A stretch of 64,000 nucleotides of DNA from Candidatus Azophilus lithoversatilis (GTDB taxonomy: Bacteria > Pseudomonadota > Gammaproteobacteria > Pseudomonadales > Azotimanducaceae): positions 1 through 64,000 of the forward strand of contig JAQAJJ010000002.1 of the NCBI GenBank assembly GCA_028278675.1. The letters are read 5' to 3'. The translations under genes were made by a program, and so were the position numbers. Shown here piece after piece: positions 1-64,000 of the stretch. The notes below the pieces were generated by a model, which was not told the origin of the DNA, did no database searches, and saw nothing but the letters and a program-made list of their open reading frames with translations. Positions within the stretch are counted from its first letter, which is position 1. Each line of letters opens with the position of its first letter.

Positions 1-91
1 ACGAGTTGCCGCACCAAAAACCGTCGATCGCGGCAAGATCGGGCCAAAATCACGGGGTTGTTGGTAAAGATGGGCTAGGAGATTGCTGCAA

Positions 92-538
92 GTGCAGGAT
101 TTCAACCCAACCGGGGCTGACCGCCTGTTCGTGGACACTGCGGGTTGGATGGCGCTCGCTGATTCTGGAGACCGCGCCCATGCCAGCACTAAGCGGGTCA
201 GAGATAACACCCTGCACGACGGAGGTGTTCTGATCACAACCGACTTCGTGGTTGACGAGACCCTGACCCTGATCAGAATGCGCCTGGGCCTGCAGGCCGC
301 TGCCCGATGGTGGGCGCAGGTTGACGCCAGCTCGCGGATTGGGTGGGAGCGGATCGACCCCGCCCGCGCAGAGAAAGCGCGGGCATGGTTCTTCGGATGG
401 GCTGACAAGTCCTTCTCCTTCACGGATTGCACGAGTTTCGTGGTGATGAACGAACTCGGGATCACGCGGGCGCTGACGACGGACCGACACTTCCGGCAAG
501 CCGGTTTCGAGTCGTTGCCAGCGGACGATCAACGGTGA
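92..538 (+). CDS. PIN-domain ribonuclease, VapC-like toxin
   Basis: A PIN-domain protein of about 148 residues, expected to be a Mg-dependent ribonuclease of the VapC toxin class. The acidic residues typical of PIN active sites are visible: Asp in FVDTAGWMAL near the N-terminus, Glu in VVDETLTL, Asp in FSFTDCTSFVVM and Asp in TTDRHF. I chose the GTG at 92 because a good ribosome site (AGGAG, 77-81) lies 10 bases before it; a TTG at 83 is only one base from that site. A reading frame that is open from the window edge stops at TAG 76-78, right on the ribosome site, and could be the tail of a cognate antitoxin, but its visible peptide is not recognisable. The toxin family is clear from the motifs; its activity is inferred. 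Confidence 0.75.
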   Translation: MQDFNPTGADRLFVDTAGWMALADSGDRAHASTKRVRDNTLHDGGVLITTDFVVDETLTLIRMRLGLQAAARWWAQVDASSRIGWERIDPARAEKARAWFFGWADKSFSFTDCTSFVVMNELGITRALTTDRHFRQAGFESLPADDQR

Positions 539-566
539 CCTGACGGCACCACACTATGTTCCGGCC

Positions 567-695
567 ATGACCGCCGCCTCCGCAGTTCGCCCCAGATTCG
601 ACGTCCCGCTGAACCAGAAGGCGGTCAGATGGACTATGCTCGCCAGCGAGTGGCGCAACGAATTGCGGCCGAAACAGGAAACCGACTCAGCATGA
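567..695 (+). CDS. possible small protein, unrecognised (42 aa)
   Basis: An ATG-initiated frame of 42 codons begins MTAASAVRPRFDVP and ends in a TGA overlapping the first tandem repeat unit. It has no recognisable domain, and the ribosome site is weak. It may be a remnant of a larger gene interrupted by the repeat or a chance frame. It is listed only because it is the sole start-to-stop frame between the PIN toxin and the repeats. Confidence 0.2.
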   Translation: MTAASAVRPRFDVPLNQKAVRWTMLASEWRNELRPKQETDSA

Positions 696-950
696 AAGCC
701 CTTAGCTTGCCCCAGAACGGCACGCCGCCGATGCCGAGGAACAACCCGCCAGCCGCTGGGCTGTCTCCATTTGTTCCATGAAAGCCCTTAGCTTGCCCCA
801 GAACGGCACGCCGCCGATGCCGAGGAACAACCAGCCAGCCGCTGAGCTGTCTCCATTTGTTCCATGAAAGCCCTTAGCTTGCCCCAGAACGGCACGCCGA
901 CGACGCCGAAGGAACAACCCGCCAGCCGCTGGGCTGTCTCCATTTGTTCC
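692..950 (+). repeat. three tandem copies of an 86-87 bp dispersed element
   Basis: Units lie at 692-777, 778-863 and 864-950 and are nearly identical. Each begins ATGAAAGCCCTTAGCTTGC and ends in TCTCCATTTGTTCC. Unit three has one extra base (CCGAAGGAAC instead of CCGAGGAAC), giving 87 bp or 29 codons, and its reading frame matches the frame used by the related copies inside yidD and beside mnmE. Units one and two have lost that base and read to a stop at the start of the next unit. Related copies lie at 24222-24311, 32764-32847 and 35934-36021. Confidence 0.9.
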
Positions 951-964
951 ATGGAAGGCTGGCC

Positions 965-1168
965 GTGAAACAAAGAAACAACCGCAATCGGGACTCCAGC
1001 GGGCATTGGAAGTGGGGGATGATCTACCACAATCCCGACGATCCAAAAGTCTGGATTGCAAAGCGCTATGGGTGGGGCTGGACGCTCAACATGGCCCGGC
1101 CACAGTCCTGGGCGATCCTCGCGCTCTTGGTGTTGGCTCTCTTGGCCTTGGTGCCGCTGACAACCTGA
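965..1168 (+). CDS. small DUF5808-type membrane protein
   Basis: A 67-residue protein. Its middle carries the DUF5808 signature: WKWGMIYHNPDDP followed by KRYGWGWTLNMARP (about residues 14-45). A single hydrophobic helix (AILALLVLALLALVPL) then ends the protein, so it should be a small inner-membrane protein. The domain is usually found in membrane proteins of unknown function. I start it at GTG 965 because GGAAGG (953-958) is well placed. A TTG at 944 would begin inside the last tandem repeat unit, so the gene sits directly against the repeat array. It converges on polA, whose stop lies 30 bases further on. Confidence 0.65.
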   Translation: MKQRNNRNRDSSGHWKWGMIYHNPDDPKVWIAKRYGWGWTLNMARPQSWAILALLVLALLALVPLTT

Positions 1169-1197
1169 CGCAGGAACTGCGCCAAAGCCCGGACGCC

Positions 1198-3909
1198 CTA
1201 GTGCGCCTCGTCCCAGTTGGCGCCAACGCCGCAGTCCACCAGCAGCGGCACTGACAGTTCGGCGGCGGCTGCCATGCGTTCCTGAACGCCTTCAAGCAGC
1301 GCATCGACCGCGTCCTGCGCCACTTCAAAGACCAGTTCGTCGTGGACCTGCATGATCATCAGCGCATCGATGCCGCTGGCAGCGAGCCAGTCATCGACGC
1401 TGAGCATGGCCCGCTTGATGATGTCGGCGGCGGTGCCCTGCAGGGGGGCGTTGATGGCGGCGCGCTCGGCGGCTTGGCGGCGCTGCATCTGGCGGGCGTT
1501 GATTTCGCGCAGGTGCAGGCGGCGACCGAAGACCGTCTCCACGTAGCCCTGCTCATGGGCCAGCGCCCGGGTGCGGTCCATGTAGTCGGCAACACCGGGG
1601 AAGCGGCTGAAGTAGCGGTCCATGTGGGCCTTGGCCTCCTTCTGCCCAATGCCCAACTGGCGGCTTAGGCCAAAGGCGGACATGCCGTACATCAGGCCGA
1701 AATTGATGGCCTTGGCGTTGCGCCGCTGCTCATCGCTCACCGCCTCCGGCGCGCCGCCGAACACCTCGGCGGCAGTGGCCCGGTGGATGTCCTGGTTGGC
1801 TGCGAACGCCGACAGCAAGCCCTCATCCTGGGACAGATGCGCCATGATGCGCAGCTCGATCTGGCTGTAGTCCGCCGCCACGATGCGCCGACCCTCCGGG
1901 GCTTTGAACGCCTGGCGCACCCGGCGGCCTTCGGCGGTGCGGATGGGGATGTTCTGCAGGTTCGGGTCCGCCGACGACAGCCGGCCGGTGGCGGCCACCG
2001 CTTGGTGGTAGGAGGTGTGGATGCGGCCGGTGTTCGGGTCGATGTCCAGCGGCAGCTTGTCGGTGTAGGTGCCCTTGAGCTTGGTCAGGCTGCGGTGATT
2101 GAGGATCACCGTGGGCAGCTCGTGGCCTTGGGCGGCCAGGTCGCGCAGCACCGGCTCGGCGGTGGACGGCTGGCCCTTCGGGGTCTTGCGCAGCACCGGC
2201 AGGCCCAAACGCTCGAAGAAGATCTCCTGCAGCTGCTTGGGGCTGTCCAGATTGAACTGCGAGCCGGCTATCGACCACGCCTGCTCCTGCAGCTTGACGA
2301 TCTGCTCGGCGAGCTCCTGGCTCTGCCGGCGCAATGCCGCGCCGTCCAAGGCCGCCCCGTTGCGCTCGATGCGGGAGAGCACCGGGATCAACGGCAGCTC
2401 GATCTCCTTGAACACCTTCACCAAGCTGGGGTGCTGCTGGAGCTTCGGCCACAGCGTTTGGTGCAGCTGCAGCGTCACGTCGGCGTCCTCAGCCGCATAG
2501 TCGGAAGCAGCGCCGACTTCGACCTGATCGAAGCTCAACTGCTTGGCCCCCTTGCCGGCCACATCCTCATAGTGCGTCGTGCGCACGCCCAAATGCTTCT
2601 GCGCCAGGTCATCCATGTTGTGGCGGCCTGCGGTGCTGTCGAGCACGTAGGACTCCAGCATGGTGTCAAAGGCGATGCCCGCCAGCGGCGCGCCCGCGCG
2701 GGCGAGCACATTCATGTCGTACTTCAGGTGCTGGCCGATCTTGCGCTTGTTCGGATCGGCCAACAGGGGCTTAAGCTTGGCGAGCACCAATTCCAGCGGC
2801 AGTTGGTCGGGCGCGCCGGGATAACCATGGCCGACCGGCACATAGGCCGCCCGATCCGGCTCCACGGCGAAGGAGAAGCCGACCAACTCGGCCTGCATGT
2901 AGTTGATGCTGGTGGTTTCGGTGTCAAAGGCGAACAACGGCGCTACCTCAAGCTGCGCAATCCAGGCATCCAGGGCCGCTTCGGTGGTGACGCACTCATA
3001 GTGCCGGTCCCGAACCGGCTCCGGATTTGGGTCCTCGAGTTCGTCCAGCCAACTGTTGAACTGGTAGCGCTCGAACAGCGCCCTGAGCGCCTCGGCGTCC
3101 ACCTCGGGCGGCGCGGTCAGCGCCGTCATGGGCACGCCGACATCCACGTCGCACTTGATGGTGGTCAGCGTCTGCGACAGTGGCAGATGGTCGAGGCTGG
3201 CCCGCAGATTTTCGCCGACCTTGCCCTTGATGCTGTCCGCCGCCGCCATCACGGCATCGAGGGAGCCGTGCTCATTGAGCCATTTGGCGGCCGTCTTCGG
3301 CCCCACCTTGGGCACGCCGGGGATGTTGTCCACCTTATCGCCCATCAGCGCGAGGTAGTCGATGATGAGTTCCGGCGGCACACCGAACTTATCGACCACG
3401 CCTTGCCGGTCCATGCTGGTTTCGCTCATGGTGTTGAGCAGGGTGACGCGGTCGTTCACCAACTGCGCCATGTCCTTGTCGCTGGTGGAGATGAGCACGG
3501 TGCGGCCTTCGGCACCGGCTTGGCTCGCCAGGGTGCCGATCACGTCGTCCGCCTCGACTTGAGGGACGGTCAGCAGCGGCAGCCCCATGGCGCGAATGAT
3601 CTCGAAGGTGGGTTCGATCTGCCGGCGCAGGTCGTCGTCCATCGGCGGCCGGTTGGCCTTGTATTCCGAATACAGATCGTCACGGAAGGTCTTGCCCTTG
3701 GGATCGAAGACGATGACCAAGGGACTGCCCGGATAGTCCTTGGCGAGCTTGCGGATCATGGCGATGACGCCGCGCATGGCGCCGGTGGGAAAGCCGTCCG
3801 GGGCGGTCAGCGGCGGCATCGCATGGAAGGCGCGGAACAGGTAGGTTGACCCGTCCACAAGGATCAGGGATTTGTCGTTTGCCGCCGCCTCTGCCACCAT
3901 TGGACCCAT
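1198..3909 (-). CDS. polA: DNA polymerase I
   Basis: DNA polymerase I, 903 residues, for Okazaki-fragment maturation and repair synthesis. The N-terminal 5'-3' exonuclease domain starts at KSLILVDGSTYLFRAFHA. The 3'-5' proofreading domain keeps its acidic residues (FDTETTS near 327, and EDADVTL), so proofreading should work. Polymerase motifs are intact: A (ADYSQIELR near 676), B (RRNAKAINFGLMYG) and C (VHDELVF near 855). The ATG at 3909 puts the exonuclease motif a few residues in, as in the family; a second ATG at 3900 is equally possible, while the frame running further upstream overlaps the divergent DUF2782 gene. Length matches E. coli PolA (928). The polA / DUF2782 / thrB arrangement is that of Pseudomonas. 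Confidence 0.97.
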   Translation of the reverse strand: MGPMVAEAAANDKSLILVDGSTYLFRAFHAMPPLTAPDGFPTGAMRGVIAMIRKLAKDYPGSPLVIVFDPKGKTFRDDLYSEYKANRPPMDDDLRRQIEPTFEIIRAMGLPLLTVPQVEADDVIGTLASQAGAEGRTVLISTSDKDMAQLVNDRVTLLNTMSETSMDRQGVVDKFGVPPELIIDYLALMGDKVDNIPGVPKVGPKTAAKWLNEHGSLDAVMAAADSIKGKVGENLRASLDHLPLSQTLTTIKCDVDVGVPMTALTAPPEVDAEALRALFERYQFNSWLDELEDPNPEPVRDRHYECVTTEAALDAWIAQLEVAPLFAFDTETTSINYMQAELVGFSFAVEPDRAAYVPVGHGYPGAPDQLPLELVLAKLKPLLADPNKRKIGQHLKYDMNVLARAGAPLAGIAFDTMLESYVLDSTAGRHNMDDLAQKHLGVRTTHYEDVAGKGAKQLSFDQVEVGAASDYAAEDADVTLQLHQTLWPKLQQHPSLVKVFKEIELPLIPVLSRIERNGAALDGAALRRQSQELAEQIVKLQEQAWSIAGSQFNLDSPKQLQEIFFERLGLPVLRKTPKGQPSTAEPVLRDLAAQGHELPTVILNHRSLTKLKGTYTDKLPLDIDPNTGRIHTSYHQAVAATGRLSSADPNLQNIPIRTAEGRRVRQAFKAPEGRRIVAADYSQIELRIMAHLSQDEGLLSAFAANQDIHRATAAEVFGGAPEAVSDEQRRNAKAINFGLMYGMSAFGLSRQLGIGQKEAKAHMDRYFSRFPGVADYMDRTRALAHEQGYVETVFGRRLHLREINARQMQRRQAAERAAINAPLQGTAADIIKRAMLSVDDWLAASGIDALMIMQVHDELVFEVAQDAVDALLEGVQERMAAAAELSVPLLVDCGVGANWDEAH

Positions 3910-3955
3910 GTCCGCCAACAAACTGACAGTGTGGCCCGCCGTGGGCGCTTTGGCA

Positions 3956-4246
3956 ATGCGGTGGCTCTGTTCGGCCCGCCTTGGGCTCGTGGCGGCGCTG
4001 TTGCTGGCCTCCGCTGCCGCCTTGTCCTCCGAACCTGAAGCGCTTCGCGGCCCCGATGTCACCATCATCGCCGGGGAGGAGCGCACCGTCTATGAATACC
4101 GGCAGAACGGCCACTTGCGCATGGTCAAGATCGTTCCCAAATGGGGCAAGCCGTACTACCTGTTCCCCCGGGACCAAACCACTGGATTCGGCGACTTGGA
4201 AGAAGCCGACATGCTGCTGCCGACTTGGGTGGTCGTCGAGTTCTGA
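3956..4246 (+). CDS. exported DUF2782 protein
   Basis: A 96-residue exported protein with a signal sequence (about residues 1-25, LGLVAALLLASAAALS) and a DUF2782 body visible in VTIIAGEERTVYEYRQNG and VPKWGKPYYLFPRD. The function of this family is unknown. It is found between polA and thrB in pseudomonads, the same place as here. The ATG at 3956 gives a standard signal peptide; ATG 3908 would add 16 residues and overlap the polA start. Its TGA overlaps the thrB ATG (TGATG), so the two are translationally coupled. It is transcribed away from polA, so both promoters must fit in a very short space. Confidence 0.8.
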   Translation: MRWLCSARLGLVAALLLASAAALSSEPEALRGPDVTIIAGEERTVYEYRQNGHLRMVKIVPKWGKPYYLFPRDQTTGFGDLEEADMLLPTWVVVEF

Positions 4247-5211
4247 TGAACGCCGTCACCCGCTTGGACCGGGCTGACCTGGAAGCTGTGCTTGGCCGAT
4301 ATGATGTCGGCAAACTTGAGGATTTCTGGCCCGCCGCCCACGGCATCGAAAACAGCAACTACTTCGTCCGCACCACGGCCAAGGGGATGCCGTGTGAGTG
4401 GGTGCTTACTATCCTGGAACAAGCGCCCAATGCGGGCGCGGTGTTCGCTCCGCTGCTGGACCTGTGCTTCGACGCCGGACTGCCGGTGGCGCCGGTGCAG
4501 CGCAACGCCGCCGGTGCCCTGCGGGATTCCCTGCGCGGCAAGCCGCTGCTGTTGACGCCGAGATTGCCCGGCAGCCATCCCCGACAAACCTCCGCCGCGC
4601 AGGTTGCAGCCCTGGGGTCCGCCATCGCGAAACTGCACTTGGCGACCCGCAACCCCAGCTTTGCGACGCCCAACCACCCCCGCGATGAAGACTGGCTGCG
4701 ACGCACGGCCCAATCGGTCTGCGGCCAATTGACGGCGGATGCCGCCCAATTGCTTGAACGCTCGCGGCACCGGGTTGCCAGCCTGCTGCACAGCCCGGAC
4801 GCAGCCGCCCTCCCCGCCGGCATCATTCACGGGGACCTGTTCCGCGACAACGTCCTGTTCGACGGCGACCGGCTCACCGGCTTGCTGGACTTCCACCACG
4901 CTTCCCGGGGCTGGCTGATCTACGATCTTGCCGTCGCGGCCAACGACTGGTGCAGCGAGTCTGACGGCGCCCTGGACGAAGGCAAGGCCGACGCCCTGCT
5001 CGCCACCTACCACAGGCACCGTCCGCTCACGCAAGCAGAATTTGAGCGTTTCCCCGATTTCATGACCTACGCCGCATTGGCCTTCTGGCTGTCCCGGCTG
5101 TCCGCCGCCGCCAAGGCGCAAGCCGGCGAGGCAGTTCGGGTGAAGGATCCGGACGAATTCCAGCGCATCATCGCAAGTCGCTTGAGCAGCGAGTTTCGGC
5201 TCAATGTCTGA
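4246..5211 (+). CDS. thrB: homoserine kinase, APH-fold type
   Basis: Homoserine kinase of the aminoglycoside-phosphotransferase fold, 321 residues; it phosphorylates L-homoserine with ATP in threonine synthesis. The catalytic loop is clear (HGDLFRDNVLF, about residue 195) as is the metal-binding Asp of the next motif (LLDFHHASRGW). The N-terminal lobe holds GIENSNYFVRT. The start ATG overlaps the DUF2782 stop by one base. Length is normal for this family. The polA-DUF2782-thrB context, familiar in pseudomonads, supports homoserine kinase over another member of the APH superfamily. Confidence 0.92.
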   Translation: MNAVTRLDRADLEAVLGRYDVGKLEDFWPAAHGIENSNYFVRTTAKGMPCEWVLTILEQAPNAGAVFAPLLDLCFDAGLPVAPVQRNAAGALRDSLRGKPLLLTPRLPGSHPRQTSAAQVAALGSAIAKLHLATRNPSFATPNHPRDEDWLRRTAQSVCGQLTADAAQLLERSRHRVASLLHSPDAAALPAGIIHGDLFRDNVLFDGDRLTGLLDFHHASRGWLIYDLAVAANDWCSESDGALDEGKADALLATYHRHRPLTQAEFERFPDFMTYAALAFWLSRLSAAAKAQAGEAVRVKDPDEFQRIIASRLSSEFRLNV

Positions 5212-5328
5212 CTCAAACCGCTAACGGGTCGTGAAGTTTGGGGTCTAGGGCTTAACCAACCCTACTTGCGGGCTTGGACTGCCCACGGCAGACTTTCGTG
5301 TTATGCGCAACGAAGTCAGGACAGAGGA

Positions 5329-5663
5329 ATGGCTATGAGCAAAGACAATTCAAAGACTGGAAGGACCGTGCGCTTCGCCAAAATGGCGGTCGCTTCGCTG
5401 CCAAGGCTGCCGGCGGCGTGGGGGTACCCGCGGTTGTATCGACGGTGATCGCTTCCGTGGGCACGGCGAGTACGGGCACCGCAATATCCACTTTGAGCGG
5501 CGCGGCGCTGACGAAGGCGACCCTCGCATGGCTGGGCGGCGGAACACTAGCTGCAGGTGGGCTCGGCGTTGCCGGAGGTGCGGTTGTCCTCGGCGCCATT
5601 GGCGTGGTGGGTGCTTTGGGATCGAAAATGTTCTATGACATGGCGACGAAACCAAAGGAGTAA
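5329..5663 (+). pseudogene. glycine-rich hydrophobic protein, apparent one-base frameshift
   Basis: Translation signals (GAGGA at 5325, ATG 5329 or 5335) start a frame reading MSKDNSKTGRTVRFAKMA, which soon ends at 5448. From about 5388 another frame continues sensibly (GRFAAKAAGGVGVPAVV) through a long glycine- and alanine-rich hydrophobic stretch to a charged tail (MATKPKE) at 5663. Restoring one base after ATGGC near 5387 joins the two halves into a protein of about 111 residues. The joined product would have two or three membrane segments made of glycine-zipper-like repeats. I do not recognise the family. It lies 24 bases before the HNH gene and probably formed a unit with it. It could also be a sequencing error, or a shorter intact protein starting elsewhere. 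Confidence 0.5.
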
Positions 5664-5687
5664 CGCAAGGCGACAAGGCCACCAGCG

Positions 5688-6239
5688 ATGGCTATCTGGG
5701 ACTGGCTCCAGGAACTTCCGTTCATTGACGACGTGGCGGATGCCTTCGATTTCTTCAACTAGTTTCTTCCCGAGGCAGACTCAGTCGCCACCTCGATCAG
5801 CAACTATGCCCAACTCCGCGAAGGCATGTATTGGACGATTGGAGAGGACGGAGTCGACACGCGACACCAATGGCTGATCGATTCTTCGTTGGAGCCCGTA
5901 TCCTACGGCGAGAACGGGCAGGTCGAAAGCGGCCTATGGCGAGATTCACACACGGGATTCGAGTCGAGCAATCCCGCGGATTTCGACATTGACCACAGGA
6001 TGCCGTTCCGGGAGATAGCGGACCAATTCCCCCGGCTATACGAGTTACCGAAGGAAGAGCAGCTCGCAATCTACAACGATGTCGAGAACCTACAGATAAT
6101 TCACGATGTGCACAATCTTGAGAAGGGCGACGACCGACCAGCGCAGCATGCGCTGAAGTTGGCTGGTGTGGATATGAAGCGAGAGTTTCTTAAGAAGTGT
6201 GCGAACTATGTGGGACAACTCCAGCAGAGATTCAGTTGA
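5688..6239 (+). pseudogene. HNH-type nuclease gene with in-frame TAG
   Basis: The frame opens MAIWDWLQELPF at ATG 5688 and meets an amber TAG at 5760-5762 after 24 codons. It then runs open in the same frame (FLPEADSVATSISNYAQL, then ATG 5826) to 6239. The second part carries an HNH-like nuclease core: FDIDHRMPFREI, then NDVENLQI and HNLEKGDDRP. Those residues fit an HNH/endonuclease VII-like fold, whose substrate would be DNA. Codons on both sides of the TAG read as one protein of 183 residues, so this looks like a nonsense mutation; the 137-residue part from ATG 5826 might still be made and contains the whole HNH core. The neighbour upstream is the broken glycine-rich gene. Confidence 0.65.
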
Positions 6240-6475
6240 GGTCCGAATGCTTCAGAAACTCGGGCCTGACGACAACACAACTCCGTCTGGGCGATGACGC
6301 CTTGATGAACGAAAGGTAGCCCCAACCAGCTCCGTCAGCAGGCCGCCTTAAAGGTATGCGGCTTGCCACCAACGGCTTCTAGCGGGTACAGGATGGCGGC
6401 GCAACCGAACGTCCCAACTCTTTCGTGATTGAGGCCAGATACCGGTTCGACTGCCCTCCCCCCCGCGAATTATGG
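6240..6475. other. intergenic gap between HNH gene and rloB
   Basis: A gap of 236 bases between two convergent genes. I see no convincing coding frame or RNA gene. A short stretch near 6440 (GGTTCGACTGCCC) resembles a tRNA T-arm loop but its flanks do not pair. Confidence 0.5.
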
Positions 6476-7102
6476 CTAACCTTTGATCGCCCGCAAGTAG
6501 CGAACTAACTGATGTACTTCAGTGCATGGATTGTACTCTTGGGTTCTTAGCGCATCCGTCATTGCCTGCTCAGCGCGGATAGCGGCATCGTCAAGCCGGG
6601 CCTCAAGCTCCCGAAACTTGCACCCACCTTGTTTGGTGTAGCTAGGCTGGTGGCGCTTGAGAGCTGAGATGCAATTGTCGCACTTGCTTCTGCCCCCGCT
6701 ACGCCCGAAAGGTTGTCGCGTGTACTCAAAATGAAGCAGGAACCAGAATTCAAAGCAGGGCCATGATCTGGCCAAGTGGATTCCCGCCCCTTTCGCCGCC
6801 AGGGAGACCGATGCGAAGTGCTTTTGGTCATCGTGATCGAATACGCAATAGGCGCGGTCGTAGTTCTCCCCGTTTCTTTGCTCCCGCCGCTGCTCTTCCT
6901 TAACCAGCTTGACCAAGCCCATTGGATCACGATGAGATGGGACAACAACTATATTCGCTGTGCTCAAGCCGTAAGCAACCACTAACTCCCGAAAGTACTG
7001 CGTCTCCGTGCGCTCACCTACGCACGCGATAAGCACACGATCATAGGGCTCGCGTTGCGGCCTCTGCCGCCTAAGTTGTCGACGCGGCACTCGGCGGGCC
7101 AT
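6476..7102 (-). CDS. rloB: RloB-like abortive-infection protein (AbiLii type)
   Basis: A 208-residue member of the RloB/AbiLii family, which has a TOPRIM-like nuclease fold and works with an RloA ATPase in phage defence. After a basic N-terminus the first strand reads VLIACVGERTETQYF (residues 23-37). The family consensus here is close to CEGxxTExxYF, so the Glu normally seen before Gly is Val28 in this copy. The second acidic motif is intact (YCVFDHDDQKHF), as are SWPCFEFWFLLHFE and a C-terminal helical part. The start lies 4 bases after the rloA stop, so the two form an operon. Family assignment is from motifs; the mechanism is inferred from the AbiL/RloAB systems. Confidence 0.82.
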   Translation of the reverse strand: MARRVPRRQLRRQRPQREPYDRVLIACVGERTETQYFRELVVAYGLSTANIVVVPSHRDPMGLVKLVKEEQRREQRNGENYDRAYCVFDHDDQKHFASVSLAAKGAGIHLARSWPCFEFWFLLHFEYTRQPFGRSGGRSKCDNCISALKRHQPSYTKQGGCKFRELEARLDDAAIRAEQAMTDALRTQEYNPCTEVHQLVRYLRAIKG

Positions 7103-7106
7103 GCAA

Positions 7107-8366
7107 CTATCCCAGAATCGCCGCTTCAGCAGGTTGGAGATTCGGCACAGCGCCGTATCGACCGGCCAAATAGGACCGTTCCAGATTCTCCGCTCCCTTG
7201 CGCGGGCGGAAGTCCGTCAGCGGGAACAAACTCGTGGCCTGCTCCTTGTTGCGCTCGCAGAACCAGATTTGATCACGCCGGAAGACTTCCTGATTGAGGA
7301 TTGATGTCTCGTGGGTGGAGAAGATGAGTTGCGCGCCCTTGCTGTTTCGCTTGGGATTGTGGAACTGTTCGATGAGGAATCGCACCAAGCCAGGATGAAG
7401 GTGGCCGTGCAATTCATCCAGCACGACGACGTACCCATTCTCCAAGGCGTCAATCCAAGGACCCGCCAAGGCAAAGATTTTCTGAGTTCCGTCCGACTCT
7501 TCATCCAAATCGATCTCTACCGCTCGACCGTCGGTAGCACGGTGAGACAGCTGGGGTCTGACAATCTTGGCATTGGACAGTTCCCGCGCCATCGCATCTC
7601 GTACAGCCGACGGCATGTTGCTAGGCATCATTTCGGGTGAGAAATCCTCCTTAGCAAGCCGAATGCCAGAAACAGCCAGATCCGCCTGTTGTAGAAATCC
7701 GATGACTTCTTCCTTCCGCTGTCCCTCGCAGCACTCAACGGTGAAGTGGTTGGCCCAGTCGCCGTCGACGGCCACATGAAGATGGGTCTTGAACCAGTCA
7801 AAAAGAGGCCTCAACTGAGCGCTGTTCAGGGCGACCGCCGTTGACAGCAATAGCGCATTCGGCCGTGTGGACCGGCGCCAAACCTCCTTGTCTCCAAGTA
7901 GCTTGTCACCAAACTTGACGCATTCCGAATCACTACGTTCAAACCAAGTCTGCACACGCCCGTGCGGCCAAGCGTATAGCCATTCGCCAACAATGGCCTC
8001 CGAGGTCGCCGAAAACCCATACTGGTAGCGAACTCCCCCCGCGAGACACTGCAACTCGAAGGTCGTGGGCTTGGCTTCACTTTCTAGGTCAAATCGGTAG
8101 GGAGTGATGGGTAGCGAATCCATCTCGCTGGCTGAGCGCATCACTGTCTGCTGCATCGTTTCAAGCGCTCTAAGCAAATTGCTCTTGCCAGCTGCGTTGG
8201 CACCATAAAGCGCTGCCGAGCGCAAGAGCGCAATTGGGCGGGCGTTGCCACTCGCCACGTCGACCACATGGGTATGCCGCCGCTCCCGCCCAGAGTCAGC
8301 CACCAAGCTCAAGTTGGCTCGATCCTTGATCGACCTGAAGTTCTCAACCGAAAATTCAATCAGCAT
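7107..8366 (-). CDS. rloA: RloA-like AAA ATPase (AbiLi type)
   Basis: A 419-residue ATPase of the AAA_15/RloA group, related to SMC- and OLD-like ABC-fold enzymes. It opens MLIEFSVENFRSIKD, the usual start of this family, with a Walker A motif at 55-62 (GANAAGKS). An ABC-like signature follows (EESDGTQKIFAL), then Walker B (YVVVLDELHGHLHP) and a switch histidine (LIFSTHETSIL). It should sense infection and control the RloB partner encoded 4 bases downstream. All ATPase motifs are intact. The pair sits between a broken toxin-like locus and housekeeping egt genes, as expected for a small defence insertion. A short promoter region lies in the 117 bases before it. Confidence 0.85.
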   Translation of the reverse strand: MLIEFSVENFRSIKDRANLSLVADSGRERRHTHVVDVASGNARPIALLRSAALYGANAAGKSNLLRALETMQQTVMRSASEMDSLPITPYRFDLESEAKPTTFELQCLAGGVRYQYGFSATSEAIVGEWLYAWPHGRVQTWFERSDSECVKFGDKLLGDKEVWRRSTRPNALLLSTAVALNSAQLRPLFDWFKTHLHVAVDGDWANHFTVECCEGQRKEEVIGFLQQADLAVSGIRLAKEDFSPEMMPSNMPSAVRDAMARELSNAKIVRPQLSHRATDGRAVEIDLDEESDGTQKIFALAGPWIDALENGYVVVLDELHGHLHPGLVRFLIEQFHNPKRNSKGAQLIFSTHETSILNQEVFRRDQIWFCERNKEQATSLFPLTDFRPRKGAENLERSYLAGRYGAVPNLQPAEAAILG

Positions 8367-8483
8367 GTCCGGCCCTTTTCAGCACGAGATTTGGCGACAA
8401 TTTACAAAGATACCACTTAAATCGGCCTTGACGACAAGTTTTACTGGATTGATGCACATTCGTCGCCGGATACTGGCGACGAA

Positions 8484-9473
8484 CTATTGAGCGATCAGCA
8501 AAAACAGCGTGAAGTAGGCATCGGCATCGCTCCAGCTGGCTTCGACTTTGAAGCCGCCGCCTGCGGCCAGGTCGGCGAACTGCTCGTGGCCATACTTGTA
8601 GGAGTTTTCCGTGTGCACCAGTTCGCCTTCGGCAAAGTCGATGATGCGGCCATCGACTCGGGAGGATTGGTCCTTCACACATTCGAGGAACATCTGCACG
8701 CAGCCGGATTCCTCGTTGTAGTCCGCCCGGTGGCGGAAGCCGGCGGGGTCGATTTCAGTGGCCAAGGCTGAGTTCAGGTGGCGCAGGATGTTGAGATTGA
8801 ACTCGGCGGTGATGCCGGCGCTGTCGTTGTAGGCGGCTTCGAGCACGTTAACGTCCTTCTTGCGGTCCACGCCGATGAGCAGACGGCCACCGGCACCGAG
8901 GGTGGTCGCCACTTGGCGCAGGAATGCCTGGGCGTCGCCGGGTTCGAAGTTGCCGATGCTGGAGCCGGGGTAGAAGCCGAGCTTGTCGAGGCCGGCGACC
9001 ACCGCCGGCAACTCGAAGGGCGCCGTCATGTCCGCGCATATGGGATAGACGCTTAAGTGGGGGTAGTCGGCGTGCAGCGCCTGGGCACTTTGCTCGAGGT
9101 GGCGCCGTGAAATGTCCACTGGCAGATAAGTTCGGGGTTGCAACTCCTCCAGCAGGCGGCGAATCTTGACGCTGGAGCCCGCGCCGTATTCGACCAGGCA
9201 GCCGCCCCCGCCGATGCGATCGTGGACTTCCGGCAGACAGGCGTCAAACAAGCCCATCTCCGTGCGGGTCAGGTAGTACTCCGGCAGTCCGGTGATGGCC
9301 TCAAAGAGCCTTGAGCCCCGTTCGTCGTAGAAGAACTTCGGTGCAATGCGCTTGGGCTGTTGAGTCAGACCCGCAATCACTTCGTCGAGCATCGCCGACG
9401 GCGGGGGCAGCTGGTCGAAGAGTCGGTATTCCGCAGGCTGACTGGCTTGCCGAACGGCTCGCGGCATCATCAT
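8484..9473 (-). CDS. egtD: histidine N-alpha-methyltransferase of ergothioneine synthesis
   Basis: EgtD, 329 residues, transfers three methyl groups from S-adenosylmethionine to the alpha-amino group of histidine to make hercynine. The family start is visible (PKRIAPKFFYDERGSRLFEA), followed by LPEYYLTRTE, the cofactor site (LVEYGAGSSVKI, residues about 93-104) and GSSIGNFEPGDAQAFL. The start overlaps the egtB stop by four bases, so egtB and egtD are coupled. No egtC or egtE homologue lies beside them; many proteobacteria carry just this pair. The product should serve as a thiol antioxidant. Assignment is secure. Confidence 0.95.
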   Translation of the reverse strand: MMMPRAVRQASQPAEYRLFDQLPPPSAMLDEVIAGLTQQPKRIAPKFFYDERGSRLFEAITGLPEYYLTRTEMGLFDACLPEVHDRIGGGGCLVEYGAGSSVKIRRLLEELQPRTYLPVDISRRHLEQSAQALHADYPHLSVYPICADMTAPFELPAVVAGLDKLGFYPGSSIGNFEPGDAQAFLRQVATTLGAGGRLLIGVDRKKDVNVLEAAYNDSAGITAEFNLNILRHLNSALATEIDPAGFRHRADYNEESGCVQMFLECVKDQSSRVDGRIIDFAEGELVHTENSYKYGHEQFADLAAGGGFKVEASWSDADAYFTLFLLIAQ

Positions 9474-10711
9474 TGAGCCCCGTTTCCGCTCATCCCCCTA
9501 GCTAGCCGTATGCCGCTGAACTGCCAGCGGTCGGCGGGGTAGAAGAAATTCCGGTAGCTGGCCCGGACGTGGCCCCGGGGCGTAGCGCAGGAGCCGCCGC
9601 GCAGCACCAGTTGGCTGCTCATGAACTTGCCGTTGTACTCGCCGAGCGCACCCGGCAGCGGTGCGTAACCGGGATAGGGGCCGTAGGCGCTCGAGGTCCA
9701 CTCCCAGAGGTCGCCGAAATGCTGCCCATTGCCGCCGACCGGATGCAGGCGCTCGTCGTCGGCAAAGTTGCCCGCGTCCGGATCAAGTCCCGCCGCGCTT
9801 GCCTCCCATTCAAATTCGGTGGGCAGCCGGCAACCCGCCCAGCGGGCATACGCATCCGCCTCGAAGCCGCTGACATGAACCACCGGGGCCGAAGGCGCCA
9901 CGGGCGCTTCGCCACTCAAGCGGTACTCCAGCCAGGCGCCGTCCCGCTCGCGCCAGTAGAAGGGTGCACGCCAGCCTTGTGCGCACACGGCAGCCCAGCC
10001 TTCCGAGAGCCACCAGGCCGGGTTCCGGTAGCCGCCGTTGTCCATGAAATCAAGGTACTCGCCATTGGTTACCAACCGGTCCGCCAGCGCAAAGGGCTCC
10101 AGCCAGACCTGGTGCCGAGGCAGTTCGTTGTCGAAGCAGAATCCGTCACCCTCGGCGCCAGCGCGGATCATCCCGCCCTCGTGAGCGCTGAACCCCAGCG
10201 GAGGCGCCGCTGCGGATTCGGCGGTCAAGTCCCGACGGTAGGCGGGCTTGAGGGGGTTGAAGCCCAAGTTGGCCTTGAGGTCGGTGAGCATCAGCTCCTG
10301 ATGTTGCTGCTCATGCTGCAGTCCGAGCTCGATGCGCCGCCGAACCTCCCCGTCCTCCCGGTCCAGAAGCGGTTCCATGGCCCGGTCAACCAGGGTTCGG
10401 TAATCCTTCACGTCGCTGACGGTGGGGCGGGACAACAGCCCCCGCCGCGGCCGCGGATAGGGTTCGCCGACACCGTTGTAGTAGGAGTTGAACAGATGTT
10501 CGTAGCGCCCATCCACCGGCTGGTAGGCCGTAGCGAACGGCTTGAGCAGGAACGTCTCGAAAAACCAGGTGGTGTGGGCCAGATGCCACTTCGGCGGGCT
10601 CGCCTCATCCATCGGCTGCACGCCGTAGTCCTCAACGCCCAAAGGCTGGCAAAGCGCCTGTGAGCGGGCGCGGACCGCTTGATAGCGGTCCGCTAGGGAA
10701 TGGATGGACAT
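9470..10711 (-). CDS. egtB: hercynine oxygenase, ergothioneine synthesis
   Basis: EgtB, 413 residues, is a non-haem iron enzyme that joins hercynine to a thiol (gamma-glutamylcysteine or cysteine) through a sulfoxide. The N-terminal DinB-like half holds the iron ligands: His in WHLAHTTWFFE and the HxxxH of LQHEQQHQELM. The C-terminal formylglycine-generating-enzyme-like half ends in GGSCATPRGHVRASYRNFF. The gene is followed directly by egtD with an ATGA overlap and begins only 4 bases after sco1, so it probably shares transcription with the cytochrome oxidase assembly genes upstream. Which thiol is used cannot be told from this sequence by eye. Confidence 0.94.
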   Translation of the reverse strand: MSIHSLADRYQAVRARSQALCQPLGVEDYGVQPMDEASPPKWHLAHTTWFFETFLLKPFATAYQPVDGRYEHLFNSYYNGVGEPYPRPRRGLLSRPTVSDVKDYRTLVDRAMEPLLDREDGEVRRRIELGLQHEQQHQELMLTDLKANLGFNPLKPAYRRDLTAESAAAPPLGFSAHEGGMIRAGAEGDGFCFDNELPRHQVWLEPFALADRLVTNGEYLDFMDNGGYRNPAWWLSEGWAAVCAQGWRAPFYWRERDGAWLEYRLSGEAPVAPSAPVVHVSGFEADAYARWAGCRLPTEFEWEASAAGLDPDAGNFADDERLHPVGGNGQHFGDLWEWTSSAYGPYPGYAPLPGALGEYNGKFMSSQLVLRGGSCATPRGHVRASYRNFFYPADRWQFSGIRLARGMSGNGAQ

Positions 10712-10715
10712 GGAA

Positions 10716-11315
10716 TCAGCCAGTCAACCAACGCCAAGCCGAGACCAAGGCATCCGCCCGATGGGGCGACTTGATGAAGCCGCGGTAGCGGCCCTCGGGG
10801 TCGATCAGCACGATCTGCCCGGAGTGCTCGACGGTGAGGCCGCCTTGGCCGTCCGGCAACGTGGCGAAGGCGACGTCCACGTCGCGCGCGATCTTCAAGG
10901 TTTCCGAACGCGCTCCGCGCAAGCCCGTAAAGCGATCGGAGAACCGGGCCAGGTACGCCTTCATCTCCGCATTGCCATCCCGCTCGGGATCCACGCTGAC
11001 GAACAGGCCGCGGAACCGATCGCCTTCTGGCAACGCCCGGATGCGCTCTTCGGCATCAGCGAGGGTCGCCAAGGTGGTGGGACACAGATGCGGGCAGCGG
11101 GTGAAGCCAAAGAACAGGTAGGACCAGCCGCCCGCCAAGTCCTGCGCGCCGAAAGCCTCGCCATCCTGGGTTTCAAGCGCAAAGCCGGCCACCTCGGCGG
11201 GTTCCGGCAGAATGTAGATGCCTTGTGCCCTGAGCGCCTCGGGATCGTCGCCCACGCAACCGGCGGCAAACAAGGCGAGCAGGAGCGCTGCTTCTTTCCA
11301 GCGTCGATGGCACAC
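10716..11315 (-). CDS. SCO1/SenC copper chaperone lipoprotein
   Basis: A 199-residue SCO1/SenC protein that delivers copper to the CuA site of cytochrome c oxidase. It starts with a lipoprotein signal (WKEAALLLALFAAGC), with Cys of the lipobox near residue 19. The thioredoxin-like fold keeps the copper-binding pair in FTRCPHLCPTTL and the distal histidine in TVEHSGQIVLID. I start at GTG 11315, which has AAGGAG eight bases ahead; no ATG is available in the frame near there. It follows ctaB by 14 bases and precedes egtB by 4. The order ctaA-ctaB-sco1 is the same as in Pseudomonas oxidase loci, but the oxidase subunits themselves are not here. Confidence 0.93.
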   Translation of the reverse strand: MCHRRWKEAALLLALFAAGCVGDDPEALRAQGIYILPEPAEVAGFALETQDGEAFGAQDLAGGWSYLFFGFTRCPHLCPTTLATLADAEERIRALPEGDRFRGLFVSVDPERDGNAEMKAYLARFSDRFTGLRGARSETLKIARDVDVAFATLPDGQGGLTVEHSGQIVLIDPEGRYRGFIKSPHRADALVSAWRWLTG

Positions 11316-11329
11316 GACGTTAAGCTCCT

Positions 11330-12223
11330 TCAGACCGGAACGAGCCAGTAGTGGTCGATCAGCAAGGCGACAAACAGCGCCATGAGATAGATGATGGAGT
11401 AGCGGAACGTCTGCATGGGCACCTTGGGGCCGCGATTGGCCAGCAGCGCCGCCGACCAGTACAGGAATCCGGCTCCCAAGCCCAGCGCCGCGACCAGATA
11501 GCCCCAGCCGCTCATGCCTATGGCCACCGGCAGCAGGCTGGAGGCGATGAGGATCAGCGTGTAGAAGAAAATGTGCCGCCGCGTGTGGCGCTCGCCGTGG
11601 GTGACGGGCAGCATGGGGATGTTGGCCGCTTGGTACTCCGCCTTGCGATCCAAGGCCAAGGCCCAGAAGTGGGGCGGCGTCCAAGCGAAGATGATGAGCA
11701 CCAGGATCAGCCCGCCCGGTTCGAGCGCGCCGGTGACCGCAGTCCAGCCGAAGAGCGGCGGCGCCGCGCCAAACAGGCCGCCGATAACAATGTTCTGCGG
11801 CGTCATGCGCTTCAGAAACAGGGTGTAGACCAGGCCGTAGCCGACCCAGGACGCCAAATTGAGCCAAGCCGTCAAGGCGTTGGTCCAGAACAACAGCACG
11901 GCCATGCCCACCACGCCAAGGGCGGCGGAAAACAGCAGGCCAGGCAAGGTGCCCACCCGCCCGGTGGCCACCGGCCGATTGGCGGTGCGGGCCATGCGGA
12001 TGTCGATCTCGGCATCGGCGATGTGATTGACCACCGCCGCCGAGGCCGCCACCAAGCCAATGCCCAAGATGCCGGGCACAAGCACATCCATCGGCACCAG
12101 CCCCGGAGTGGCCAGAAACATGCCAACCAAGGCGCAAAGCAGCATCAGCGCCACCACCCGCGGCTTGCACATTTCCAGGTAGTCACGCCAACTGGCGCGC
12201 ACGGTATGCGTCAACTCACTCAC
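11330..12223 (-). CDS. ctaB: protoheme IX farnesyltransferase (heme O synthase)
   Basis: Heme O synthase, 297 residues, adds a farnesyl group to haem B in the inner membrane as the first step to haem A. The prenyltransferase Asp-rich motif is clear (NHIADAEIDIRMARTANRP), and the second one reads LKRMTPQNIVIGG with the downstream DxKAEYQAANIPMLP region. Eight to nine hydrophobic segments are visible. The start is 3 bases after the ctaA stop. Together with ctaA and the SCO1 protein it forms a haem A and copper supply unit. Confidence 0.95.
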   Translation of the reverse strand: MSELTHTVRASWRDYLEMCKPRVVALMLLCALVGMFLATPGLVPMDVLVPGILGIGLVAASAAVVNHIADAEIDIRMARTANRPVATGRVGTLPGLLFSAALGVVGMAVLLFWTNALTAWLNLASWVGYGLVYTLFLKRMTPQNIVIGGLFGAAPPLFGWTAVTGALEPGGLILVLIIFAWTPPHFWALALDRKAEYQAANIPMLPVTHGERHTRRHIFFYTLILIASSLLPVAIGMSGWGYLVAALGLGAGFLYWSAALLANRGPKVPMQTFRYSIIYLMALFVALLIDHYWLVPV

Positions 12224-12226
12224 TTC

Positions 12227-13276
12227 TCACTCACTTGCCATGCCTGCAACGAAGCGTCTGTTTTCCTGAAACGCGCTCTCCCGCACCGTCACCAAAGCCA
12301 GCAGCAACAATGCACCGCAGGCATTGTGCGCGGTGGCGACGGCTAACGGCAGGGTCAGCAGAACATTCAAAATGCCCAAGGTCCATTGGGCGGCGAGCAG
12401 GCCCAGCACCCAAGGCGCCAAGACACTGCCAGCCTTCCACAGCCGCCAGCCGAGCAGGCCAGCGACCGCCAGCACAGCCACAGCACCCAAGCGGTGCGCG
12501 AACTGTATGGCGATTCGGGCTTCATTGTCCAATAACCCGCCCAAGTAATTGGGGCCGACCGTCTGCAGAACGTCAAATCCCTGCCGGAAATCCATGGCCG
12601 GCGCCCACTCGCCGTGACAGGTCGGGAAGTCCGGACAGGCCAGGGCGGCGTAGTTTGAGGTGACCCAGCCGCCGAGCGCAACTTGCAACACCACCACGGC
12701 CAGGGCAACGCTCGCCAAGCGCCCAAATTGCGCGCTTCCGCCGCGCACTGCGCCCGGGCGAACTGAGGGCTTCGCGCCAATGCCGAGCCGCAGTGCCAGC
12801 AGCCACAGGAGCGCCAAGGTGGCGAATCCACCGAGCAGGTGGGCGGTCACCACCTGGGGCCAGAGCTTCAGCGTGACGGTCCAAGCGCCGAAAGCGCCCT
12901 GTAAGGCCACCAGCGCCAACAAGGCCACGGGCAGCGCCCGAGGCACTCCGTTCGGGATCCCGTTCGGGGCCCGAAACGCGACGACGACGATGCCGAGAAT
13001 CAGCGCCCCCAGGCCAGTGGCGAAATAGCGATGCACCATCTCGATCCACGCCTTTTCCATCTCCACCGGCGCATCGGGAAACTGCGCCTGGGCGGCCCGG
13101 ACCTCGGCCTCGGTGTCCGGTACGCCGACATGGCCATAGCAGCCAGGCCAATCCGGGCAGCCGAGGCCCGCATCGGCAAGGCGCGTGTAGGCGCCCAGAA
13201 CGACGACCACCAAGGCCAAGCCCACGGCAGCGACGGTCAGCCCGCGCATCAGTTTGGGGGAGGCCCATTCAGCCAC
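12227..13276 (-). CDS. ctaA: heme A synthase (COX15/CtaA)
   Basis: Heme A synthase, 349 residues, oxidises the C8 methyl of haem O. It is a two-fold repeat of four helices. The four haem-ligand histidines are visible in MVHRYFATGLG, VTAHLLGGFATL, FAHRLGAVAVLA and ATAHNACGALLL. Both extracellular cysteine pairs are present (GCPDWPGCYG and ACPDFPTCHGEW). It starts inside the end of the preceding gene (8-base overlap at 13269-13276), and ctaB begins 3 bases after its stop. This order is typical of proteobacterial oxidase assembly operons. Confidence 0.95.
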   Translation of the reverse strand: MAEWASPKLMRGLTVAAVGLALVVVVLGAYTRLADAGLGCPDWPGCYGHVGVPDTEAEVRAAQAQFPDAPVEMEKAWIEMVHRYFATGLGALILGIVVVAFRAPNGIPNGVPRALPVALLALVALQGAFGAWTVTLKLWPQVVTAHLLGGFATLALLWLLALRLGIGAKPSVRPGAVRGGSAQFGRLASVALAVVVLQVALGGWVTSNYAALACPDFPTCHGEWAPAMDFRQGFDVLQTVGPNYLGGLLDNEARIAIQFAHRLGAVAVLAVAGLLGWRLWKAGSVLAPWVLGLLAAQWTLGILNVLLTLPLAVATAHNACGALLLLALVTVRESAFQENRRFVAGMASE

Positions 13277-13808
13277 TACGAGTAACCTTCAGCATCTTCT
13301 TCAAGTCCTCGGCCACCGTATCGACGTCCACTTCCATGGCGTAGCGCAGCACCACATTGCCTGGCGGATCGACGATGTAAACGCCATCGGCCAGCCGCTG
13401 TTCACCGGCGCTGCGAAACTGTTCGACGGCCACCGAATCCAACGTGGCGCTCGGCGCGGAGGTGACCGCGGCCAAGCGCACCCGACTCGCGTGCTCCGCA
13501 AGCCGTTCATCCAAACGCCCAAGCGCCGCGAGGGCACCCCGGCAGGCGGCAGCGCAATCGTCCGCCGCCACCCACACCCACCAAGCGTCGCTGCCGTCAA
13601 CCGCACGCCCTTCGGCGTCGCTCAGCTCCAAATCCCGCGCCATCAAAGGCGGATCCACAAACTCACCGGCATTGGTGGTCTGCAGCAACGTATCCTGTCC
13701 AGCGAGGAAGATGAGGCTATAGACGGCAAACAGCGCCAAAAGCGGCAGGGAGACAGCCATGATAACCACTTGCTTTCGATTTTTCCTGACGATTTCCCGA
13801 TTGACCAT
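13269..13808 (-). CDS. membrane-anchored cytochrome oxidase assembly-associated protein
   Basis: A 179-residue protein of unknown function with one N-terminal anchor (VVIMAVSLPLLALFAVYSLI) and a periplasmic domain that looks thioredoxin-like in layout: WWVWVAADDCAAACRG, then a helix and DGVYIVDPPGNVVLRY. The cysteine pair is CAAAC. Proteins of this sort occupy the position before ctaA in pseudomonads. I start at ATG 13808 because AAGGAAGGAA lies just upstream; the longer frame overlaps aroE. It may hold or reduce a redox partner of Sco1, but that is inference from place and fold only. Confidence 0.75.
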   Translation of the reverse strand: MVNREIVRKNRKQVVIMAVSLPLLALFAVYSLIFLAGQDTLLQTTNAGEFVDPPLMARDLELSDAEGRAVDGSDAWWVWVAADDCAAACRGALAALGRLDERLAEHASRVRLAAVTSAPSATLDSVAVEQFRSAGEQRLADGVYIVDPPGNVVLRYAMEVDVDTVAEDLKKMLKVTRSG

Positions 13809-13831
13809 GACGTTCCTTCCTTGAATGAGCC

Positions 13832-14641
13832 TTATGCTGGCGTTCCCGGCCTGAGCGAGCGCAGCAGATCGCGTGTGCTCGGCGCGCACCCGCGCCAGAT
13901 GGCGAAGGCGGCGGCGGCTTGCTCCACCAGCATGCCTAGGCCATCGGACACCCAAGCGGCACCGGCGTCCTTGGCCCAGCGGCAAAACGGCGTTTGCGCA
14001 TCGCGGCTGTAGAGCAGGTCATAGCATTGCGCACCCGCAGCGAGCTCGGGCGCAATCAACCCGCCCTCCCCGGTCAGGCCGGCGGAGGTGCCGTTGATGA
14101 TCAGGTCGAAGCGGCCGTCCAGACTGTCCAGGGACGCTGCTGCAACGGCGGCGCCTTGGCGCTCGGCCAAAGCCTCCGCCTTGGCGATGGTGCGATTGGC
14201 GATGTGCACGGAAGCCGGATTCGCATCGATCAAGGCATCGAGAACACCGCTGACCGCTCCGCCGGCGCCGATCAACAGCAGCCTGCGGCCCGATATGCGC
14301 ACTTGCTGCGCTTCAAGGTCGCGCACCAATCCGATCCCGTCTGTGTTGAACCCCAGAGTCTTGCCGTCCTCCAGGGCGATGGTGTTCACCGCGCCGCAAC
14401 GGGCGGCGGCGGGCTGCGCCTCGGCCACCCAACGGCAAGCCTCGCCCTTGAAGGGCAGGGTGACGTTGAGGCCGCGGCCACCGCGCTCGAAGAACTCGCC
14501 CACCGAGTCCGCAAAACCGTCGACGGGCGCGAGCAGCTTGTCGTAGCGCAGCCGTTCGCCGGTCTTCGCCGCGAAGGCCCGGTGGATCTCCGGGGAAAGC
14601 GAGTGGCTGACCGGGTTGCCGACCACGGCGTAGCGGTCCAT
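13832..14641 (-). CDS. aroE: shikimate dehydrogenase (NADP)
   Basis: Shikimate dehydrogenase, 269 residues, reduces 3-dehydroshikimate in aromatic amino acid synthesis. It starts [17 protein letters not shown], the family start with the substrate serines. The catalytic Lys lies in LNVTLPFKGEA, the catalytic Asp in LGFNTDGIGLVRDL, and the NADP loop in LLIGAGGAVSGVL. The C-terminal GLGMLVEQAAAAF is also typical. Its ATG overlaps the tsaC stop by one base (TGATG). In Pseudomonas hemF separates tsaC and aroE; here it is absent. Confidence 0.95.
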   Translation of the reverse strand: MDRYAVVGNPVSHSLSPEIHRAFAAKTGERLRYDKLLAPVDGFADSVGEFFERGGRGLNVTLPFKGEACRWVAEAQPAAARCGAVNTIALEDGKTLGFNTDGIGLVRDLEAQQVRISGRRLLLIGAGGAVSGVLDALIDANPASVHIANRTIAKAEALAERQGAAVAAASLDSLDGRFDLIINGTSAGLTGEGGLIAPELAAGAQCYDLLYSRDAQTPFCRWAKDAGAAWVSDGLGMLVEQAAAAFAIWRGCAPSTRDLLRSLRPGTPA

Positions 14642-15225
14642 CAGCGCAACACTTTCCCCGCCAGCGTGCGAAGCTGGCTGGGGCCTTGGCGGCCCAGGGT
14701 TTGGCCGGGGGCGATGTAGTCCACCACGTCGCCAAACCAGCGGCGAACGCGCAGGGCGCTGTCGGTGGCCGCAATGCCGGACGGATTGGCGGAGGTGGAA
14801 ACCAGCGGCCCGCCGAATCGGGCACACAGGGCGCGAGCCTGGGCATGGCCGGGCACCCGTAGGGCCACGGTGGGGCGCGGGCCAAGCCCGGCACCCGTGA
14901 TCCAGACCGGAAACCGCGCCGAGGGCAGCACCCAGGACACCGGCCCTGGCCATGTCGATTGCACGGTTTGGCGGTCCGCCGCCGTCAGCGGGGCCAACTC
15001 CGCCGCAAAGCAGTCCGCGCTGGCGCCAATGAGGATCAGGCCCTTGTCGGGACTGCGGCCCTTGATGGCAAGGATGCGGGCCACCGCCTGGCAATCGAAG
15101 GGATTGCAGGCGAGACCCCAGACCCCCTCGGTGGCATGAGCCACAACGCCCCCTTGGCGCAGATGACGCACGGCTCGCCGAAGATGGAAGTCATTAACTT
15201 TTGAGTTCGGCCTGCACCCGCTCAT
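14641..15225 (-). CDS. tsaC: threonylcarbamoyl-AMP synthase (TsaC/YrdC/Sua5)
   Basis: TsaC makes threonylcarbamoyl-AMP from threonine, bicarbonate and ATP for the t6A modification of tRNAs. The core is clear: [52 protein letters not shown] and [10 protein letters not shown]. The start is uncertain. ATG 15225 gives 194 residues and overlaps the end of purE by 32 bases; an internal GTG (AVRHLRQGG) would give a shorter, still complete enzyme. The next gene aroE overlaps its stop by one base. It lies in a dprA-purE-tsaC-aroE leftward run. Confidence 0.92.
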
Positions 15226-15694
15226 TCTGCGCTTGAACCTTGGCTTGGTTCTGCTCCCGGTCAGCCTGCAGCGCAGCGGCCAGCGACGCATCACCCAGCG
15301 CCAGCATCTGCGCCGCCAAATAAGCGGCATTGCGAGCGCCGGCGCCGCCCACGGCCACGGTGGCGACCGGGATGCCACCGGGCATCTGCACCGTCGCCAA
15401 CAAAGCGTCAAAACCCTGCAGCGGGCCGCTGTCTATGGGCACCCCGATGACCGGCCGCACGGTGTGCGCCGCCACCGCGCCCGCCAAGTGGGCCGCCATG
15501 CCAGCTCCGCAAATGAACACCGCGCAGTCCCGGCCAGCGGCATCAGCCACATAAGCCGCCGTGGCGGTGGGGGTGCGGTGCGCCGAGGACACCCGCACTT
15601 CGAAATCAATGCCCAAACGCTCCAGCACCTCCGTGCATTTGCGCATGACCGGCCAATCCGATTCGGAACCCATCAATATGCCGACGAAACTCAA
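15194..15694 (-). CDS. purE: N5-carboxyaminoimidazole ribonucleotide mutase
   Basis: Class I PurE, 166 residues, moves the carboxyl group of N5-CAIR to C4 in purine synthesis. The active-site loops are all present: [32 protein letters not shown] and [10 protein letters not shown]. The C-terminus is a charged helix rich in Gln and Glu. No purK lies next to it. PurE is usually not part of the dprA-tsaC-aroE cluster; here it sits 34 bases after dprA and overlaps tsaC. Confidence 0.95.
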
Positions 15695-15728
15695 TTTGCG
15701 CCTCCGCTTGCTAAATTTCCGCTGCCGT

Positions 15729-16781
15729 TCAGCGAGGCACGCGAATATACCCGTCCGGCGTCAACTGGACAAATCCCAACAGCTCCAATTGCACCAGATC
15801 GCCGGTCACCGCCTCCACGGGCAGGCCAACGGCGAGGGCGAGCTCATCAATTGGCGAGGCGCTGGCCGAAACGGCATTGAAAACCGGCTTTAAGGCCTCT
15901 GGCGGCGGCGGCGGGGAATCACGGTCTTGAACCGCGTAGCCCAGCTCCACCAACACGTCTTCGGCGCTCTCCACCAGCCCCGCGCCCTGGCGGATCAGCC
16001 AATGGCAACCCGCACTCACCGCATTGCCGACCGCGCCCGGCACAGCAAACACCTCCCGGCCCTGCTCAGCCGCCATCCGCGCCGTGATGAGCGAACCGCT
16101 GCGGCGCGACGCCTCCACCACGACCACGGCCTCGGCCAAGCCGCTGATAAGGCGGTTGCGCTCCGGGAAGCGGCTTCGATAAGGCCGCGCATCGGGCGGG
16201 TACTCGGAGATGACCACGCCGCCTGACTCAACGATGCGCCGCGCCAGCTCCTGATGCTCGCGAGGATAGATGTTGTTCAGTCCATTGCCGAGCACCGCCC
16301 ATGCGCAGCCCTCCACGCCGCTGGCCAAAGCCCCCGCGTGGGCAGCGCCGTCGATGCCCCGGGCGAGGCCGGATATGACCCGGGCGCCTTGCGCGGCCAG
16401 CTCGCGGCCCATGGCCTCGGCGATGCGCAAGCCCAGCCGCGTGCCGCGCCGGGCACCGACCAGCGCGACGGCGGGGCCTTGGGCAGCCGCCATGTCGCCT
16501 TGGTAGTACAGCGCAAGCGGCGGGTCGGGGATGTGCCGCAGAGGCTCCGGGTAGGCGTCATCAACGGGCGTTGCAACGCGGATGCCCGTCACAGCCAAGG
16601 CGTCCGGCGGCCAATCAGGTGCCTCGCCATGACGAGCGTAGGCCGCCCGGGCGCTGTCCGCCTGCGCCAGCCAACGCCGCACCTGCGGGCGCGTTGCCTG
16701 CTGGCTGAGGTAGAGCAACGCTTCGGATTCGGAAACCGGCCTCCGCTGCTCGGCTTTCCGCAACCTGTTCTGAGTGATCAT
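15729..16781 (-). CDS. dprA: DNA-processing protein DprA (Smf)
   Basis: DprA, 350 residues, loads RecA on incoming single-stranded DNA during natural transformation. The Rossmann-like core is visible: [68 protein letters not shown] and [21 protein letters not shown]. The C-terminal winged-helix domain starts near residue 290 ([18 protein letters not shown]). It is divergent from def, with 190 bases between them holding a tandem repeat. It heads the leftward dprA-purE-tsaC-aroE run. Confidence 0.95.
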
Positions 16782-16830
16782 GGTTGGGGATTCTAGGCGG
16801 TTGACGAGCCAAGAAAAGGCGTCATTGTTC

Positions 16831-16903
16831 TTTTGGCTTGTAGGAAAACAGCCCTTTTGGCTCGTAGGAAAACAGCCCCTTCGGCTCGTAGGAAAATGGC
16901 CCC
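16831..16903 (+). repeat. three tandem 24-25 bp repeats before def
   Basis: Units at 16831-16854, 16855-16879 and 16880-16903 share TTTTGGCTcGTAGGAAAACAGCCC with a few changes. They sit in the divergent dprA-def region, ending about 15 bases before a TATACT (16919-16924) that would suit a -10 box for def. Confidence 0.85.
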
Positions 16904-16918
16904 GCGAGCGGAAAAAGT

Positions 16919-16924
16919 TATACT
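16919..16924 (+). promoter_or_regulatory. possible -10 box for def
   Basis: TATACT lies 48 bases before the def GTG. No good -35 hexamer is at the right distance; that position overlaps the end of the third tandem repeat. If real, the promoter could depend on a factor binding the repeats. Confidence 0.35.
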
Positions 16925-16971
16925 GGCGGCATCAATTCAAAGCCAATCCCAAGTTTGAGGCGACGTGACCC

Positions 16972-17475
16972 GTGGCCCTTCTCGACATCCTCACTTTTCC
17001 CGACCCTCGGTTGCGGACCAAGGCCCAGCCCGTGACGGTGGTGGACGCCATGATTCGAACGCTCGTCGATGACATGCTCGAAACCATGTACGGCGCGCCG
17101 GGCATCGGCTTGGCCGCCAATCAGGTCAACGCCGCCAAGCGGGTGATCGTCATCGACATCTCCGAAAACCGCAACGAACCCCACGTGTTCATCAATCCGC
17201 GCCTCGAGGTGGCGGGCGGCCGGGTGGAGACGGACGAAGGCTGCCTGTCGGTGCCGGGCTTCTATGAGCCGGTGACGCGCCGGGAGCGGGTTCATGTCGA
17301 GGCGCTCGACCAGCACGGCGAGCCGTTCACCCTCGAGGCGGAGGGCTTGCTGTCGGTCTGCATCCAGCACGAGTGCGATCATCTCGAAGGCAAGCTGTTC
17401 GTTGATTACCTGTCGAACCTGAAACGCGCCCGCATCCGCCAGAAGCTGTCGAAATCGCAACGCGCTCGGGCCTAA
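16972..17475 (+). CDS. def: peptide deformylase
   Basis: Peptide deformylase, 167 residues, removes the formyl group from nascent proteins. The three family motifs are intact: GIGLAANQ (residues 44-51), EGCLSVPG (about 89-96) and [10 protein letters not shown] (the metal-binding HExxH-like motif). The start is GTG 16972, giving [15 protein letters not shown]. It is followed by fmt after 6 bases, the usual def-fmt pair, and then rsmB and trkA as in E. coli and Pseudomonas. Confidence 0.96.
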
Positions 17476-17481
17476 CCAGCC

Positions 17482-18429
17482 ATGCTGCCCCGCTTCGCTT
17501 TCGCCGGTACGCCGGAGTTCGCCGCCCGCGCTCTAAGCGGACTGCTAGAGGGCGGGTTTCGCCCTTGCTTGGTGCTGACCGGCCCCGACCAGCGGCGCGG
17601 GCGCGGCCGCAAGCACCGGCCCAGCCCGGTCAAGCGACTGGCCACCGAGTGGGGCATCGCGGTCGGGACGCCCGCCAACAAGGAAGAGGCGGTTTCCGCC
17701 ATCGACGGACAACAGCTTGACGCCGTGGTAGTGGCCGCCTACGGCATGATCCTGCCGCAGCACTTCCTGGACCTGCCCCGCCACGGTTGCATCAACCTGC
17801 ACGCCTCCTTGCTGCCCCGGTGGCGCGGCGCGGCACCCATCGAGCGCGCCTTGATGGCGGGCGATGCGCAAACCGGCGTCTCCATCATGCAAATCGACGC
17901 GGGACTCGACACCGGCCCAATCATCACCCAAGCGCCGCTCCCCATCGGCCCGGACAGCACCGGCGAGAGCTTGAGCGACGCCATCGCTGACCTCGGCGCC
18001 CGCCTGCTCTGCGGCATACTCTCCGACCTGCCCGCCATTCGGCTTAAGCCCCAAGCCGGCCAGGCGACCTATGCCCGCAAGCTCAGCCCCGGCGATGCCG
18101 TCGCTGACTGGACGCAGCCCGCCACCCAGCTCGAACGCAACATCCGCGCCCTGGCCCACCGCCTGCCGGTCCACAGCGACCTCGGCGACGCCCGTGTGCA
18201 ACTGCTCGCCGGGGAAGCCTTAGGCGAATCGGCGCCAAGCCATCCCGGCGAAATCATCACGGCGAACCGGCACGGCCTGATCGCCGCTTGCGGCACGGGC
18301 ACGCTCAAGATCCAGCAATTGCGCCTCAATCGCGGCAAGGGCACAATCCTCAGTGCCGCTGAGGCGATCAACGGCTTCAGCGACCTGTTCCGGAAGGGCA
18401 ACCAATTCCAATGCCGTTCGGCATGTTGA
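17482..18429 (+). CDS. fmt: methionyl-tRNA formyltransferase
   Basis: Fmt, 315 residues, formylates initiator methionyl-tRNA with 10-formyl-tetrahydrofolate. The N-terminal part shows FAFAGTPEFAARAL, the catalytic region NLHASLLPRWRGAAPIERA and the folate-site Asp in IDAGLDTGPI. The C-terminal oligonucleotide-binding domain is present, with LKIQQLRLNRGKG near its end. It lies 6 bases after def; rsmB starts 4 bases after its stop. The whole def-fmt-rsmB-trkA group appears to be one transcription unit. Confidence 0.96.
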   Translation: MLPRFAFAGTPEFAARALSGLLEGGFRPCLVLTGPDQRRGRGRKHRPSPVKRLATEWGIAVGTPANKEEAVSAIDGQQLDAVVVAAYGMILPQHFLDLPRHGCINLHASLLPRWRGAAPIERALMAGDAQTGVSIMQIDAGLDTGPIITQAPLPIGPDSTGESLSDAIADLGARLLCGILSDLPAIRLKPQAGQATYARKLSPGDAVADWTQPATQLERNIRALAHRLPVHSDLGDARVQLLAGEALGESAPSHPGEIITANRHGLIAACGTGTLKIQQLRLNRGKGTILSAAEAINGFSDLFRKGNQFQCRSAC

Positions 18430-18433
18430 GACT

Positions 18434-19699
18434 GTGCGCGGTCACCTCAGCCATTCAGACCGAGCCCGCGCCGCTCGTCATCTTGCCCGCATCGTTGGCC
18501 GGGGCGACAGTCTCGACAATGTCATCCGGCGGGAAACGAATCCATTGTGCCTGGAGTTGACCTATGGGTGCCTGCGGCACCACTTCTCGCTGGTCGAAGC
18601 GGTTGAGGCGCGTCTGGCCCGGCCCTTGCGAGCCAAGGATCTGGACCTCTTCTGCCTGTTGTTAGTTGGCGCTTACCAACTCCAGAGAATGCGCGTACCG
18701 GGTCATGCAGCCATCAACGAGACTGTTTCCGCGGCCCGGGCGCTGGGCAAGCCCTGGGCCGCGGCACTGGTCAACGCGGTACTGCGCAAACTGCCCACGC
18801 ACCCCATCGGCGACGCCAGCGACCACCCGCCTTGGCTGCAAGGCAAGATCGAAACGCAGTACGGGGACCACGCCCCGGCGTTGCTGCGAGCCAACAATCA
18901 GCGGGCGCCGATGGGACTGCGCGTCAATCGCCGCAAGATCGAGCCAGCCGACTACCGCGCTTTGCTCAAACGTGCGGACATTGCCTTCGACGACGCCTGG
19001 CTGCCGGAGTCCATCCTGCTGCGCAAGCCGCAGCCGTCGGCCACCCTGCCCGGCTTCAAGGACGGCGCCATCGCCGTGCAGGATGTCGGCGCACAACTCG
19101 TCGGCGGCTTCATGCGCGAACAACTGCAGGGCGGTTGCCGGGTGCTGGACGCCTGCGCCGCGCCGGGCGGCAAGCTGTTCCACCTGCTCGAATCCGGGCT
19201 GGCGCTGGACGTAACCGCCTTGGACAACGCGCCAATGCGCCTGCAAGCCCTCTCCGAAATGGCCCAGCGCCTCGGCCATGGGGGCTTCCGCGCCATCACC
19301 GCCGATGCCTGCGGCTTGGCGTGGTGGGACGGCGAGCCCTTTGACTTGGTGATCATCGACGCACCTTGCTCCGGTTCGGGCACCCTGCGCCGCCACCCCG
19401 ACATCAAGGTCACCCGGACGCCGCAGCAGGTGCGCCGGACGAATCGGCTTCAGGGCGCACTGCTGCGGAACCTGTGGCGCACGGTTCGCCCCGGATGTAC
19501 CCTGCTGTACTGCACATGCTCGATACTCGCTGAGGAGAACGATCAGGTGGTCGAGTCCTTTCTTGAGGCCCACGAAGACGCCCGCGCGACCGGCGTCGTG
19601 CTGCCCACCGGAGCAGCGACCCGGCATGGTTGGCAGATGCTGCCCACCGACCCCGCCACGGACGGCTTCTACCTCGCCCGGATCGACAAGCAGGCATGA
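18434..19699 (+). CDS. rsmB: 16S rRNA m5C967 methyltransferase
   Basis: RsmB (Sun/Fmu), 421 residues, methylates C967 of 16S rRNA. The N-terminal NusB-like domain includes QRMRVPGHAAINETVSAAR. The methyltransferase domain has the cofactor site VLDACAAPGGKLFHLL, motif IV IDAPCSGSGTLRRHPDIK and the second cysteine in LLYCTCSILAEEND. The start GTG 18434 is 4 bases after fmt; earlier codons in the frame overlap fmt. The stop overlaps the trkA start as ATGA. Both catalytic cysteines are intact. Confidence 0.93.
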   Translation: MRGHLSHSDRARAARHLARIVGRGDSLDNVIRRETNPLCLELTYGCLRHHFSLVEAVEARLARPLRAKDLDLFCLLLVGAYQLQRMRVPGHAAINETVSAARALGKPWAAALVNAVLRKLPTHPIGDASDHPPWLQGKIETQYGDHAPALLRANNQRAPMGLRVNRRKIEPADYRALLKRADIAFDDAWLPESILLRKPQPSATLPGFKDGAIAVQDVGAQLVGGFMREQLQGGCRVLDACAAPGGKLFHLLESGLALDVTALDNAPMRLQALSEMAQRLGHGGFRAITADACGLAWWDGEPFDLVIIDAPCSGSGTLRRHPDIKVTRTPQQVRRTNRLQGALLRNLWRTVRPGCTLLYCTCSILAEENDQVVESFLEAHEDARATGVVLPTGAATRHGWQMLPTDPATDGFYLARIDKQA

Positions 19700-21066
19700 A
19701 GATCCTCATTCTCGGCGCGGGCCAGGTGGGCGGCACCTTGGCAACCCATCTGGCCAGCGAAACCTTGGACATCACCTTGGTCGATCTCGATGAAGTGCGC
19801 CTGCGGGAGCTGCGCAGCCGCCTCGACATCCGAACCGTCGCCGGCTGGGCCTCCCATCCCCAGGTGCTGCGCGAGGCGGGCGCCGAGGATGCCGACATGC
19901 TGATCGCGGTGACGGGCAGCGATGAGGTCAACATGGTGGCCTGCCAAGTGTCCTATTCCATGTTCCGCACACCGCGCAAAATCGCCCGGGTGCGCTCCGC
20001 CGCCTACGTCAACGAAAAGTCCCTGTTCGCCGATGAGCACATGCCGGTGGATGTGTTCATCAACCCCGAACAGGTGGTGACCGACAGCGTCCGACTGCTC
20101 TTGGAAAACCCCGGCGCCCTGCAGGTTCTCGACTTCGCCGAGGGCAAGGTGCAGTTGGTTGCCGTGCGCGCGTACGCCGGCAGCCCCTTGGTCGGCCAGC
20201 AGTTGCGCGACGTGCGCAAGCGACTGCCCAACGTCAACACCCGGGTGGCGGCCATCTTCCGTGGCACCGAACCCATCCTGCCGACCGGAACCACCTCCAT
20301 TGAGGCGGGTGATGAGGTTTTCTTCATCGTTGCGGCGGGCCAGATCAACTCGATGATGGCCGAACTGCGACACGTGGAGCGGGCCTTCAAGCGCGTAACC
20401 ATCGCCGGTGGCGGCAACATCGGGGCCCGGCTCTCGACCGCCATCGAAAGCTACTTCAACGTCAAGCTCATCGAATTCGACCCCGACCGCGCGGAGCGGC
20501 TGGCCACCACCCTCAAGGACACGGTGGTGATTCAAGGCGACGCGACCAATCCAGACCAACTGCGCGACGCCACCAGCAGCAGCGACGTATTCTGCGCCCT
20601 GACCAACGACGATGAGGTCAACATCATGTCGTCCCTGATGGCCAAGCGCTTTGGAGTGCGCCGGGTGATGACCCTGATTGGCAAGCCGGCCTATGCGGAG
20701 CTGATGCGCGCCAGTGAAATCGACGTCGCCATTTCGCCGCAGCAATCCACCACCTCAAGCCTGTTGTCCCATGTGCGCCGGGGCGACGTGGCGCGGGTGC
20801 ACAGCCTGCGGCGGGGCGCTGCGGAGGCCATGGAGGCCGTGGCCCGGGGCGACGCCAAGACCTCCCGCATCATCGGCCGGCCCGTGAAGGCCATCAAGCT
20901 GCCGAAGGGCGTCACCGTCGGCGCCATCGTGCGTGGCGAAACCGTCGTGGTGGCTTACGAGAACGTAGTCATTGAGCCGGATGACCACTTGATTTTGTTC
21001 CTGACCGACAAGCAATACGTTTCCGAAGTGGAACGCTTGTTCCAAGTCGGCTTCACGTTCTTCTAA
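19696..21066 (+). CDS. trkA: Trk potassium uptake regulatory subunit TrkA
   Basis: TrkA, 456 residues, is the cytoplasmic NAD(H)-binding gating subunit of the Trk potassium system. It is a tandem of two RCK units: Rossmann domains start at MKILILGAGQVGG and at VTIAGGGNIGARLS (about residue 235), each followed by a TrkA_C domain. The ATG overlaps the rsmB stop by four bases. Its channel subunit gene trkH follows after 99 bases, as in pseudomonads. Confidence 0.96.
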   Translation: MKILILGAGQVGGTLATHLASETLDITLVDLDEVRLRELRSRLDIRTVAGWASHPQVLREAGAEDADMLIAVTGSDEVNMVACQVSYSMFRTPRKIARVRSAAYVNEKSLFADEHMPVDVFINPEQVVTDSVRLLLENPGALQVLDFAEGKVQLVAVRAYAGSPLVGQQLRDVRKRLPNVNTRVAAIFRGTEPILPTGTTSIEAGDEVFFIVAAGQINSMMAELRHVERAFKRVTIAGGGNIGARLSTAIESYFNVKLIEFDPDRAERLATTLKDTVVIQGDATNPDQLRDATSSSDVFCALTNDDEVNIMSSLMAKRFGVRRVMTLIGKPAYAELMRASEIDVAISPQQSTTSSLLSHVRRGDVARVHSLRRGAAEAMEAVARGDAKTSRIIGRPVKAIKLPKGVTVGAIVRGETVVVAYENVVIEPDDHLILFLTDKQYVSEVERLFQVGFTFF

Positions 21067-21165
21067 ACGGTCGCTTAAGCCGCGTGTCCTCAACGAACCT
21101 GTCAAGCCCACCAAGCGCAACTCGGGCCTTGGGCACCAGCACAAGCCTGCCCGGCTGACGCGAAG

Positions 21166-22611
21166 ATGCGATTGCCCATCATACTGCGCACCACCGGCGC
21201 TCTTCTGGTCCTGTTCAGCCCGGCGATGCTGGTGCCCGCGGTCGTGGCGTGGATCTACGGCGAGGCAACCGTGCGCACCTTTGCGGTCGCCTTCGGCGTC
21301 ACTTTGTCGGGCGGCATCGCCCTGTGGATTTGCGGGCGCGGACGGATTGGCCCGAGGGAGGGCGACGGCTTCCTGATCACCGCGCTGGCCTACGTTGGCC
21401 TCGGGTTGTGCGGTGCCGTTCCCTTCATGCTCGACGCCAGCACCCGGCTCGCCTTCCCCGAAGCGGCCTTTGAGTCACTTTCTGGAATCACCACCACCGG
21501 CGCCACGTTGTTGACTGGCTTGGACAGCCTGCCCAAGTCCATCCTCTTCTACCGCCAATTCCTGCAGTGGGTCGGCGGCATGGGCATCATCGTGCTGGCC
21601 GTAGCCATTCTGCCGATGCTTGGGGTCGGCGGCATGCAGCTCTACAGGGCCGAGTCGCCGGGACCGGTCAAGGACAACAAGCTGACGCCACGCATCACCC
21701 AAACCGCCAAGGCGCTCTGGCTTCTGTATCTTGGGTTGACCGCCGCCTGTGCCTTCGCCTATTGGGTTGCCGGGATGAACGTGTTCGACGCCATCTGCCA
21801 CAGCTTCTCGACGGTCGCTATCGGCGGATTCTCGACCCATGACGCCAGCATTGGTCACTTCGACAGCGCCGCCATCGAGGCAGTGGCCATCGCCTTCATG
21901 GTGTTTTCCGGCATCAACTTCGCCCTGCACTTCACCGCTTGGAGCCGCCGCACCCTTGCGGGCTACAGCCGCGACCGGGAGGTGCGGCTCTACATAGGCG
22001 TTCTGGCAGGCATGGCGCTAATCACCTGGTATCTCTTGGGCCGCGACCCACAGGTGACCGCGAGCCCCTTCCGGGACGGCCTCTTCCAAGCCGTCTCGAT
22101 CACCACGACAACCGGCTTCACCACCACCAACTTCAGCCTTTGGCCCTCGGTGACGCCGATCTTGCTGATGTTGGGCGCCTTTGCCGGGGGCTGCGCGGGC
22201 TCCACCGCCGGCGGCCTGAAGATGATCCGGGTGCTGCTGATCTACCGGCAATGCGTTCGCGAAGTTCGGCGCCTCATTCACCCGTTGGGCGTTTTTCCCC
22301 TGAAGCTGGCGGGCGAAAAGGTGCCCAGCCGGGTGGCCGATGCCGTCTGGAGCTTCTTCATGGCCTACATCATGATTTTCATCATTCTGGTGTGCTTGGT
22401 CATGGCGGCGGGGGAATTCGACTTCCTCACCGCCTTCTCCGCAGTGGGTGCCTGCCTGAACAACCTCGGCCCTGGCTTGGGGGACGTGGCGGGCAACTAC
22501 GCCGATCTGCCGGATGCGGTCGCTTGGCTGTTGATGCTGGCGATGGTGCTCGGGCGCTTGGAAATCTTCACCCTGCTGGTGATCTTCACCCGCTCCTTTT
22601 GGCGACGCTAA
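21166..22611 (+). CDS. trkH: Trk potassium transporter subunit TrkH
   Basis: TrkH, 481 residues, is the potassium-conducting membrane subunit. Four pore-loop repeats with filter glycines can be read: ESLSGITTTGAT, HSFSTVAIGGFSTHD, QAVSITTTTGFTTTN and SAVGACLNNLGPGLG. About ten membrane helices are evident. It follows trkA and works with it. Downstream the gene ends just before a double hairpin shared with the convergent lpxL-like gene. Confidence 0.96.
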   Translation: MRLPIILRTTGALLVLFSPAMLVPAVVAWIYGEATVRTFAVAFGVTLSGGIALWICGRGRIGPREGDGFLITALAYVGLGLCGAVPFMLDASTRLAFPEAAFESLSGITTTGATLLTGLDSLPKSILFYRQFLQWVGGMGIIVLAVAILPMLGVGGMQLYRAESPGPVKDNKLTPRITQTAKALWLLYLGLTAACAFAYWVAGMNVFDAICHSFSTVAIGGFSTHDASIGHFDSAAIEAVAIAFMVFSGINFALHFTAWSRRTLAGYSRDREVRLYIGVLAGMALITWYLLGRDPQVTASPFRDGLFQAVSITTTTGFTTTNFSLWPSVTPILLMLGAFAGGCAGSTAGGLKMIRVLLIYRQCVREVRRLIHPLGVFPLKLAGEKVPSRVADAVWSFFMAYIMIFIILVCLVMAAGEFDFLTAFSAVGACLNNLGPGLGDVAGNYADLPDAVAWLLMLAMVLGRLEIFTLLVIFTRSFWRR

Positions 22612-22614
22612 GGC

Positions 22615-22657
22615 GCGGCCTGACGGCCGCGTTGGAGTTTCGCTGGCGCGAAACTCC
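22615..22657. terminator. paired hairpins between convergent trkH and lpxL-like gene
   Basis: Two perfect hairpins: GCGGCC-tgac-GGCCGC at 22615-22630 and a ten-base stem GGAGTTTCGC-tggc-GCGAAACTCC at 22634-22657. They lie 4 bases after the trkH stop and 34 bases after the end of the convergent gene, so they can terminate from both sides. No clear U-run follows. A very similar pair lies between mnmE and ribH. Confidence 0.7.
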
Positions 22658-22690
22658 TCGAACTAGGTGTCTCGCCCTCTTCGGGATCCG

Positions 22691-23614
22691 TTATCGAGGT
22701 CTGTGCTTCGGGTAGGGGTCCGGGCTGCCGGGCGGGGGCTTCTTGAAGCGCTTGTACTCCCATTGGTACTGGGCGGGATCGCGGCGCACCAACGTTTCAA
22801 TTGAGCGGTTTAGGGCCGTTGCGAAGGCTGTCGGGTCGCCTAAATCGAAATCCGTTGGAAAAGGGGCGTACTCCGCCACAAACCCATGCCGCACTCGGCG
22901 CGCGCTGCCGATGAGCAGTGGCGCGCCACTCGTCTCGGCCATTCGTTGGGCGAGCGTCATGGTCAGCGCGGGGTGGCCGAAGAAGGGGGCATGGACGCCG
23001 CCTTGGGCGGGCACCTGGTCCGGTAGGATCGCCGCAAAGCCGCCCGCCTTGAGCGTTTTGTGCGCGGCGCGCAGTCCCGCCGGCGTACCCGGCACCAAGG
23101 TGGCGCCAAACCGCTGGCGGGAGCGGAGCAGCAACGGCTCAATGCCCGCCAAGCGAGGGGGGTCGTAGAGAGCGACGAAGCCCAGCCCGCCGAGCACGTG
23201 GCAAAGGTACTCCCAATTGCCGTAGTGGGGCACGAGCATCAACAGGCCGCGGCCTTGCTCAAGAGGTTCGGTGACCAGCGAGCGGCCCGATTCGTCAATC
23301 AGCAGCTTGCCAAGCCGGGCGCCGCTCCAGTAAGTCAACGGTCCGGCCTCAATCAGCAGCCGCCAAGTGTGGCCGAGGCTGCGGCGGGCGAGTGCTTTGC
23401 GAGCGCTTGGGTCGAGTTCCGGGAAGCACTTGGCCAGATTGACGGCGGTGATGCGGGCCGCGTCGGTTCTCAAGAACCAAGTCGCCACCCCGAGCCAATC
23501 AGCCAGACGCCACCCCAACCGCAGAGGCAGTGCGGCAAAGAGGCGCAGCAGTCCGGCGAGCAGCCTCTCAACTATTCTTCTTGATCGCGGGATTAAGGTT
23601 GCCACACGAGTCAA
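22691..23614 (-). CDS. lipid A lauroyl-type acyltransferase (LpxL/HtrB family)
   Basis: A 307-residue inner-membrane acyltransferase of the LpxL/LpxM family that adds a secondary acyl chain to lipid A. The catalytic HX4E motif is visible (LVPHYGNWEYL, about residue 135). Other signs are ILPDQVPAQGGVHAPFFG and the C-terminal YQWEYKRFKK. The position next to tag matches the lauroyltransferase of the Pseudomonas origin region. The start is not certain. The frame opens at TTG 23614, with GTG 23605 next, and both lie inside a dispersed repeat (23580-23667), with no clear ribosome site, so the true start may be further in. The hydrophobic N-terminus is intact in any case. Confidence 0.85.
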   Translation of the reverse strand: MTRVATLIPRSRRIVERLLAGLLRLFAALPLRLGWRLADWLGVATWFLRTDAARITAVNLAKCFPELDPSARKALARRSLGHTWRLLIEAGPLTYWSGARLGKLLIDESGRSLVTEPLEQGRGLLMLVPHYGNWEYLCHVLGGLGFVALYDPPRLAGIEPLLLRSRQRFGATLVPGTPAGLRAAHKTLKAGGFAAILPDQVPAQGGVHAPFFGHPALTMTLAQRMAETSGAPLLIGSARRVRHGFVAEYAPFPTDFDLGDPTAFATALNRSIETLVRRDPAQYQWEYKRFKKPPPGSPDPYPKHRPR

Positions 23615-23667
23615 CTTCTGCGCCCGGCGCCCGTCCTTTCATCGGTCTGAGCCGTAGCCTCGTTAGG
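23580..23667 (+). repeat. dispersed repeat family 2, copy A
   Basis: About 88 bases beginning CTTGATCGCGGG and ending CTCGTTAGG. It matches the reverse complement of 28759-28845 at most positions, including GAGTCAACTT, TGCGCCCGGCG and GGTCTGAG. It covers the start of the lpxL-like gene and reaches the stop codon of tag. Confidence 0.8.
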
Positions 23668-24328
23668 CCAGCGCGGCGCACTTTGCGTAAGCCGGGCAAT
23701 CCACCAAGTGATCATTGACCAACCCCGCGCTCTGCATGAAAGCATAGCAAATTACTGGGCCAACGAAGCGAAAGCCTAGTTTTTTCAACGACTTGGACAT
23801 CGCTACGGAGGCATCGGTCTGGCTCGGAACCGCTTTGAGGCACCGCCAGTGATTCTGGGTTGGCACACCACCCACAAAGGACCAAACCACTTCCGAGAGC
23901 GAGTGCGGCAAGGCCAGCGTGGCTTGGGCATTGGTCATCACCGAGGCGAGCTTGGCTCGATTGCGGATCAGGCCAGGATCGTCAAGCCACCCTGCCATGA
24001 CCTGCGAGTCGGCCGTTGCCAAGGCCTCAATGTCGAAGCCGAAAAAGGCATCGCGCATGTGGTCGCGCTTCTTGAGCACCGTCAGCCACGACAGGCCAGC
24101 TTGCATGCCTTCAAGAATCAGGCGCTCGAACAGGGGCTGCTCGGCGCGTTCCGGAACGCCCCACTCCTGGTCATGGTAGTGGATGAGCGACGGCTCAGCA
24201 CCACACCAGCCGCAGCGCTTTTCCTTGGAAAAGGCGGAGACTGCCCCGGGGTTGGCCGGTGGCCCCTTAGGCGTCAGCGGCGCCCCGTTCCCCGGCAAGC
24301 TGAAGGCTCCCTTTGACCCTGACTCCAC
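23663..24328 (-). CDS. tag: 3-methyladenine DNA glycosylase I with repeat-derived N-terminus
   Basis: Tag, 221 residues, removes 3-methyladenine from DNA. The enzyme proper begins at KRCGWCGAEPSLIHYHDQEW (about residue 37 on), and has LSWLTVLKKRDHMRDAF, WRCLKAVPSQTDASVAMS and the zinc-site end GLVNDHLVDC. E. coli Tag starts within a residue or two of the RCGW motif. Here a GTG at 24328 is the first good start, adding about 36 residues (GAFSLPGNGAPLTPKG...) that are a translated copy of the 87-bp dispersed element. No ATG, GTG or well-placed TTG occurs between the element and the enzyme. It lies in the usual place between the lipid A acyltransferase and plsC. Confidence 0.93.
   Translation of the reverse strand: MESGSKGAFSLPGNGAPLTPKGPPANPGAVSAFSKEKRCGWCGAEPSLIHYHDQEWGVPERAEQPLFERLILEGMQAGLSWLTVLKKRDHMRDAFFGFDIEALATADSQVMAGWLDDPGLIRNRAKLASVMTNAQATLALPHSLSEVVWSFVGGVPTQNHWRCLKAVPSQTDASVAMSKSLKKLGFRFVGPVICYAFMQSAGLVNDHLVDCPAYAKCAALA
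24222..24311 (-). repeat. 87-bp dispersed element, copy inside tag
   Basis: Read on the minus strand it begins GGAGCCTTCAGCTTGCCGGG and ends GCAGTCTCCGCCTTTTCC. It aligns along its length with the tandem units at 692-950 and keeps the reading frame into tag. It is the most diverged copy. Confidence 0.75.
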
Positions 24329-24443
24329 GATGGCCTATGTTCCGCGCCCGACTCCCGACCCATTCTAGCCCGGATGCTTCGCCAAGCCACCAACCCAACA
24401 TGAAGAGCAAGGCTTCTTTTCAAAAAGTCGAAGTGCCAAGCAA

Positions 24444-28750
<4,307 letters not shown>

Positions 28751-28758
28751 ATGGAGAA

Positions 28759-28845
28759 CCTAACGACGCGACGCCTCAGACCAACGAAGGGGGGTCGCCG
28801 GGCGCAAAAGTTGACTCATTTGACAACCCTTTCCCGCGATCAAGG
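28759..28845 (-). repeat. dispersed repeat family 2, copy B
   Basis: On the minus strand it begins CTTGATCGCGGG and ends GTCGTTAGG, matching copy A at 23580-23667. It fills most of the 117 bases between dnaN and recF. Confidence 0.8.
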
Positions 28846-28867
28846 AAACTAGGCGATAGAAAGGGGA

Positions 28868-29974
28868 TTAGATCTTCATGGGCATGACAACATAGAGCGC
28901 ACTTTCGTCGCCCTCGCCCTCCATTAGGGCGCTGCTGCCCGCTTCAGCCATGCTGATGCGAATGGTCTCCGATCCCACCACCCGCAAGACATCCTGCAGA
29001 TAACCCACGTTGAACCCCAACTGCATGTTGTCGCCCTCATAGGCAACAGGCACCTCTTCCCGGGCCTCCTCCTGCTCCGGATTGTTGGCCACGATGGTCA
29101 TCTGCTCGCCCTCGATCATGAGCTTGACGCCAGGAAACTTCTCATTGGTGAGGATGCGCGCCCGCTGCAGGGCCTGGTTGAGCGTGTTCTTGTCCACGGA
29201 TAACGATAACGCCGGATTTCGGGGGATAACTCGCTCATAATCGGGAAACCGCCCGTCGATCAGCTTTCCAGTCAGGCTGAAGGCGCCCCGGGCAACGCGA
29301 ATCTGGTTTTCGCTCAGCGAGAACCTGACCTCCCCGTCCTCGCCATCGAGCAACCGGCGCAGTTCGATCACGGTCTTTCGCGGCACGATGGCTTGGTGGC
29401 ACTCTGCCCCGGCGACACCCTTGTCCAAAGTGCATTGAGCCAAACGATGGCCATCGGTCGAGACCGAACGCACATGCTCGCTCGTTACTTCAAACAACAT
29501 GCCGTTGAGAAAGTAACGCACATCCTGCTGCGCCATGGCAAAGCTCACCCGGTCGATCAGCTCGCAGGCATCTGCCGTGGTGAGGGTGAACTCCACCGTT
29601 CCAGCCGCCTCGTCACCCGATGGGTAGTCGTCCACCGGCAGGGTCGCCAAGGCGAAGCGGCTGCGCCCGGAGCGCATCACCGCCTGCTCCCCTTCGGTCT
29701 CAAAGCTGATCCGCGCTCCCTCCGGCAACGACCGCCATAGGTCGGCCAGCTTGTGCGCCGACGTAGTGATCTCTCCGCCAACGGAAACATCGACCGAATC
29801 GACGTGCGCCACGAGCTCCATGCTCAGGTCGGTGCCCGCTATGGTCAAGCTCCCATCCGCGCTTGCCCGAACGCAGGCATTGGACAGTATGGGCATGGTC
29901 TGGCGTCGCTCAACCACGCCGGCAATGAGCTGCAACGGGCGAAGCAGGGCCTGACGATCAATTGCGAATTTCAT
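28868..29974 (-). CDS. dnaN: DNA polymerase III beta sliding clamp
   Basis: DnaN, 368 residues, is the ring-shaped processivity clamp. It begins MKFAIDRQALLRPLQ, with the PILSNACVRA segment, and the three similar domains are all present. The C-terminal peptide-binding pocket ends in the typical YVVMPMKI. It follows dnaA after 9 bases and is the usual size (366 in E. coli). Confidence 0.98.
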   Translation of the reverse strand: MKFAIDRQALLRPLQLIAGVVERRQTMPILSNACVRASADGSLTIAGTDLSMELVAHVDSVDVSVGGEITTSAHKLADLWRSLPEGARISFETEGEQAVMRSGRSRFALATLPVDDYPSGDEAAGTVEFTLTTADACELIDRVSFAMAQQDVRYFLNGMLFEVTSEHVRSVSTDGHRLAQCTLDKGVAGAECHQAIVPRKTVIELRRLLDGEDGEVRFSLSENQIRVARGAFSLTGKLIDGRFPDYERVIPRNPALSLSVDKNTLNQALQRARILTNEKFPGVKLMIEGEQMTIVANNPEQEEAREEVPVAYEGDNMQLGFNVGYLQDVLRVVGSETIRISMAEAGSSALMEGEGDESALYVVMPMKI

Positions 29975-29983
29975 GGGTCGCTC

Positions 29984-31312
29984 TTATCTCTTCAAGTCCG
30001 ATATCAGACTGCGGACCTCCTGATCCAATACCAGATCGATTTGGATGAGCCGCTCGATCTTAGCGCAGGCGCTCTTCACGGTGGTGTGATGATTGCCGCC
30101 GAACTCCTTGCCAATGTCCGAATAGGAGCGACTGGTTAATTCCTTGACCAAATACATGGCCAAATGCCGCGCCCGAACCAAATGCCGATAGCGTCGCTTG
30201 GACAGTATTTCCGAAGGTTTGACATCGTAGTGATCGGCCACGGTGCGGAGAATCTCACCAATGTTGATCATTCGGCCCGGACCCCCAACCAAATGCCGCA
30301 AGGCGTCCTGCGCCAACCCCAAATTGACTTCGTCGCCGACGAACTGCGCCTGGCCGATTACGCTCTGCAGGGCACCGTCGAGCTCACGCACGTTGGCGTT
30401 GGCCACCGTCGCGATATAGCCCGCCACGTCCTCGCTCAAGGAAACGCCGCGGTTACGGGCCTTGCTCTTCAGGATGGCGACCCGCATCGCCTTTCCGGGC
30501 GGCTTGATCTGTACATGGAGACCACCGCTAAGGCGAGACTTCAGGCTACCCTCAAGACCCTTCACAAATCGGGGATAGCGGTCGCAAGTGACCACAATCT
30601 GCCGACCACCATCCCATAATCTATTGAATATCCTAAGAAATTCCTTCTGAGTTTGCGGTGCGCCAGCTATGAACTGGATGTCGTCAACCAACAGAACACT
30701 AGCGGATTGGTAGCGCCGCGCGAACTGCTGCATGGCTCCGCTACCCAAGCGAACGGCTTCGACCATGCTTTCCAGAAAAACCTGGCAATGGCAATACACA
30801 ATACTCTCGTCGGCATCGCGGCTCTGAATGAGGTTGCCGATGGCCTGCATGAGATGGGTTTTGCCGAGGCCTACCGAGCCGTGGAACAGCAGGGGGTTGT
30901 TGTCTCTGCCCGGATTATCCGCCACCAGCCTCGCCGCGACCTTCGCGAACCGATTCGACTCCCCTTCAACGAAGTTCTCAAAGGTGTAGGCGGGATCAAG
31001 CCCTCCCCGCCCCCTATGCTTGCAGATTCTGCCCTGAATGCTCGGCTTGGGGCCCTTCGGCTCCGGTTCCGAAGGCTCTCCAACCTCGACTTCCAGCTCC
31101 CTAATCCGGCTGCCGCCACCAAACTCGGCGAGGAATTCAATAATGAGCGGCAGATATTCCCTATTGACCTCGTCACGGATGTAGCGATTGGGAGCATAGA
31201 GCTTGATTCCGCCTTGAACCGGCTGAGCCTGAAGTGGCCTGATGGTGGAATCAAAAGCGTCAGCGGAAATGTGCTCCTGCAGCCTTTGCAGGCACGTCTC
31301 CCATGGGGGCAT
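29984..31312 (-). CDS. dnaA: chromosomal replication initiator DnaA
   Basis: DnaA, 442 residues, binds DnaA boxes and opens the origin. Domain I starts MPPWETCLQRLQEHISADAF; a short linker precedes the AAA core beginning YTFENFVEGESNRFA. Walker A is GSVGLGKTHLMQAIGN and Walker B VLLVDDIQFIAG. The Box VII region reads LKSRLSGGLHVQIKPP, where most homologues have LKSRFGWG. The domain IV signature is FGGNHHTTVKSACAKI, where E. coli has GGRDHTTV, so two base-contact positions differ. ATG 31312 begins domain I correctly; upstream codons in the frame are unsupported. The origin lies on its upstream side. Confidence 0.96.
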   Translation of the reverse strand: MPPWETCLQRLQEHISADAFDSTIRPLQAQPVQGGIKLYAPNRYIRDEVNREYLPLIIEFLAEFGGGSRIRELEVEVGEPSEPEPKGPKPSIQGRICKHRGRGGLDPAYTFENFVEGESNRFAKVAARLVADNPGRDNNPLLFHGSVGLGKTHLMQAIGNLIQSRDADESIVYCHCQVFLESMVEAVRLGSGAMQQFARRYQSASVLLVDDIQFIAGAPQTQKEFLRIFNRLWDGGRQIVVTCDRYPRFVKGLEGSLKSRLSGGLHVQIKPPGKAMRVAILKSKARNRGVSLSEDVAGYIATVANANVRELDGALQSVIGQAQFVGDEVNLGLAQDALRHLVGGPGRMINIGEILRTVADHYDVKPSEILSKRRYRHLVRARHLAMYLVKELTSRSYSDIGKEFGGNHHTTVKSACAKIERLIQIDLVLDQEVRSLISDLKR

Positions 31313-31573
31313 GAATATACTCCGATGGCTCGAATTCTTGTTTGGGTGTAGCACTTCCCTCAAGTGCCCGACCATTCTAGCGACAGGCAATCAGCCTTTG
31401 GAATAGCCCGGATAAAAAAACCTATGGGGAAATTACTTAGTCAACAAAACCAAAGAGTTAGATGAAGAAATGAAAAAAGTCCCTAATAGGAAATCGGCTG
31501 ACGGAGCGCGAATAACCACCGGAAAACCTGTGAATTTCCAAGCGGGTTTTCGCGGCGAAAGAGAAATTTTCAA

Positions 31574-31593
31574 GACTAACCAAAGAGTTAGTC
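31574..31593. repeat. inverted repeat in oriC
   Basis: GACTAAC-caaaga-GTTAGTC, a perfect seven-base stem overlapping the second copy of the 14-base direct repeat and the weak box TTAGTCACA. It could be a protein site or part of the unwinding element. Confidence 0.6.
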
Positions 31594-31803
31594 ACAATGA
31601 CTCTAAAATGGCCGCTGCGAGCGCCGCGCCAAGCCCCAATCCGAGGCTTCCCGAACGGCCACATTCGTCTCAAGGGAGGCGCGCCCAACAAGAAACTTTT
31701 GACCCAAATCGAGAGAAACCGGTGGAATTCCGGTAGCGAAAACGGTGGGCTGACATTGGCACCCTGCAGCGAACGCTCTGCCAATCCTGTGGTCGCCCAC
31801 AGG

Positions 31804-31812
31804 TTTTCCACA
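31804..31812 (+). promoter_or_regulatory. DnaA box, one mismatch
   Basis: TTTTCCACA differs from the consensus TTATCCACA at the third base. Confidence 0.6.
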
Positions 31813-31857
31813 AGGTTTTCCTTCGCCGCAGCCCGCGTGAGCCGTGCGGAACCCGGT

Positions 31858-31866
31858 TTTATCCAC
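31858..31866 (+). promoter_or_regulatory. DnaA box, perfect consensus
   Basis: TTATCCACA, exact match to the high-affinity DnaA box, in the rpmH-proximal part of oriC. Confidence 0.85.
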
Positions 31867-31928
31867 AGGTTGCCCTCACTCGCTACAACAACAACTCTTA
31901 TGTACCTATAAAACTCGTTATTGAGGCA

Positions 31929-31958
31929 TTGACACTTTCGTGCTGCCGCTCCTAGAAT
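31929..31958 (+). promoter_or_regulatory. sigma-70 promoter of rpmH
   Basis: TTGACA at 31929-31934 and TAGAAT at 31953-31958 with an 18-base spacer, 28 bases before the rpmH start. The fit is the best promoter match I noticed in the window. Confidence 0.75.
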
Positions 31959-31986
31959 CGCGCTCCCCGTTGGCACTGGACGCCCT

Positions 31987-32121
31987 GTGAAGAGAACCTA
32001 CCAGCCGAGCAACATCAAGCGGAAGCGCACCCACGGCTTTCGCGCCCGCATGGCCACCAAGGGTGGCCGCAAGGTGATCAACGCCCGGCGCGCCAAGGGC
32101 CGCAAGCGGCTCACCGTTTAG
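31987..32121 (+). CDS. rpmH: 50S ribosomal protein L34
   Basis: L34, 44 residues, reading [18 protein letters not shown] and ending in KGRKRLTV. The sequence is nearly identical to other bacterial L34 proteins. It starts with GTG at 31987 and has its own promoter directly upstream. It is the first gene of the rpmH-rnpA-yidD-yidC-mnmE series that points away from oriC. Confidence 0.98.
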
Positions 32122-32162
32122 CCGGGTCAATCGGACTGGGCAGGAGGGCCAAGCCGAACGGC

Positions 32163-32498
32163 TTGCCAAGGCGCTATCGGCTCAACTCCCCCCGCGACTA
32201 CCGACGGGCGCTAGGCCGCAGGGCCCGCCGCATTCAGTCGGGGCCGTTAAGGATTTTCGCGGTTCGCAATACAATGCCGGGCGCTCGGCTTGGATTGATC
32301 ATCGGCAAGCGCGCTGTGCGCCGGGCCCATGACCGCAATCGGTTGAAGCGCACGGCACGGGAGGCCTTCCGGCAGCGCCGAGCCGGGCTGCCGCCGATCG
32401 ATGTCGTGCTGCATGTGCAGGCGCCGATTCACCATCGGGAACTGAAGCGGCGGCTTGAAGAGGCATTGGAACAGATGAGCGACCCGACAAGCGCATGA
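32163..32498 (+). CDS. rnpA: ribonuclease P protein component
   Basis: RnpA, 111 residues, is the basic protein subunit of RNase P that helps mature the 5' ends of tRNAs. The conserved segment [18 protein letters not shown] (about residues 53-70) and the beginning [15 protein letters not shown] identify it. TTG 32163 is the only usable start in the frame after rpmH; AGGAGG (32142) is 15 bases away, rather far, which suggests low or rpmH-coupled translation. The stop overlaps the yidD ATG. Confidence 0.94.
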
Positions 32499-32863
32499 TG
32501 CGGACCGCCGCCACACTTCGAATGGCCTTGAGGCCCTTGGCGCTGGCCGTCGCCAGGGGCTGCATCCGCGCCTACCAGCTCACCCTAAGCCCCTTCATCG
32601 GCCACCAATGCCGTTTTCATCCAACCTGCTCCAACTACGCGCTCGCTGCGCTGGACAGCCACGGGCCGCTGCGGGGCGCTTGGCTGGCCCTGCGGCGCCT
32701 GTCCAAGTGCCATCCCTTTCATCCCGGCGGCTTTGATCCACCCCCGGCTCCCCGAACTGCGGAGGAAGCCTTTAGCTTGTCCCAATGCGCCAAGCCACTG
32801 ATGCCGAAGCAACAACCAGCCAGTCGGCGGGCTGTCTCCACGAGCCATAAGGAAGCGCCATGA
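32495..32863 (+). CDS. yidD: membrane protein insertion efficiency factor YidD, extended C-terminus
   Basis: YidD, 122 residues, assists YidC in inserting membrane proteins. The family core is clear: [19 protein letters not shown], then [20 protein letters not shown] and [14 protein letters not shown]. coli YidD (85 residues) ends soon after that last motif. Here about 30 further residues ([18 protein letters not shown]...) are a translated copy of the 87-bp dispersed element. The gene overlaps rnpA (ATGA) and yidC (ATGA), so the insertion did not break coupling to yidC. Confidence 0.94.
32764..32847 (+). repeat. 87-bp dispersed element, copy inside yidD
   Basis: Begins GGAAGCCTTTAGCTTGTCCC and ends GGCGGGCTGTCTCCACGAG. 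It aligns with the third tandem unit (864-950) and is read in the same frame as in that unit. Confidence 0.8.
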
Positions 32864-34578
32864 TTCCCATGATCTCCCCGGAGGTGCAGCGCATTGCCTT
32901 GCTGGTTGCCTTAGGCTTAACCGGCTACTTGATGATCTTGGCTTGGAATGAAGACTACATGCAGTCGCAGCCCACCGCCGAGCGGGCAATTGCGCCGGAA
33001 TTGGAGGGCGGGGCCCTGTCCGGCTCGGCGCCAGCCGTCGATCCGGCGTCCGACATACCGGACGCCTCCTTCATCGGCACACCCGATCCAACCGCCGACC
33101 CGGCGGCGGCGCCGGTCGGCAACGCCAGCGCCGCGGACCGGCTGATCCGCGTGGTCACGCCCAGCCAGGAAGTGTGGATCGACCGCCGCGGCGGCGACAT
33201 CCGCCGCGTTCACCTGCCCCGTTACCCGGTGAACCTCGATCAGCCCGACCTACCCTTTGAACTGCTCGATGTGGGCAACGGCCGCCTCTACATGGCGCAA
33301 AGCGGCCTGATCGGCCCGGATGGGCTCGATTCAGGCACTGAGCGGCCGCTGTACAGGGCCGTGCGCACACAATACGAAGTCGGCGATGGAGAGACCCTGG
33401 CCGTCGAACTCGAAGCCGAGGCTGGCGACGTGAAGGTCTCGAAGACCTTTGTCTTTCAGGGCGGCGACTACTTGGTGGACATGATCTACCGAGTGGAAAA
33501 CCGCGGTACGGCGCCCTTCCAGGCCAGCTTGTTCGGCCAGATCAAGCGCGATGCCAAGGAGCCCCCCGGGCAGGAGACCTTCAGCCTCGGTCCGCAGCCC
33601 TACCTAGGGGCCGCCCTCACCACCACCGATTCCCGCTACGAGAAAATCGATTTCGAGGACCTTGACGAAGGCGACTTTCGTGGCCAAGTCGAAGGCGGCT
33701 GGATCGCCTTCCTGCAGCACTACTTCCTGAGCGCATGGATCGCCAACGAAGGCGAGGCGAACAGTTATTACGGCCGCAAGCGCGCCGACGGCACCTACAT
33801 CGTCGGCTACACCGGCCCCTTGGCGACGGTGGCGCCCGGTGGCGAGGGCGAGTGGCGGTCCCGCTTCTACGCCGGCCCCAAGGACCAAAAACGGCTGGAG
33901 CAAATTGCCGACAACCTCAACTTAACCGTGGACTACGGCTTCCTCTGGTGGCTGGCCGTGCCGCTGTTCGCGCTGCTCGACTGGCTGCACGGCCTGGTCG
34001 GTAATTGGGGCGTCGCCATCATCCTGCTTACCGTGCTGGTCAAGCTGGTGCTCTATCCGCTGTCGTCGGCGAGCTACAAGTCGATGGCCAACATGCGCCG
34101 GGTGGCGCCGCAGATGAAGCGCCTGCAGGAACGTTATGCCGATGATCGGCAAAAGCTCTCCCAGGAGATGATGGGCCTGTACAAGAAAGAGGGCGTCAAC
34201 CCGCTGGGCGGGTGCCTGCCCATGCTGCTGCCGATGCCGATCTTCATCGCGCTGTATTGGGTGCTTTTCGAAAGCGTCGAGCTGCGGCAAGCGCCCTTCA
34301 TGCTGTGGATCGACGACCTCGCGGCGATGGATCCATTCTTCATTCTGCCGCTGCTCATGGGCGCCACCATGTACGTGCAGCAGCTCCTGAGCCCGACCAT
34401 GGGCGACCCGATGCAGGCCCGCATCATGAAGCTGATGCCGATCATGTTCACGGTGCTCTTCCTGTTCTTCCCCGCCGGCCTGGTGCTTTACTGGCTGGTC
34501 AACAGTGCGCTGTCCGTCGCTCAGCAGTGGTACGTCATGAAGAAGGCCGAGGCCGCGGCGACTCCAGCCCGGAGCTAG
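32860..34578 (+). CDS. yidC: membrane protein insertase YidC
   Basis: YidC, 572 residues, inserts and folds inner-membrane proteins. One N-terminal anchor ([18 protein letters not shown]) is followed by a linker rich in Pro and Ala and a large periplasmic domain (about 85-340). The C-terminal five-helix insertase core begins [20 protein letters not shown] and includes [20 protein letters not shown] and [20 protein letters not shown]. The ATG overlaps the yidD stop. It ends 2 bases before the likely mnmE start. Confidence 0.97.
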
Positions 34579-34580
34579 CC

Positions 34581-35906
34581 CTGTTCAGCGACACGGACAC
34601 CATCGCCGCGATCGCCACGCCGCCGGGGCAGGGCGGGGTGGGCATCGTGCGCATCTCCGGCTCTTCATCGCTTAAGATCGGCGAATCCATCGTCGGCGAG
34701 CCGTTGCCCCCGCGTCACGCCTTGCATGCCCGGTTCACCCATGAAGGCGAGTTGCTGGATGACGGTGTGGGCCTCTACTTTGCCGCACCCAACTCATTTA
34801 CCGGCGAAGACGTGGTGGAACTGCAGGGCCACGGTGGCCCCGTGGTCATGCAGATGCTGCTGAACGCGGTGCTCGCCGCCGGGGCGCGGTTGGCCCGCCC
34901 TGGAGAGTTCAGCGAACGGGCTTTCCTCAACGGCCAAATCGATCTGGCCCAAGCGGAGGCGGTGGCGGACCTCATCGCCAGCGCCTCAATCCAAGCCGCA
35001 CTCGGCGCGGTGCGTTCCTTGTCCGGGGAATTTTCTTTACATATTAACCAGTTGGACGAAAAAGTTCTGAAGCTTCGGGTCTCTGTGGAAGCCGCGATAG
35101 ACTTTCCCGACGAGGAGGTTGAATTCCTGGAGCAGGGCCGCGTCGGCGAGCAAATCGAGTCGCTTGTCGACGCCGTCCAGGCACTGGCCCAGCAGGGTCG
35201 ACAGGGCGCTTTGCTCACCCAGGGCGTCAGCATCGCCATCATCGGCGCACCCAACGCCGGCAAATCAAGCCTGCTGAACCGCCTCAGCGGCGAGGAAGCG
35301 GCCATCGTCACCGACATTCCCGGCACCACCCGCGACTTGCTCAAGGTGGACTTGGTCCTTGATGGCCTGCCGGTTCGCCTGGTGGACACGGCGGGCTTGC
35401 GCGACACCACTGATCCCGTGGAGGTTGAGGGCGTGCGCCGCGCCCGCCTGGAGGCCGAGAGAGCCGACCTCATCCTGGAGGTGTGCGACCTAGCCGCGAT
35501 CCCAGTGAAAACAGAGCCAACCACCCCCGAACGCACCCTGCGCGTGGAGAACAAGATCGACCTATGCAACGCCTCCCCGGGACCCGTGAAGGACTTGCCG
35601 TCCACGGTCCGCGTATCCTGCCTGACCGGCGCCGGCATCGGAGCGTTGAAAAGCGCCATCAAGAAGCGAGTGGGCTTCACCGGCGAAAGCTCAGCCTTCA
35701 GCGCCCGCCAACGCCACATCGAAGCCCTCAACGCCGCTCTGGCGGCCTTGGAAAACGTCGCCGAGCACCTGCAATCCAACGCTGCCGCTGAAGTCATTGC
35801 CGAGGAGCTGCGCCTAGCCCACCTGGCGCTCGGCGAAATCACTGGCGAAACCACCCCAGACGACCTCCTAGGCAGCATCTTCGCGACCTTCTGCATCGGC
35901 AAGTAG
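34581..35906 (+). CDS. mnmE: tRNA modification GTPase MnmE, likely CTG start
   Basis: MnmE (TrmE), 441 residues, works with MnmG to modify the wobble uridine of tRNAs. The N-terminal folate-binding domain reads DTIAAIATPPGQGGVGIVRI, the G domain has GAPNAGKSSLLN (about 222), DIPGTTRDLLK, DTAGLRD and NKID, and the C-terminus is the family FCIGK. No ATG, GTG or TTG is in frame near the expected beginning. CTG 34581 gives the correct N-terminus and has GGAG at 34571-34574, six bases ahead. Any canonical start would lie well inside yidC. Enzyme identity is secure; the start is inferred. Confidence 0.95.
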   Translation: MFSDTDTIAAIATPPGQGGVGIVRISGSSSLKIGESIVGEPLPPRHALHARFTHEGELLDDGVGLYFAAPNSFTGEDVVELQGHGGPVVMQMLLNAVLAAGARLARPGEFSERAFLNGQIDLAQAEAVADLIASASIQAALGAVRSLSGEFSLHINQLDEKVLKLRVSVEAAIDFPDEEVEFLEQGRVGEQIESLVDAVQALAQQGRQGALLTQGVSIAIIGAPNAGKSSLLNRLSGEEAAIVTDIPGTTRDLLKVDLVLDGLPVRLVDTAGLRDTTDPVEVEGVRRARLEAERADLILEVCDLAAIPVKTEPTTPERTLRVENKIDLCNASPGPVKDLPSTVRVSCLTGAGIGALKSAIKKRVGFTGESSAFSARQRHIEALNAALAALENVAEHLQSNAAAEVIAEELRLAHLALGEITGETTPDDLLGSIFATFCIGK

Positions 35907-35933
35907 CCGGGCTTCAAAGGCTTCCGCCCTCCA

Positions 35934-36021
35934 ATGGGAGCCTTCAGCTTGCCCCAAACGGCACGCCGCCGATGCCGAAGGAACAACCGGCCAGCCGCGG
36001 GGCCGTCTCCATTTGTTCTAT
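35934..36021 (+). repeat. 87-bp dispersed element, copy behind mnmE
   Basis: Begins ATGGGAGCCTTCAGCTTGCC and ends GTCTCCATTTGTTCTATGG. It lies 27 bases after the mnmE stop and lacks one base of the CCCCAGAACGG run, which breaks the frame seen in the other copies. Confidence 0.85.
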
Positions 36022-36068
36022 GGAAGAGCGACAGGCCTCGGTCCGATGAGTTCGTGCGTCTGATAAGG

Positions 36069-36107
36069 AGTTTCGCGTAGCGAAACTACAACGCCACCTG
36101 CGGTGGC
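36069..36107. terminator. paired hairpins between convergent mnmE and ribH
   Basis: AGTTTCGC-gta-GCGAAACT at 36069-36087 is followed by GCCACC-tgc-GGTGGC at 36093-36107. This mirrors the trkH/lpxL pair at 22615-22657: the same AGTTTCGC stem and a six-base GC-rich stem, in the opposite order. It lies 10 bases from the ribH stop. Confidence 0.7.
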
Positions 36108-36117
36108 GCCGCGCCCG

Positions 36118-36603
36118 TCAGGTCGCGCCGATGGCGCGCCGCCAGTGCACCATTTCGATGGCCGCCGCCGCCGCCTCGAGGCCCTTGTTGAATTCGTCGT
36201 CCGCGGCCCTGGCGGCGGCGTGCTCCATCTTCAGCACCGGCAGAATCTCCACCACCACCGGTCGGCGATAGCGCTGCATCACATCCCCCAAGCCCCGCAT
36301 GCACTCGTTGGTGATCATCTCGAAGTGCAGGGTCTCCCCTTTGAGGATGACGCCGAAGCAAATGACGGCGTCGACTTCCTGGTCCACATCCAGCGCCAGC
36401 AAATCCGCTGCCGCCAAGGGCATTTCCAAGGAGCCGGGCAGCCGGTGCACCTCGATGCGCTCATAGCCGTGCGCCCGCAGCGCGCCTTCGCAAGCGTCCG
36501 CAAGGCTGTCCACCAACTCCGGGTACCACTTCGATTTCAGTATCGCGATGCGGCCCGGGTTCTCGATCGCCGGCAACGCGCTCAGGTCGGCGGTGGTTTT
36601 CAC
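36118..36603 (-). CDS. ribH: 6,7-dimethyl-8-ribityllumazine synthase
   Basis: Lumazine synthase, 161 residues, joins the pyrimidine and butanone phosphate precursors in the next-to-last step of riboflavin synthesis. Readable motifs are ILKSKWYPELVDSL, the phosphate-site GSLEMPLAA, and GVILKGETLHFEMITNECM with the catalytic His. It is not with other rib genes. Its ATG overlaps by four bases the stop of an FAD-type oxidoreductase, so the two are co-translated. It may be a second, lineage-specific RibH; a main riboflavin cluster would be expected elsewhere. Confidence 0.88.
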   Translation of the reverse strand: MKTTADLSALPAIENPGRIAILKSKWYPELVDSLADACEGALRAHGYERIEVHRLPGSLEMPLAAADLLALDVDQEVDAVICFGVILKGETLHFEMITNECMRGLGDVMQRYRRPVVVEILPVLKMEHAAARAADDEFNKGLEAAAAAIEMVHWRRAIGAT

Positions 36604-38000
36604 GATGCGGCCAGCGGTTCGGTTCCCTCAAGCTCAGCCAGCATGCGCTGCAGCTTGGGGATGGCCTCCGTGACCGGCCCCGGATCCGTCTCCGGCAGAG
36701 GCCCTTCGTCATCGCTCTCAGGGGACGTGAAGCCATCGAGACGCGAGCGGCGCAGCCAATCCAGGAGCGCCTCATCCTGCGACCACTCCGATTGATTCAT
36801 GAAGTTGGCCAAGGTGGCGCGCAGAAAGTCCACGTCCGTATCCGGGTGCGGAACGGGGACGCAAAGCCGGTTCTTGGCCGCGTCATCGTCGCCGTAGGCC
36901 GCCTCGACATGGGCAGTGAACGCGCCGCTGAACACTTGCTGGCAGGTGCGCAGCGATTGCAGCGTAACGGTCTTGCCGTCAAACACCGGCACCGTTGGCC
37001 GCCGGGCCAAGCCATCGGCGGCGCAATGCACATGCAGCGTGGCGGGGGAGGTGGGCACGGTCCCCCGATCGAGAATGATGGCGTCCCGCTCGATCCGCCG
37101 CACATGCCCCAGACGCACCACGTTCTGGATGCGCCGCAGTTGCTCAAGCTCCGCCACGGTGACCGTGGCGCAGCGATACATGGTGGGCCACACGTCGTCA
37201 TCGAGCCGCAGGAGCTGACCGGCCGCGTTGATGCGCTCGAAGACGTCGCGGTAACCGGTGCCTTCAACGATGGCCCGGGTCTGCTCAGCGAAGCCCCGGT
37301 TGATGGCGTCCGCGAACCGGCGGCCGGGCTGGATGTTGGCCCGGTCCAGCATCCAGGAGTCCCGGGGCATGACCCAACGGATGCTGGCCGGGTCCATGCC
37401 GTGGGCCAACAGAAACAGGCAGGCGTCCATGCCGGTCTTGCCGGCACCGACGATGACGTAGCGCTCAAACTGCCCGCCCAGCTTCGGCAGCTCGTTCAGC
37501 GGCGCCCAGTTGACGCCCGCATCGATGGCGAACGGCGGCGGCGACACCGAGGGCACGTTGACATCCATGTAGGTGGCGTCAACGATCTTGCCAGCCTGCA
37601 CCTCAAGCTCGTCGTCGGACACTAGGGACTTGAAGCGCCCCTCGCCCTGATACTCGCTTAGGGGGAAGTAACGGACCCGTCCGGAAGGCAGGAACTGGCG
37701 CTGCATTACCTGCCCGAAGTAAGCGCACACTTCGCTATTGGTAGCCAATTCATAAAGGCCTTTGTTCCAGCCGTGGGTGTCGATCGCACCACTGCCCAAG
37801 GGTCGGGAGTTGACCCCGTAGAACGACGATGGCTGGTGCAGGCGGACGAAGGGATAGGCGTCATTCCAATGCCCGCCGGGCTGGTGGCGCCGATCGACCA
37901 GCACCACGGAGGCCTCGGTTTCGGTCATCAGCACGTCGGTGAACGCCATGCCCATCGCGCCGGCACCGACGACTAGGTAGTCTGCTTGGAGTGTCTTCAT
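36600..38000 (-). CDS. FAD/NAD(P)-dependent oxidoreductase, flavin monooxygenase-like
   Basis: A 466-residue flavoprotein with an FAD Rossmann motif at the N-terminus (YLVVGAGAMGMAFTDVL), a VVLVDRRHQPGGHWNDAYP segment similar to flavin-containing monooxygenases, and a second dinucleotide site (YVIVGAGKTGMDACLFLL, about 195). The substrate is unknown. The gene overlaps ribH, an arrangement that couples a flavoenzyme to flavin supply. It is divergent from the amidohydrolase with 177 bases between. Related proteins are usually annotated as NAD(P)-binding proteins without a known reaction. Confidence 0.8.
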   Translation of the reverse strand: MKTLQADYLVVGAGAMGMAFTDVLMTETEASVVLVDRRHQPGGHWNDAYPFVRLHQPSSFYGVNSRPLGSGAIDTHGWNKGLYELATNSEVCAYFGQVMQRQFLPSGRVRYFPLSEYQGEGRFKSLVSDDELEVQAGKIVDATYMDVNVPSVSPPPFAIDAGVNWAPLNELPKLGGQFERYVIVGAGKTGMDACLFLLAHGMDPASIRWVMPRDSWMLDRANIQPGRRFADAINRGFAEQTRAIVEGTGYRDVFERINAAGQLLRLDDDVWPTMYRCATVTVAELEQLRRIQNVVRLGHVRRIERDAIILDRGTVPTSPATLHVHCAADGLARRPTVPVFDGKTVTLQSLRTCQQVFSGAFTAHVEAAYGDDDAAKNRLCVPVPHPDTDVDFLRATLANFMNQSEWSQDEALLDWLRRSRLDGFTSPESDDEGPLPETDPGPVTEAIPKLQRMLAELEGTEPLAAS

Positions 38001-38177
38001 TCCGGCTGCCTGCGGCGCTCCTTTGGGTGGAAACCGAAATCATACCGAAGAATGGGAAGGGAAGGGCTGGCGGGTCGAAGACGGGTGGTCGGCCGCCGTG
38101 GCGGGTTCAAGTGATGGGTTACAATTTCGAGGCTGGCCCTGCCGCCGACTGGCAACCGGGCCGACGGAGGAGCTTTG

Positions 38178-39449
38178 GTGGGGACACTGAGAGTCTGGTG
38201 GGCAATCCCGGCGCTCGTGCTATCGGCTGCGGCATGGGCGCAGACGGTCATTCACGCGGGCAAGATGGTGGATGCGGCCAGCGGCGAGGTGCGGGAAGCC
38301 GTCACCGTCATCGTGGACGGCGAGCGGGTCAAGGCGGTTGAGGCCGGCTACCGGGGCCGGGCGGACATCGACCTTAAGGATGCCTTTGTGATGCCGGGCT
38401 GGATCGACATGCACGTGCACATTGCCAGCCAGCGCAGCCGCAAGTCATTCGTCGATCGCTTCACCTTGGAGCCGGCCGACCAGGCGCTGCGCGCCGTGCC
38501 CTACGCGGAACGCACGCTGATGGCCGGCTTCACCACCGTTCGGGACACGGGCACGTCGCACGGGCTCGCGCAGTCCATCCGCCGTGCGGTGGCGGATGGC
38601 CACATCGTCGGGCCGCGCATCTTCACGTCTGGCAAGAGCATCGCCACCACCGGTGGCCATGCCGACCCCACCAACGGGGTCAACAAGGAGTTGCGCGGCG
38701 ACCCCGGCCCGGCGGACGGCGTGGTCAACGGCGAGGTGGATGCCTACAAGGCGGTTCGCGCCCGTTACAAGGAGGGTGCGGACCTCATCAAGATCACGGC
38801 CACGGGCGGTGTGCTGAGCGAAGCCAAAAGCGGGCAGAACCCGCAGTTCGCGGAGCAGGAGATCGCCGCCATCGTCGCGGCAGCCAAGGACTACGGTCTC
38901 CGGGTCGCCGCCCATGCCCACGGCACCGAGGGCATGCGGCGCGCCGTCGCCGCGGGCGTGGATTCCATTGAGCACGGCACCTACATGTCCGACGAAGTCA
39001 TGGCGCTGATGAAGGAGAATGGCACCTGGTACGTGCCGACCATCGTGGCGGGAATGTTCGTAGCGGATAAGGCGCAAGTGGACGGCTATTTCTCGGAGGT
39101 GGTGCGTCCGAAGGCGGCGGCCATCGGCCCGCTGATCGCTGACACCTTCAGCCGCGCCTACCGGGCTGGCGTGAAGATCGCCTTCGGCACTGATACCGGC
39201 GTCTCCCCCCACGGCGAGAACTGGAAGGAATTCGTTTACATGGTGGAAGGCGGCATGCCAGCCATCGAGGCCATCCTGAGCGCGACCCGAAGTGCCGCAC
39301 AGTTGCTGGACCAGTGGGATAGCTTGGGCTCGATTGAGGCGGGCAAGCTGGCGGACATCATCGCGATGCCAGACGATCCCCGGGAGGACGTGCAGGCATT
39401 CGGGCAGGTACACTTCGTGATGAAGGGCGGTAAGGTTTACAAGCAGTGA
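38178..39449 (+). CDS. exported amidohydrolase (imidazolonepropionase/Xaa-Pro dipeptidase-like)
   Basis: A 423-residue exported metal-dependent hydrolase with a signal peptide (about residues 1-23, ending AAAWAQ). The binuclear-metal set is complete: HxH in [10 protein letters not shown], the bridging Lys in [11 protein letters not shown], His in [10 protein letters not shown] and SIEHGTYM, and Asp in [10 protein letters not shown]. Close relatives hydrolyse acyl-proline or other N-acyl amino acids, but the substrate cannot be set here. I use GTG 38178 because GGAGG (38166-38170) is seven bases ahead; TTG 38175 directly before it is the alternative. A small MAPEG gene follows after 21 bases. 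Confidence 0.88.
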
Positions 39450-39470
39450 AGTTGGGCAGCGGCGGCAGCG

Positions 39471-39863
39471 ATGGGTGATTACGTCTATCCGGGGATTCTC
39501 AGCAGCCTTGCGCTGCTCGTTTACTACTTCACCATGCTCAAGTCGGGCATGGCCCGCCGCCGCTTCGAGATCGCGGCGCCCTCCCACGATGGCCCGGAAG
39601 AATACGTTCGCCATGTGCGGGCGCACGAGAACACGATGGAGCACCTGGTGATGTTCCTGCCGGGGCTGTGGCTGTTCGCGGTGGCGGTGGATCCGATCTG
39701 GGCAGCGGGCATCGGCGCGATCTGGCCGGTTGGCCGCCTGATGTATGCCTTGGGCTACTACAAGGCGCCGGAGAAGCGCAGCATCGGCCTCATCATCAGC
39801 ATGCCGCCGATCTACATTTTCATCCTGGGCTCGCTGATCGGTTTCGTGGTCAAGGCTACCTAA
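39471..39863 (+). CDS. MAPEG-family membrane protein
   Basis: A 130-residue protein with four helices of the MAPEG family (eicosanoid and glutathione-metabolism membrane proteins). Typical features are RRRFEIAAP, the charged RAHENTMEHLVMFLPGLWLF region in helix two, and GRLMYALGYYKAPEKRS. In bacteria these are often small glutathione transferases or peroxidases. It follows the amidohydrolase and ends 3 bases before the end of a convergent monooxygenase gene. Confidence 0.85.
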   Translation: MGDYVYPGILSSLALLVYYFTMLKSGMARRRFEIAAPSHDGPEEYVRHVRAHENTMEHLVMFLPGLWLFAVAVDPIWAAGIGAIWPVGRLMYALGYYKAPEKRSIGLIISMPPIYIFILGSLIGFVVKAT

Positions 39864-39866
39864 GCC

Positions 39867-41090
39867 TTACGACCAAGGGCGCAGCGCTCGCCAGTCATCG
39901 TCCGTGCCCTCGGCCGCGGCGTCGGCATCGTAGCTGTACAGCCAGTGTTGCTGGGGGGAGAAACCGCCGTCGAGCTTCTCGTCGTTGTGCCGGAAACGTT
40001 CATTGCGCCGGGCAACGGCCTCGGGATCCGCAAGGTGGTACCAGCCCTCGGCGTTGCGCGACTGCTGCACGATCAGGTGCGCGCGATCCATGCGCAAGGT
40101 CTGGTAGCGCGCAAGGTCAGCCTCCACAACGCCCGTGGAACCCGCGAGAATGCGTGCCAGCACCCAAGCATCCTCAAGCGACTGAACCGCGCCTTGGGCA
40201 TGGTAGGGCAGCATCGCGTGGGCGGCGTCGCCGAGCAGCCCGATGCGTCCCGCCACCCACTCGCGCAGCGGATTGCGGTCATGGAGCGCGGTGACGAAGG
40301 TCTCACCGGTGGCCTCGATGATGCGCTTGGGCCGGTCGTACCATCCATCGAACGCGGCGGTCACCTCCTCGGCGCTCGCCGTCTGCGACCAGGACTCCCG
40401 CTTGTGATCATCGGTTTGGCCGAGCGCCAGCCAATTGAGCCGGGCGCCGCCGGAGACCCAGTAGTAAACGAAGGAGAGGCGCGGGCCCATGTCCACATGG
40501 GCCGACATAGGAATGCCGAGATCGGCGACTTTGCGACGCTCCACCACGCCGCGCCAAGTGACGTAGCCGGAGGCCCGCGGCGGGTCCGGCGAAAAAATCT
40601 GCTCACGCACGAGGGAATGGATGCCATCGGCACCGACCAGCACATCGCCGGTCACCCGCTCACCGGATTCGCAATCAGCCCAGGCTTGCCTGGCGTCCTG
40701 CCCGACAGCGACGACCTTGGTGTTCAACTGAAGCCGCGACGGGTCCAGCCCGCCGGTCAGCGCGGCGATCAGATCGGCCCGGTGGGCGTGATAGTAGGCG
40801 TAGCCATAGGCCTGGCGCACCCGCGGCATCAACGGCGTGCGCAATATGGTTTCGCCGGTATCCCACACGCTGTACTTGTGGAAGTCCGGCTCCGTGCAGA
40901 ACGCGGCGAGCGCATCGCCAAGGCCGAGGGTTTCGAGCACGCGCACCCCGTTGGGGCTGAGCTGAATGCCGGCACCCACTTCGGCGAAGGCGGGCGCCTG
41001 CTCAAGCAGCACGTAATCGACGTCGAGCTTGGCCAACGCCAGCGCCAGCGCACTGCCGCCGATGCCCGCGCCCACGATGATGACCTTCAC
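39867..41090 (-). CDS. FAD-dependent monooxygenase, salicylate hydroxylase-like
   Basis: A 407-residue class A flavoprotein monooxygenase. The N-terminal FAD site is MKVIIVGAGIGGSALALALA, the middle motif reads DVLVGADGIHSLVR (about 155), and the third is RIGLLGDAAHAMLPYHAQGA with SLEDAWVLAR. This order is the family pattern for aromatic hydroxylases such as salicylate or 6-hydroxynicotinate monooxygenase. The substrate is not evident. It is divergent from the esterase, 146 bases away, and not clearly linked to a pathway. Confidence 0.88.
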   Translation of the reverse strand: MKVIIVGAGIGGSALALALAKLDVDYVLLEQAPAFAEVGAGIQLSPNGVRVLETLGLGDALAAFCTEPDFHKYSVWDTGETILRTPLMPRVRQAYGYAYYHAHRADLIAALTGGLDPSRLQLNTKVVAVGQDARQAWADCESGERVTGDVLVGADGIHSLVREQIFSPDPPRASGYVTWRGVVERRKVADLGIPMSAHVDMGPRLSFVYYWVSGGARLNWLALGQTDDHKRESWSQTASAEEVTAAFDGWYDRPKRIIEATGETFVTALHDRNPLREWVAGRIGLLGDAAHAMLPYHAQGAVQSLEDAWVLARILAGSTGVVEADLARYQTLRMDRAHLIVQQSRNAEGWYHLADPEAVARRNERFRHNDEKLDGGFSPQQHWLYSYDADAAAEGTDDDWRALRPWS

Positions 41091-41236
41091 GCCGCTCGCC
41101 TCCCCACTGATTTGCTGGATAATTGTGGTTCAACCCGGAGCAAAACAATAGAGGCGGGCTTCCTCGAACTGAGGACATCTTGCCGTCGCGCTGAATCCGG
41201 GGAGTGCCATGAACTGCCGCGGCAAAGGATGCGCCA

Positions 41237-42142
41237 ATGCCAGACAACCCATGGGCCAACGGCCACAACATGGAAACCCTGCGCCAGGTCGCTGCGGGGA
41301 TTGTGCCGGAGGTGAGCGGCTTCCGGGCCGTTGCCGCGGATGCCGGCGGCGTTCCCGCCGAATGGGTCATCGCTGATGAAGCGAGGAGCTACCGGGCGGT
41401 GGTCCTCTACTTCCACGGCGGTGCCTACCTGTGCGGCCACCCGGAGCAGTACCGCAACATGACGGTTTGGCTGTCCCGATTAGCGAATGCGGGGGTCTTC
41501 TCGGTCGATTACCGCCTGGCACCCGAACATCCCTTTCCGGCAGCGTTTGACGATGCGATGTCCGCCTACCGCTGGATGCTCGAAATCGTCGGCGCCAAAC
41601 CCGACCGCCTGTTCGTCGCGGGCGATTCCGCGGGTGCCGGGCTCGCCGTCTCGCTCACCGCCGATGCCATCGCTGCCGGCCTACCAAGCCCCGCTGGCGT
41701 CATCGGCAATTCACCCTACGCGGACCTGTCGCTCGCCAGCCCGTCCCTGGACGATCCGTTGCGCAACCAGGAGGAGCCCAACAAGACGACCATCGAGTGG
41801 CTGGCGCACACCTACTTGACGGCCGGCAATCCGCCCGCTGACGCAAGGGATCCACGGCACTCCCCGGTGTACCGCGACCTGACCGGCTTGCCGCCGCTGT
41901 TGATTCAAACCGGCGGCTTGGACAACCTGCAGGACGATGGCGCACGGCTCGCGGAACAGGCGCGGCGGTGCGGCGTCGAGGTTACCTACCGCGCCTATCC
42001 GGATTCACCGCACATTTGGCCGGTGTTCTTTCCTGCGGACAAGAATCCGGCAGCCCGCCGGGCGATTGAGGAGATGGCGGCGTTCATTGGCCGGTGTTTC
42101 GGAACGGCGGCTGATCCCGCTCCTCCGAAGGGCCTTGCATAG
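41237..42142 (+). CDS. alpha/beta hydrolase, hormone-sensitive lipase family
   Basis: A 301-residue esterase of the HSL family. The oxyanion-hole motif is YFHGGAYLCG (about residue 58), the nucleophile Ser is in VAGDSAGAGLAVS (about 133), and the other triad members are Asp in IQTGGLDNLQDD and His in PDSPHIWPVFF. There is no signal peptide, so it should be cytoplasmic and act on short-chain or lactone esters. It stands between two divergent/convergent neighbours with no operon partner. Confidence 0.88.
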   Translation: MPDNPWANGHNMETLRQVAAGIVPEVSGFRAVAADAGGVPAEWVIADEARSYRAVVLYFHGGAYLCGHPEQYRNMTVWLSRLANAGVFSVDYRLAPEHPFPAAFDDAMSAYRWMLEIVGAKPDRLFVAGDSAGAGLAVSLTADAIAAGLPSPAGVIGNSPYADLSLASPSLDDPLRNQEEPNKTTIEWLAHTYLTAGNPPADARDPRHSPVYRDLTGLPPLLIQTGGLDNLQDDGARLAEQARRCGVEVTYRAYPDSPHIWPVFFPADKNPAARRAIEEMAAFIGRCFGTAADPAPPKGLA

Positions 42143-42171
42143 CGCCCCAAGCGATTGTCCGCGGGCTTCGG

Positions 42172-42185
42172 CCCCGGAGCCGGGG
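42172..42185. terminator. hairpin between esterase and vapC
   Basis: CCCCGG-ag-CCGGGG, a six-base perfect stem with CTTC/GAAG flanks, 29 bases after the esterase stop and before the convergent vapC. The two-base loop is tight, so a looser fold is likely. Confidence 0.4.
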
Positions 42186-42308
42186 AAGGCCTCGAACAAA
42201 GGTCGGCTTGACGGCATCTTTTCCTGGAAGGGCGGGAGACCACGATCCAGTCGATCCCGTTTGGGCCAGCCGGAGTTTTGCGCCAGTGAAACCTCGAACC
42301 AGAGAGGA

Positions 42309-42713
42309 TCACGATGCCAACCAGTTCTCGACCTTAAGGCCCGGCACCCGACCGAATTCGCCAGTATTTGCTGTCACGGCGACGAGGCCTTCGGCCAGGC
42401 AGTGGGCGGCGATCAACATGTCATTCGGCCCGATGGTCTTCCCCGCAGTGTCAAGATGGGTGCGTATTTCCGCGTAGCGCTGATCAGCGGGGGGTTTTAG
42501 CGGGAGTATCTCCAAGGCGGAGAGTATGGCGTTGAGGTTGTCTCTCAGCGCCACGGATTCACTTTTCTCCACGCCGAATTTCAATTCAGCAGCGACGATG
42601 ATGCTGGTACACGCGGCGTTGTCGCCGACGCGTTCAAGGTGTGACCGAATGCGTCCCTGGGGGTGCCTCATCAGGTCAGACAGGATGTTGGTGTCGAGCA
42701 AGTGGCTACGCAT
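42309..42713 (-). CDS. vapC: VapC toxin, PIN-domain ribonuclease
   Basis: VapC, 134 residues, a PIN ribonuclease toxin. The acidic active-site residues are visible: Asp in HLLDTNILSDLMRHP, Glu in IVAAELKFGVEKS, Asp in IGPNDMLIAAHCLA and Asn/Glu in TANTGEFGRV. It starts 8 bases inside the end of the vapB antitoxin gene, the standard toxin-antitoxin arrangement. All residues needed for activity appear intact. Confidence 0.93.
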   Translation of the reverse strand: MRSHLLDTNILSDLMRHPQGRIRSHLERVGDNAACTSIIVAAELKFGVEKSESVALRDNLNAILSALEILPLKPPADQRYAEIRTHLDTAGKTIGPNDMLIAAHCLAEGLVAVTANTGEFGRVPGLKVENWLAS

Positions 42714-42957
42714 CGGGGAGCAGGCTCACGTCATCAAGCGCTCCGAGGCCACTGTCGACGTCAGGAAACTCGTCCTTGACCGGCTTCAGTCTGGACAAAA
42801 CCTCCAGCAACCCCGTTTTTTGGATGGGCTCCACGATCAGCCTGTTGCCTTCCTTGCGGATAATCGCGTCATCACCCTCGATCTCGAACTCCCTCGGTAT
42901 CCGGATCGCTCGATTTCGCCCGTTGCGGAAGAGCCTCACATGTCGCTCTGCAGCCAT
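42706..42957 (-). CDS. vapB: VapB antitoxin, AbrB-fold
   Basis: VapB, 83 residues, binds DNA with an N-terminal swapped-hairpin (AbrB) fold (VRLFRNGRNRAIRIPREFEI) and neutralises VapC with its C-terminal tail. It begins 21 bases after a pair of GCATATGCC palindromes that are probably its operator. It overlaps vapC by 8 bases. Confidence 0.92.
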   Translation of the reverse strand: MAAERHVRLFRNGRNRAIRIPREFEIEGDDAIIRKEGNRLIVEPIQKTGLLEVLSRLKPVKDEFPDVDSGLGALDDVSLLPDA

Positions 42958-42977
42958 GTCCCTAAGGTTCCATTGTC

Positions 42978-42999
42978 GGCATATGCCGAAGCATATGCC
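42978..42999. promoter_or_regulatory. double palindromic operator of vapBC
   Basis: GGCATATGCC (42978-42987) and GCATATGCC (42991-42999) follow each other with a three-base gap, 21 bases before vapB. Each is centred on CATATG. Autorepression by VapB-VapC at such sites is usual in the family; binding here is inferred. Confidence 0.65.
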
Positions 43000-43147
43000 A
43001 AGTTGTTCGAGTGGACAAGCCTCGAATGCGGCATCTGCCCCCCGTTGACGGCTTCAAGCGCGTCCCTGTAAGTTCAACAACATTCGTCGACAAGGCTCTA
43101 CTAGCCGCGTCGCCGGTTCAATTCAATATGCAAAGGAGTCCATCTTC

Positions 43148-43978
43148 ATGAAACCCGTGGTTCTCGTCCTAGCCTTGGCAACCACCGCCTGCGGTGCGGA
43201 AAACACACCCGGCACCAGCGCATCGGCCGAAGCAATCCCCGAACCTGCGGAACCAGCAAGCGCCGAGCTATGCACCGACATGGGGCCGCAGACACCCCGT
43301 GACATCGGCAGCGCGTTGGGCCTGAACACCGAAGCGTTCCCGTTGGCGCCACCGGCCAGCGAGATGAATCTGTGCAACATCCACACGCACACCAACGCCG
43401 AACACAAAGGGCCGGGATTCAGCCTCTTCGTCAGCGACGCCGATGACGGCGGCTTCGCCTGCAACGAGACGCCTGACCTCAGCGAGGCCGAGCTTGCGCC
43501 GGCACCGGGCGCCTACCAGGGCGTGAAGCCCGGCGACACCATCGAGGTGCATTGGGTGCACACTTCCTGCGACGCAACGCCGGGCGAAGGGCTCGGCGCC
43601 TGCGTCCCGGAGGCCTGCAGCGACCCGCTCCTGCGCGTGGAAGCGCAAGCGTTCCTCGTCGTCAACGACCCCGAAGCCGCCGACTTCACCACCATGACTT
43701 ACGACGGGAATGGGATTGACGGCCTGCGCCAAGCGAAATCGATCCCATCGGAAACCGGCGAACCCGTCCTGTTCCGAGGCTCGACCACGGGTCCGTCATA
43801 CGATCAAAGCAACTGCTCCCCCGCCCGCGTGACCTGGAACGTGCGGCCGCAGTGCGCCAAACTCGACATCAACTCGCTGCACCGCTGGGCCGAGCAAGGG
43901 AACGTTTTCAACGAGACGCACTCGCATGGGGTTCGGCAATTGGTGACGGCGGCGGAGTTGTTGTCGCCTATTGAGTGA
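43148..43978 (+). CDS. delta-class carbonic anhydrase-like lipoprotein
   Basis: A 276-residue lipoprotein (lipobox Cys15 in LATTACGAE) with the delta-carbonic anhydrase pattern: CNIHTHTNAEHKGPGF (residues 76-91) and VHWVHTSCD (134-142), which supply the zinc-binding histidines. The enzyme would interconvert CO2 and bicarbonate in the periplasm. The fold was first described in diatoms and dinoflagellates; bacterial members exist but are uncommon. Six or more cysteines (Cys42, 76, 104, 141 and others) fit an exported protein with disulfides. It has no obvious partner, lying between vapBC and a DUF3883 gene. Confidence 0.75.
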   Translation: MKPVVLVLALATTACGAENTPGTSASAEAIPEPAEPASAELCTDMGPQTPRDIGSALGLNTEAFPLAPPASEMNLCNIHTHTNAEHKGPGFSLFVSDADDGGFACNETPDLSEAELAPAPGAYQGVKPGDTIEVHWVHTSCDATPGEGLGACVPEACSDPLLRVEAQAFLVVNDPEAADFTTMTYDGNGIDGLRQAKSIPSETGEPVLFRGSTTGPSYDQSNCSPARVTWNVRPQCAKLDINSLHRWAEQGNVFNETHSHGVRQLVTAAELLSPIE

Positions 43979-44068
43979 AGGTTTCTTGATGACCAAACTC
44001 GTTGAGAAACAGTCAGAGGAATCGGGACGAAGTCTATTCTTCGTAAGAGAGGTTGTGCGCTTCACCTT

Positions 44069-45388
44069 ATGACTCTACTGCACTACGAAGCCACATTTTC
44101 CGCGCTCAACCTGCACAGTGCCAGGGCTCATTCGAGCCCTCATAAGGTCGCCATGCTGTTAGCAGTGATGGATTTGATCGAGAACAACGACCTTAAGGAC
44201 AACAGAATCGAGTTTTCCGAGTCTCTGACAAAAGCGTTTGCGATACGCTTCAGAGAACTAGAAGAGCAGGGCGACAGTGCGAGACCAATCTACCCATACT
44301 TTCATCTACGCAGCGAAGGCTTTTGGCACCATCGGCTCAAGCCCGGACAGAGCGAGCCATACCACCGGCTGACTACCGTCACCAGCCGCAGCCAAGTCGA
44401 GCGGCACATTGCCTATGCGTACTTGGATGACGAATTGTTCGAACTCTTGGGCAACCGTACGGTGCGCGAGCTGTTGCGGGCCGCTCTTCTGGAAAACATG
44501 ACAATCACGCCCGAAGAGCGGCGAGCGCGGCTGCAAGTTAACGGCTGGGACTGGCTTGAGTGTGAAGCATGTGTTCAGGACTACTTCGATATGCTCGGCA
44601 AGGAAATGCGGGGCGAAGACTACAATAAGAAGAGACACCGCCAGGCGCTGATCGAGAAACTGCGTGGTCGGTCCGAAAGTGCCGTGGAATATAAGCACCA
44701 AAACGTCAGCGCCATCTTGATCCAACTGGGCTTTCCTTACATTTCCGGCTACAAGCCGCGAATCAACTATCAGACCCAGTTGCGAAAGACAGTGCTTGCG
44801 CATCTCGCGAGACAGCAACATGACTTGGAGCGCGTCAATACCGTGCGTGATGTTGACCGCGCCCCCTATGCCGTGAATTGGGATAGAGTGCTTGATCCAG
44901 AGCTGCCGGAGCGCATACCGGCGATAACGCCGCCGGAACGCAAGTACTTGGCGCGCCACGTCAACTACTCCCAACGGGAGGCTGAGAATCGAGGCCTCGG
45001 GGAGTCTGGCGAACGGTTCGTCTTGGACTTCGAGCGATTTCACTTAACTCAGGCCGGACGAGAAGACTTGGCGAAAGAGGTCGAGTGGAGCAGCAAGGAT
45101 CAAGGCGATGGCCTCGGCGATGACGTGCGCTCCTTTCCAATTGGAAGTGATGGCGTAGCGAGGGAGGATGAGATGTTCATAGAGGTCAAGACCACCAACA
45201 GCGGCAAGTACCAACCCTTCTATATCACCCAGAACGAGGTAGAGTTTTCAAGGGAGTTTGAGCGTCAGTACAGCCTTTATCGCGTTTATGATTTTGGGAA
45301 GCGGGGACGCCGCCTGTATCGAATGCCGGGCATGGTGGAGGACCATGCGAGGTTGAATCCGGTGCTTTACCGGGCGGGATTCGGATAG
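44069..45388 (+). CDS. DUF3883 (NOV_C) restriction-nuclease-like protein
   Basis: A 439-residue protein. The N-terminal part (HSSPHKVAMLLAVMDLIE) resembles the head domain of ScoMcrA-type HNH enzymes. The middle holds EYKHQNVSAILIQLGFPYIS and GYKPRINYQ, often found in predicted DNA-modification-dependent nucleases. The C-terminal DUF3883 domain runs from GLGESGERFVLDFER (about 312) to FGKRGRRLYRMPG. It has a PD-(D/E)XK-like core whose last strand is MFIEVKTT and the earlier acidic site GDGLGDDVRSF. It probably cuts foreign DNA. Lower GC and lack of a partner gene suggest transfer. Confidence 0.75.
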   Translation: MTLLHYEATFSALNLHSARAHSSPHKVAMLLAVMDLIENNDLKDNRIEFSESLTKAFAIRFRELEEQGDSARPIYPYFHLRSEGFWHHRLKPGQSEPYHRLTTVTSRSQVERHIAYAYLDDELFELLGNRTVRELLRAALLENMTITPEERRARLQVNGWDWLECEACVQDYFDMLGKEMRGEDYNKKRHRQALIEKLRGRSESAVEYKHQNVSAILIQLGFPYISGYKPRINYQTQLRKTVLAHLARQQHDLERVNTVRDVDRAPYAVNWDRVLDPELPERIPAITPPERKYLARHVNYSQREAENRGLGESGERFVLDFERFHLTQAGREDLAKEVEWSSKDQGDGLGDDVRSFPIGSDGVAREDEMFIEVKTTNSGKYQPFYITQNEVEFSREFERQYSLYRVYDFGKRGRRLYRMPGMVEDHARLNPVLYRAGFG

Positions 45389-45506
45389 TTGCCACGTTCC
45401 GCCCGCTGGAGTTTGCTACCCCAGTAGTGGCTTGGTGCCGACGCCGGGTACGGCGCTTTTGCCGATTTGGCGCCACCGTCCCCCGCCAGGACTGAAATAA
45501 CATCAG

Positions 45507-45944
45507 TCATTCTTGTCGCTTACGTGCCACGACTCTATGAAACCCAAGGTTTTCGCCGGCGCTGGATGTTAGATACTCGTCGCCGGAAGCACCGGTTATC
45601 TGATGCCAAAGGAGCCAGAGATCACGACCATCGGGTAGTTCGTCCGCACACTCCACGTCGACACATCTCGGGAGTGACCAGTGATGACGCCACCAGTCCA
45701 CAGTATGAAACGAGCTGAAGTCCGATGGCCACTCTGGAGGCAACTCCTCAATCTCTTGTAGAACGCCCGCGTTCACTATGCCGATCTGACCTCTCGGTGA
45801 TAGGTATTGGCTAATCGCTGGAAGGAACGATGCGTCTGTACCGAAATATTCGAATGCGTCAACCGAGACAATGGCGTCGAAGAACTCGTCGGCAAAAGGT
45901 AGATTTCTAGCGTCGGCTTGAATGGGAAAAACCGTTTCGCTCAT
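45507..45944 (-). pseudogene. 3' fragment of a class I SAM methyltransferase
   Basis: 145 residues from ATG 45944, reading FPIQADARNLPFADEFFDAI and VSVDAFEYFGTD, then YLSPRGQIGIVNAG and VDWWRHHWSL. These are motifs II-IV and the C-terminal end of a small-molecule methyltransferase. The N-terminal third, with the glycine-rich cofactor loop, is missing, so the product could not bind S-adenosylmethionine normally. The missing part would have to lie where an AbiEii fragment now begins, two bases upstream. Confidence 0.7.
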
Positions 45945-45946
45945 GA

Positions 45947-46252
45947 TCAGAGGTCGAGGACTTTTCGCAGTCGTCTGATCACTGCTTTGTGCCTGCGATC
46001 GCTCATCAATTGAATGTTGTGCAGCTTCCATTGAATGGCCGGCCACCGGTCCAGCCCTTCGAACGGTAACGACGACCAATCCGGTTTACCTTGCTTGATA
46101 GACAGGAGAAACCGGCGCTCGGTTCCACCTTGATACGCGCACGGGACTTTTCCACGAGCAACTTGGGCGCATCGCCTTCCACACGTTGGGCTTTTGCGCC
46201 TAGAACACCGCGTTCAATCGCTCCAGCGATTGTGGCAAGTTGGGCGCGGATG
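45947..46252 (-). pseudogene. AbiEii-type nucleotidyltransferase remnant
   Basis: Two pieces of an AbiEii/AbiGii toxin read in different frames. The upstream piece carries DAPKLLVEKSRARIKVEP (core strand of the nucleotidyltransferase); the downstream piece, from about 46105, reads FLLSIKQGKPDWSSLPFEG, then PAIQWKLHNIQLM and a basic helix to TGA 45947. In an intact protein about 150 residues separate these parts, so the gene has both an internal deletion and a frameshift. No AbiEi antitoxin is seen. Confidence 0.7.
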
Positions 46253-46266
46253 TCAACACAGCCGTT

Positions 46267-46821
46267 CTAACCGAATTCAACTTGATCGCTGTCCTTGACG
46301 ACGATGACAGCATCGTCGCTCCCGAGATCATCAAGGACTGCGTTGTGGTAGCGCACAACTTCTGTGGAACTCAGGTCTCCCACGCCAGGCCCTGTGTGAC
46401 AATCGCCAAGCAGGTGGACATTAAACCGACGGAAAACCGCAGATCGCGCCGTCGTGTCGATGCAAAAAGGCGTCATGCAACCAGCCAGCGCTATGGTTTT
46501 GGCATCTCCGTCACGAAGTACCTGCTCCAGACCCGTCTGATAGAAAGAATCGCTTACTTCCTTCTCCAATATCAACTCGCCGCTTCTCGGCGCCAACTCG
46601 GGGACCACCTGCCACCCAGGTGTCTTCGGGTCTAGCGCACCGCCTTCGTCTCCAACGTGCATCACGTAGACAACGTTCGCACCACGACTCCGGGCCCTGT
46701 CCAGCGCCGTGCTCGCATTCGCGATGACGCTCTCCGGCTGACTCACGTCGAACTCGCCTCTCAGCAAACCAATTTGGGCATCGACAATCAGCAAGGTATC
46801 GGCTGTTGACTGTTCAGACAT
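46267..46821 (-). CDS. cysteine hydrolase, isochorismatase family
   Basis: A 184-residue cysteine hydrolase. The catalytic Asp is in LLIVDAQIGLL, the Lys in LILEKEVSDSFYQTGL, and the Cys in IALAGCMTPFCIDTTAR. Family members hydrolyse isochorismate, nicotinamide or related amides; the substrate here is open. It lies 45 bases downstream of an NRPS remnant, so it may have belonged to a siderophore or peptide cluster that is now lost. Confidence 0.85.
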   Translation of the reverse strand: MSEQSTADTLLIVDAQIGLLRGEFDVSQPESVIANASTALDRARSRGANVVYVMHVGDEGGALDPKTPGWQVVPELAPRSGELILEKEVSDSFYQTGLEQVLRDGDAKTIALAGCMTPFCIDTTARSAVFRRFNVHLLGDCHTGPGVGDLSSTEVVRYHNAVLDDLGSDDAVIVVKDSDQVEFG

Positions 46822-46866
46822 CGAAAAACTCCATAAACCATCTAGATACTATCAACTATCGATCTA

Positions 46867-47313
46867 TCACGACTCAGACTCTAGATCATCCAATATTCGT
46901 AGCATCTCTTCATCGGATGAAACTCGCTCGGATATTAGACGGTCCATACCAGCAATCGTCGGCTCCTCGAAAAACGATCTCAGCGGAATATCAACCTGAA
47001 ACTCGTCTTGAATTCTAGCCTTGAGGTTGGTCACCAACAATGAGTGTCCACCCAGGTCATAGAAATCGTCATGTATGCTCATAGCGTCTACCTCAAGCAA
47101 CTCACGCCAGATCTGGGCCAACAGTTGTTCACCCGGAGTAGCCGGGGGTGCGGATTCTTTTTGAATAACTGGACCTTGTTGTTCCGTGGCGAGGATCCCT
47201 AACAAACGGCGATCCGTCTTGCCGCTTGAATTCAGAGGCATCGACTCAAGCTGAATCATCATGCTCGGAATCATGTATTTCGGGATCGATTGCCGCAATT
47301 GGTGGCGTAGCCC
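46867..47313 (-). pseudogene. 3' remnant of a nonribosomal peptide synthetase (A-domain tail and carrier domain)
   Basis: The last part of an NRPS module. It starts abruptly with LRQSIPKYMIPSMMIQLE and the A10 motif PLNSSGKTDRR, followed by a complete carrier domain with DDFYDLGGHSLLVTNLKARI (Ser is the phosphopantetheine site). It ends with a short acidic tail and has no thioesterase. Upstream of about 47313 the frame loses similarity and meets a stop at 47340; only 38 bases further the cytosine methyltransferase gene begins on the other strand. The large upstream part of the synthetase has been removed. Confidence 0.8.
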
Positions 47314-47377
47314 CAGCGGTGAACCCCGGCGGTGAAATCAGTCGACAACCGCCTGCCATTGTGGCACGATCTGTCCC

Positions 47378-48625
47378 GTGGAAGGGGTTAGTAGCAGCAG
47401 CAGCGAGTTCCAGCGCCTTAGGCTTCACGCGGGCCTCAGCGTCTGCGAAGCGGCCGAGGTCACAGGCTATGCGGTGCGCACTATTCACCGCTGGGATCGC
47501 GGCGAAACCAAGCCGCGGAAGGCCACCATTGAATCTCTCCGTAGTCGGGCAAGGCATGTAGCCGTTCCAATTTCCCCTGCCTTCAAGTTCATTGATCTGT
47601 TCGCCGGAATTGGCGGGTTACGCCTTGGTTTTGATGGGATCGGCGGCAAGTGCGTGTTCACGTCGGAATGGAACCGCTTCTGCCAGCTCACTTATCAAGC
47701 CAACTTTGGCGCTGACGAACCCATAGCGGGCGACATTACCGAAATCTCCGCACACGAAATTCCCCCCCACGACGTGCTGCTGGCTGGATTTCCGTGCCAG
47801 CCGTTCTCGATTGCGGGCGTGTCAAAGAAGAATGCCCTCAATCGCCCTCACGGCTTCCGCTGCGAGAGCCAAGGAACGCTCTTCTTCGATGTCGCCCGGA
47901 TTATTGCCCACCACCGCCCGTCGCTCTTCCTTCTCGAAAACGTCAAGAACCTCCTCAACCACGACCGCGGCCGCACATTTCGCGTCATCCGCGACACGCT
48001 TGAAGATGATCTCGGCTACCACATCGACGCTAAGGTGATCAACGCCCGCTCTTGGGTGCCCCAGCACCGCGAACGCATCTTCCTTGTGGGCTTTCGCGAC
48101 CGCACCAGCTTTTCTTTCGACGACATGTCCATCCCTGACCCGACTGACGGCCCTCGTCTCAGCGCCATCCTTCACCCCGAGGATGGATCGGAGCCGCCCG
48201 AAAAGGGCTACACCGAGGGTGCGATGGCAAAGGTAGCGTCCCGCTACACGCTATCGGAACATCTTTGGAGCTACCTTCAGGCCTACGCTGAGAAACACCG
48301 AAAGAGGGGCAATGGGTTTGGGTTCGGCCTTGTCGGCCCAGAGGATGTCGCCCGGACCCTATCGGCCCGTTACTACAAGGATGGTTCCGAAATCCTCGTC
48401 CGCCAAGACCGAGGCCAGCCGCGTCGGCTGACACCCCGGGAGTGCTCTCGTCTCATGGGCTTTGACCAGCCCGGCGCAGCGCCCTTCCGTATTCCGGTGT
48501 CAGACACTCAAGCCTACCGCCAGTTCGGCAATGCAGTCGCGGTTCCGGTGGCGGTTGCCGTAGCCCGTTATCTTGAACCCTCAATCAAGGCAGCCCTCCA
48601 TCCCCAAGCAACCCTCTTCGGCTAA
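47378..48625 (+). CDS. DNA cytosine-5 methyltransferase, EcoRII/Dcm type, with HTH domain
   Basis: A 415-residue C5 methyltransferase. Motif I is [15 protein letters not shown] (71-85), motif [10 protein letters not shown] with catalytic Cys140, motif VI LLENVKN, motif [15 protein letters not shown], and motif [12 protein letters not shown]. The [14 protein letters not shown] segment after motif IV is typical of the EcoRII/Dcm group (CCWGG). The first 60 residues form a helix-turn-helix ([20 protein letters not shown]), likely used to repress its own gene. The matching restriction gene follows after 35 bases. Recognition of CCWGG is inferred. Confidence 0.92.
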
Positions 48626-48660
48626 ATCGTGGGCTTGCCCCACCTTGGGACAGTTTCTGT

Positions 48661-49866
48661 GTGAAGTACGGTCAGTTACGCGATCAATTTAGGGGCGTTG
48701 GTGCCAAACGTCTCACGGCTGTTGATGCTGAACCACGCAGTTCCAACCAGCACGAAATCGGCACGACAAAGGCGATGCGGCAGGAGTTCCTTGGCGAAGG
48801 CGCCAAGAGAGAGTTCCCCGCAGTGTACATTTGGCTGGGAAAGGACCACGACGGCATTACCGTCGACTCAACCGCCACGTACTATGATGCGCGGGAACAC
48901 CAGACTGACCGGGCGCCTGAATGGCGCTTGTACTACCCTTCCAACGCTGTGACAGCGGCTATGAGGGAGGGCGATAGCCTGTTTCTCGCCTTGGACACCG
49001 CCGGAGCGCTGTACTTCATCGTTACCCCCGCCTTATCGACCAGCGAACGCCAAGTGTCCTGGTTGTTCGGGGTGAAACCGGGTGACACATTCGAAGTGCG
49101 CGGCTTCCGTGAAGAAGGCCCCGACCTCGATTTCGCCGCCCACTTCATCTTGGATGAGCTGGGCATCGAGTTCGAGGATCCCAACGCTCCGAGCCTTGAC
49201 GCAATCATCGAGCCCTTGGGCATGCGCTTTCCGCCCACCGCTGAGCTTTCGAGACTCGCTCGCGATACGTTGCAGGACGTGTCCCCGCTGGATGACCCGG
49301 ATGAAGCGCTCTTGGCTTGGCTCAGCCACGAAGAAGCCCTGTTCCGACGGCTTGAACGCCGTATTGTGTCGGAACGACTCGAAAAGGGATTCGTCGATTC
49401 CAATGGCACCGACGTTGATGGCTTCATCAAGTTTTCGCTGAGCGTGCAGAACCGCAGGAAGTCCCGCATGGGGCACTCCTTGGAAAACCACTTGGAAGCC
49501 GTTTTCGTTGCTCTCGGGGTGCGCTACGTCCGCGGCGCTGTCACCGAAAACCGACAGAAGCCGGATTTCCTGTTTCCTAGCCGTGAAGCCTACGCGGCCG
49601 CTCCTGCAGAGGGCGCGGCGGGTCTTTTCATGTTGGGCGCCAAGTCCTCCTGCAAGGACAGATGGCGGCAGGTTCTCGCCGAAGCCGCGAAGATTCCGCG
49701 CAAGCACCTGCTGACCCTTGAGCCACGTATCTCCCGTACGCAAACCCAACAGATGAACGAGCACAACCTCCAACTCGTCGTGCCGAAACCGATTCAGGCC
49801 ACCTATACGCCGCCCCAGCGGCACTGGCTGTGGACGCTTGGTGACTTTATTGGGGCGGTGAGATGA
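48661..49866 (+). CDS. type II restriction endonuclease, EcoRII family
   Basis: A 401-residue EcoRII-type restriction enzyme. The N-terminal effector domain runs to about residue 150 (FPAVYIWLGKDHDG, YYPSNAVTAAM, VSWLFGVKPGD). The C-terminal catalytic domain shows the conserved ENRQKPDFLFPS, LGAKSSCKDRWRQVLAEA, KHLLTLEPRIS and LQLVVPKPIQ; the acidic Asp and Lys of these motifs form the PD-(D/E)XK site. It starts with GTG and lies 35 bases after the methyltransferase, making a complete two-gene system. EcoRII enzymes need two CCWGG sites, one as effector. Confidence 0.93.
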   Translation: MKYGQLRDQFRGVGAKRLTAVDAEPRSSNQHEIGTTKAMRQEFLGEGAKREFPAVYIWLGKDHDGITVDSTATYYDAREHQTDRAPEWRLYYPSNAVTAAMREGDSLFLALDTAGALYFIVTPALSTSERQVSWLFGVKPGDTFEVRGFREEGPDLDFAAHFILDELGIEFEDPNAPSLDAIIEPLGMRFPPTAELSRLARDTLQDVSPLDDPDEALLAWLSHEEALFRRLERRIVSERLEKGFVDSNGTDVDGFIKFSLSVQNRRKSRMGHSLENHLEAVFVALGVRYVRGAVTENRQKPDFLFPSREAYAAAPAEGAAGLFMLGAKSSCKDRWRQVLAEAAKIPRKHLLTLEPRISRTQTQQMNEHNLQLVVPKPIQATYTPPQRHWLWTLGDFIGAVR

Positions 49867-50300
49867 TGTTCTTAACGGGAAGCTGCTCATTTCATGATTG
49901 ATTGAGTGCGCCATTGCGGGACGACAGTTCATGTATTGTCCGCGCAGGGCGTAGTTCGCGAAGGAGTTCTCCCTAGATCCCGATATTGTCCTCAGTGCGC
50001 TGAGCGGGATGGCGAGCAGTTGGTTTGGGTCGACGTAAAGCCAGAGAGGGAGCGGCGGGCGATTGGCCGCATCGGGTTGAGGTGCAATGACCACCGTCGT
50101 GAGACTTTGACGCGCAACTACGCCGATAGACTCGCTCGGTCCGCTTGGCCGGGAGTTTTGGTGGAGGCGGCGAAAGTGAAAGGCCCCTGCATACCGAAGT
50201 AAATTGATGTAAATCGTACCTGCAACTTTCTGTTTATGTTGCGTATTCCAGCGCAATCCGCTTCGCGTCCCATGCGAAGTAGATCGCGGCTTTGATTACC
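49867..50300. other. region between restriction enzyme and integrases
   Basis: 434 bases with one doubtful small gene (49906-50202). I see no tRNA or obvious attachment repeat. The last part, 50200-50300, is A/T richer and probably holds the promoter of the integrase pair. Confidence 0.5.
49906..50202 (+). CDS. possible small zinc-ribbon protein, unrecognised
   Basis: A frame of 98 codons from GTG 49906. It contains RYCPQCAERDGEQLVWVDV and later GLRCNDH, so a CxxC and a Cys/His pair could hold one zinc ion. A further Cys lies near the start (RHCG). No clear ribosome site is present, and I do not recognise the family. It could be part of the R-M or integrase unit, or a chance frame. Confidence 0.35.
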   Translation: MRHCGTTVHVLSAQGVVREGVLPRSRYCPQCAERDGEQLVWVDVKPERERRAIGRIGLRCNDHRRETLTRNYADRLARSAWPGVLVEAAKVKGPCIPK

Positions 50301-51533
50301 ATGTGGTGTTATGACAAATCTGTCGGCCCCCTGATTCGCACCTTGTCGCTGCCCCCGAAAAAACTCACCGCCGCGTTTGTCTCGCGGGTCCGTCCGCAAC
50401 CCCGCGTCAAGTCGTACGGCGATGGCCGCGGCGGCTTCGGACTCACTCTCGACGTCCACCCCACGGGGGTCAAGTCGTGGCAGCAGCGCATCCTCATCAA
50501 CGGTCGCCAGACCAACATCGGCCTCGGCAAGTATCCGGCGGTCCCCCTCGCCACCGCTCGGGCTAACGCACTGGACAACGTCCGGCTCGTCCGCCGCGGC
50601 GGCGATCCCCGGCGGCAGGGGCATGCGGTTCCCACTGTCATGGAGACGGTCGAGAAGGTCATCGCCCGGGACGCGCCAACCTGGCGCAACCCCGACCGCA
50701 CCGCCCGGGAGTGGCGCGACGCTTTCCGACGCCACGCATCCGATCTTGGCCAGCGCCCAGTCGACGAGGTCACGAGCGCCGAGTGTACGGCCGTGCTGGG
50801 GGCGCTGTGGAACGACAGGCGCGACACCGCGTCGAAGCTCCGTCAGCGACTCGCGGCTGTCTTCAAGCTGGTGGTTGCGGAGGGCCGCCGCCACGACAAC
50901 CCCGTTGATGCCGCCTATGCAGCGTTACCGAACCGTCGCGGCGATGCGCAGCGCAAGCGGCACCACGCCGCCCTGCCGCACGGCGAGGTCGCGGCGGCGC
51001 TTGAGGCCGTCGAGGCATCGGACGCCTGGGCCGGTGCCAAGCTCGCGCTCCGGTTCCTCGTGCTCACCGCCGCCCGTAGCCGCGAGGTCCGCGGCGCCGA
51101 CTGGGAGGAGATCGATCTCGGCCACGCCGTCTGGACTGTGCCCGCAGACCGCATGAAGGCCGGTGTCGAGCACCGGGTGCCGCTCAGCACGGGCGCGCTC
51201 GACGTCCTGCGCGATGCCGCCGCGTCGGCCGGGAGCGGCTCACTCCCGTTTCCGACGGTGCGGGGCAAACGGATGTACGACAACGCTCTCAGCAAGATTC
51301 TGCGCGACGAGCGTGTCGGCTGCGTGCCGCACGGGTTCCGTTCCTCGTTCCGCGACTGGGCGGCGGAGCGTACGGACTTCCCGCGCACTGTCGTCGAAGC
51401 CGCCCTCGCACACCGAGTGCCCGACCGTGTCGAGGCCGCCTACTTTCGCAGCGACCTCTTCGACCGCCGGCGTGATCTCATGCAGGCATGGTCGGACTAC
51501 CTCACGCTTCCGGCCGAGGGGGCAACGCGGTGA
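50301..51533 (+). CDS. tyrosine recombinase / integrase, first of two
   Basis: A P4-type site-specific integrase of about 410 residues. The N-terminal arm-binding domain reads GLTLDVHPTGVKSWQQRI and IGLGKYPAVPLATARANA, followed by a core-binding helix domain. The catalytic Arg is in TAARSREVRGADW, the HxxR box is VPHGFRSSFRDWA, the second His is in AALAHRVPDRVE and the nucleophile Tyr in AAYFRSDLF. All are present. The start is uncertain: ATG 50301 or TTG 50343, which matches the start of the paralogue. Its stop overlaps the start of a second integrase (GTGA). Confidence 0.92.
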   Translation: MWCYDKSVGPLIRTLSLPPKKLTAAFVSRVRPQPRVKSYGDGRGGFGLTLDVHPTGVKSWQQRILINGRQTNIGLGKYPAVPLATARANALDNVRLVRRGGDPRRQGHAVPTVMETVEKVIARDAPTWRNPDRTAREWRDAFRRHASDLGQRPVDEVTSAECTAVLGALWNDRRDTASKLRQRLAAVFKLVVAEGRRHDNPVDAAYAALPNRRGDAQRKRHHAALPHGEVAAALEAVEASDAWAGAKLALRFLVLTAARSREVRGADWEEIDLGHAVWTVPADRMKAGVEHRVPLSTGALDVLRDAAASAGSGSLPFPTVRGKRMYDNALSKILRDERVGCVPHGFRSSFRDWAAERTDFPRTVVEAALAHRVPDRVEAAYFRSDLFDRRRDLMQAWSDYLTLPAEGATR

Positions 51534-52684
51534 AGCCTCAGGGACTGCTGACCGATCGTTTCGTACAGCGCGTTCGGCCCGACACCGTGGTTCGCAACTA
51601 CACCGACGGACGCGGTGCGCACGGCCTGTCGCTACGCGTCCAGCCGAACGGCTTCCGCCACTGGTACCAGCACATCCGGATCGACGGCCGGTACACGAGC
51701 CTCGGTCTCGGCGGGTACCCGATCGTGACCCTCGAGGAAGCGCGCGCCGCGGCGGCGGCGAACGCCCGCCTCGTCGCAGACGGCGAGGATCCACGGGCGA
51801 CGGCGCGGGGCGCGCCGCCCGTGGGGCTGGTGGTCGACACGCCAACGTGGCGAAACGCTGAACGCACGGCAAAGGACTGGCGCAGCTCGCTGGCCAACCA
51901 CGCGCCGGCGATCCTGCGACGCCCCGTGGACGCAGTGACAAGCCGCCAGTGCATCAACGCCCTGACGCCGCTGTGGAACACGAAGCGGGAGACCGCGCGC
52001 AAGGTCAAACACCGGCTGTCGGCGGTGTTCAAGCTTGCGGTCGCCGAGGGCCACCGCGACGACAATCCGGTCGATGCGGTGGACGCCGCGCTGCCCAAAC
52101 GGCGGGGCACCGCACAACGCCCAGGGAACCACCGCGCTCTGCCGCACACCGAGGTGGCGGACGCCATGGCGACGATCGACGCGACGGACGCGTGGACCGG
52201 CACCAAGCTCGCCTTCCGGTTCCTGGTCTTCACGGCGACCCGCAACGGCGAAGTCCGCCGCGCCATGTGGGATGAAATGGACGTCGACGGCGCCCTGTGG
52301 ACGATTCCCGGGACGCGGATGAAGGCTTCGGTCGCGCACCGCGTGCCGCTGAGCGACGCCGCCCTCGCTGTGCTCGACGAGGCGCAAGCGATCACAGACC
52401 CCAGCGGTCTGGTCTTCCCGATCGTCACAGGACGCCCGATGAGCGACGCCACGCTGAGCAAGCTCCTGCGCGAGAACGGCGTGGCCGCCGTCCCGCACGG
52501 ATTCCGGTCGTCTTTCCGCGACTGGGCGGCCGAGCGTACCCCTTTTCCGCGGGAGGTAATGGAGGCTGCGCTGGCGCACCGGATTACCGATGCCGTCGAG
52601 GCAGCGTACTTCCGCAGCGACCTACTCGATAAACGGCGGAAGCTAATGGAACGCTGGGCCGATTACGTCACCACAGCAACCTGA
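51530..52684 (+). CDS. tyrosine recombinase / integrase, second of two
   Basis: A 384-residue integrase clearly paralogous to the one before it along the whole length (for example RVRPDTVVRNYTDGRGAHGL, LGLGGYPIVTLEEARAAAA and VPHGFRSSFRDWAAER). The catalytic residues are again complete: Arg in TATRNGEVRRAMW, HGFR, His in ALAHRITDAVE and Tyr in AAYFRSDLL. GTG 51530 overlaps the stop of the first integrase by four bases, so both are made from one message. Two coupled integrases are unusual outside recombinase-in-tandem modules. Confidence 0.92.
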   Translation: MKPQGLLTDRFVQRVRPDTVVRNYTDGRGAHGLSLRVQPNGFRHWYQHIRIDGRYTSLGLGGYPIVTLEEARAAAAANARLVADGEDPRATARGAPPVGLVVDTPTWRNAERTAKDWRSSLANHAPAILRRPVDAVTSRQCINALTPLWNTKRETARKVKHRLSAVFKLAVAEGHRDDNPVDAVDAALPKRRGTAQRPGNHRALPHTEVADAMATIDATDAWTGTKLAFRFLVFTATRNGEVRRAMWDEMDVDGALWTIPGTRMKASVAHRVPLSDAALAVLDEAQAITDPSGLVFPIVTGRPMSDATLSKLLRENGVAAVPHGFRSSFRDWAAERTPFPREVMEAALAHRITDAVEAAYFRSDLLDKRRKLMERWADYVTTAT

Positions 52685-52752
52685 CCCCAAGCAGCACCCG
52701 CCCTGCAACGCGCGGTCGCTGACTCCGCGTGCAAACCCTCCTCAACGTGGGT

Positions 52753-55700
52753 TCACTCTGGTGTCGGCACGGAATCCACCACAGCTAGGTCGTCGTCCGA
52801 AAGCCCGAACAAGCCGTCCATTCGGTATTCAATCTGCTGCCTAAGATCATTGACCGAACGGTTCAGGCGCGTTCTCTCGTAGGGCGTTCGGGCGACCACC
52901 AGGCCCTCCCGCATACTGATTAGACTCGCCACCATGCCCTCGATCTCGCCCCTGGTCTCCTCGTCAGGCACGGGAATTGGCAACCCGTCGATGAACTGCT
53001 TGTCGTGCGAGTAGTACCCACCTCTAAACACGCTAGTCTTCGTCCGCACGACCGCTTCGCTGAGAGCGTGGTTCAACGCGGCTAACAGGTAGTGGTTCGA
53101 GACAGGCGCACCGGGTCGTGAGCGGATCAAATAGTAAGGCCTGTTACCTCCCCCGGTCACGATGATGTCTTGATCGTCGTAGGCGTAGCTTGGGCCAAGT
53201 GACAATATCGGCAGTATGATCTTCTCGCCCGCAAGTTTTGTAAGGCTCTGCGACCTGCCGTATTGGTACCACTGATGTTCCGCTGTCCGCCCGCCCATGA
53301 TGCTTCGTTTCTCGAGTTCCCTCCGGCGGGCACTGAGATAGGCCCAGCATCCGGGAAACCGTCTCGCCATCTCGCGGGGCTGGATGAGACGCGCTCGCAC
53401 GTTTTCCCCTGCATTCGCGACCAACTCGTAAGGAAAAATGATCCAGGTGTTCCTCTCGACGCGCTGGAACGCCGTTAGGGGCGCGTCCAGCAGGCTCGGC
53501 CGCAGGATTCCGCGCTCTATCGGCCAGTCGCGTTCGTTCCACCGTAGTACGCGGGCCGCCTCAGTTTCGCCGACCGCCTCAAAAATGTACGTCTTGTCAG
53601 CGCTCGTTTGCACCCCAACAAATACCTCCGCGAGCTCGGCAAGCCTTTGAGGGACCGTCGCCAGAATACGGGTGAACAGAGCCCTGGCATCGGCATCCGC
53701 GAACCGCCACGGGTCCTCACCCAATTCGGTGGCCGGGATCTCGTCCACGTTTCCTGCTTCCCCGTAGCGCCACGACCCAATTCGATCCGGCCGCTCGATT
53801 CGCACGGTATCTGCCGTCGCACGGTCCAGTACCAGTATGCACGTATAGTTGGAAGCGTCCGCCCCAAACACCTGCTTCGCCCCGAAGTGCACCATTTCGT
53901 CCAACAGCCGCTCGCCGGCGATCAGTCGGCGCAAAGCACCACCGGACTGGATCGTCATGAACTTGTGCGGCACGATCATGCCCACGCGACCGCTCTCATT
54001 GACCAGTTCCACCGCACGCTCGATAAACAGGAGGTACTTGTCGAAGTTGTCGTGTTCCGCCGTCGTGTACGGAGAGCCCGATTGCCGAAAGAACCGAACT
54101 TCCTTCGGCGAGTACCGGGCCATGTTCTGAATCCGGATATACGGGGGATTGCCGATCACCGCGTCGAATCCGCCACGAGCCATCTCCACTGCGTACTCAG
54201 TCTCCCAATCGAACGGGTTGACCCGGTCTCCGTCAGGTTCCGAGCCAACGACGGCCCGCCACTCCGACAGTCTGACCAAGCTGTTCCCGCACCGAAGCCC
54301 CGTATGGAGCGCCGGCAAAGCGGTGCATCCCGTGCGTTCCACGTACTCCCGCAACGCTTCTCCAGTCTCGCCCTCGATGAGTTTCAACAGCAGGCTGAAC
54401 TGCGCGACCTCGACCGCATTTGGGTCAATGTCGACGCCGCGCAGGTGGGCCATCAGGATGCGGCGCCGCTCGTCAAAGGTCAGCCGCCACTGGTCCGCGA
54501 GCCCCTCGTAGATACGATGGCCTTCGTGCACTTCCCGATCATTGTTCAGATACCAATTCAGGTAGTAGTCAAGCAGGACTTCAAGCGCAGCCAGCTGAAA
54601 GGTGCCCGAGCCGCAACAAATGTCCGCGACCGTGAACTGCTCCAATGCCTCCGGACTCTTCCCATCCAACAGCGGGCCGAGCGTCCGCTCTGCGATAGCG
54701 TCGGCGACGTACCGTGGCGTGGGCAACACGCCACCACTCTCCCGCACTTCAGGCTTGTTGACGATCTCGACCTCACGTCCTTCGACCTCGATGACCTCGC
54801 CGAGGAAATGCTCGTAGATCTGCCCGAGTACCTCCGGCTCCACCACCGCAAAGGTGTAAGGACTCGCCGATAGTAAAGCTCCTCGATAATGCTCCCGAGC
54901 GTTGCATTGCCGATGCGGACCTCAAGCCCCGCGTCGTCGCGTAGCCGGAATAGGCCGCTGTCGTAGAACGCGTCAGCGCGCCGAAGCTCTTCCATCAACG
55001 CATCGAAAGTCGCGTTGCCGCCCAACCCCCGCAGTGTCTCGTACCGCTCGATGTCCCGATCTTCACAGATGCGCAGGAAGATGATTCTCGAAAGGAACAG
55101 CTGGACCACATACGTCAGCTCCGCAGATGTCAACCGCGGCGTGTTCCGATGGATGTCCTCCGCGAGACGCCGGCGCCAAGTGCGCACCTGTCCGAGAAAC
55201 AGGTCATCGAACTGCTCCGCCTCACCAAACGCAGCGTCCGTTTCGAACCGCAGGTCGAATTCCCCAGAGTACACGGACGTCCGCGATAGCAGTGGCCAGA
55301 GCTCGTCAAAACGCGCGTCGAGTTCTTCGTAGGGCACCAGCAATCGGCGGCACATGTTCGCAGAATCCCCTACATGGGGCGCGATCCTACAGTCGTAGAT
55401 CGCCAAGTGCCGGAAGTTGGTCAGCACCGATATTGGCAGGCCCGCTGAATAACCGTACCGCCGAATCTGGAAAGCCGGCGCCCCTTCAGTGTCGATACGC
55501 ACGCTTGGTTTCTTGGCTTCTACGAACAGCTTGCGCTCGCGGGCCAGTCTCAACTCGTAATCGGGTCGCTTGCTCGCTGGTTCATCTTCGACCTCGACAG
55601 TCGGCTCCTCGATAACCTCGCGAAGCGCCAGCTGGTGTCCCCTTGCGTTTTCGACGTCCCATCCGAACGCCGCGAGCAGCGGCGAGATAAAAGTCAGTGC

Positions 55701-55815
55701 GGGCTTGTGTCTCATTGTAGACCGGCCCTACATAGTCCGCTTCGTTGCGCTTGAACGCGGTCACCAGTGCCGCAACGCGTACCCGAGCCTGCCGCTTCGC
55801 TCCCGGATCGCTCAC
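52753..55815 (-). pseudogene. Eco57I-type restriction-modification enzyme, two frameshifts
   Basis: A type IIG-like fusion of nuclease and adenine methyltransferase. GTG 55815 overlaps the upstream methylase stop (GTGA) and opens RVAALVTAFKRNEADYVGP and YNETQARTDF. After an extra base in TTTT (about 55690) the frame moves to ISPLLAAFGWDVENA, then the PD-(D/E)XK nuclease (RPDYELRL, LFVEAKKPSV) and a helical part. After a lost base near 54867 it moves again, to YTFAVVEPEVLGQIYEHFLG, motif I (ADICCGSGTFQLAAL), NPPYIRIQ and a TaqI-like target-recognition domain. The two shifts cancel, so the total length is exactly 1021 codons. The 697-residue methylase part (52753-54846) could still be made from an internal GTG. 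Confidence 0.75.
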
Positions 55816-57520
55816 GCCTTCCGTCGCCGCCTCGACAAACGACGGTCGCGCATCTTCCCCCAGATCGTCCTGAGCTGCTCGCATTCCCTCCTAGATAGTC
55901 CGATACCGTCCCGAAGAATCACGCCATCGTTGTGTCGAAGGACTTCGTCCAGCCGGCCCTGTCGGATCAACCGGTCGCACTCGTCGACCTTCATCGCCTC
56001 GCATAGCTCAGCCGGCATCAGGAGATTCGTAGCCTCGGTCGGCTCCAGCTCAAGGACTCCACCGCCATAACTCCGTCCCTCGATCTCGGCCGACGCCGCA
56101 GTCAGATGCGTATACGTGTTCGCGACTGTCTCCTCCACATCCCTCCGGCACTTCATCCTGTGTATGGTGTCAGTCGCCGTCGCTTCCGCCTTGTTGAGAA
56201 CGACGCGAGGGAAATCGTAGATCTGCCGGAACATGAACGCATCCGGCGTCCAGACTGCCGGTACCGCGTACCAGGGCTTGCGGATCGAGCACTTGTAGCC
56301 CTTGTGGATCGACATCCGCTCGCCTTGCCCAATGTAGGCGTCGAGCTCTGGCGTCAGCTTCGACCCATTTAGGGGCTCAAGGTCCAGAAGATGAACGCGC
56401 TCGTCGGCGTCGGCGAGTCCCTGCCAATCCGCATCGTCCACCTTCGCCCCCTTGAGGTGCGCCGACCTGGACACTGGCGGGACCGTACAGCCGTGAATAT
56501 CTAAGCTGTCGAGGTCGCTTCGCCGGAGCACGAAGAACTGATTCCTTCCTGTCACCACGCCGACATTCACGTCAGCAAATGCCTTCAGTGTCGTAACTCC
56601 GTCCGAAGCGCGCAGAGCCCGCATGAGCGCGATCTCCGCACTGGACAGAAAATACTTGAGCCACTTCTCGCTGTCGTGCTTGATCGTCTTGAGCGGCGCG
56701 CCACTCAGCACCTCTGCCACCGACGCGTCCAAAATGTCGCCAGCGGTCGCCGCCTCGGTAAGCGTCACCTCGCAGGTGTCCTCACGCGACGGACTCCGGG
56801 CACCGTCTGCGAGCAGCAGGATCACCTCTTGTTCGGCATCTGCGAAAATTAGTTCATTGCACGAAACAAGGTGAATGCGCCGAAATCGGTCAGTCAGAAA
56901 CGACCGAAGCTGGGCCGCGTAGCTCACCTGTAGCAGTTCCGCCGGAAGCACCATCGCGAGCCGTCCTCCCGGCCGGAGGCTTGCAGTCGCCGCCGCCACA
57001 AACGGCACCCAGATGTTAGTGAGCCGATTCGGAGTGAGGCCCAAGGACTTCATGATTGCCATCGCCCGGCCGCGATGCGGCTCTGGGAAGCTCTGATACC
57101 TGATGAACGGGGGATTCCCGACTACGGCATCGAACGACGCGGTCTCGCTACCCCTCCACCAAGCGAAGAAGTCACCGTTCTCGACGATCCTGCCGGCTTG
57201 CGACTCTCCCGCACTTCAAGCCGCCGTCGAGCTTTCGCGGCTTCAGGTTCCAGTATCTCTACGCCAAGAATCTCGCCCACACGGCAGCCTTTGACGTCAA
57301 CCGTATCCAGCCGATCGGCTGCCGCAGCCAAGAACGTCCCGTCCCCGCAGCTGGGCTCGAGGACACGATCCGTTCCGTATCGGATGGCCCACGAACACAG
57401 CTACTCCGCTAGCCCTGGGGCGGTGTAGTACCCACCCCGCAGCTTGTCGGGGTCGAGGTCCGTGAAGCGTCCGCTCTGCGTTCCGGATTGCGGCACCTTG
57501 CCCGATCTCCCCGACCTCAT
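55812..57520 (-). pseudogene. adenine DNA methyltransferase, nonsense and frameshift
   Basis: A second N6-adenine methyltransferase. ATG 57520 opens a frame with DLDPDKLRGGYYTAPGLAE, then an amber TAG (57401-57403), and continues CSWAIRYGTDRVLEPSCGDG (motif I) until about 57200. There the frame shifts to IVENGDFFAWWRGSETASFD, motif IV (VVGNPPFIRYQSF) and the remaining 416 codons with the target domain. The long end part from ATG 57062 lacks motifs I and IV and cannot methylate alone. It lies between the CopG-like gene and the type IIG gene, with which it overlaps. Confidence 0.72.
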
Positions 57521-57536
57521 GCGGATCCTGACACGC

Positions 57537-57782
57537 TCAACGGCTTCGACTTCCCATTGACGGCGCCGTAACACTCAGCGACGCCCTAGCGGTTTCGTCG
57601 TGCCCAGGTTTCGCCAGCTCAAACGGCAACTGCATCTGGTCATCCCGGTGTCGTTCGAGGAACTCAGCCAGCGCTTGCCGTGCAATCCACGCCTGCGAGA
57701 CACTGCTCTTCACCGACAGTGACTCTAGAGCATGGTGCTCCTCCGGCGAGAGACTGACTGTGACACGGTGCTTCGATGGCAT
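57537..57782 (-). CDS. ribbon-helix-helix (CopG-like) DNA-binding protein
   Basis: An 81-residue protein with an Arc/CopG-type beginning: KHRVTVSLSPEEHHALESLS and then VSQAWIARQALAEFLERHR, a strand followed by two helices. The tail is not conserved. It probably represses its own promoter and that of the methylase, whose start is 17 bases downstream. A nested pair of inverted repeats lies 27-82 bases upstream of its ATG. Confidence 0.8.
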   Translation of the reverse strand: MPSKHRVTVSLSPEEHHALESLSVKSSVSQAWIARQALAEFLERHRDDQMQLPFELAKPGHDETARASLSVTAPSMGSRSR

Positions 57783-57798
57783 CTCTGTCGACCGCTGT

Positions 57799-57863
57799 TT
57801 GACAGGAAGGTGCTGTCCAATGCAGCACCGTGCGGTACTGCACGAGCGATGTCAACCTGTCAA
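57799..57863. promoter_or_regulatory. nested inverted repeats upstream of the CopG-like gene
   Basis: Inner repeat GGTGCTG-tccaatg-CAGCACC at 57809-57829; outer repeat TTGACAGG at 57799-57806 against CCTGTCAA at 57856-57863. The outer right arm also gives TTGACA on the minus strand, a possible -35 box. The likely role is operator of the ribbon-helix-helix protein. Confidence 0.5.
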
Positions 57864-57943
57864 CCGACCGAGCCGGCCGATCGACGTCCGCTCGGCACTC
57901 CACACAGTCCTGACTCGTACCAGGAGTGCACCAACCATCGCAG

Positions 57944-60900
57944 CTATCCCGTCTCCTCCAATCCAGCCGCGACGAGCCGCTTGGCGCGACCATGGAACCA
58001 AATCCGCGCCGGCAGCGCGACATCCATCCACTCCGTCAACTGGAACATCCATACCAGGCATTCACTCTGGGATGCTGGCAGCCGTCCAGCGACTTCGGCC
58101 AAACGCTCTTCAAGCCAAAGGAACCACTCGCGTTCCGCCCGATGCGCGGCGGCCGCTTGCATCAACGTGTGCACCGCAGACTCCACCTCCGGCCCCCGCC
58201 GCACCTCGCCCGCGCATGCGGCTACCGCGGCACCGACCGCGTTCGCCAGCGCAGTGTCCCCCGTCGCCGCCGCGACGACGCTCGCAGCATGCAACTGAAC
58301 AGCGACGACCGAGTACTCCACCGTCCCTGCCTGATCCACGATCGATTCCACGAGGGCCAATACTCTGGCACGCTCGCCACTGCCTACGACGAACATCTGC
58401 GAGATCCCCGCCACCATCGCCAGACTCGTCGTCGGCTCTTCCGTTCGCCAGGACTCAGCAATCAAGGTTTCGACCCCCTCGGGTACCGGGGCATTGGGCA
58501 GGACATGCACCTCAGCCGGTCCACACGACGACAACACGGCACCGACGGATTCGCGACGCATTCGCGAAAGCTCGGCCTCGATCTCGGCCGCCATAGGCAC
58601 GTCCCTGCCCATCGCGGAGTGTCGCTCCATCAACTGTCCGAGGCGCAACACAACCTCCCAACGCAGCGCTCCGATTCTCGGACTGTGACCTAGAACCAGC
58701 GGCTCGATCCGGCAATCGGCCAAGCGACGAAGGCTTCCAGCCGGGGTCTGTTGCTCCCTGCACCATTTCTCGATCTGTTCAACCTCCGGCAGTGCCCCGC
58801 AGACAACCGATGTGCGAACGATCAAGCCAGCCTGCATCCAGGCGCACATGCGCCTCCAGAACCCGGGGCAACCCGCCGCCCCTGGCACGAGACCCACACT
58901 GTCCATCTCAAAGTCCGCCAGGACCTCAAACAACTGGTAGCCGTCGTAGCCTTCGGGGTAGCCGAGGCGCTCGTCGAGCAACGTCCTCGCAGCTGTTTCC
59001 GCGATTTCCCGGAAGGGTTCGCGACCCACACGGTAGAGCGCCACGTCCATGGCGCCAAGCAGCGCTATCGGATTGCCCCCGACCGGCATCGACGCCAAAG
59101 CTCCCAGCACAATCTCGTCGCCAACTCCTTCAAGCCACGCCCCGGGACTCAGGTCATCCCGCAATGCGCCGAGACAGCAGATATCGAGCCCTTCGGCCAC
59201 GTCCGCGTCGACAAGCGAACGACGGTACGGGACCAGTTCTTCGGCGAAGTACCGCTCAGGGTCCTCGCCCATCGGAACGGGGCCGCAAAAAAGCTCCCAA
59301 TAGGATCGCGACCGCGGTACCAGATCGTCTAGAGCCAGCCGCCACCCTGAGAGAATCCCTGCTGCCAACTGCGATTGGACTGCCGCAACCCCCGCTGTTC
59401 TCTCTGCGAACACAACCGACACCTCCTCGGCAGCCAACGGCCTCGACTCGACATGCTCCAGCAGCGCCCGGCTTCCGGAAGCCGTCGGACCGAGCTGGCC
59501 TAGTGTCCGTCGGAGCACCTCTTCCCGCGCCGACGCATCGCTGCAGACCAGGGTCAAGTCCGGCACCTCTACGCGTTGCGCGTTACCATCCTCATCGGTC
59601 CATCGCAGCTCCGGCCCGCCTCCCGCAAGGATCAGTTCAATATCCGGCCCCTCGAGCCCAGCAATTTTCACCTCCCCGGCCCCGCCTAAAACGTCCACTG
59701 CCGAATCGACCAGGTCGTTTACCGCGACCCGAACAGCGCCAAGAATCTGCAGCACTTGCCTCGATTTAAGTCCGCAGTCGCTCGCCAACTCCGGATCGTC
59801 GTGCATCATCCGTTCCTGCAGGTCTTCTGGAAGAGCGTTAAGAAATGCTGCACCCAACATCTCCCGATGCTCGGTTAGCGCCCCGATGGTTGACCATGTC
59901 TCGCACGCCGCACTCTCGATGATTTTCGGACTAGACGTCCTGAGCGGGCCTAGTACGGATCGCTCAAGCCACACCCGGTACGCCGAACGCCTTGCAGCTT
60001 GCGCCATTGGCGGCGCCATCAACAGCATGCCCACTCGTCGCGAGACGAGAGCCTCGAACGGTGTCGGCGATTCCGTACCCGTCGACTCGTTGCGCACAAG
60101 GTGCGTTGCAACCGGCAGGTGCCGCCACACCCATGTCGCAAGTACTGCCGCAGCTTCCTCGTCGATCGACCCATCCGCCCACAGCGTCCTCACGACTTCG
60201 ACGCTGGCGATGGCCAGTCCTTCGGACAAGGTTCGCGCTTCTTCACCCTTCAACAGCCCGGATGCGTCGAACCTGTTGACCGTTTGGCGAAGGGTCCTGA
60301 GCTCGGCGCTCTCCAATACGCGACCTCCCTCGACTTCCGCGTCCAACAGATGCGTGAGCAGCTCTTCCGACTCCACCGGCACGAACGCAAAACCCGCCTC
60401 GCGCAACCTGTGTCTAGCGCCCCAGTAATCGGCATCCTCGATGACGCCGTGCGAGCGCAAGTATCTGAGCACGTCCAATGCGCAAACGACGAGGACCGAC
60501 TTCCCGCTCGGATCCTCGCTGGCCGGATGGCTGTTGATGAAGCGGTCGTCCACACACAGCGCGTCGCATGCTCCACAACCGAACAACAGCCCCTCGATCG
60601 AACTCACGCTCGGCACGCTCCCAAGCCCGTCCTCCGATCGTTCCGGGGGGCGGGGCAGCAACGACACTTTGCCGGACTCCATTGCGCCCCTCAGCGAGTC
60701 CCTTATCGCCTCAACCGCTTCGGCCAAGTCGTCCCCGGCCTCGCCGGCATCCACGAACGCGTTCGTCTCCTCCGCGACGCGCCCGTGCACACGCAGATCA
60801 AGCCCGCTGTTCGCCATCTGTTCCAGCACCCGTGCGGACTGCAGGTAGGACAGCGCGAGTCCGTCCAGATGGATCGGGCCATCCAAGACCGATTGGGACA

Positions 60901-63900
60901 ACGGTTCCCCCGCCGTCTCTCCCTGGCTCGCCATGAAGGCCATTGCCCGCTCGTGTTGATCCCTGTCGATACGACCGGTCCGGCGCGCTGCAATGCATAG
61001 GTCCGCTGGCGACACGATGAGATCGTCGTACGCCGACGTGTCGGCGTTCTCCAGCATCGACGATCCCACCTTGTAGATCGGGCTGGCGCAGACCGCCACA
61101 CCGTTCTCCTCCCTGCTCGCCTCGAGCAGTACTGCCAATTCCGCTCCCACTTCGTCCACGAGCTTCCGCGCCGGAACAGCCGAGCGCTCGATGACGTTGA
61201 TCCGCCCCCGCTCCAAGAGCCTCCTTGCCTGCCTCGCTGACTCGACGCGGACGGGCTGATGAAAACGCGCTTCCGCCCTCTCGACGAACAAGCAACCCAT
61301 GAGATCCGGCGCCACCTTGACGTGACTAAACGCCCCCAGCGCCACATCGAGCAAACCGAGCCGCGCGAGTACCATGATCGAGGTCACGTCCAGCCCGACC
61401 GTCCAACTGTCCTTCACATCCCTAGGGTTCCGCGTCCCGGACACTACCGGTATCAGCGGACGTCGCCTCCCGTCCCTGATTCCCATCGGCCGTTCCTCCA
61501 ACAGGATGCGCGATACCGGAGTGTTCAACGCTCCCGCCGCCAGTACGATCGGCAACGCTCCATCGAGGAGCTTCCGCTCGATGTCCTCATTGCGTTCACG
61601 CATCCGCGGCAGCCAGTCGTTGACGACCTTTTGGTAATCAGCTGCCCAGATCGGGCCCTCCTCGGACGAGTGCTCCAGCGCTCTCGCCAACCACTGCGCG
61701 TCAGCGTCTTCGTCCCTCCCAAGCTCGACGTGGATCCCATGGGCGGCAATCAGCGCGCGCGGATCCTCGGGCTCCTTCTCGGCCGCCAATCTTGCCAATT
61801 GCACGGCCCGCTCCGACGACTGCCCGCCCTGGCTTGCGAGGCGCGCCAGCATCAGCAGCACTTCCGCGTCATGCTTCGTCCGCCGACCCCACTCGCGATC
61901 AACGATGGAAGATAGGCGCTCCCAGTCGCCGGTCGCCACCGCGATATTCACATCGAGACTTAGATCGTTCCGTTGGGTCCGTGCGTTCAACAGTCCGTCA
62001 TTGATCGCCCACGACTCCCTAATCCGTCCCTCATGGAACAGACCCCACGCGAGCGCGGACTTCATGTCGTCGCTTTGCGCGACGATCCTCGAATTCCCTT
62101 CCAAGAAAGCCACCACTGACGGGTGGTCTGTCGGCGGTCGACTCAGTACGCCGACCACCTCGTACGCGTTGTCCAGAGTGGGTTCACGCGAGAACAACTC
62201 CCGGACGAGCAGTTCCACCTTCGTCCAGTCCTCCTGCGCCTTCAGGTAGCCGATGAGGTTTCGCAGGTCGATCAGCTCGTTCGAATCCTCATACAGCGCC
62301 TCCAGTTGCTCCCGCGGATCGCCTCCTCCCGCAGTATGGAGCGCAACCTCCATGCGTTTACGCGCCTCGTCGACTACAAGGTCATGTCGGTCCTCCAATA
62401 CCGCCCGGGCTCGCTCGCTCTGACCGTCGGCCAAGAGCGCCTCAAACAACGCGACCGTAGTCATGGACGTTCCCAGGACGCGGTCAAGCCTCTCGAAGCG
62501 TTTCTCAACATACGTGGCGAACTCCCGCGGACCCATGGTGCTCTGATTCAGCAGACACTCCGCGAACACCTCCTCATCCACGAGACCACCGAACTGTTCC
62601 CGTTTCCCCAGCTCCTCTCGCAACGCACGACCGTCGAAATCGATCCCGAAAGCCCAAGCGAGCGAAACTAGGCCCACGCCTCTGTCTCTCTCCTCCAAGC
62701 GTGCCTGCACCTTCCGACGGCCCCTCGCTACTCCGTCCCCATCGGGGTTCATGAGCTCAAGCCAGCATTGCCAAGCGGCCACGCGCTCCACGATCCTATT
62801 GCCCGCAAGAGCCGGCAGACTGCCTTCGACGAACGTGAAACACTCAACTGCCCGCGAGTGCCGCTCCTTCGCCCCGTCCTCCAAGTTCGGACGAATCCCC
62901 ATGTACGTCGGAAGGCCTTCTAGGGCCAAACCTCTCCGCTCGGCAGGTAGCAGCAGCGCGGCGTTGATCGTCCCTTCGAGCATTGCCAGGGTCGGCACCC
63001 AACGAGACGCCGACGCCAGCACCCTCAAGCCTTCGGCAGCCTCCTCCCATCGCCCCGACTTGGCCAAGCAAACGCCCCACTCGTGCCATCCCAGATCCTC
63101 GAAGTGATCCGGATTCTTGTTCGGATGCACATCCTCGAACCACTGCAACGCCGCCTCCGGTCCCCGGAAGCGGTGCAACACTCCGAACAGTACCGACCTT
63201 GCCGACGGGCTAGCGACGTCGCGAAGCAGTTGGATCGCGCCATCCTCGTCATCCTCCGTTGACTTGAGCAGGGCATCCACAATCCGCAAATCGCTGTCGC
63301 CGTACGCCTCCGGCAGTTCTTCTCGCATCAGGCGCGCGTCCACGACGGTTTCGGTACTGGACGCCAATAGTCTGCTCGCCCAATAGCACACGGAGTTCCT
63401 CGCTCGTTCAGGCGCCATAGCCAGATCGTCTTGCTCGACCCTTCGCCAAAGCGCCCTCACCCGAGCGACGGCGTCCTCGAAGTCAAACATCCTCCAGGCC
63501 AGAATGGCCGACAGTTCCTCGTCTGCGATCTTCCCGAGCGCCTCCCGACCAGCCGCATCCACAGTCGATGCTCGGTCGATCCGGTCCCCTATCCGATCGA
63601 TCTGCCGGACTACTTCGCTGTGTCCCGCCTGGATCATGCCCGCTACCGGCCGCTGCTCTCGCGGCATGGAAGCGAAGTACCCTGCGGTCAGAGTCGCAAC
63701 TACCACATCGATTGGCACTTCAGCGAAACGAGCCGCTTCTCCCGTCTGCTCCGAGTAACTCTCGGCAAGGCGTCCCCGGATCCCCACTTCATCGTTGGCC
63801 TCCTGTCCCATCACATGCGCCCTGGCAATCGCCAGGAACCCGTCCTCGACTTCCGCGAGTTCCAACCAACTGCGCACCATCGGCTTACGGAAAAAATCCG

Positions 63901-64000
63901 GGGCAACGTACGTTTGCTCCCATGCCATCAGCACCGATCGCCACCAACCGTCGTCGACGCTGCCGCCCCGCAATCGACCCAGAGTTTCCTTCAGCACACT
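57944..64000 (-). CDS. giant helical-repeat protein with split PIN-like domain, 5' end outside window
   Basis: At least 2017 residues are visible and the frame is still open at the window edge, so the start is not seen. The first 800 residues are alpha-helical with TPR-like pairs (for example EWGVCLAKSGRWEEAAEGL and ARLAAEKEPEDPRALIAAHG). A PIN-like domain begins at TVGLDVTSIMVLARLGLLDV (Asp870) and seems to end around residue 1200 (ALCVDDRFINS with Asp1150 and Asp1151, then LDVLRYLRSHGVIEDADY), with about 250 residues inserted. The remaining 800 residues are helical without recognised domains. I know no characterised protein of this layout. Its place beside restriction genes suggests a defence effector; that is inference. 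Confidence 0.7.
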   Translation of the reverse strand, partial: SVLKETLGRLRGGSVDDGWWRSVLMAWEQTYVAPDFFRKPMVRSWLELAEVEDGFLAIARAHVMGQEANDEVGIRGRLAESYSEQTGEAARFAEVPIDVVVATLTAGYFASMPREQRPVAGMIQAGHSEVVRQIDRIGDRIDRASTVDAAGREALGKIADEELSAILAWRMFDFEDAVARVRALWRRVEQDDLAMAPERARNSVCYWASRLLASSTETVVDARLMREELPEAYGDSDLRIVDALLKSTEDDEDGAIQLLRDVASPSARSVLFGVLHRFRGPEAALQWFEDVHPNKNPDHFEDLGWHEWGVCLAKSGRWEEAAEGLRVLASASRWVPTLAMLEGTINAALLLPAERRGLALEGLPTYMGIRPNLEDGAKERHSRAVECFTFVEGSLPALAGNRIVERVAAWQCWLELMNPDGDGVARGRRKVQARLEERDRGVGLVSLAWAFGIDFDGRALREELGKREQFGGLVDEEVFAECLLNQSTMGPREFATYVEKRFERLDRVLGTSMTTVALFEALLADGQSERARAVLEDRHDLVVDEARKRMEVALHTAGGGDPREQLEALYEDSNELIDLRNLIGYLKAQEDWTKVELLVRELFSREPTLDNAYEVVGVLSRPPTDHPSVVAFLEGNSRIVAQSDDMKSALAWGLFHEGRIRESWAINDGLLNARTQRNDLSLDVNIAVATGDWERLSSIVDREWGRRTKHDAEVLLMLARLASQGGQSSERAVQLARLAAEKEPEDPRALIAAHGIHVELGRDEDADAQWLARALEHSSEEGPIWAADYQKVVNDWLPRMRERNEDIERKLLDGALPIVLAAGALNTPVSRILLEERPMGIRDGRRRPLIPVVSGTRNPRDVKDSWTVGLDVTSIMVLARLGLLDVALGAFSHVKVAPDLMGCLFVERAEARFHQPVRVESARQARRLLERGRINVIERSAVPARKLVDEVGAELAVLLEASREENGVAVCASPIYKVGSSMLENADTSAYDDLIVSPADLCIAARRTGRIDRDQHERAMAFMASQGETAGEPLSQSVLDGPIHLDGLALSYLQSARVLEQMANSGLDLRVHGRVAEETNAFVDAGEAGDDLAEAVEAIRDSLRGAMESGKVSLLPRPPERSEDGLGSVPSVSSIEGLLFGCGACDALCVDDRFINSHPASEDPSGKSVLVVCALDVLRYLRSHGVIEDADYWGARHRLREAGFAFVPVESEELLTHLLDAEVEGGRVLESAELRTLRQTVNRFDASGLLKGEEARTLSEGLAIASVEVVRTLWADGSIDEEAAAVLATWVWRHLPVATHLVRNESTGTESPTPFEALVSRRVGMLLMAPPMAQAARRSAYRVWLERSVLGPLRTSSPKIIESAACETWSTIGALTEHREMLGAAFLNALPEDLQERMMHDDPELASDCGLKSRQVLQILGAVRVAVNDLVDSAVDVLGGAGEVKIAGLEGPDIELILAGGGPELRWTDEDGNAQRVEVPDLTLVCSDASAREEVLRRTLGQLGPTASGSRALLEHVESRPLAAEEVSVVFAERTAGVAAVQSQLAAGILSGWRLALDDLVPRSRSYWELFCGPVPMGEDPERYFAEELVPYRRSLVDADVAEGLDICCLGALRDDLSPGAWLEGVGDEIVLGALASMPVGGNPIALLGAMDVALYRVGREPFREIAETAARTLLDERLGYPEGYDGYQLFEVLADFEMDSVGLVPGAAGCPGFWRRMCAWMQAGLIVRTSVVCGALPEVEQIEKWCREQQTPAGSLRRLADCRIEPLVLGHSPRIGALRWEVVLRLGQLMERHSAMGRDVPMAAEIEAELSRMRRESVGAVLSSCGPAEVHVLPNAPVPEGVETLIAESWRTEEPTTSLAMVAGISQMFVVGSGERARVLALVESIVDQAGTVEYSVVAVQLHAASVVAAATGDTALANAVGAAVAACAGEVRRGPEVESAVHTLMQAAAAHRAEREWFLWLEERLAEVAGRLPASQSECLVWMFQLTEWMDVALPARIWFHGRAKRLVAAGLEETG

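What the first reader, a model, noticed from the sequence alone, without database searches (positions are those of the whole stretch)
692..36021. An 87-bp, 29-codon dispersed element inserted in or beside housekeeping genes
Six copies in 36 kb: three in tandem (692-950), one in tag (24222-24311), one in yidD (32764-32847) and one after mnmE (35934-36021). The consensus length of 87 bases is a whole number of codons, and the copies in tag and yidD are translated in the same element frame (peptide like AFSLPQNGTPPMPK), as is unit 864-950. This resembles the Rickettsia palindromic elements, which insert in frame into genes and survive as extra peptide segments. I know of no such element described in a gammaproteobacterial origin region.
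Basis: partly seen in the sequence, partly recalled or inferred. Interest (0 to 1): 0.82.

Follow-up and report, generated by a model that had tools for sequence, protein, structure and literature searches.

The report
In-frame jumping DNA in bacterial genes
An 87-letter DNA repeat occurs an estimated 220 times in one gammaproteobacterial genome, is missing from the matching spot in a close relative at 13 compared sites, and lengthens nine predicted proteins by 24 to 87 amino acids without breaking their reading frame, so it is likely a mobile element able to hide inside genes.

Summary
The six window copies belong to a family with an estimated 220 units in this 3.77-Mb genome, often head to tail at exactly 87 bp (36 of 58 steps). 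Of 19 comparable arrays, 12 have a base-exact empty site in a relative, as has yidD. Of 12 host genes with an empty relative, 9 carry the insert in frame, 2 are shifted, 1 is unresolved. The RPE-like reading is right about behaviour, but this is no RPE: it is not palindromic, has no inverted ends and no clear target duplication. It lies 3' of a short purine word (GGAAG, GGGAG, CGAAG) and carries its own GGAAG at the right end, which would let the next copy stack in tandem. In-frame survival needs no special selection: 29 codons, four of six frames open, and the codon phases of GAAG would leave about 88% of coding hits open. No helper enzyme was found. New variant of a known kind.

The parts
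699..784 (+). Element unit 1 (86 bp) of the tandem array; left pentamer GAAAG at 694-698
785..870 (+). Element unit 2 (86 bp)
871..957 (+). Element unit 3 (87 bp), ending in its own GGAAG (953-957)
24220..24306 (-). Element copy (87 bp, diverged) in frame near the N terminus of tag; left target GGGAG (minus strand) at 24307-24311, also GGGAG in G002's empty site
23663..24328 (-). tag (DNA-3-methyladenine glycosylase I) with 29 extra residues before RCGWC
   Evidence: TIGR00624 matches residues 37-213, i.e. after the insert; 217.6 bits, below its cut-off of 232.5
32769..32855 (+). Element copy (87 bp, diverged) in frame near the C terminus of yidD; target GGAAG at 32764-32768; element-end GGAAG at 32851-32855 lies 4 nt before the ATG of the next gene (yidC by recall)
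32495..32863 (+). yidD with 29 extra codons before its last residues; its stop overlaps the next gene's start
   Evidence: (TIGR00278)
35941..36026 (+). Element copy (86 bp) in the spacer after mnmE, not translated as part of it; left pentamer GGGAG 35936-35940

Best explanation
This 87-bp element, at an estimated 220 units in the genome and with exact empty sites in relatives, is a non-autonomous mobile repeat that likely inserts just after short GAAG-type sequences, and its 29-codon length with most frames open is likely why it sits in frame inside genes such as yidD, tag and a DNA methyltransferase gene. Shown: copies, ends, empty sites, in-frame reading frames, head-to-tail units. Inferred: an enzyme acting in trans joins the element's left end (CCYTNAGCTYGCCCC) to the 3' side of a target of the form NRRAG, leaving the target unchanged and without copying it; the element brings GGAAG at its own right end. 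Also inferred: that GGAAG is a fresh target for the next insertion, which would make exact head-to-tail arrays, and arrays then gain or lose units by slippage. Beside genes the right-end GGAAG or GAAAG can fall at Shine-Dalgarno distance from the next start codon, so the downstream gene likely stays translatable. The chemistry that fits best is a single-strand (HUH-like, IS200/IS605- or IS91-like, recalled) insertion without target duplication, but the enzyme is not identified.
For: Copy number and controls. Empty sites: yidD exact in G002, G007, G008; of the 60 arrays held at that point, 19 had both flanks in a fetched relative locus, and 12 of these 19 had a base-exact empty site in at least one relative. 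Of 51 array sites with usable flanks, 27 were put into the joined-flank searches. Protein level: host peptides with the insert left out align to relatives without gaps in 8 of the 10 genes tested, and with a single-residue gap in the other two, L036 (3 relatives) and L044 (1 relative). In-frame inserts with an empty relative: yidD, tag, a HAD hydrolase (L034), a sulfatase (L036), CcmI (L044, two units), an Eco57I-type methyltransferase (L057), a COX1-family protein N terminus (L066, three units), a GST (L069, 72 bp), and L073 (no Pfam match); identities. Further in-frame inserts without an empty relative: a DNA polymerase II (L203), a Fic-domain protein (L201), a TonB plug (L045), the same sulfatase's N terminus (three units). 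Of the 14 YidD database proteins aligned (541 hits in all), six of 122-126 aa have the segment and six of 93 aa lack it. Polarity: the left pentamer is GGAAG in 26 of 64 arrays, the right one in 46 of 66; left and right four-mers agree in 26 of 54. By my reading, at 14 sites (the 12, yidD, tag) a relative's empty-site pentamer equals the left one only at 6, the right one only at 0, both at 3 and neither at 5. Tandems: 36 of 58 steps are exactly 87 bp. In-frame tolerance: A-type consensus open in 4 of 6 frames; GAAG lies in coding frames 139:99:14 (sense) and 39:19:144 (antisense), which by my mapping puts 401 of 454 in an open frame.
Against: No Y1 (PF01797) or Y2 (PF04986) transposase was found in this genome, and its only IS110 match is a fragment with stops, below the cut-off. 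Of 24 fetched transposase loci I scanned 13 for the element's right end and found none. At 5 of 14 sites (L036, L059, L065, L069, L070) the relatives' pentamer equals neither side, and 7 of 19 comparable arrays gave no exact empty site. The left 'AG' is conserved partly because arrays were aligned on it. The yidD copy is also present, diverged, in the more distant G004 and in six database proteins, while a protein 97% identical to one of these in the host part lacks it, so gain, loss or gene exchange there is not settled. Some genes are harmed: UbiA (239 bp; 237 in the alignment to G004) and the L046 gene (323 bp) are shifted, and an alcohol-dehydrogenase-like frame (L068) ends 15 residues after a three-unit array. 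The A-type consensus is not unusually open against shuffles (4 or more frames open in about 24%), and in-frame lengths are not enriched in genes (9 of 11 resolved) over all arrays (47 of 60 multiples of three, some of these with N inside).
Confidence: 0.72

Rival explanations
1. A MIRU-like minisatellite: units spread and multiply by recombination or replication slippage between short GGAAG matches, with no transposase at all.
For: Head-to-tail units with 4-5 bp matches at the ends; no helper enzyme found; MIRUs of Mycobacterium tuberculosis are 40-100-bp repeats scattered at 41 places, 12 of them varying in unit number (PMC2734929, passages).
Against: Slippage multiplies units in place but does not explain single copies with exact ends at unrelated sites and on both strands (46 of 80 arrays hold one unit).
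Confidence: 0.15
2. A MITE moved by a DDE transposase, the shared GAAG being a true target-site duplication.
For: GAAG-type four-mers flank many copies on both sides, and 17 of 54 arrays have GGAAG on both.
Against: The four-mers differ in 28 of 54 arrays, the right one being nearly constant; such a duplication would be expected to vary in sequence; the two ends are not inverted copies.
Confidence: 0.08
3. The copies have been kept because they help: they supply Shine-Dalgarno sequences, extra start codons or useful peptide linkers.
For: Right-end GGAAG or GAAAG lies shortly before the start of yidC and of a gene recalled as purH, and a few other arrays abut gene starts.
Against: Only a minority of the 60 arrays sit so; frame use is close to the codon phases of the target and needs no selection; two host genes are shifted out of frame.
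Confidence: 0.04
4. Ordinary ancestral protein segments lost in the relatives, or assembly artefacts.
For: The yidD segment is old and shared; several arrays contain runs of N.
Against: The same sequence sits in unrelated genes and spacers at an estimated 220 units, and as single, N-free copies with exact empty sites.
Confidence: 0.01

Closest known systems
Rickettsia palindromic elements (RPE)
   Same: Short repeats that insert in frame into unrelated genes as extra peptide; also found outside genes (PMC10969869, passages read).
   Different: RPEs are about 150 bp (same source) and palindromic by name; this unit is 87 bp, not palindromic, sits head to tail, follows a GAAG-type target, and is read from either strand.
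Mycobacterial interspersed repetitive units (MIRU)
   Same: 40-100-bp dispersed repeats in arrays of varying unit number (PMC2734929, passages).
   Different: MIRU insertion at stop/start (DTGA) junctions is recalled, not read; here the target is GAAG-type and many copies lie inside genes.
Enterobacterial RU/ERIC elements and Coxiella QMITE2
   Same: Small mobile repeats of gammaproteobacteria, sometimes fused in frame to genes (PMC2759123; PMC5896051; passages only).
   Different: 103-190 bp in these sources; QMITEs have inverted ends and direct repeats of variable sequence; head-to-tail 87-bp arrays are not mentioned in the passages.
IS200/IS605 and IS91 family insertion (and their non-autonomous derivatives)
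   Same: Insertion next to a short fixed target without duplication (recalled); here the left end follows NRRAG and no clear duplication is seen.
   Different: No Y1 or Y2 enzyme found in this genome and no partner with the same right end in 13 of 24 fetched transposase loci.
REP/BIME with RAYT
   Same: High copy number; one Y1 gene each in three element-bearing relatives.
   Different: REPs are 20-40-bp palindromes (PMC3733652, start of abstract); this unit is not.

Membership tests
Rickettsia palindromic element | in-frame insertion into unrelated protein genes | tested here: met
Rickettsia palindromic element | palindromic, strongly folding sequence | tested here: not met
   z-scores -1.91 to +0.30 (best case 8 of 200 shuffles fold as well); 7 consensus pairs, covariation term +0.11
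Rickettsia palindromic element | sequence kinship to known RPE families | not tested
   no RPE sequence was fetched; Rfam at gathering threshold gave no match in the window
MIRU | 40-100-bp units, dispersed, in head-to-tail arrays | tested here: met
MIRU | insertion at stop/start overlaps (DTGA), recalled | tested here: not met
   targets are mostly GAAG-type, many inside genes
MITE | terminal inverted repeats | tested here: not met
   left end CCYTNAGC and right end TTGTTCCATGGAAG are not inverted copies
MITE | target-site duplication | tested here: inconclusive
   left/right four-mers agree in 26 of 54 arrays; empty sites agree with the left only at 6 of 14 sites, right only at 0
IS200/IS605 or IS91 derivative | fixed short target at one end, no duplication | tested here: inconclusive
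   of 14 sites 6 support it, 3 cannot tell, 5 match neither side
IS200/IS605 or IS91 derivative | Y1 or Y2 transposase in the genome | tested here: not met
   0 matches in G000; an enzyme lost since the spread is not excluded
REP/BIME | 20-40-bp palindrome, outside genes | tested here: not met

The most novel reading that the evidence does not exclude
A new class of gene-tolerated mobile element: 29 codons long, aimed at the Shine-Dalgarno-like word GGAAG, regenerating that word at its own right end so that it stacks head to tail, and sharing its target and end with other, unrelated repeats that one undiscovered enzyme moves through this genus, so that whole proteomes are sprinkled with selfish peptide segments.
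Probability: 0.35. Interest if true: 0.78.

Novelty: new variant of a known kind. Interest (0 to 1): 0.63.

Why it matters
In-frame selfish DNA inside working genes is best known from Rickettsia. Here it appears in a 3.8-Mb gammaproteobacterium with many near-identical copies and with filled/empty site pairs in close relatives. That makes it possible to ask directly how proteins such as a DNA polymerase II, CcmI, YidD or a Fic-domain protein accept a new 29-residue segment, and how a mobile element gains from being a whole number of codons. It also warns annotators that lineage-specific protein segments in such genomes may be mobile DNA rather than domains.

Tried and rejected
Rejected: that in-frame placement proves selection on the element. 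The consensus is open in 4 (A type) or 5 (B type) of 6 frames, which shuffles reach in about 24% and 7%, and frame use is close to the codon phases of GAAG. Rejected: that the genus's repeats in general have whole-codon lengths; length differences of 89, 106, 127, 176, 239, 323 and 331 bp occur. Rejected as the main rule: insertion at Shine-Dalgarno sites; a minority of arrays sit there. Not shown: a selected hairpin; the consensus fold is weak and the right-end stem is broken in several relatives' copies (my reading). A scan for right-end-only against left-end-only fragments failed, because the left motif was too loose (59 matches in 359 kb of shuffled control against 2 for the right motif). 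A helper enzyme was sought through PF01797, PF04986 and PF01548 without success. Plasmids: no match; phages: one 29-base match taken as chance; viral contigs: no exact match to a pattern of 19 fixed bases. Literature: nine searches of the open-licence PMC library listed no paper that I recognised as describing this element; only looked for its own letters (three strings, 0 papers).

Full report
WHAT IS THERE. The unit is 87 bp (two window units and the mnmE copy are 86). The window lies in a 104-contig, 3.77-Mb genome, 99.6% complete. Whole-genome searches gave 83 and 81 matches with two different copies as query, each scoring only 40 of 220 and 231 candidates. The core 14-mer CCRAWGGAACAACC has 111 exact matches against 0 for its reversed control; it is in 54 of 106 units in the loci held by then, which gives about 218 units. 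The junction word TTCCATGGAAG has 96 matches against 0. Of 80 arrays examined, 46 hold one unit, 15 two, 14 three and 5 four; 36 of 58 steps between units are exactly 87 bp.

WHERE IT OCCURS. Among 58 genomes (own, 8 of the genus, 28 of the family, 21 of the order), the own genome, 4 of the 8 genus members and one family member had a match (at most 15 candidates scored per genome). The family member's 29-base match (L080) was not among the profile's hits. An exact 18-mer of the element was in none of 193 other genomes of the order (only 6 exact copies in the own genome, so a weak test). That these are sponge-associated bacteria is my recollection of the RHO label, not a call. A two-unit peptide matched 4 of 25 candidate proteins in the large protein database, two from ENA and two without a named source. 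The 21 relatives' copies read out are single in their loci and more diverged; near-identical copies and tandem arrays were seen in the window's genome, which suggests a recent burst there (inference; relatives were not searched as deeply).

EMPTY SITES. In yidD, G002, G007 and G008 read ..GCGGAGGAAGCGCCATGA.. where this genome has 87 extra bases between the two GGAAG words (length). The tag copy is likewise absent from G001, G002, G007 and G008; G004 has a different, shorter stretch there. For the other arrays I searched joined flanks of 27 of 51 usable sites and fetched 40 relative loci. Of 60 arrays, 19 had both flanks in a fetched locus; 12 of these had a base-exact empty site in at least one relative. 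The other 7 showed other inserts or small length differences. At two sites filled here, relatives carry different inserts (108 bp in G007, 147 bp in G002) that also start with GGAAGCC.

ENDS AND TARGET. The left pentamer is variable (GGAAG 26, GGGAG 9, GAAAG 6, CGAAG 5 of 64), the right one nearly constant (GGAAG 46 of 66); the left and right four-mers agree in 26 of 54 arrays (the last two left bases are fixed partly by how arrays were aligned). At 14 sites with an empty relative (the 12, yidD and tag) the relatives' pentamer equals the left one only at 6 (L034 both arrays, L046, L049, L066, tag), the right one only at 0, both at 3 (L057, L073, yidD) and neither at 5 (L036, L059, L065, L069, L070). 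This is my reading; for L034's first array only one of five relatives agrees, for tag only G002. I conclude that the element goes in 3' of a purine-rich word and brings GGAAG at its own right end; a true duplication is less likely. A right-end GGAAG would be a new target, which would account for exact head-to-tail arrays.

INSIDE GENES. Host peptides read with the insert left out align to relatives without gaps in 8 of 10 genes tested, and with a one-residue gap in L036 and L044. Adding yidD and tag, 12 genes have an empty relative: 9 are in frame here (yidD, tag, HAD hydrolase, sulfatase, CcmI with two units, Eco57I-type methyltransferase, COX1-family protein with three units at its N terminus, GST with a 72-bp copy, and L073 with no Pfam match), 2 are shifted (UbiA, 239 bp, or 237 in the alignment to G004; the L046 gene, 323 bp) and 1 (an SDR-like gene by eye, L049) has N in the array. 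Further in-frame cases without an empty relative are a DNA polymerase II (L203), a Fic-domain protein where the insert lies six residues after the HPFTDGNKR motif (L201), a TonB plug (L045) and the sulfatase's own N terminus. In L068 an alcohol-dehydrogenase-like frame ends 15 residues after a three-unit array, probably a truncation. The consensus insert reads EALSLPQNGTPPTPKEQPASRWAVSICSM in sense and HGTNGDSPAAGRLFLRRRRRAVLGQAKGF in antisense.

WHY IN FRAME. Intact units are 29 codons; 47 of 60 inserts are multiples of three (some contain N), and 9 of the 11 resolved in-gene cases are, so there is no enrichment in genes. The A-type consensus is open in four frames. In long window reading frames GAAG lies 139:99:14 in the three sense phases and 39:19:144 in the antisense phases; by my mapping 401 of 454 of these would put the element in an open frame. 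The in-frame habit thus follows from length, composition and target, without need of selection on each copy.

HISTORY AT yidD. Of 14 database YidD proteins aligned (541 hits, 120 listed), six of 122-126 aa have the segment and six of 93 aa lack it; two more distant ones lack it too. One form with the segment is 97% identical in its host part to one without, and the more distant G004 has a diverged copy at the same site. So this insertion is old, and loss, gene exchange or repeated gain has happened since; precise loss between the two GGAAG words is possible but not shown.

ENZYME. No Y1 or Y2 transposase was found in this genome; one IS110 fragment with stops, below the cut-off. G002, G007 and G008 each have one Y1-domain gene. 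Thirteen of 24 fetched transposase loci were scanned and none has the element's right end. The motor is unknown.

LITERATURE. I read passages, not whole papers: PMC10969869, PMC5896051, PMC2759123, PMC2734929; the start of the abstract of PMC3733652 from a listing. The original RPE papers were not read; one was asked for and not held. Features of IS200/IS605, IS91 and MIRU targets, and the names yidC and purH, are recalled.

Noticed in passing
window 28760-28852; also 40334-40434 (minus): A second dispersed repeat of about 100 bp (..GTCGCCGGGCGCAAAAGTTGAC..CCCGCGATCAAG..), with many matches in G002 and G008 and an 89-90-bp length difference from them at 28760.
   Followed up: partly
window 35907-36120: The spacer after mnmE differs in each relative compared, with REP-like GAGGGCAAGATGCCCTC repeats in G002 and G007; a repeat hotspot.
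   Followed up: partly
L075, L058, L056, L207, downstream of arrays: Longer repeats starting GGAAGTTCC or alike follow the 87-bp element or its end word directly, and the one in L075 ends in the same TTTGTTCCATG, as if several families shared target and right end.
   Followed up: partly
L034:1354-1592: UbiA is shifted out of frame by a 239-bp array (one 65-bp unit) and its frame runs on into the next gene, a HAD hydrolase; real or an assembly slip.
   Followed up: partly
L056, minus strand, first unit of the array: A strongly diverged unit (GGCCTTTGGCCTGCGCCGG..CAGTCTCCGTCTGTGTTCCAT) heads the array, hinting at older subfamilies.
   Followed up: no
L092 (G004) and L207 (G000): Chimeras: the left end of this element joined to another repeat, and the reverse.
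   Followed up: no
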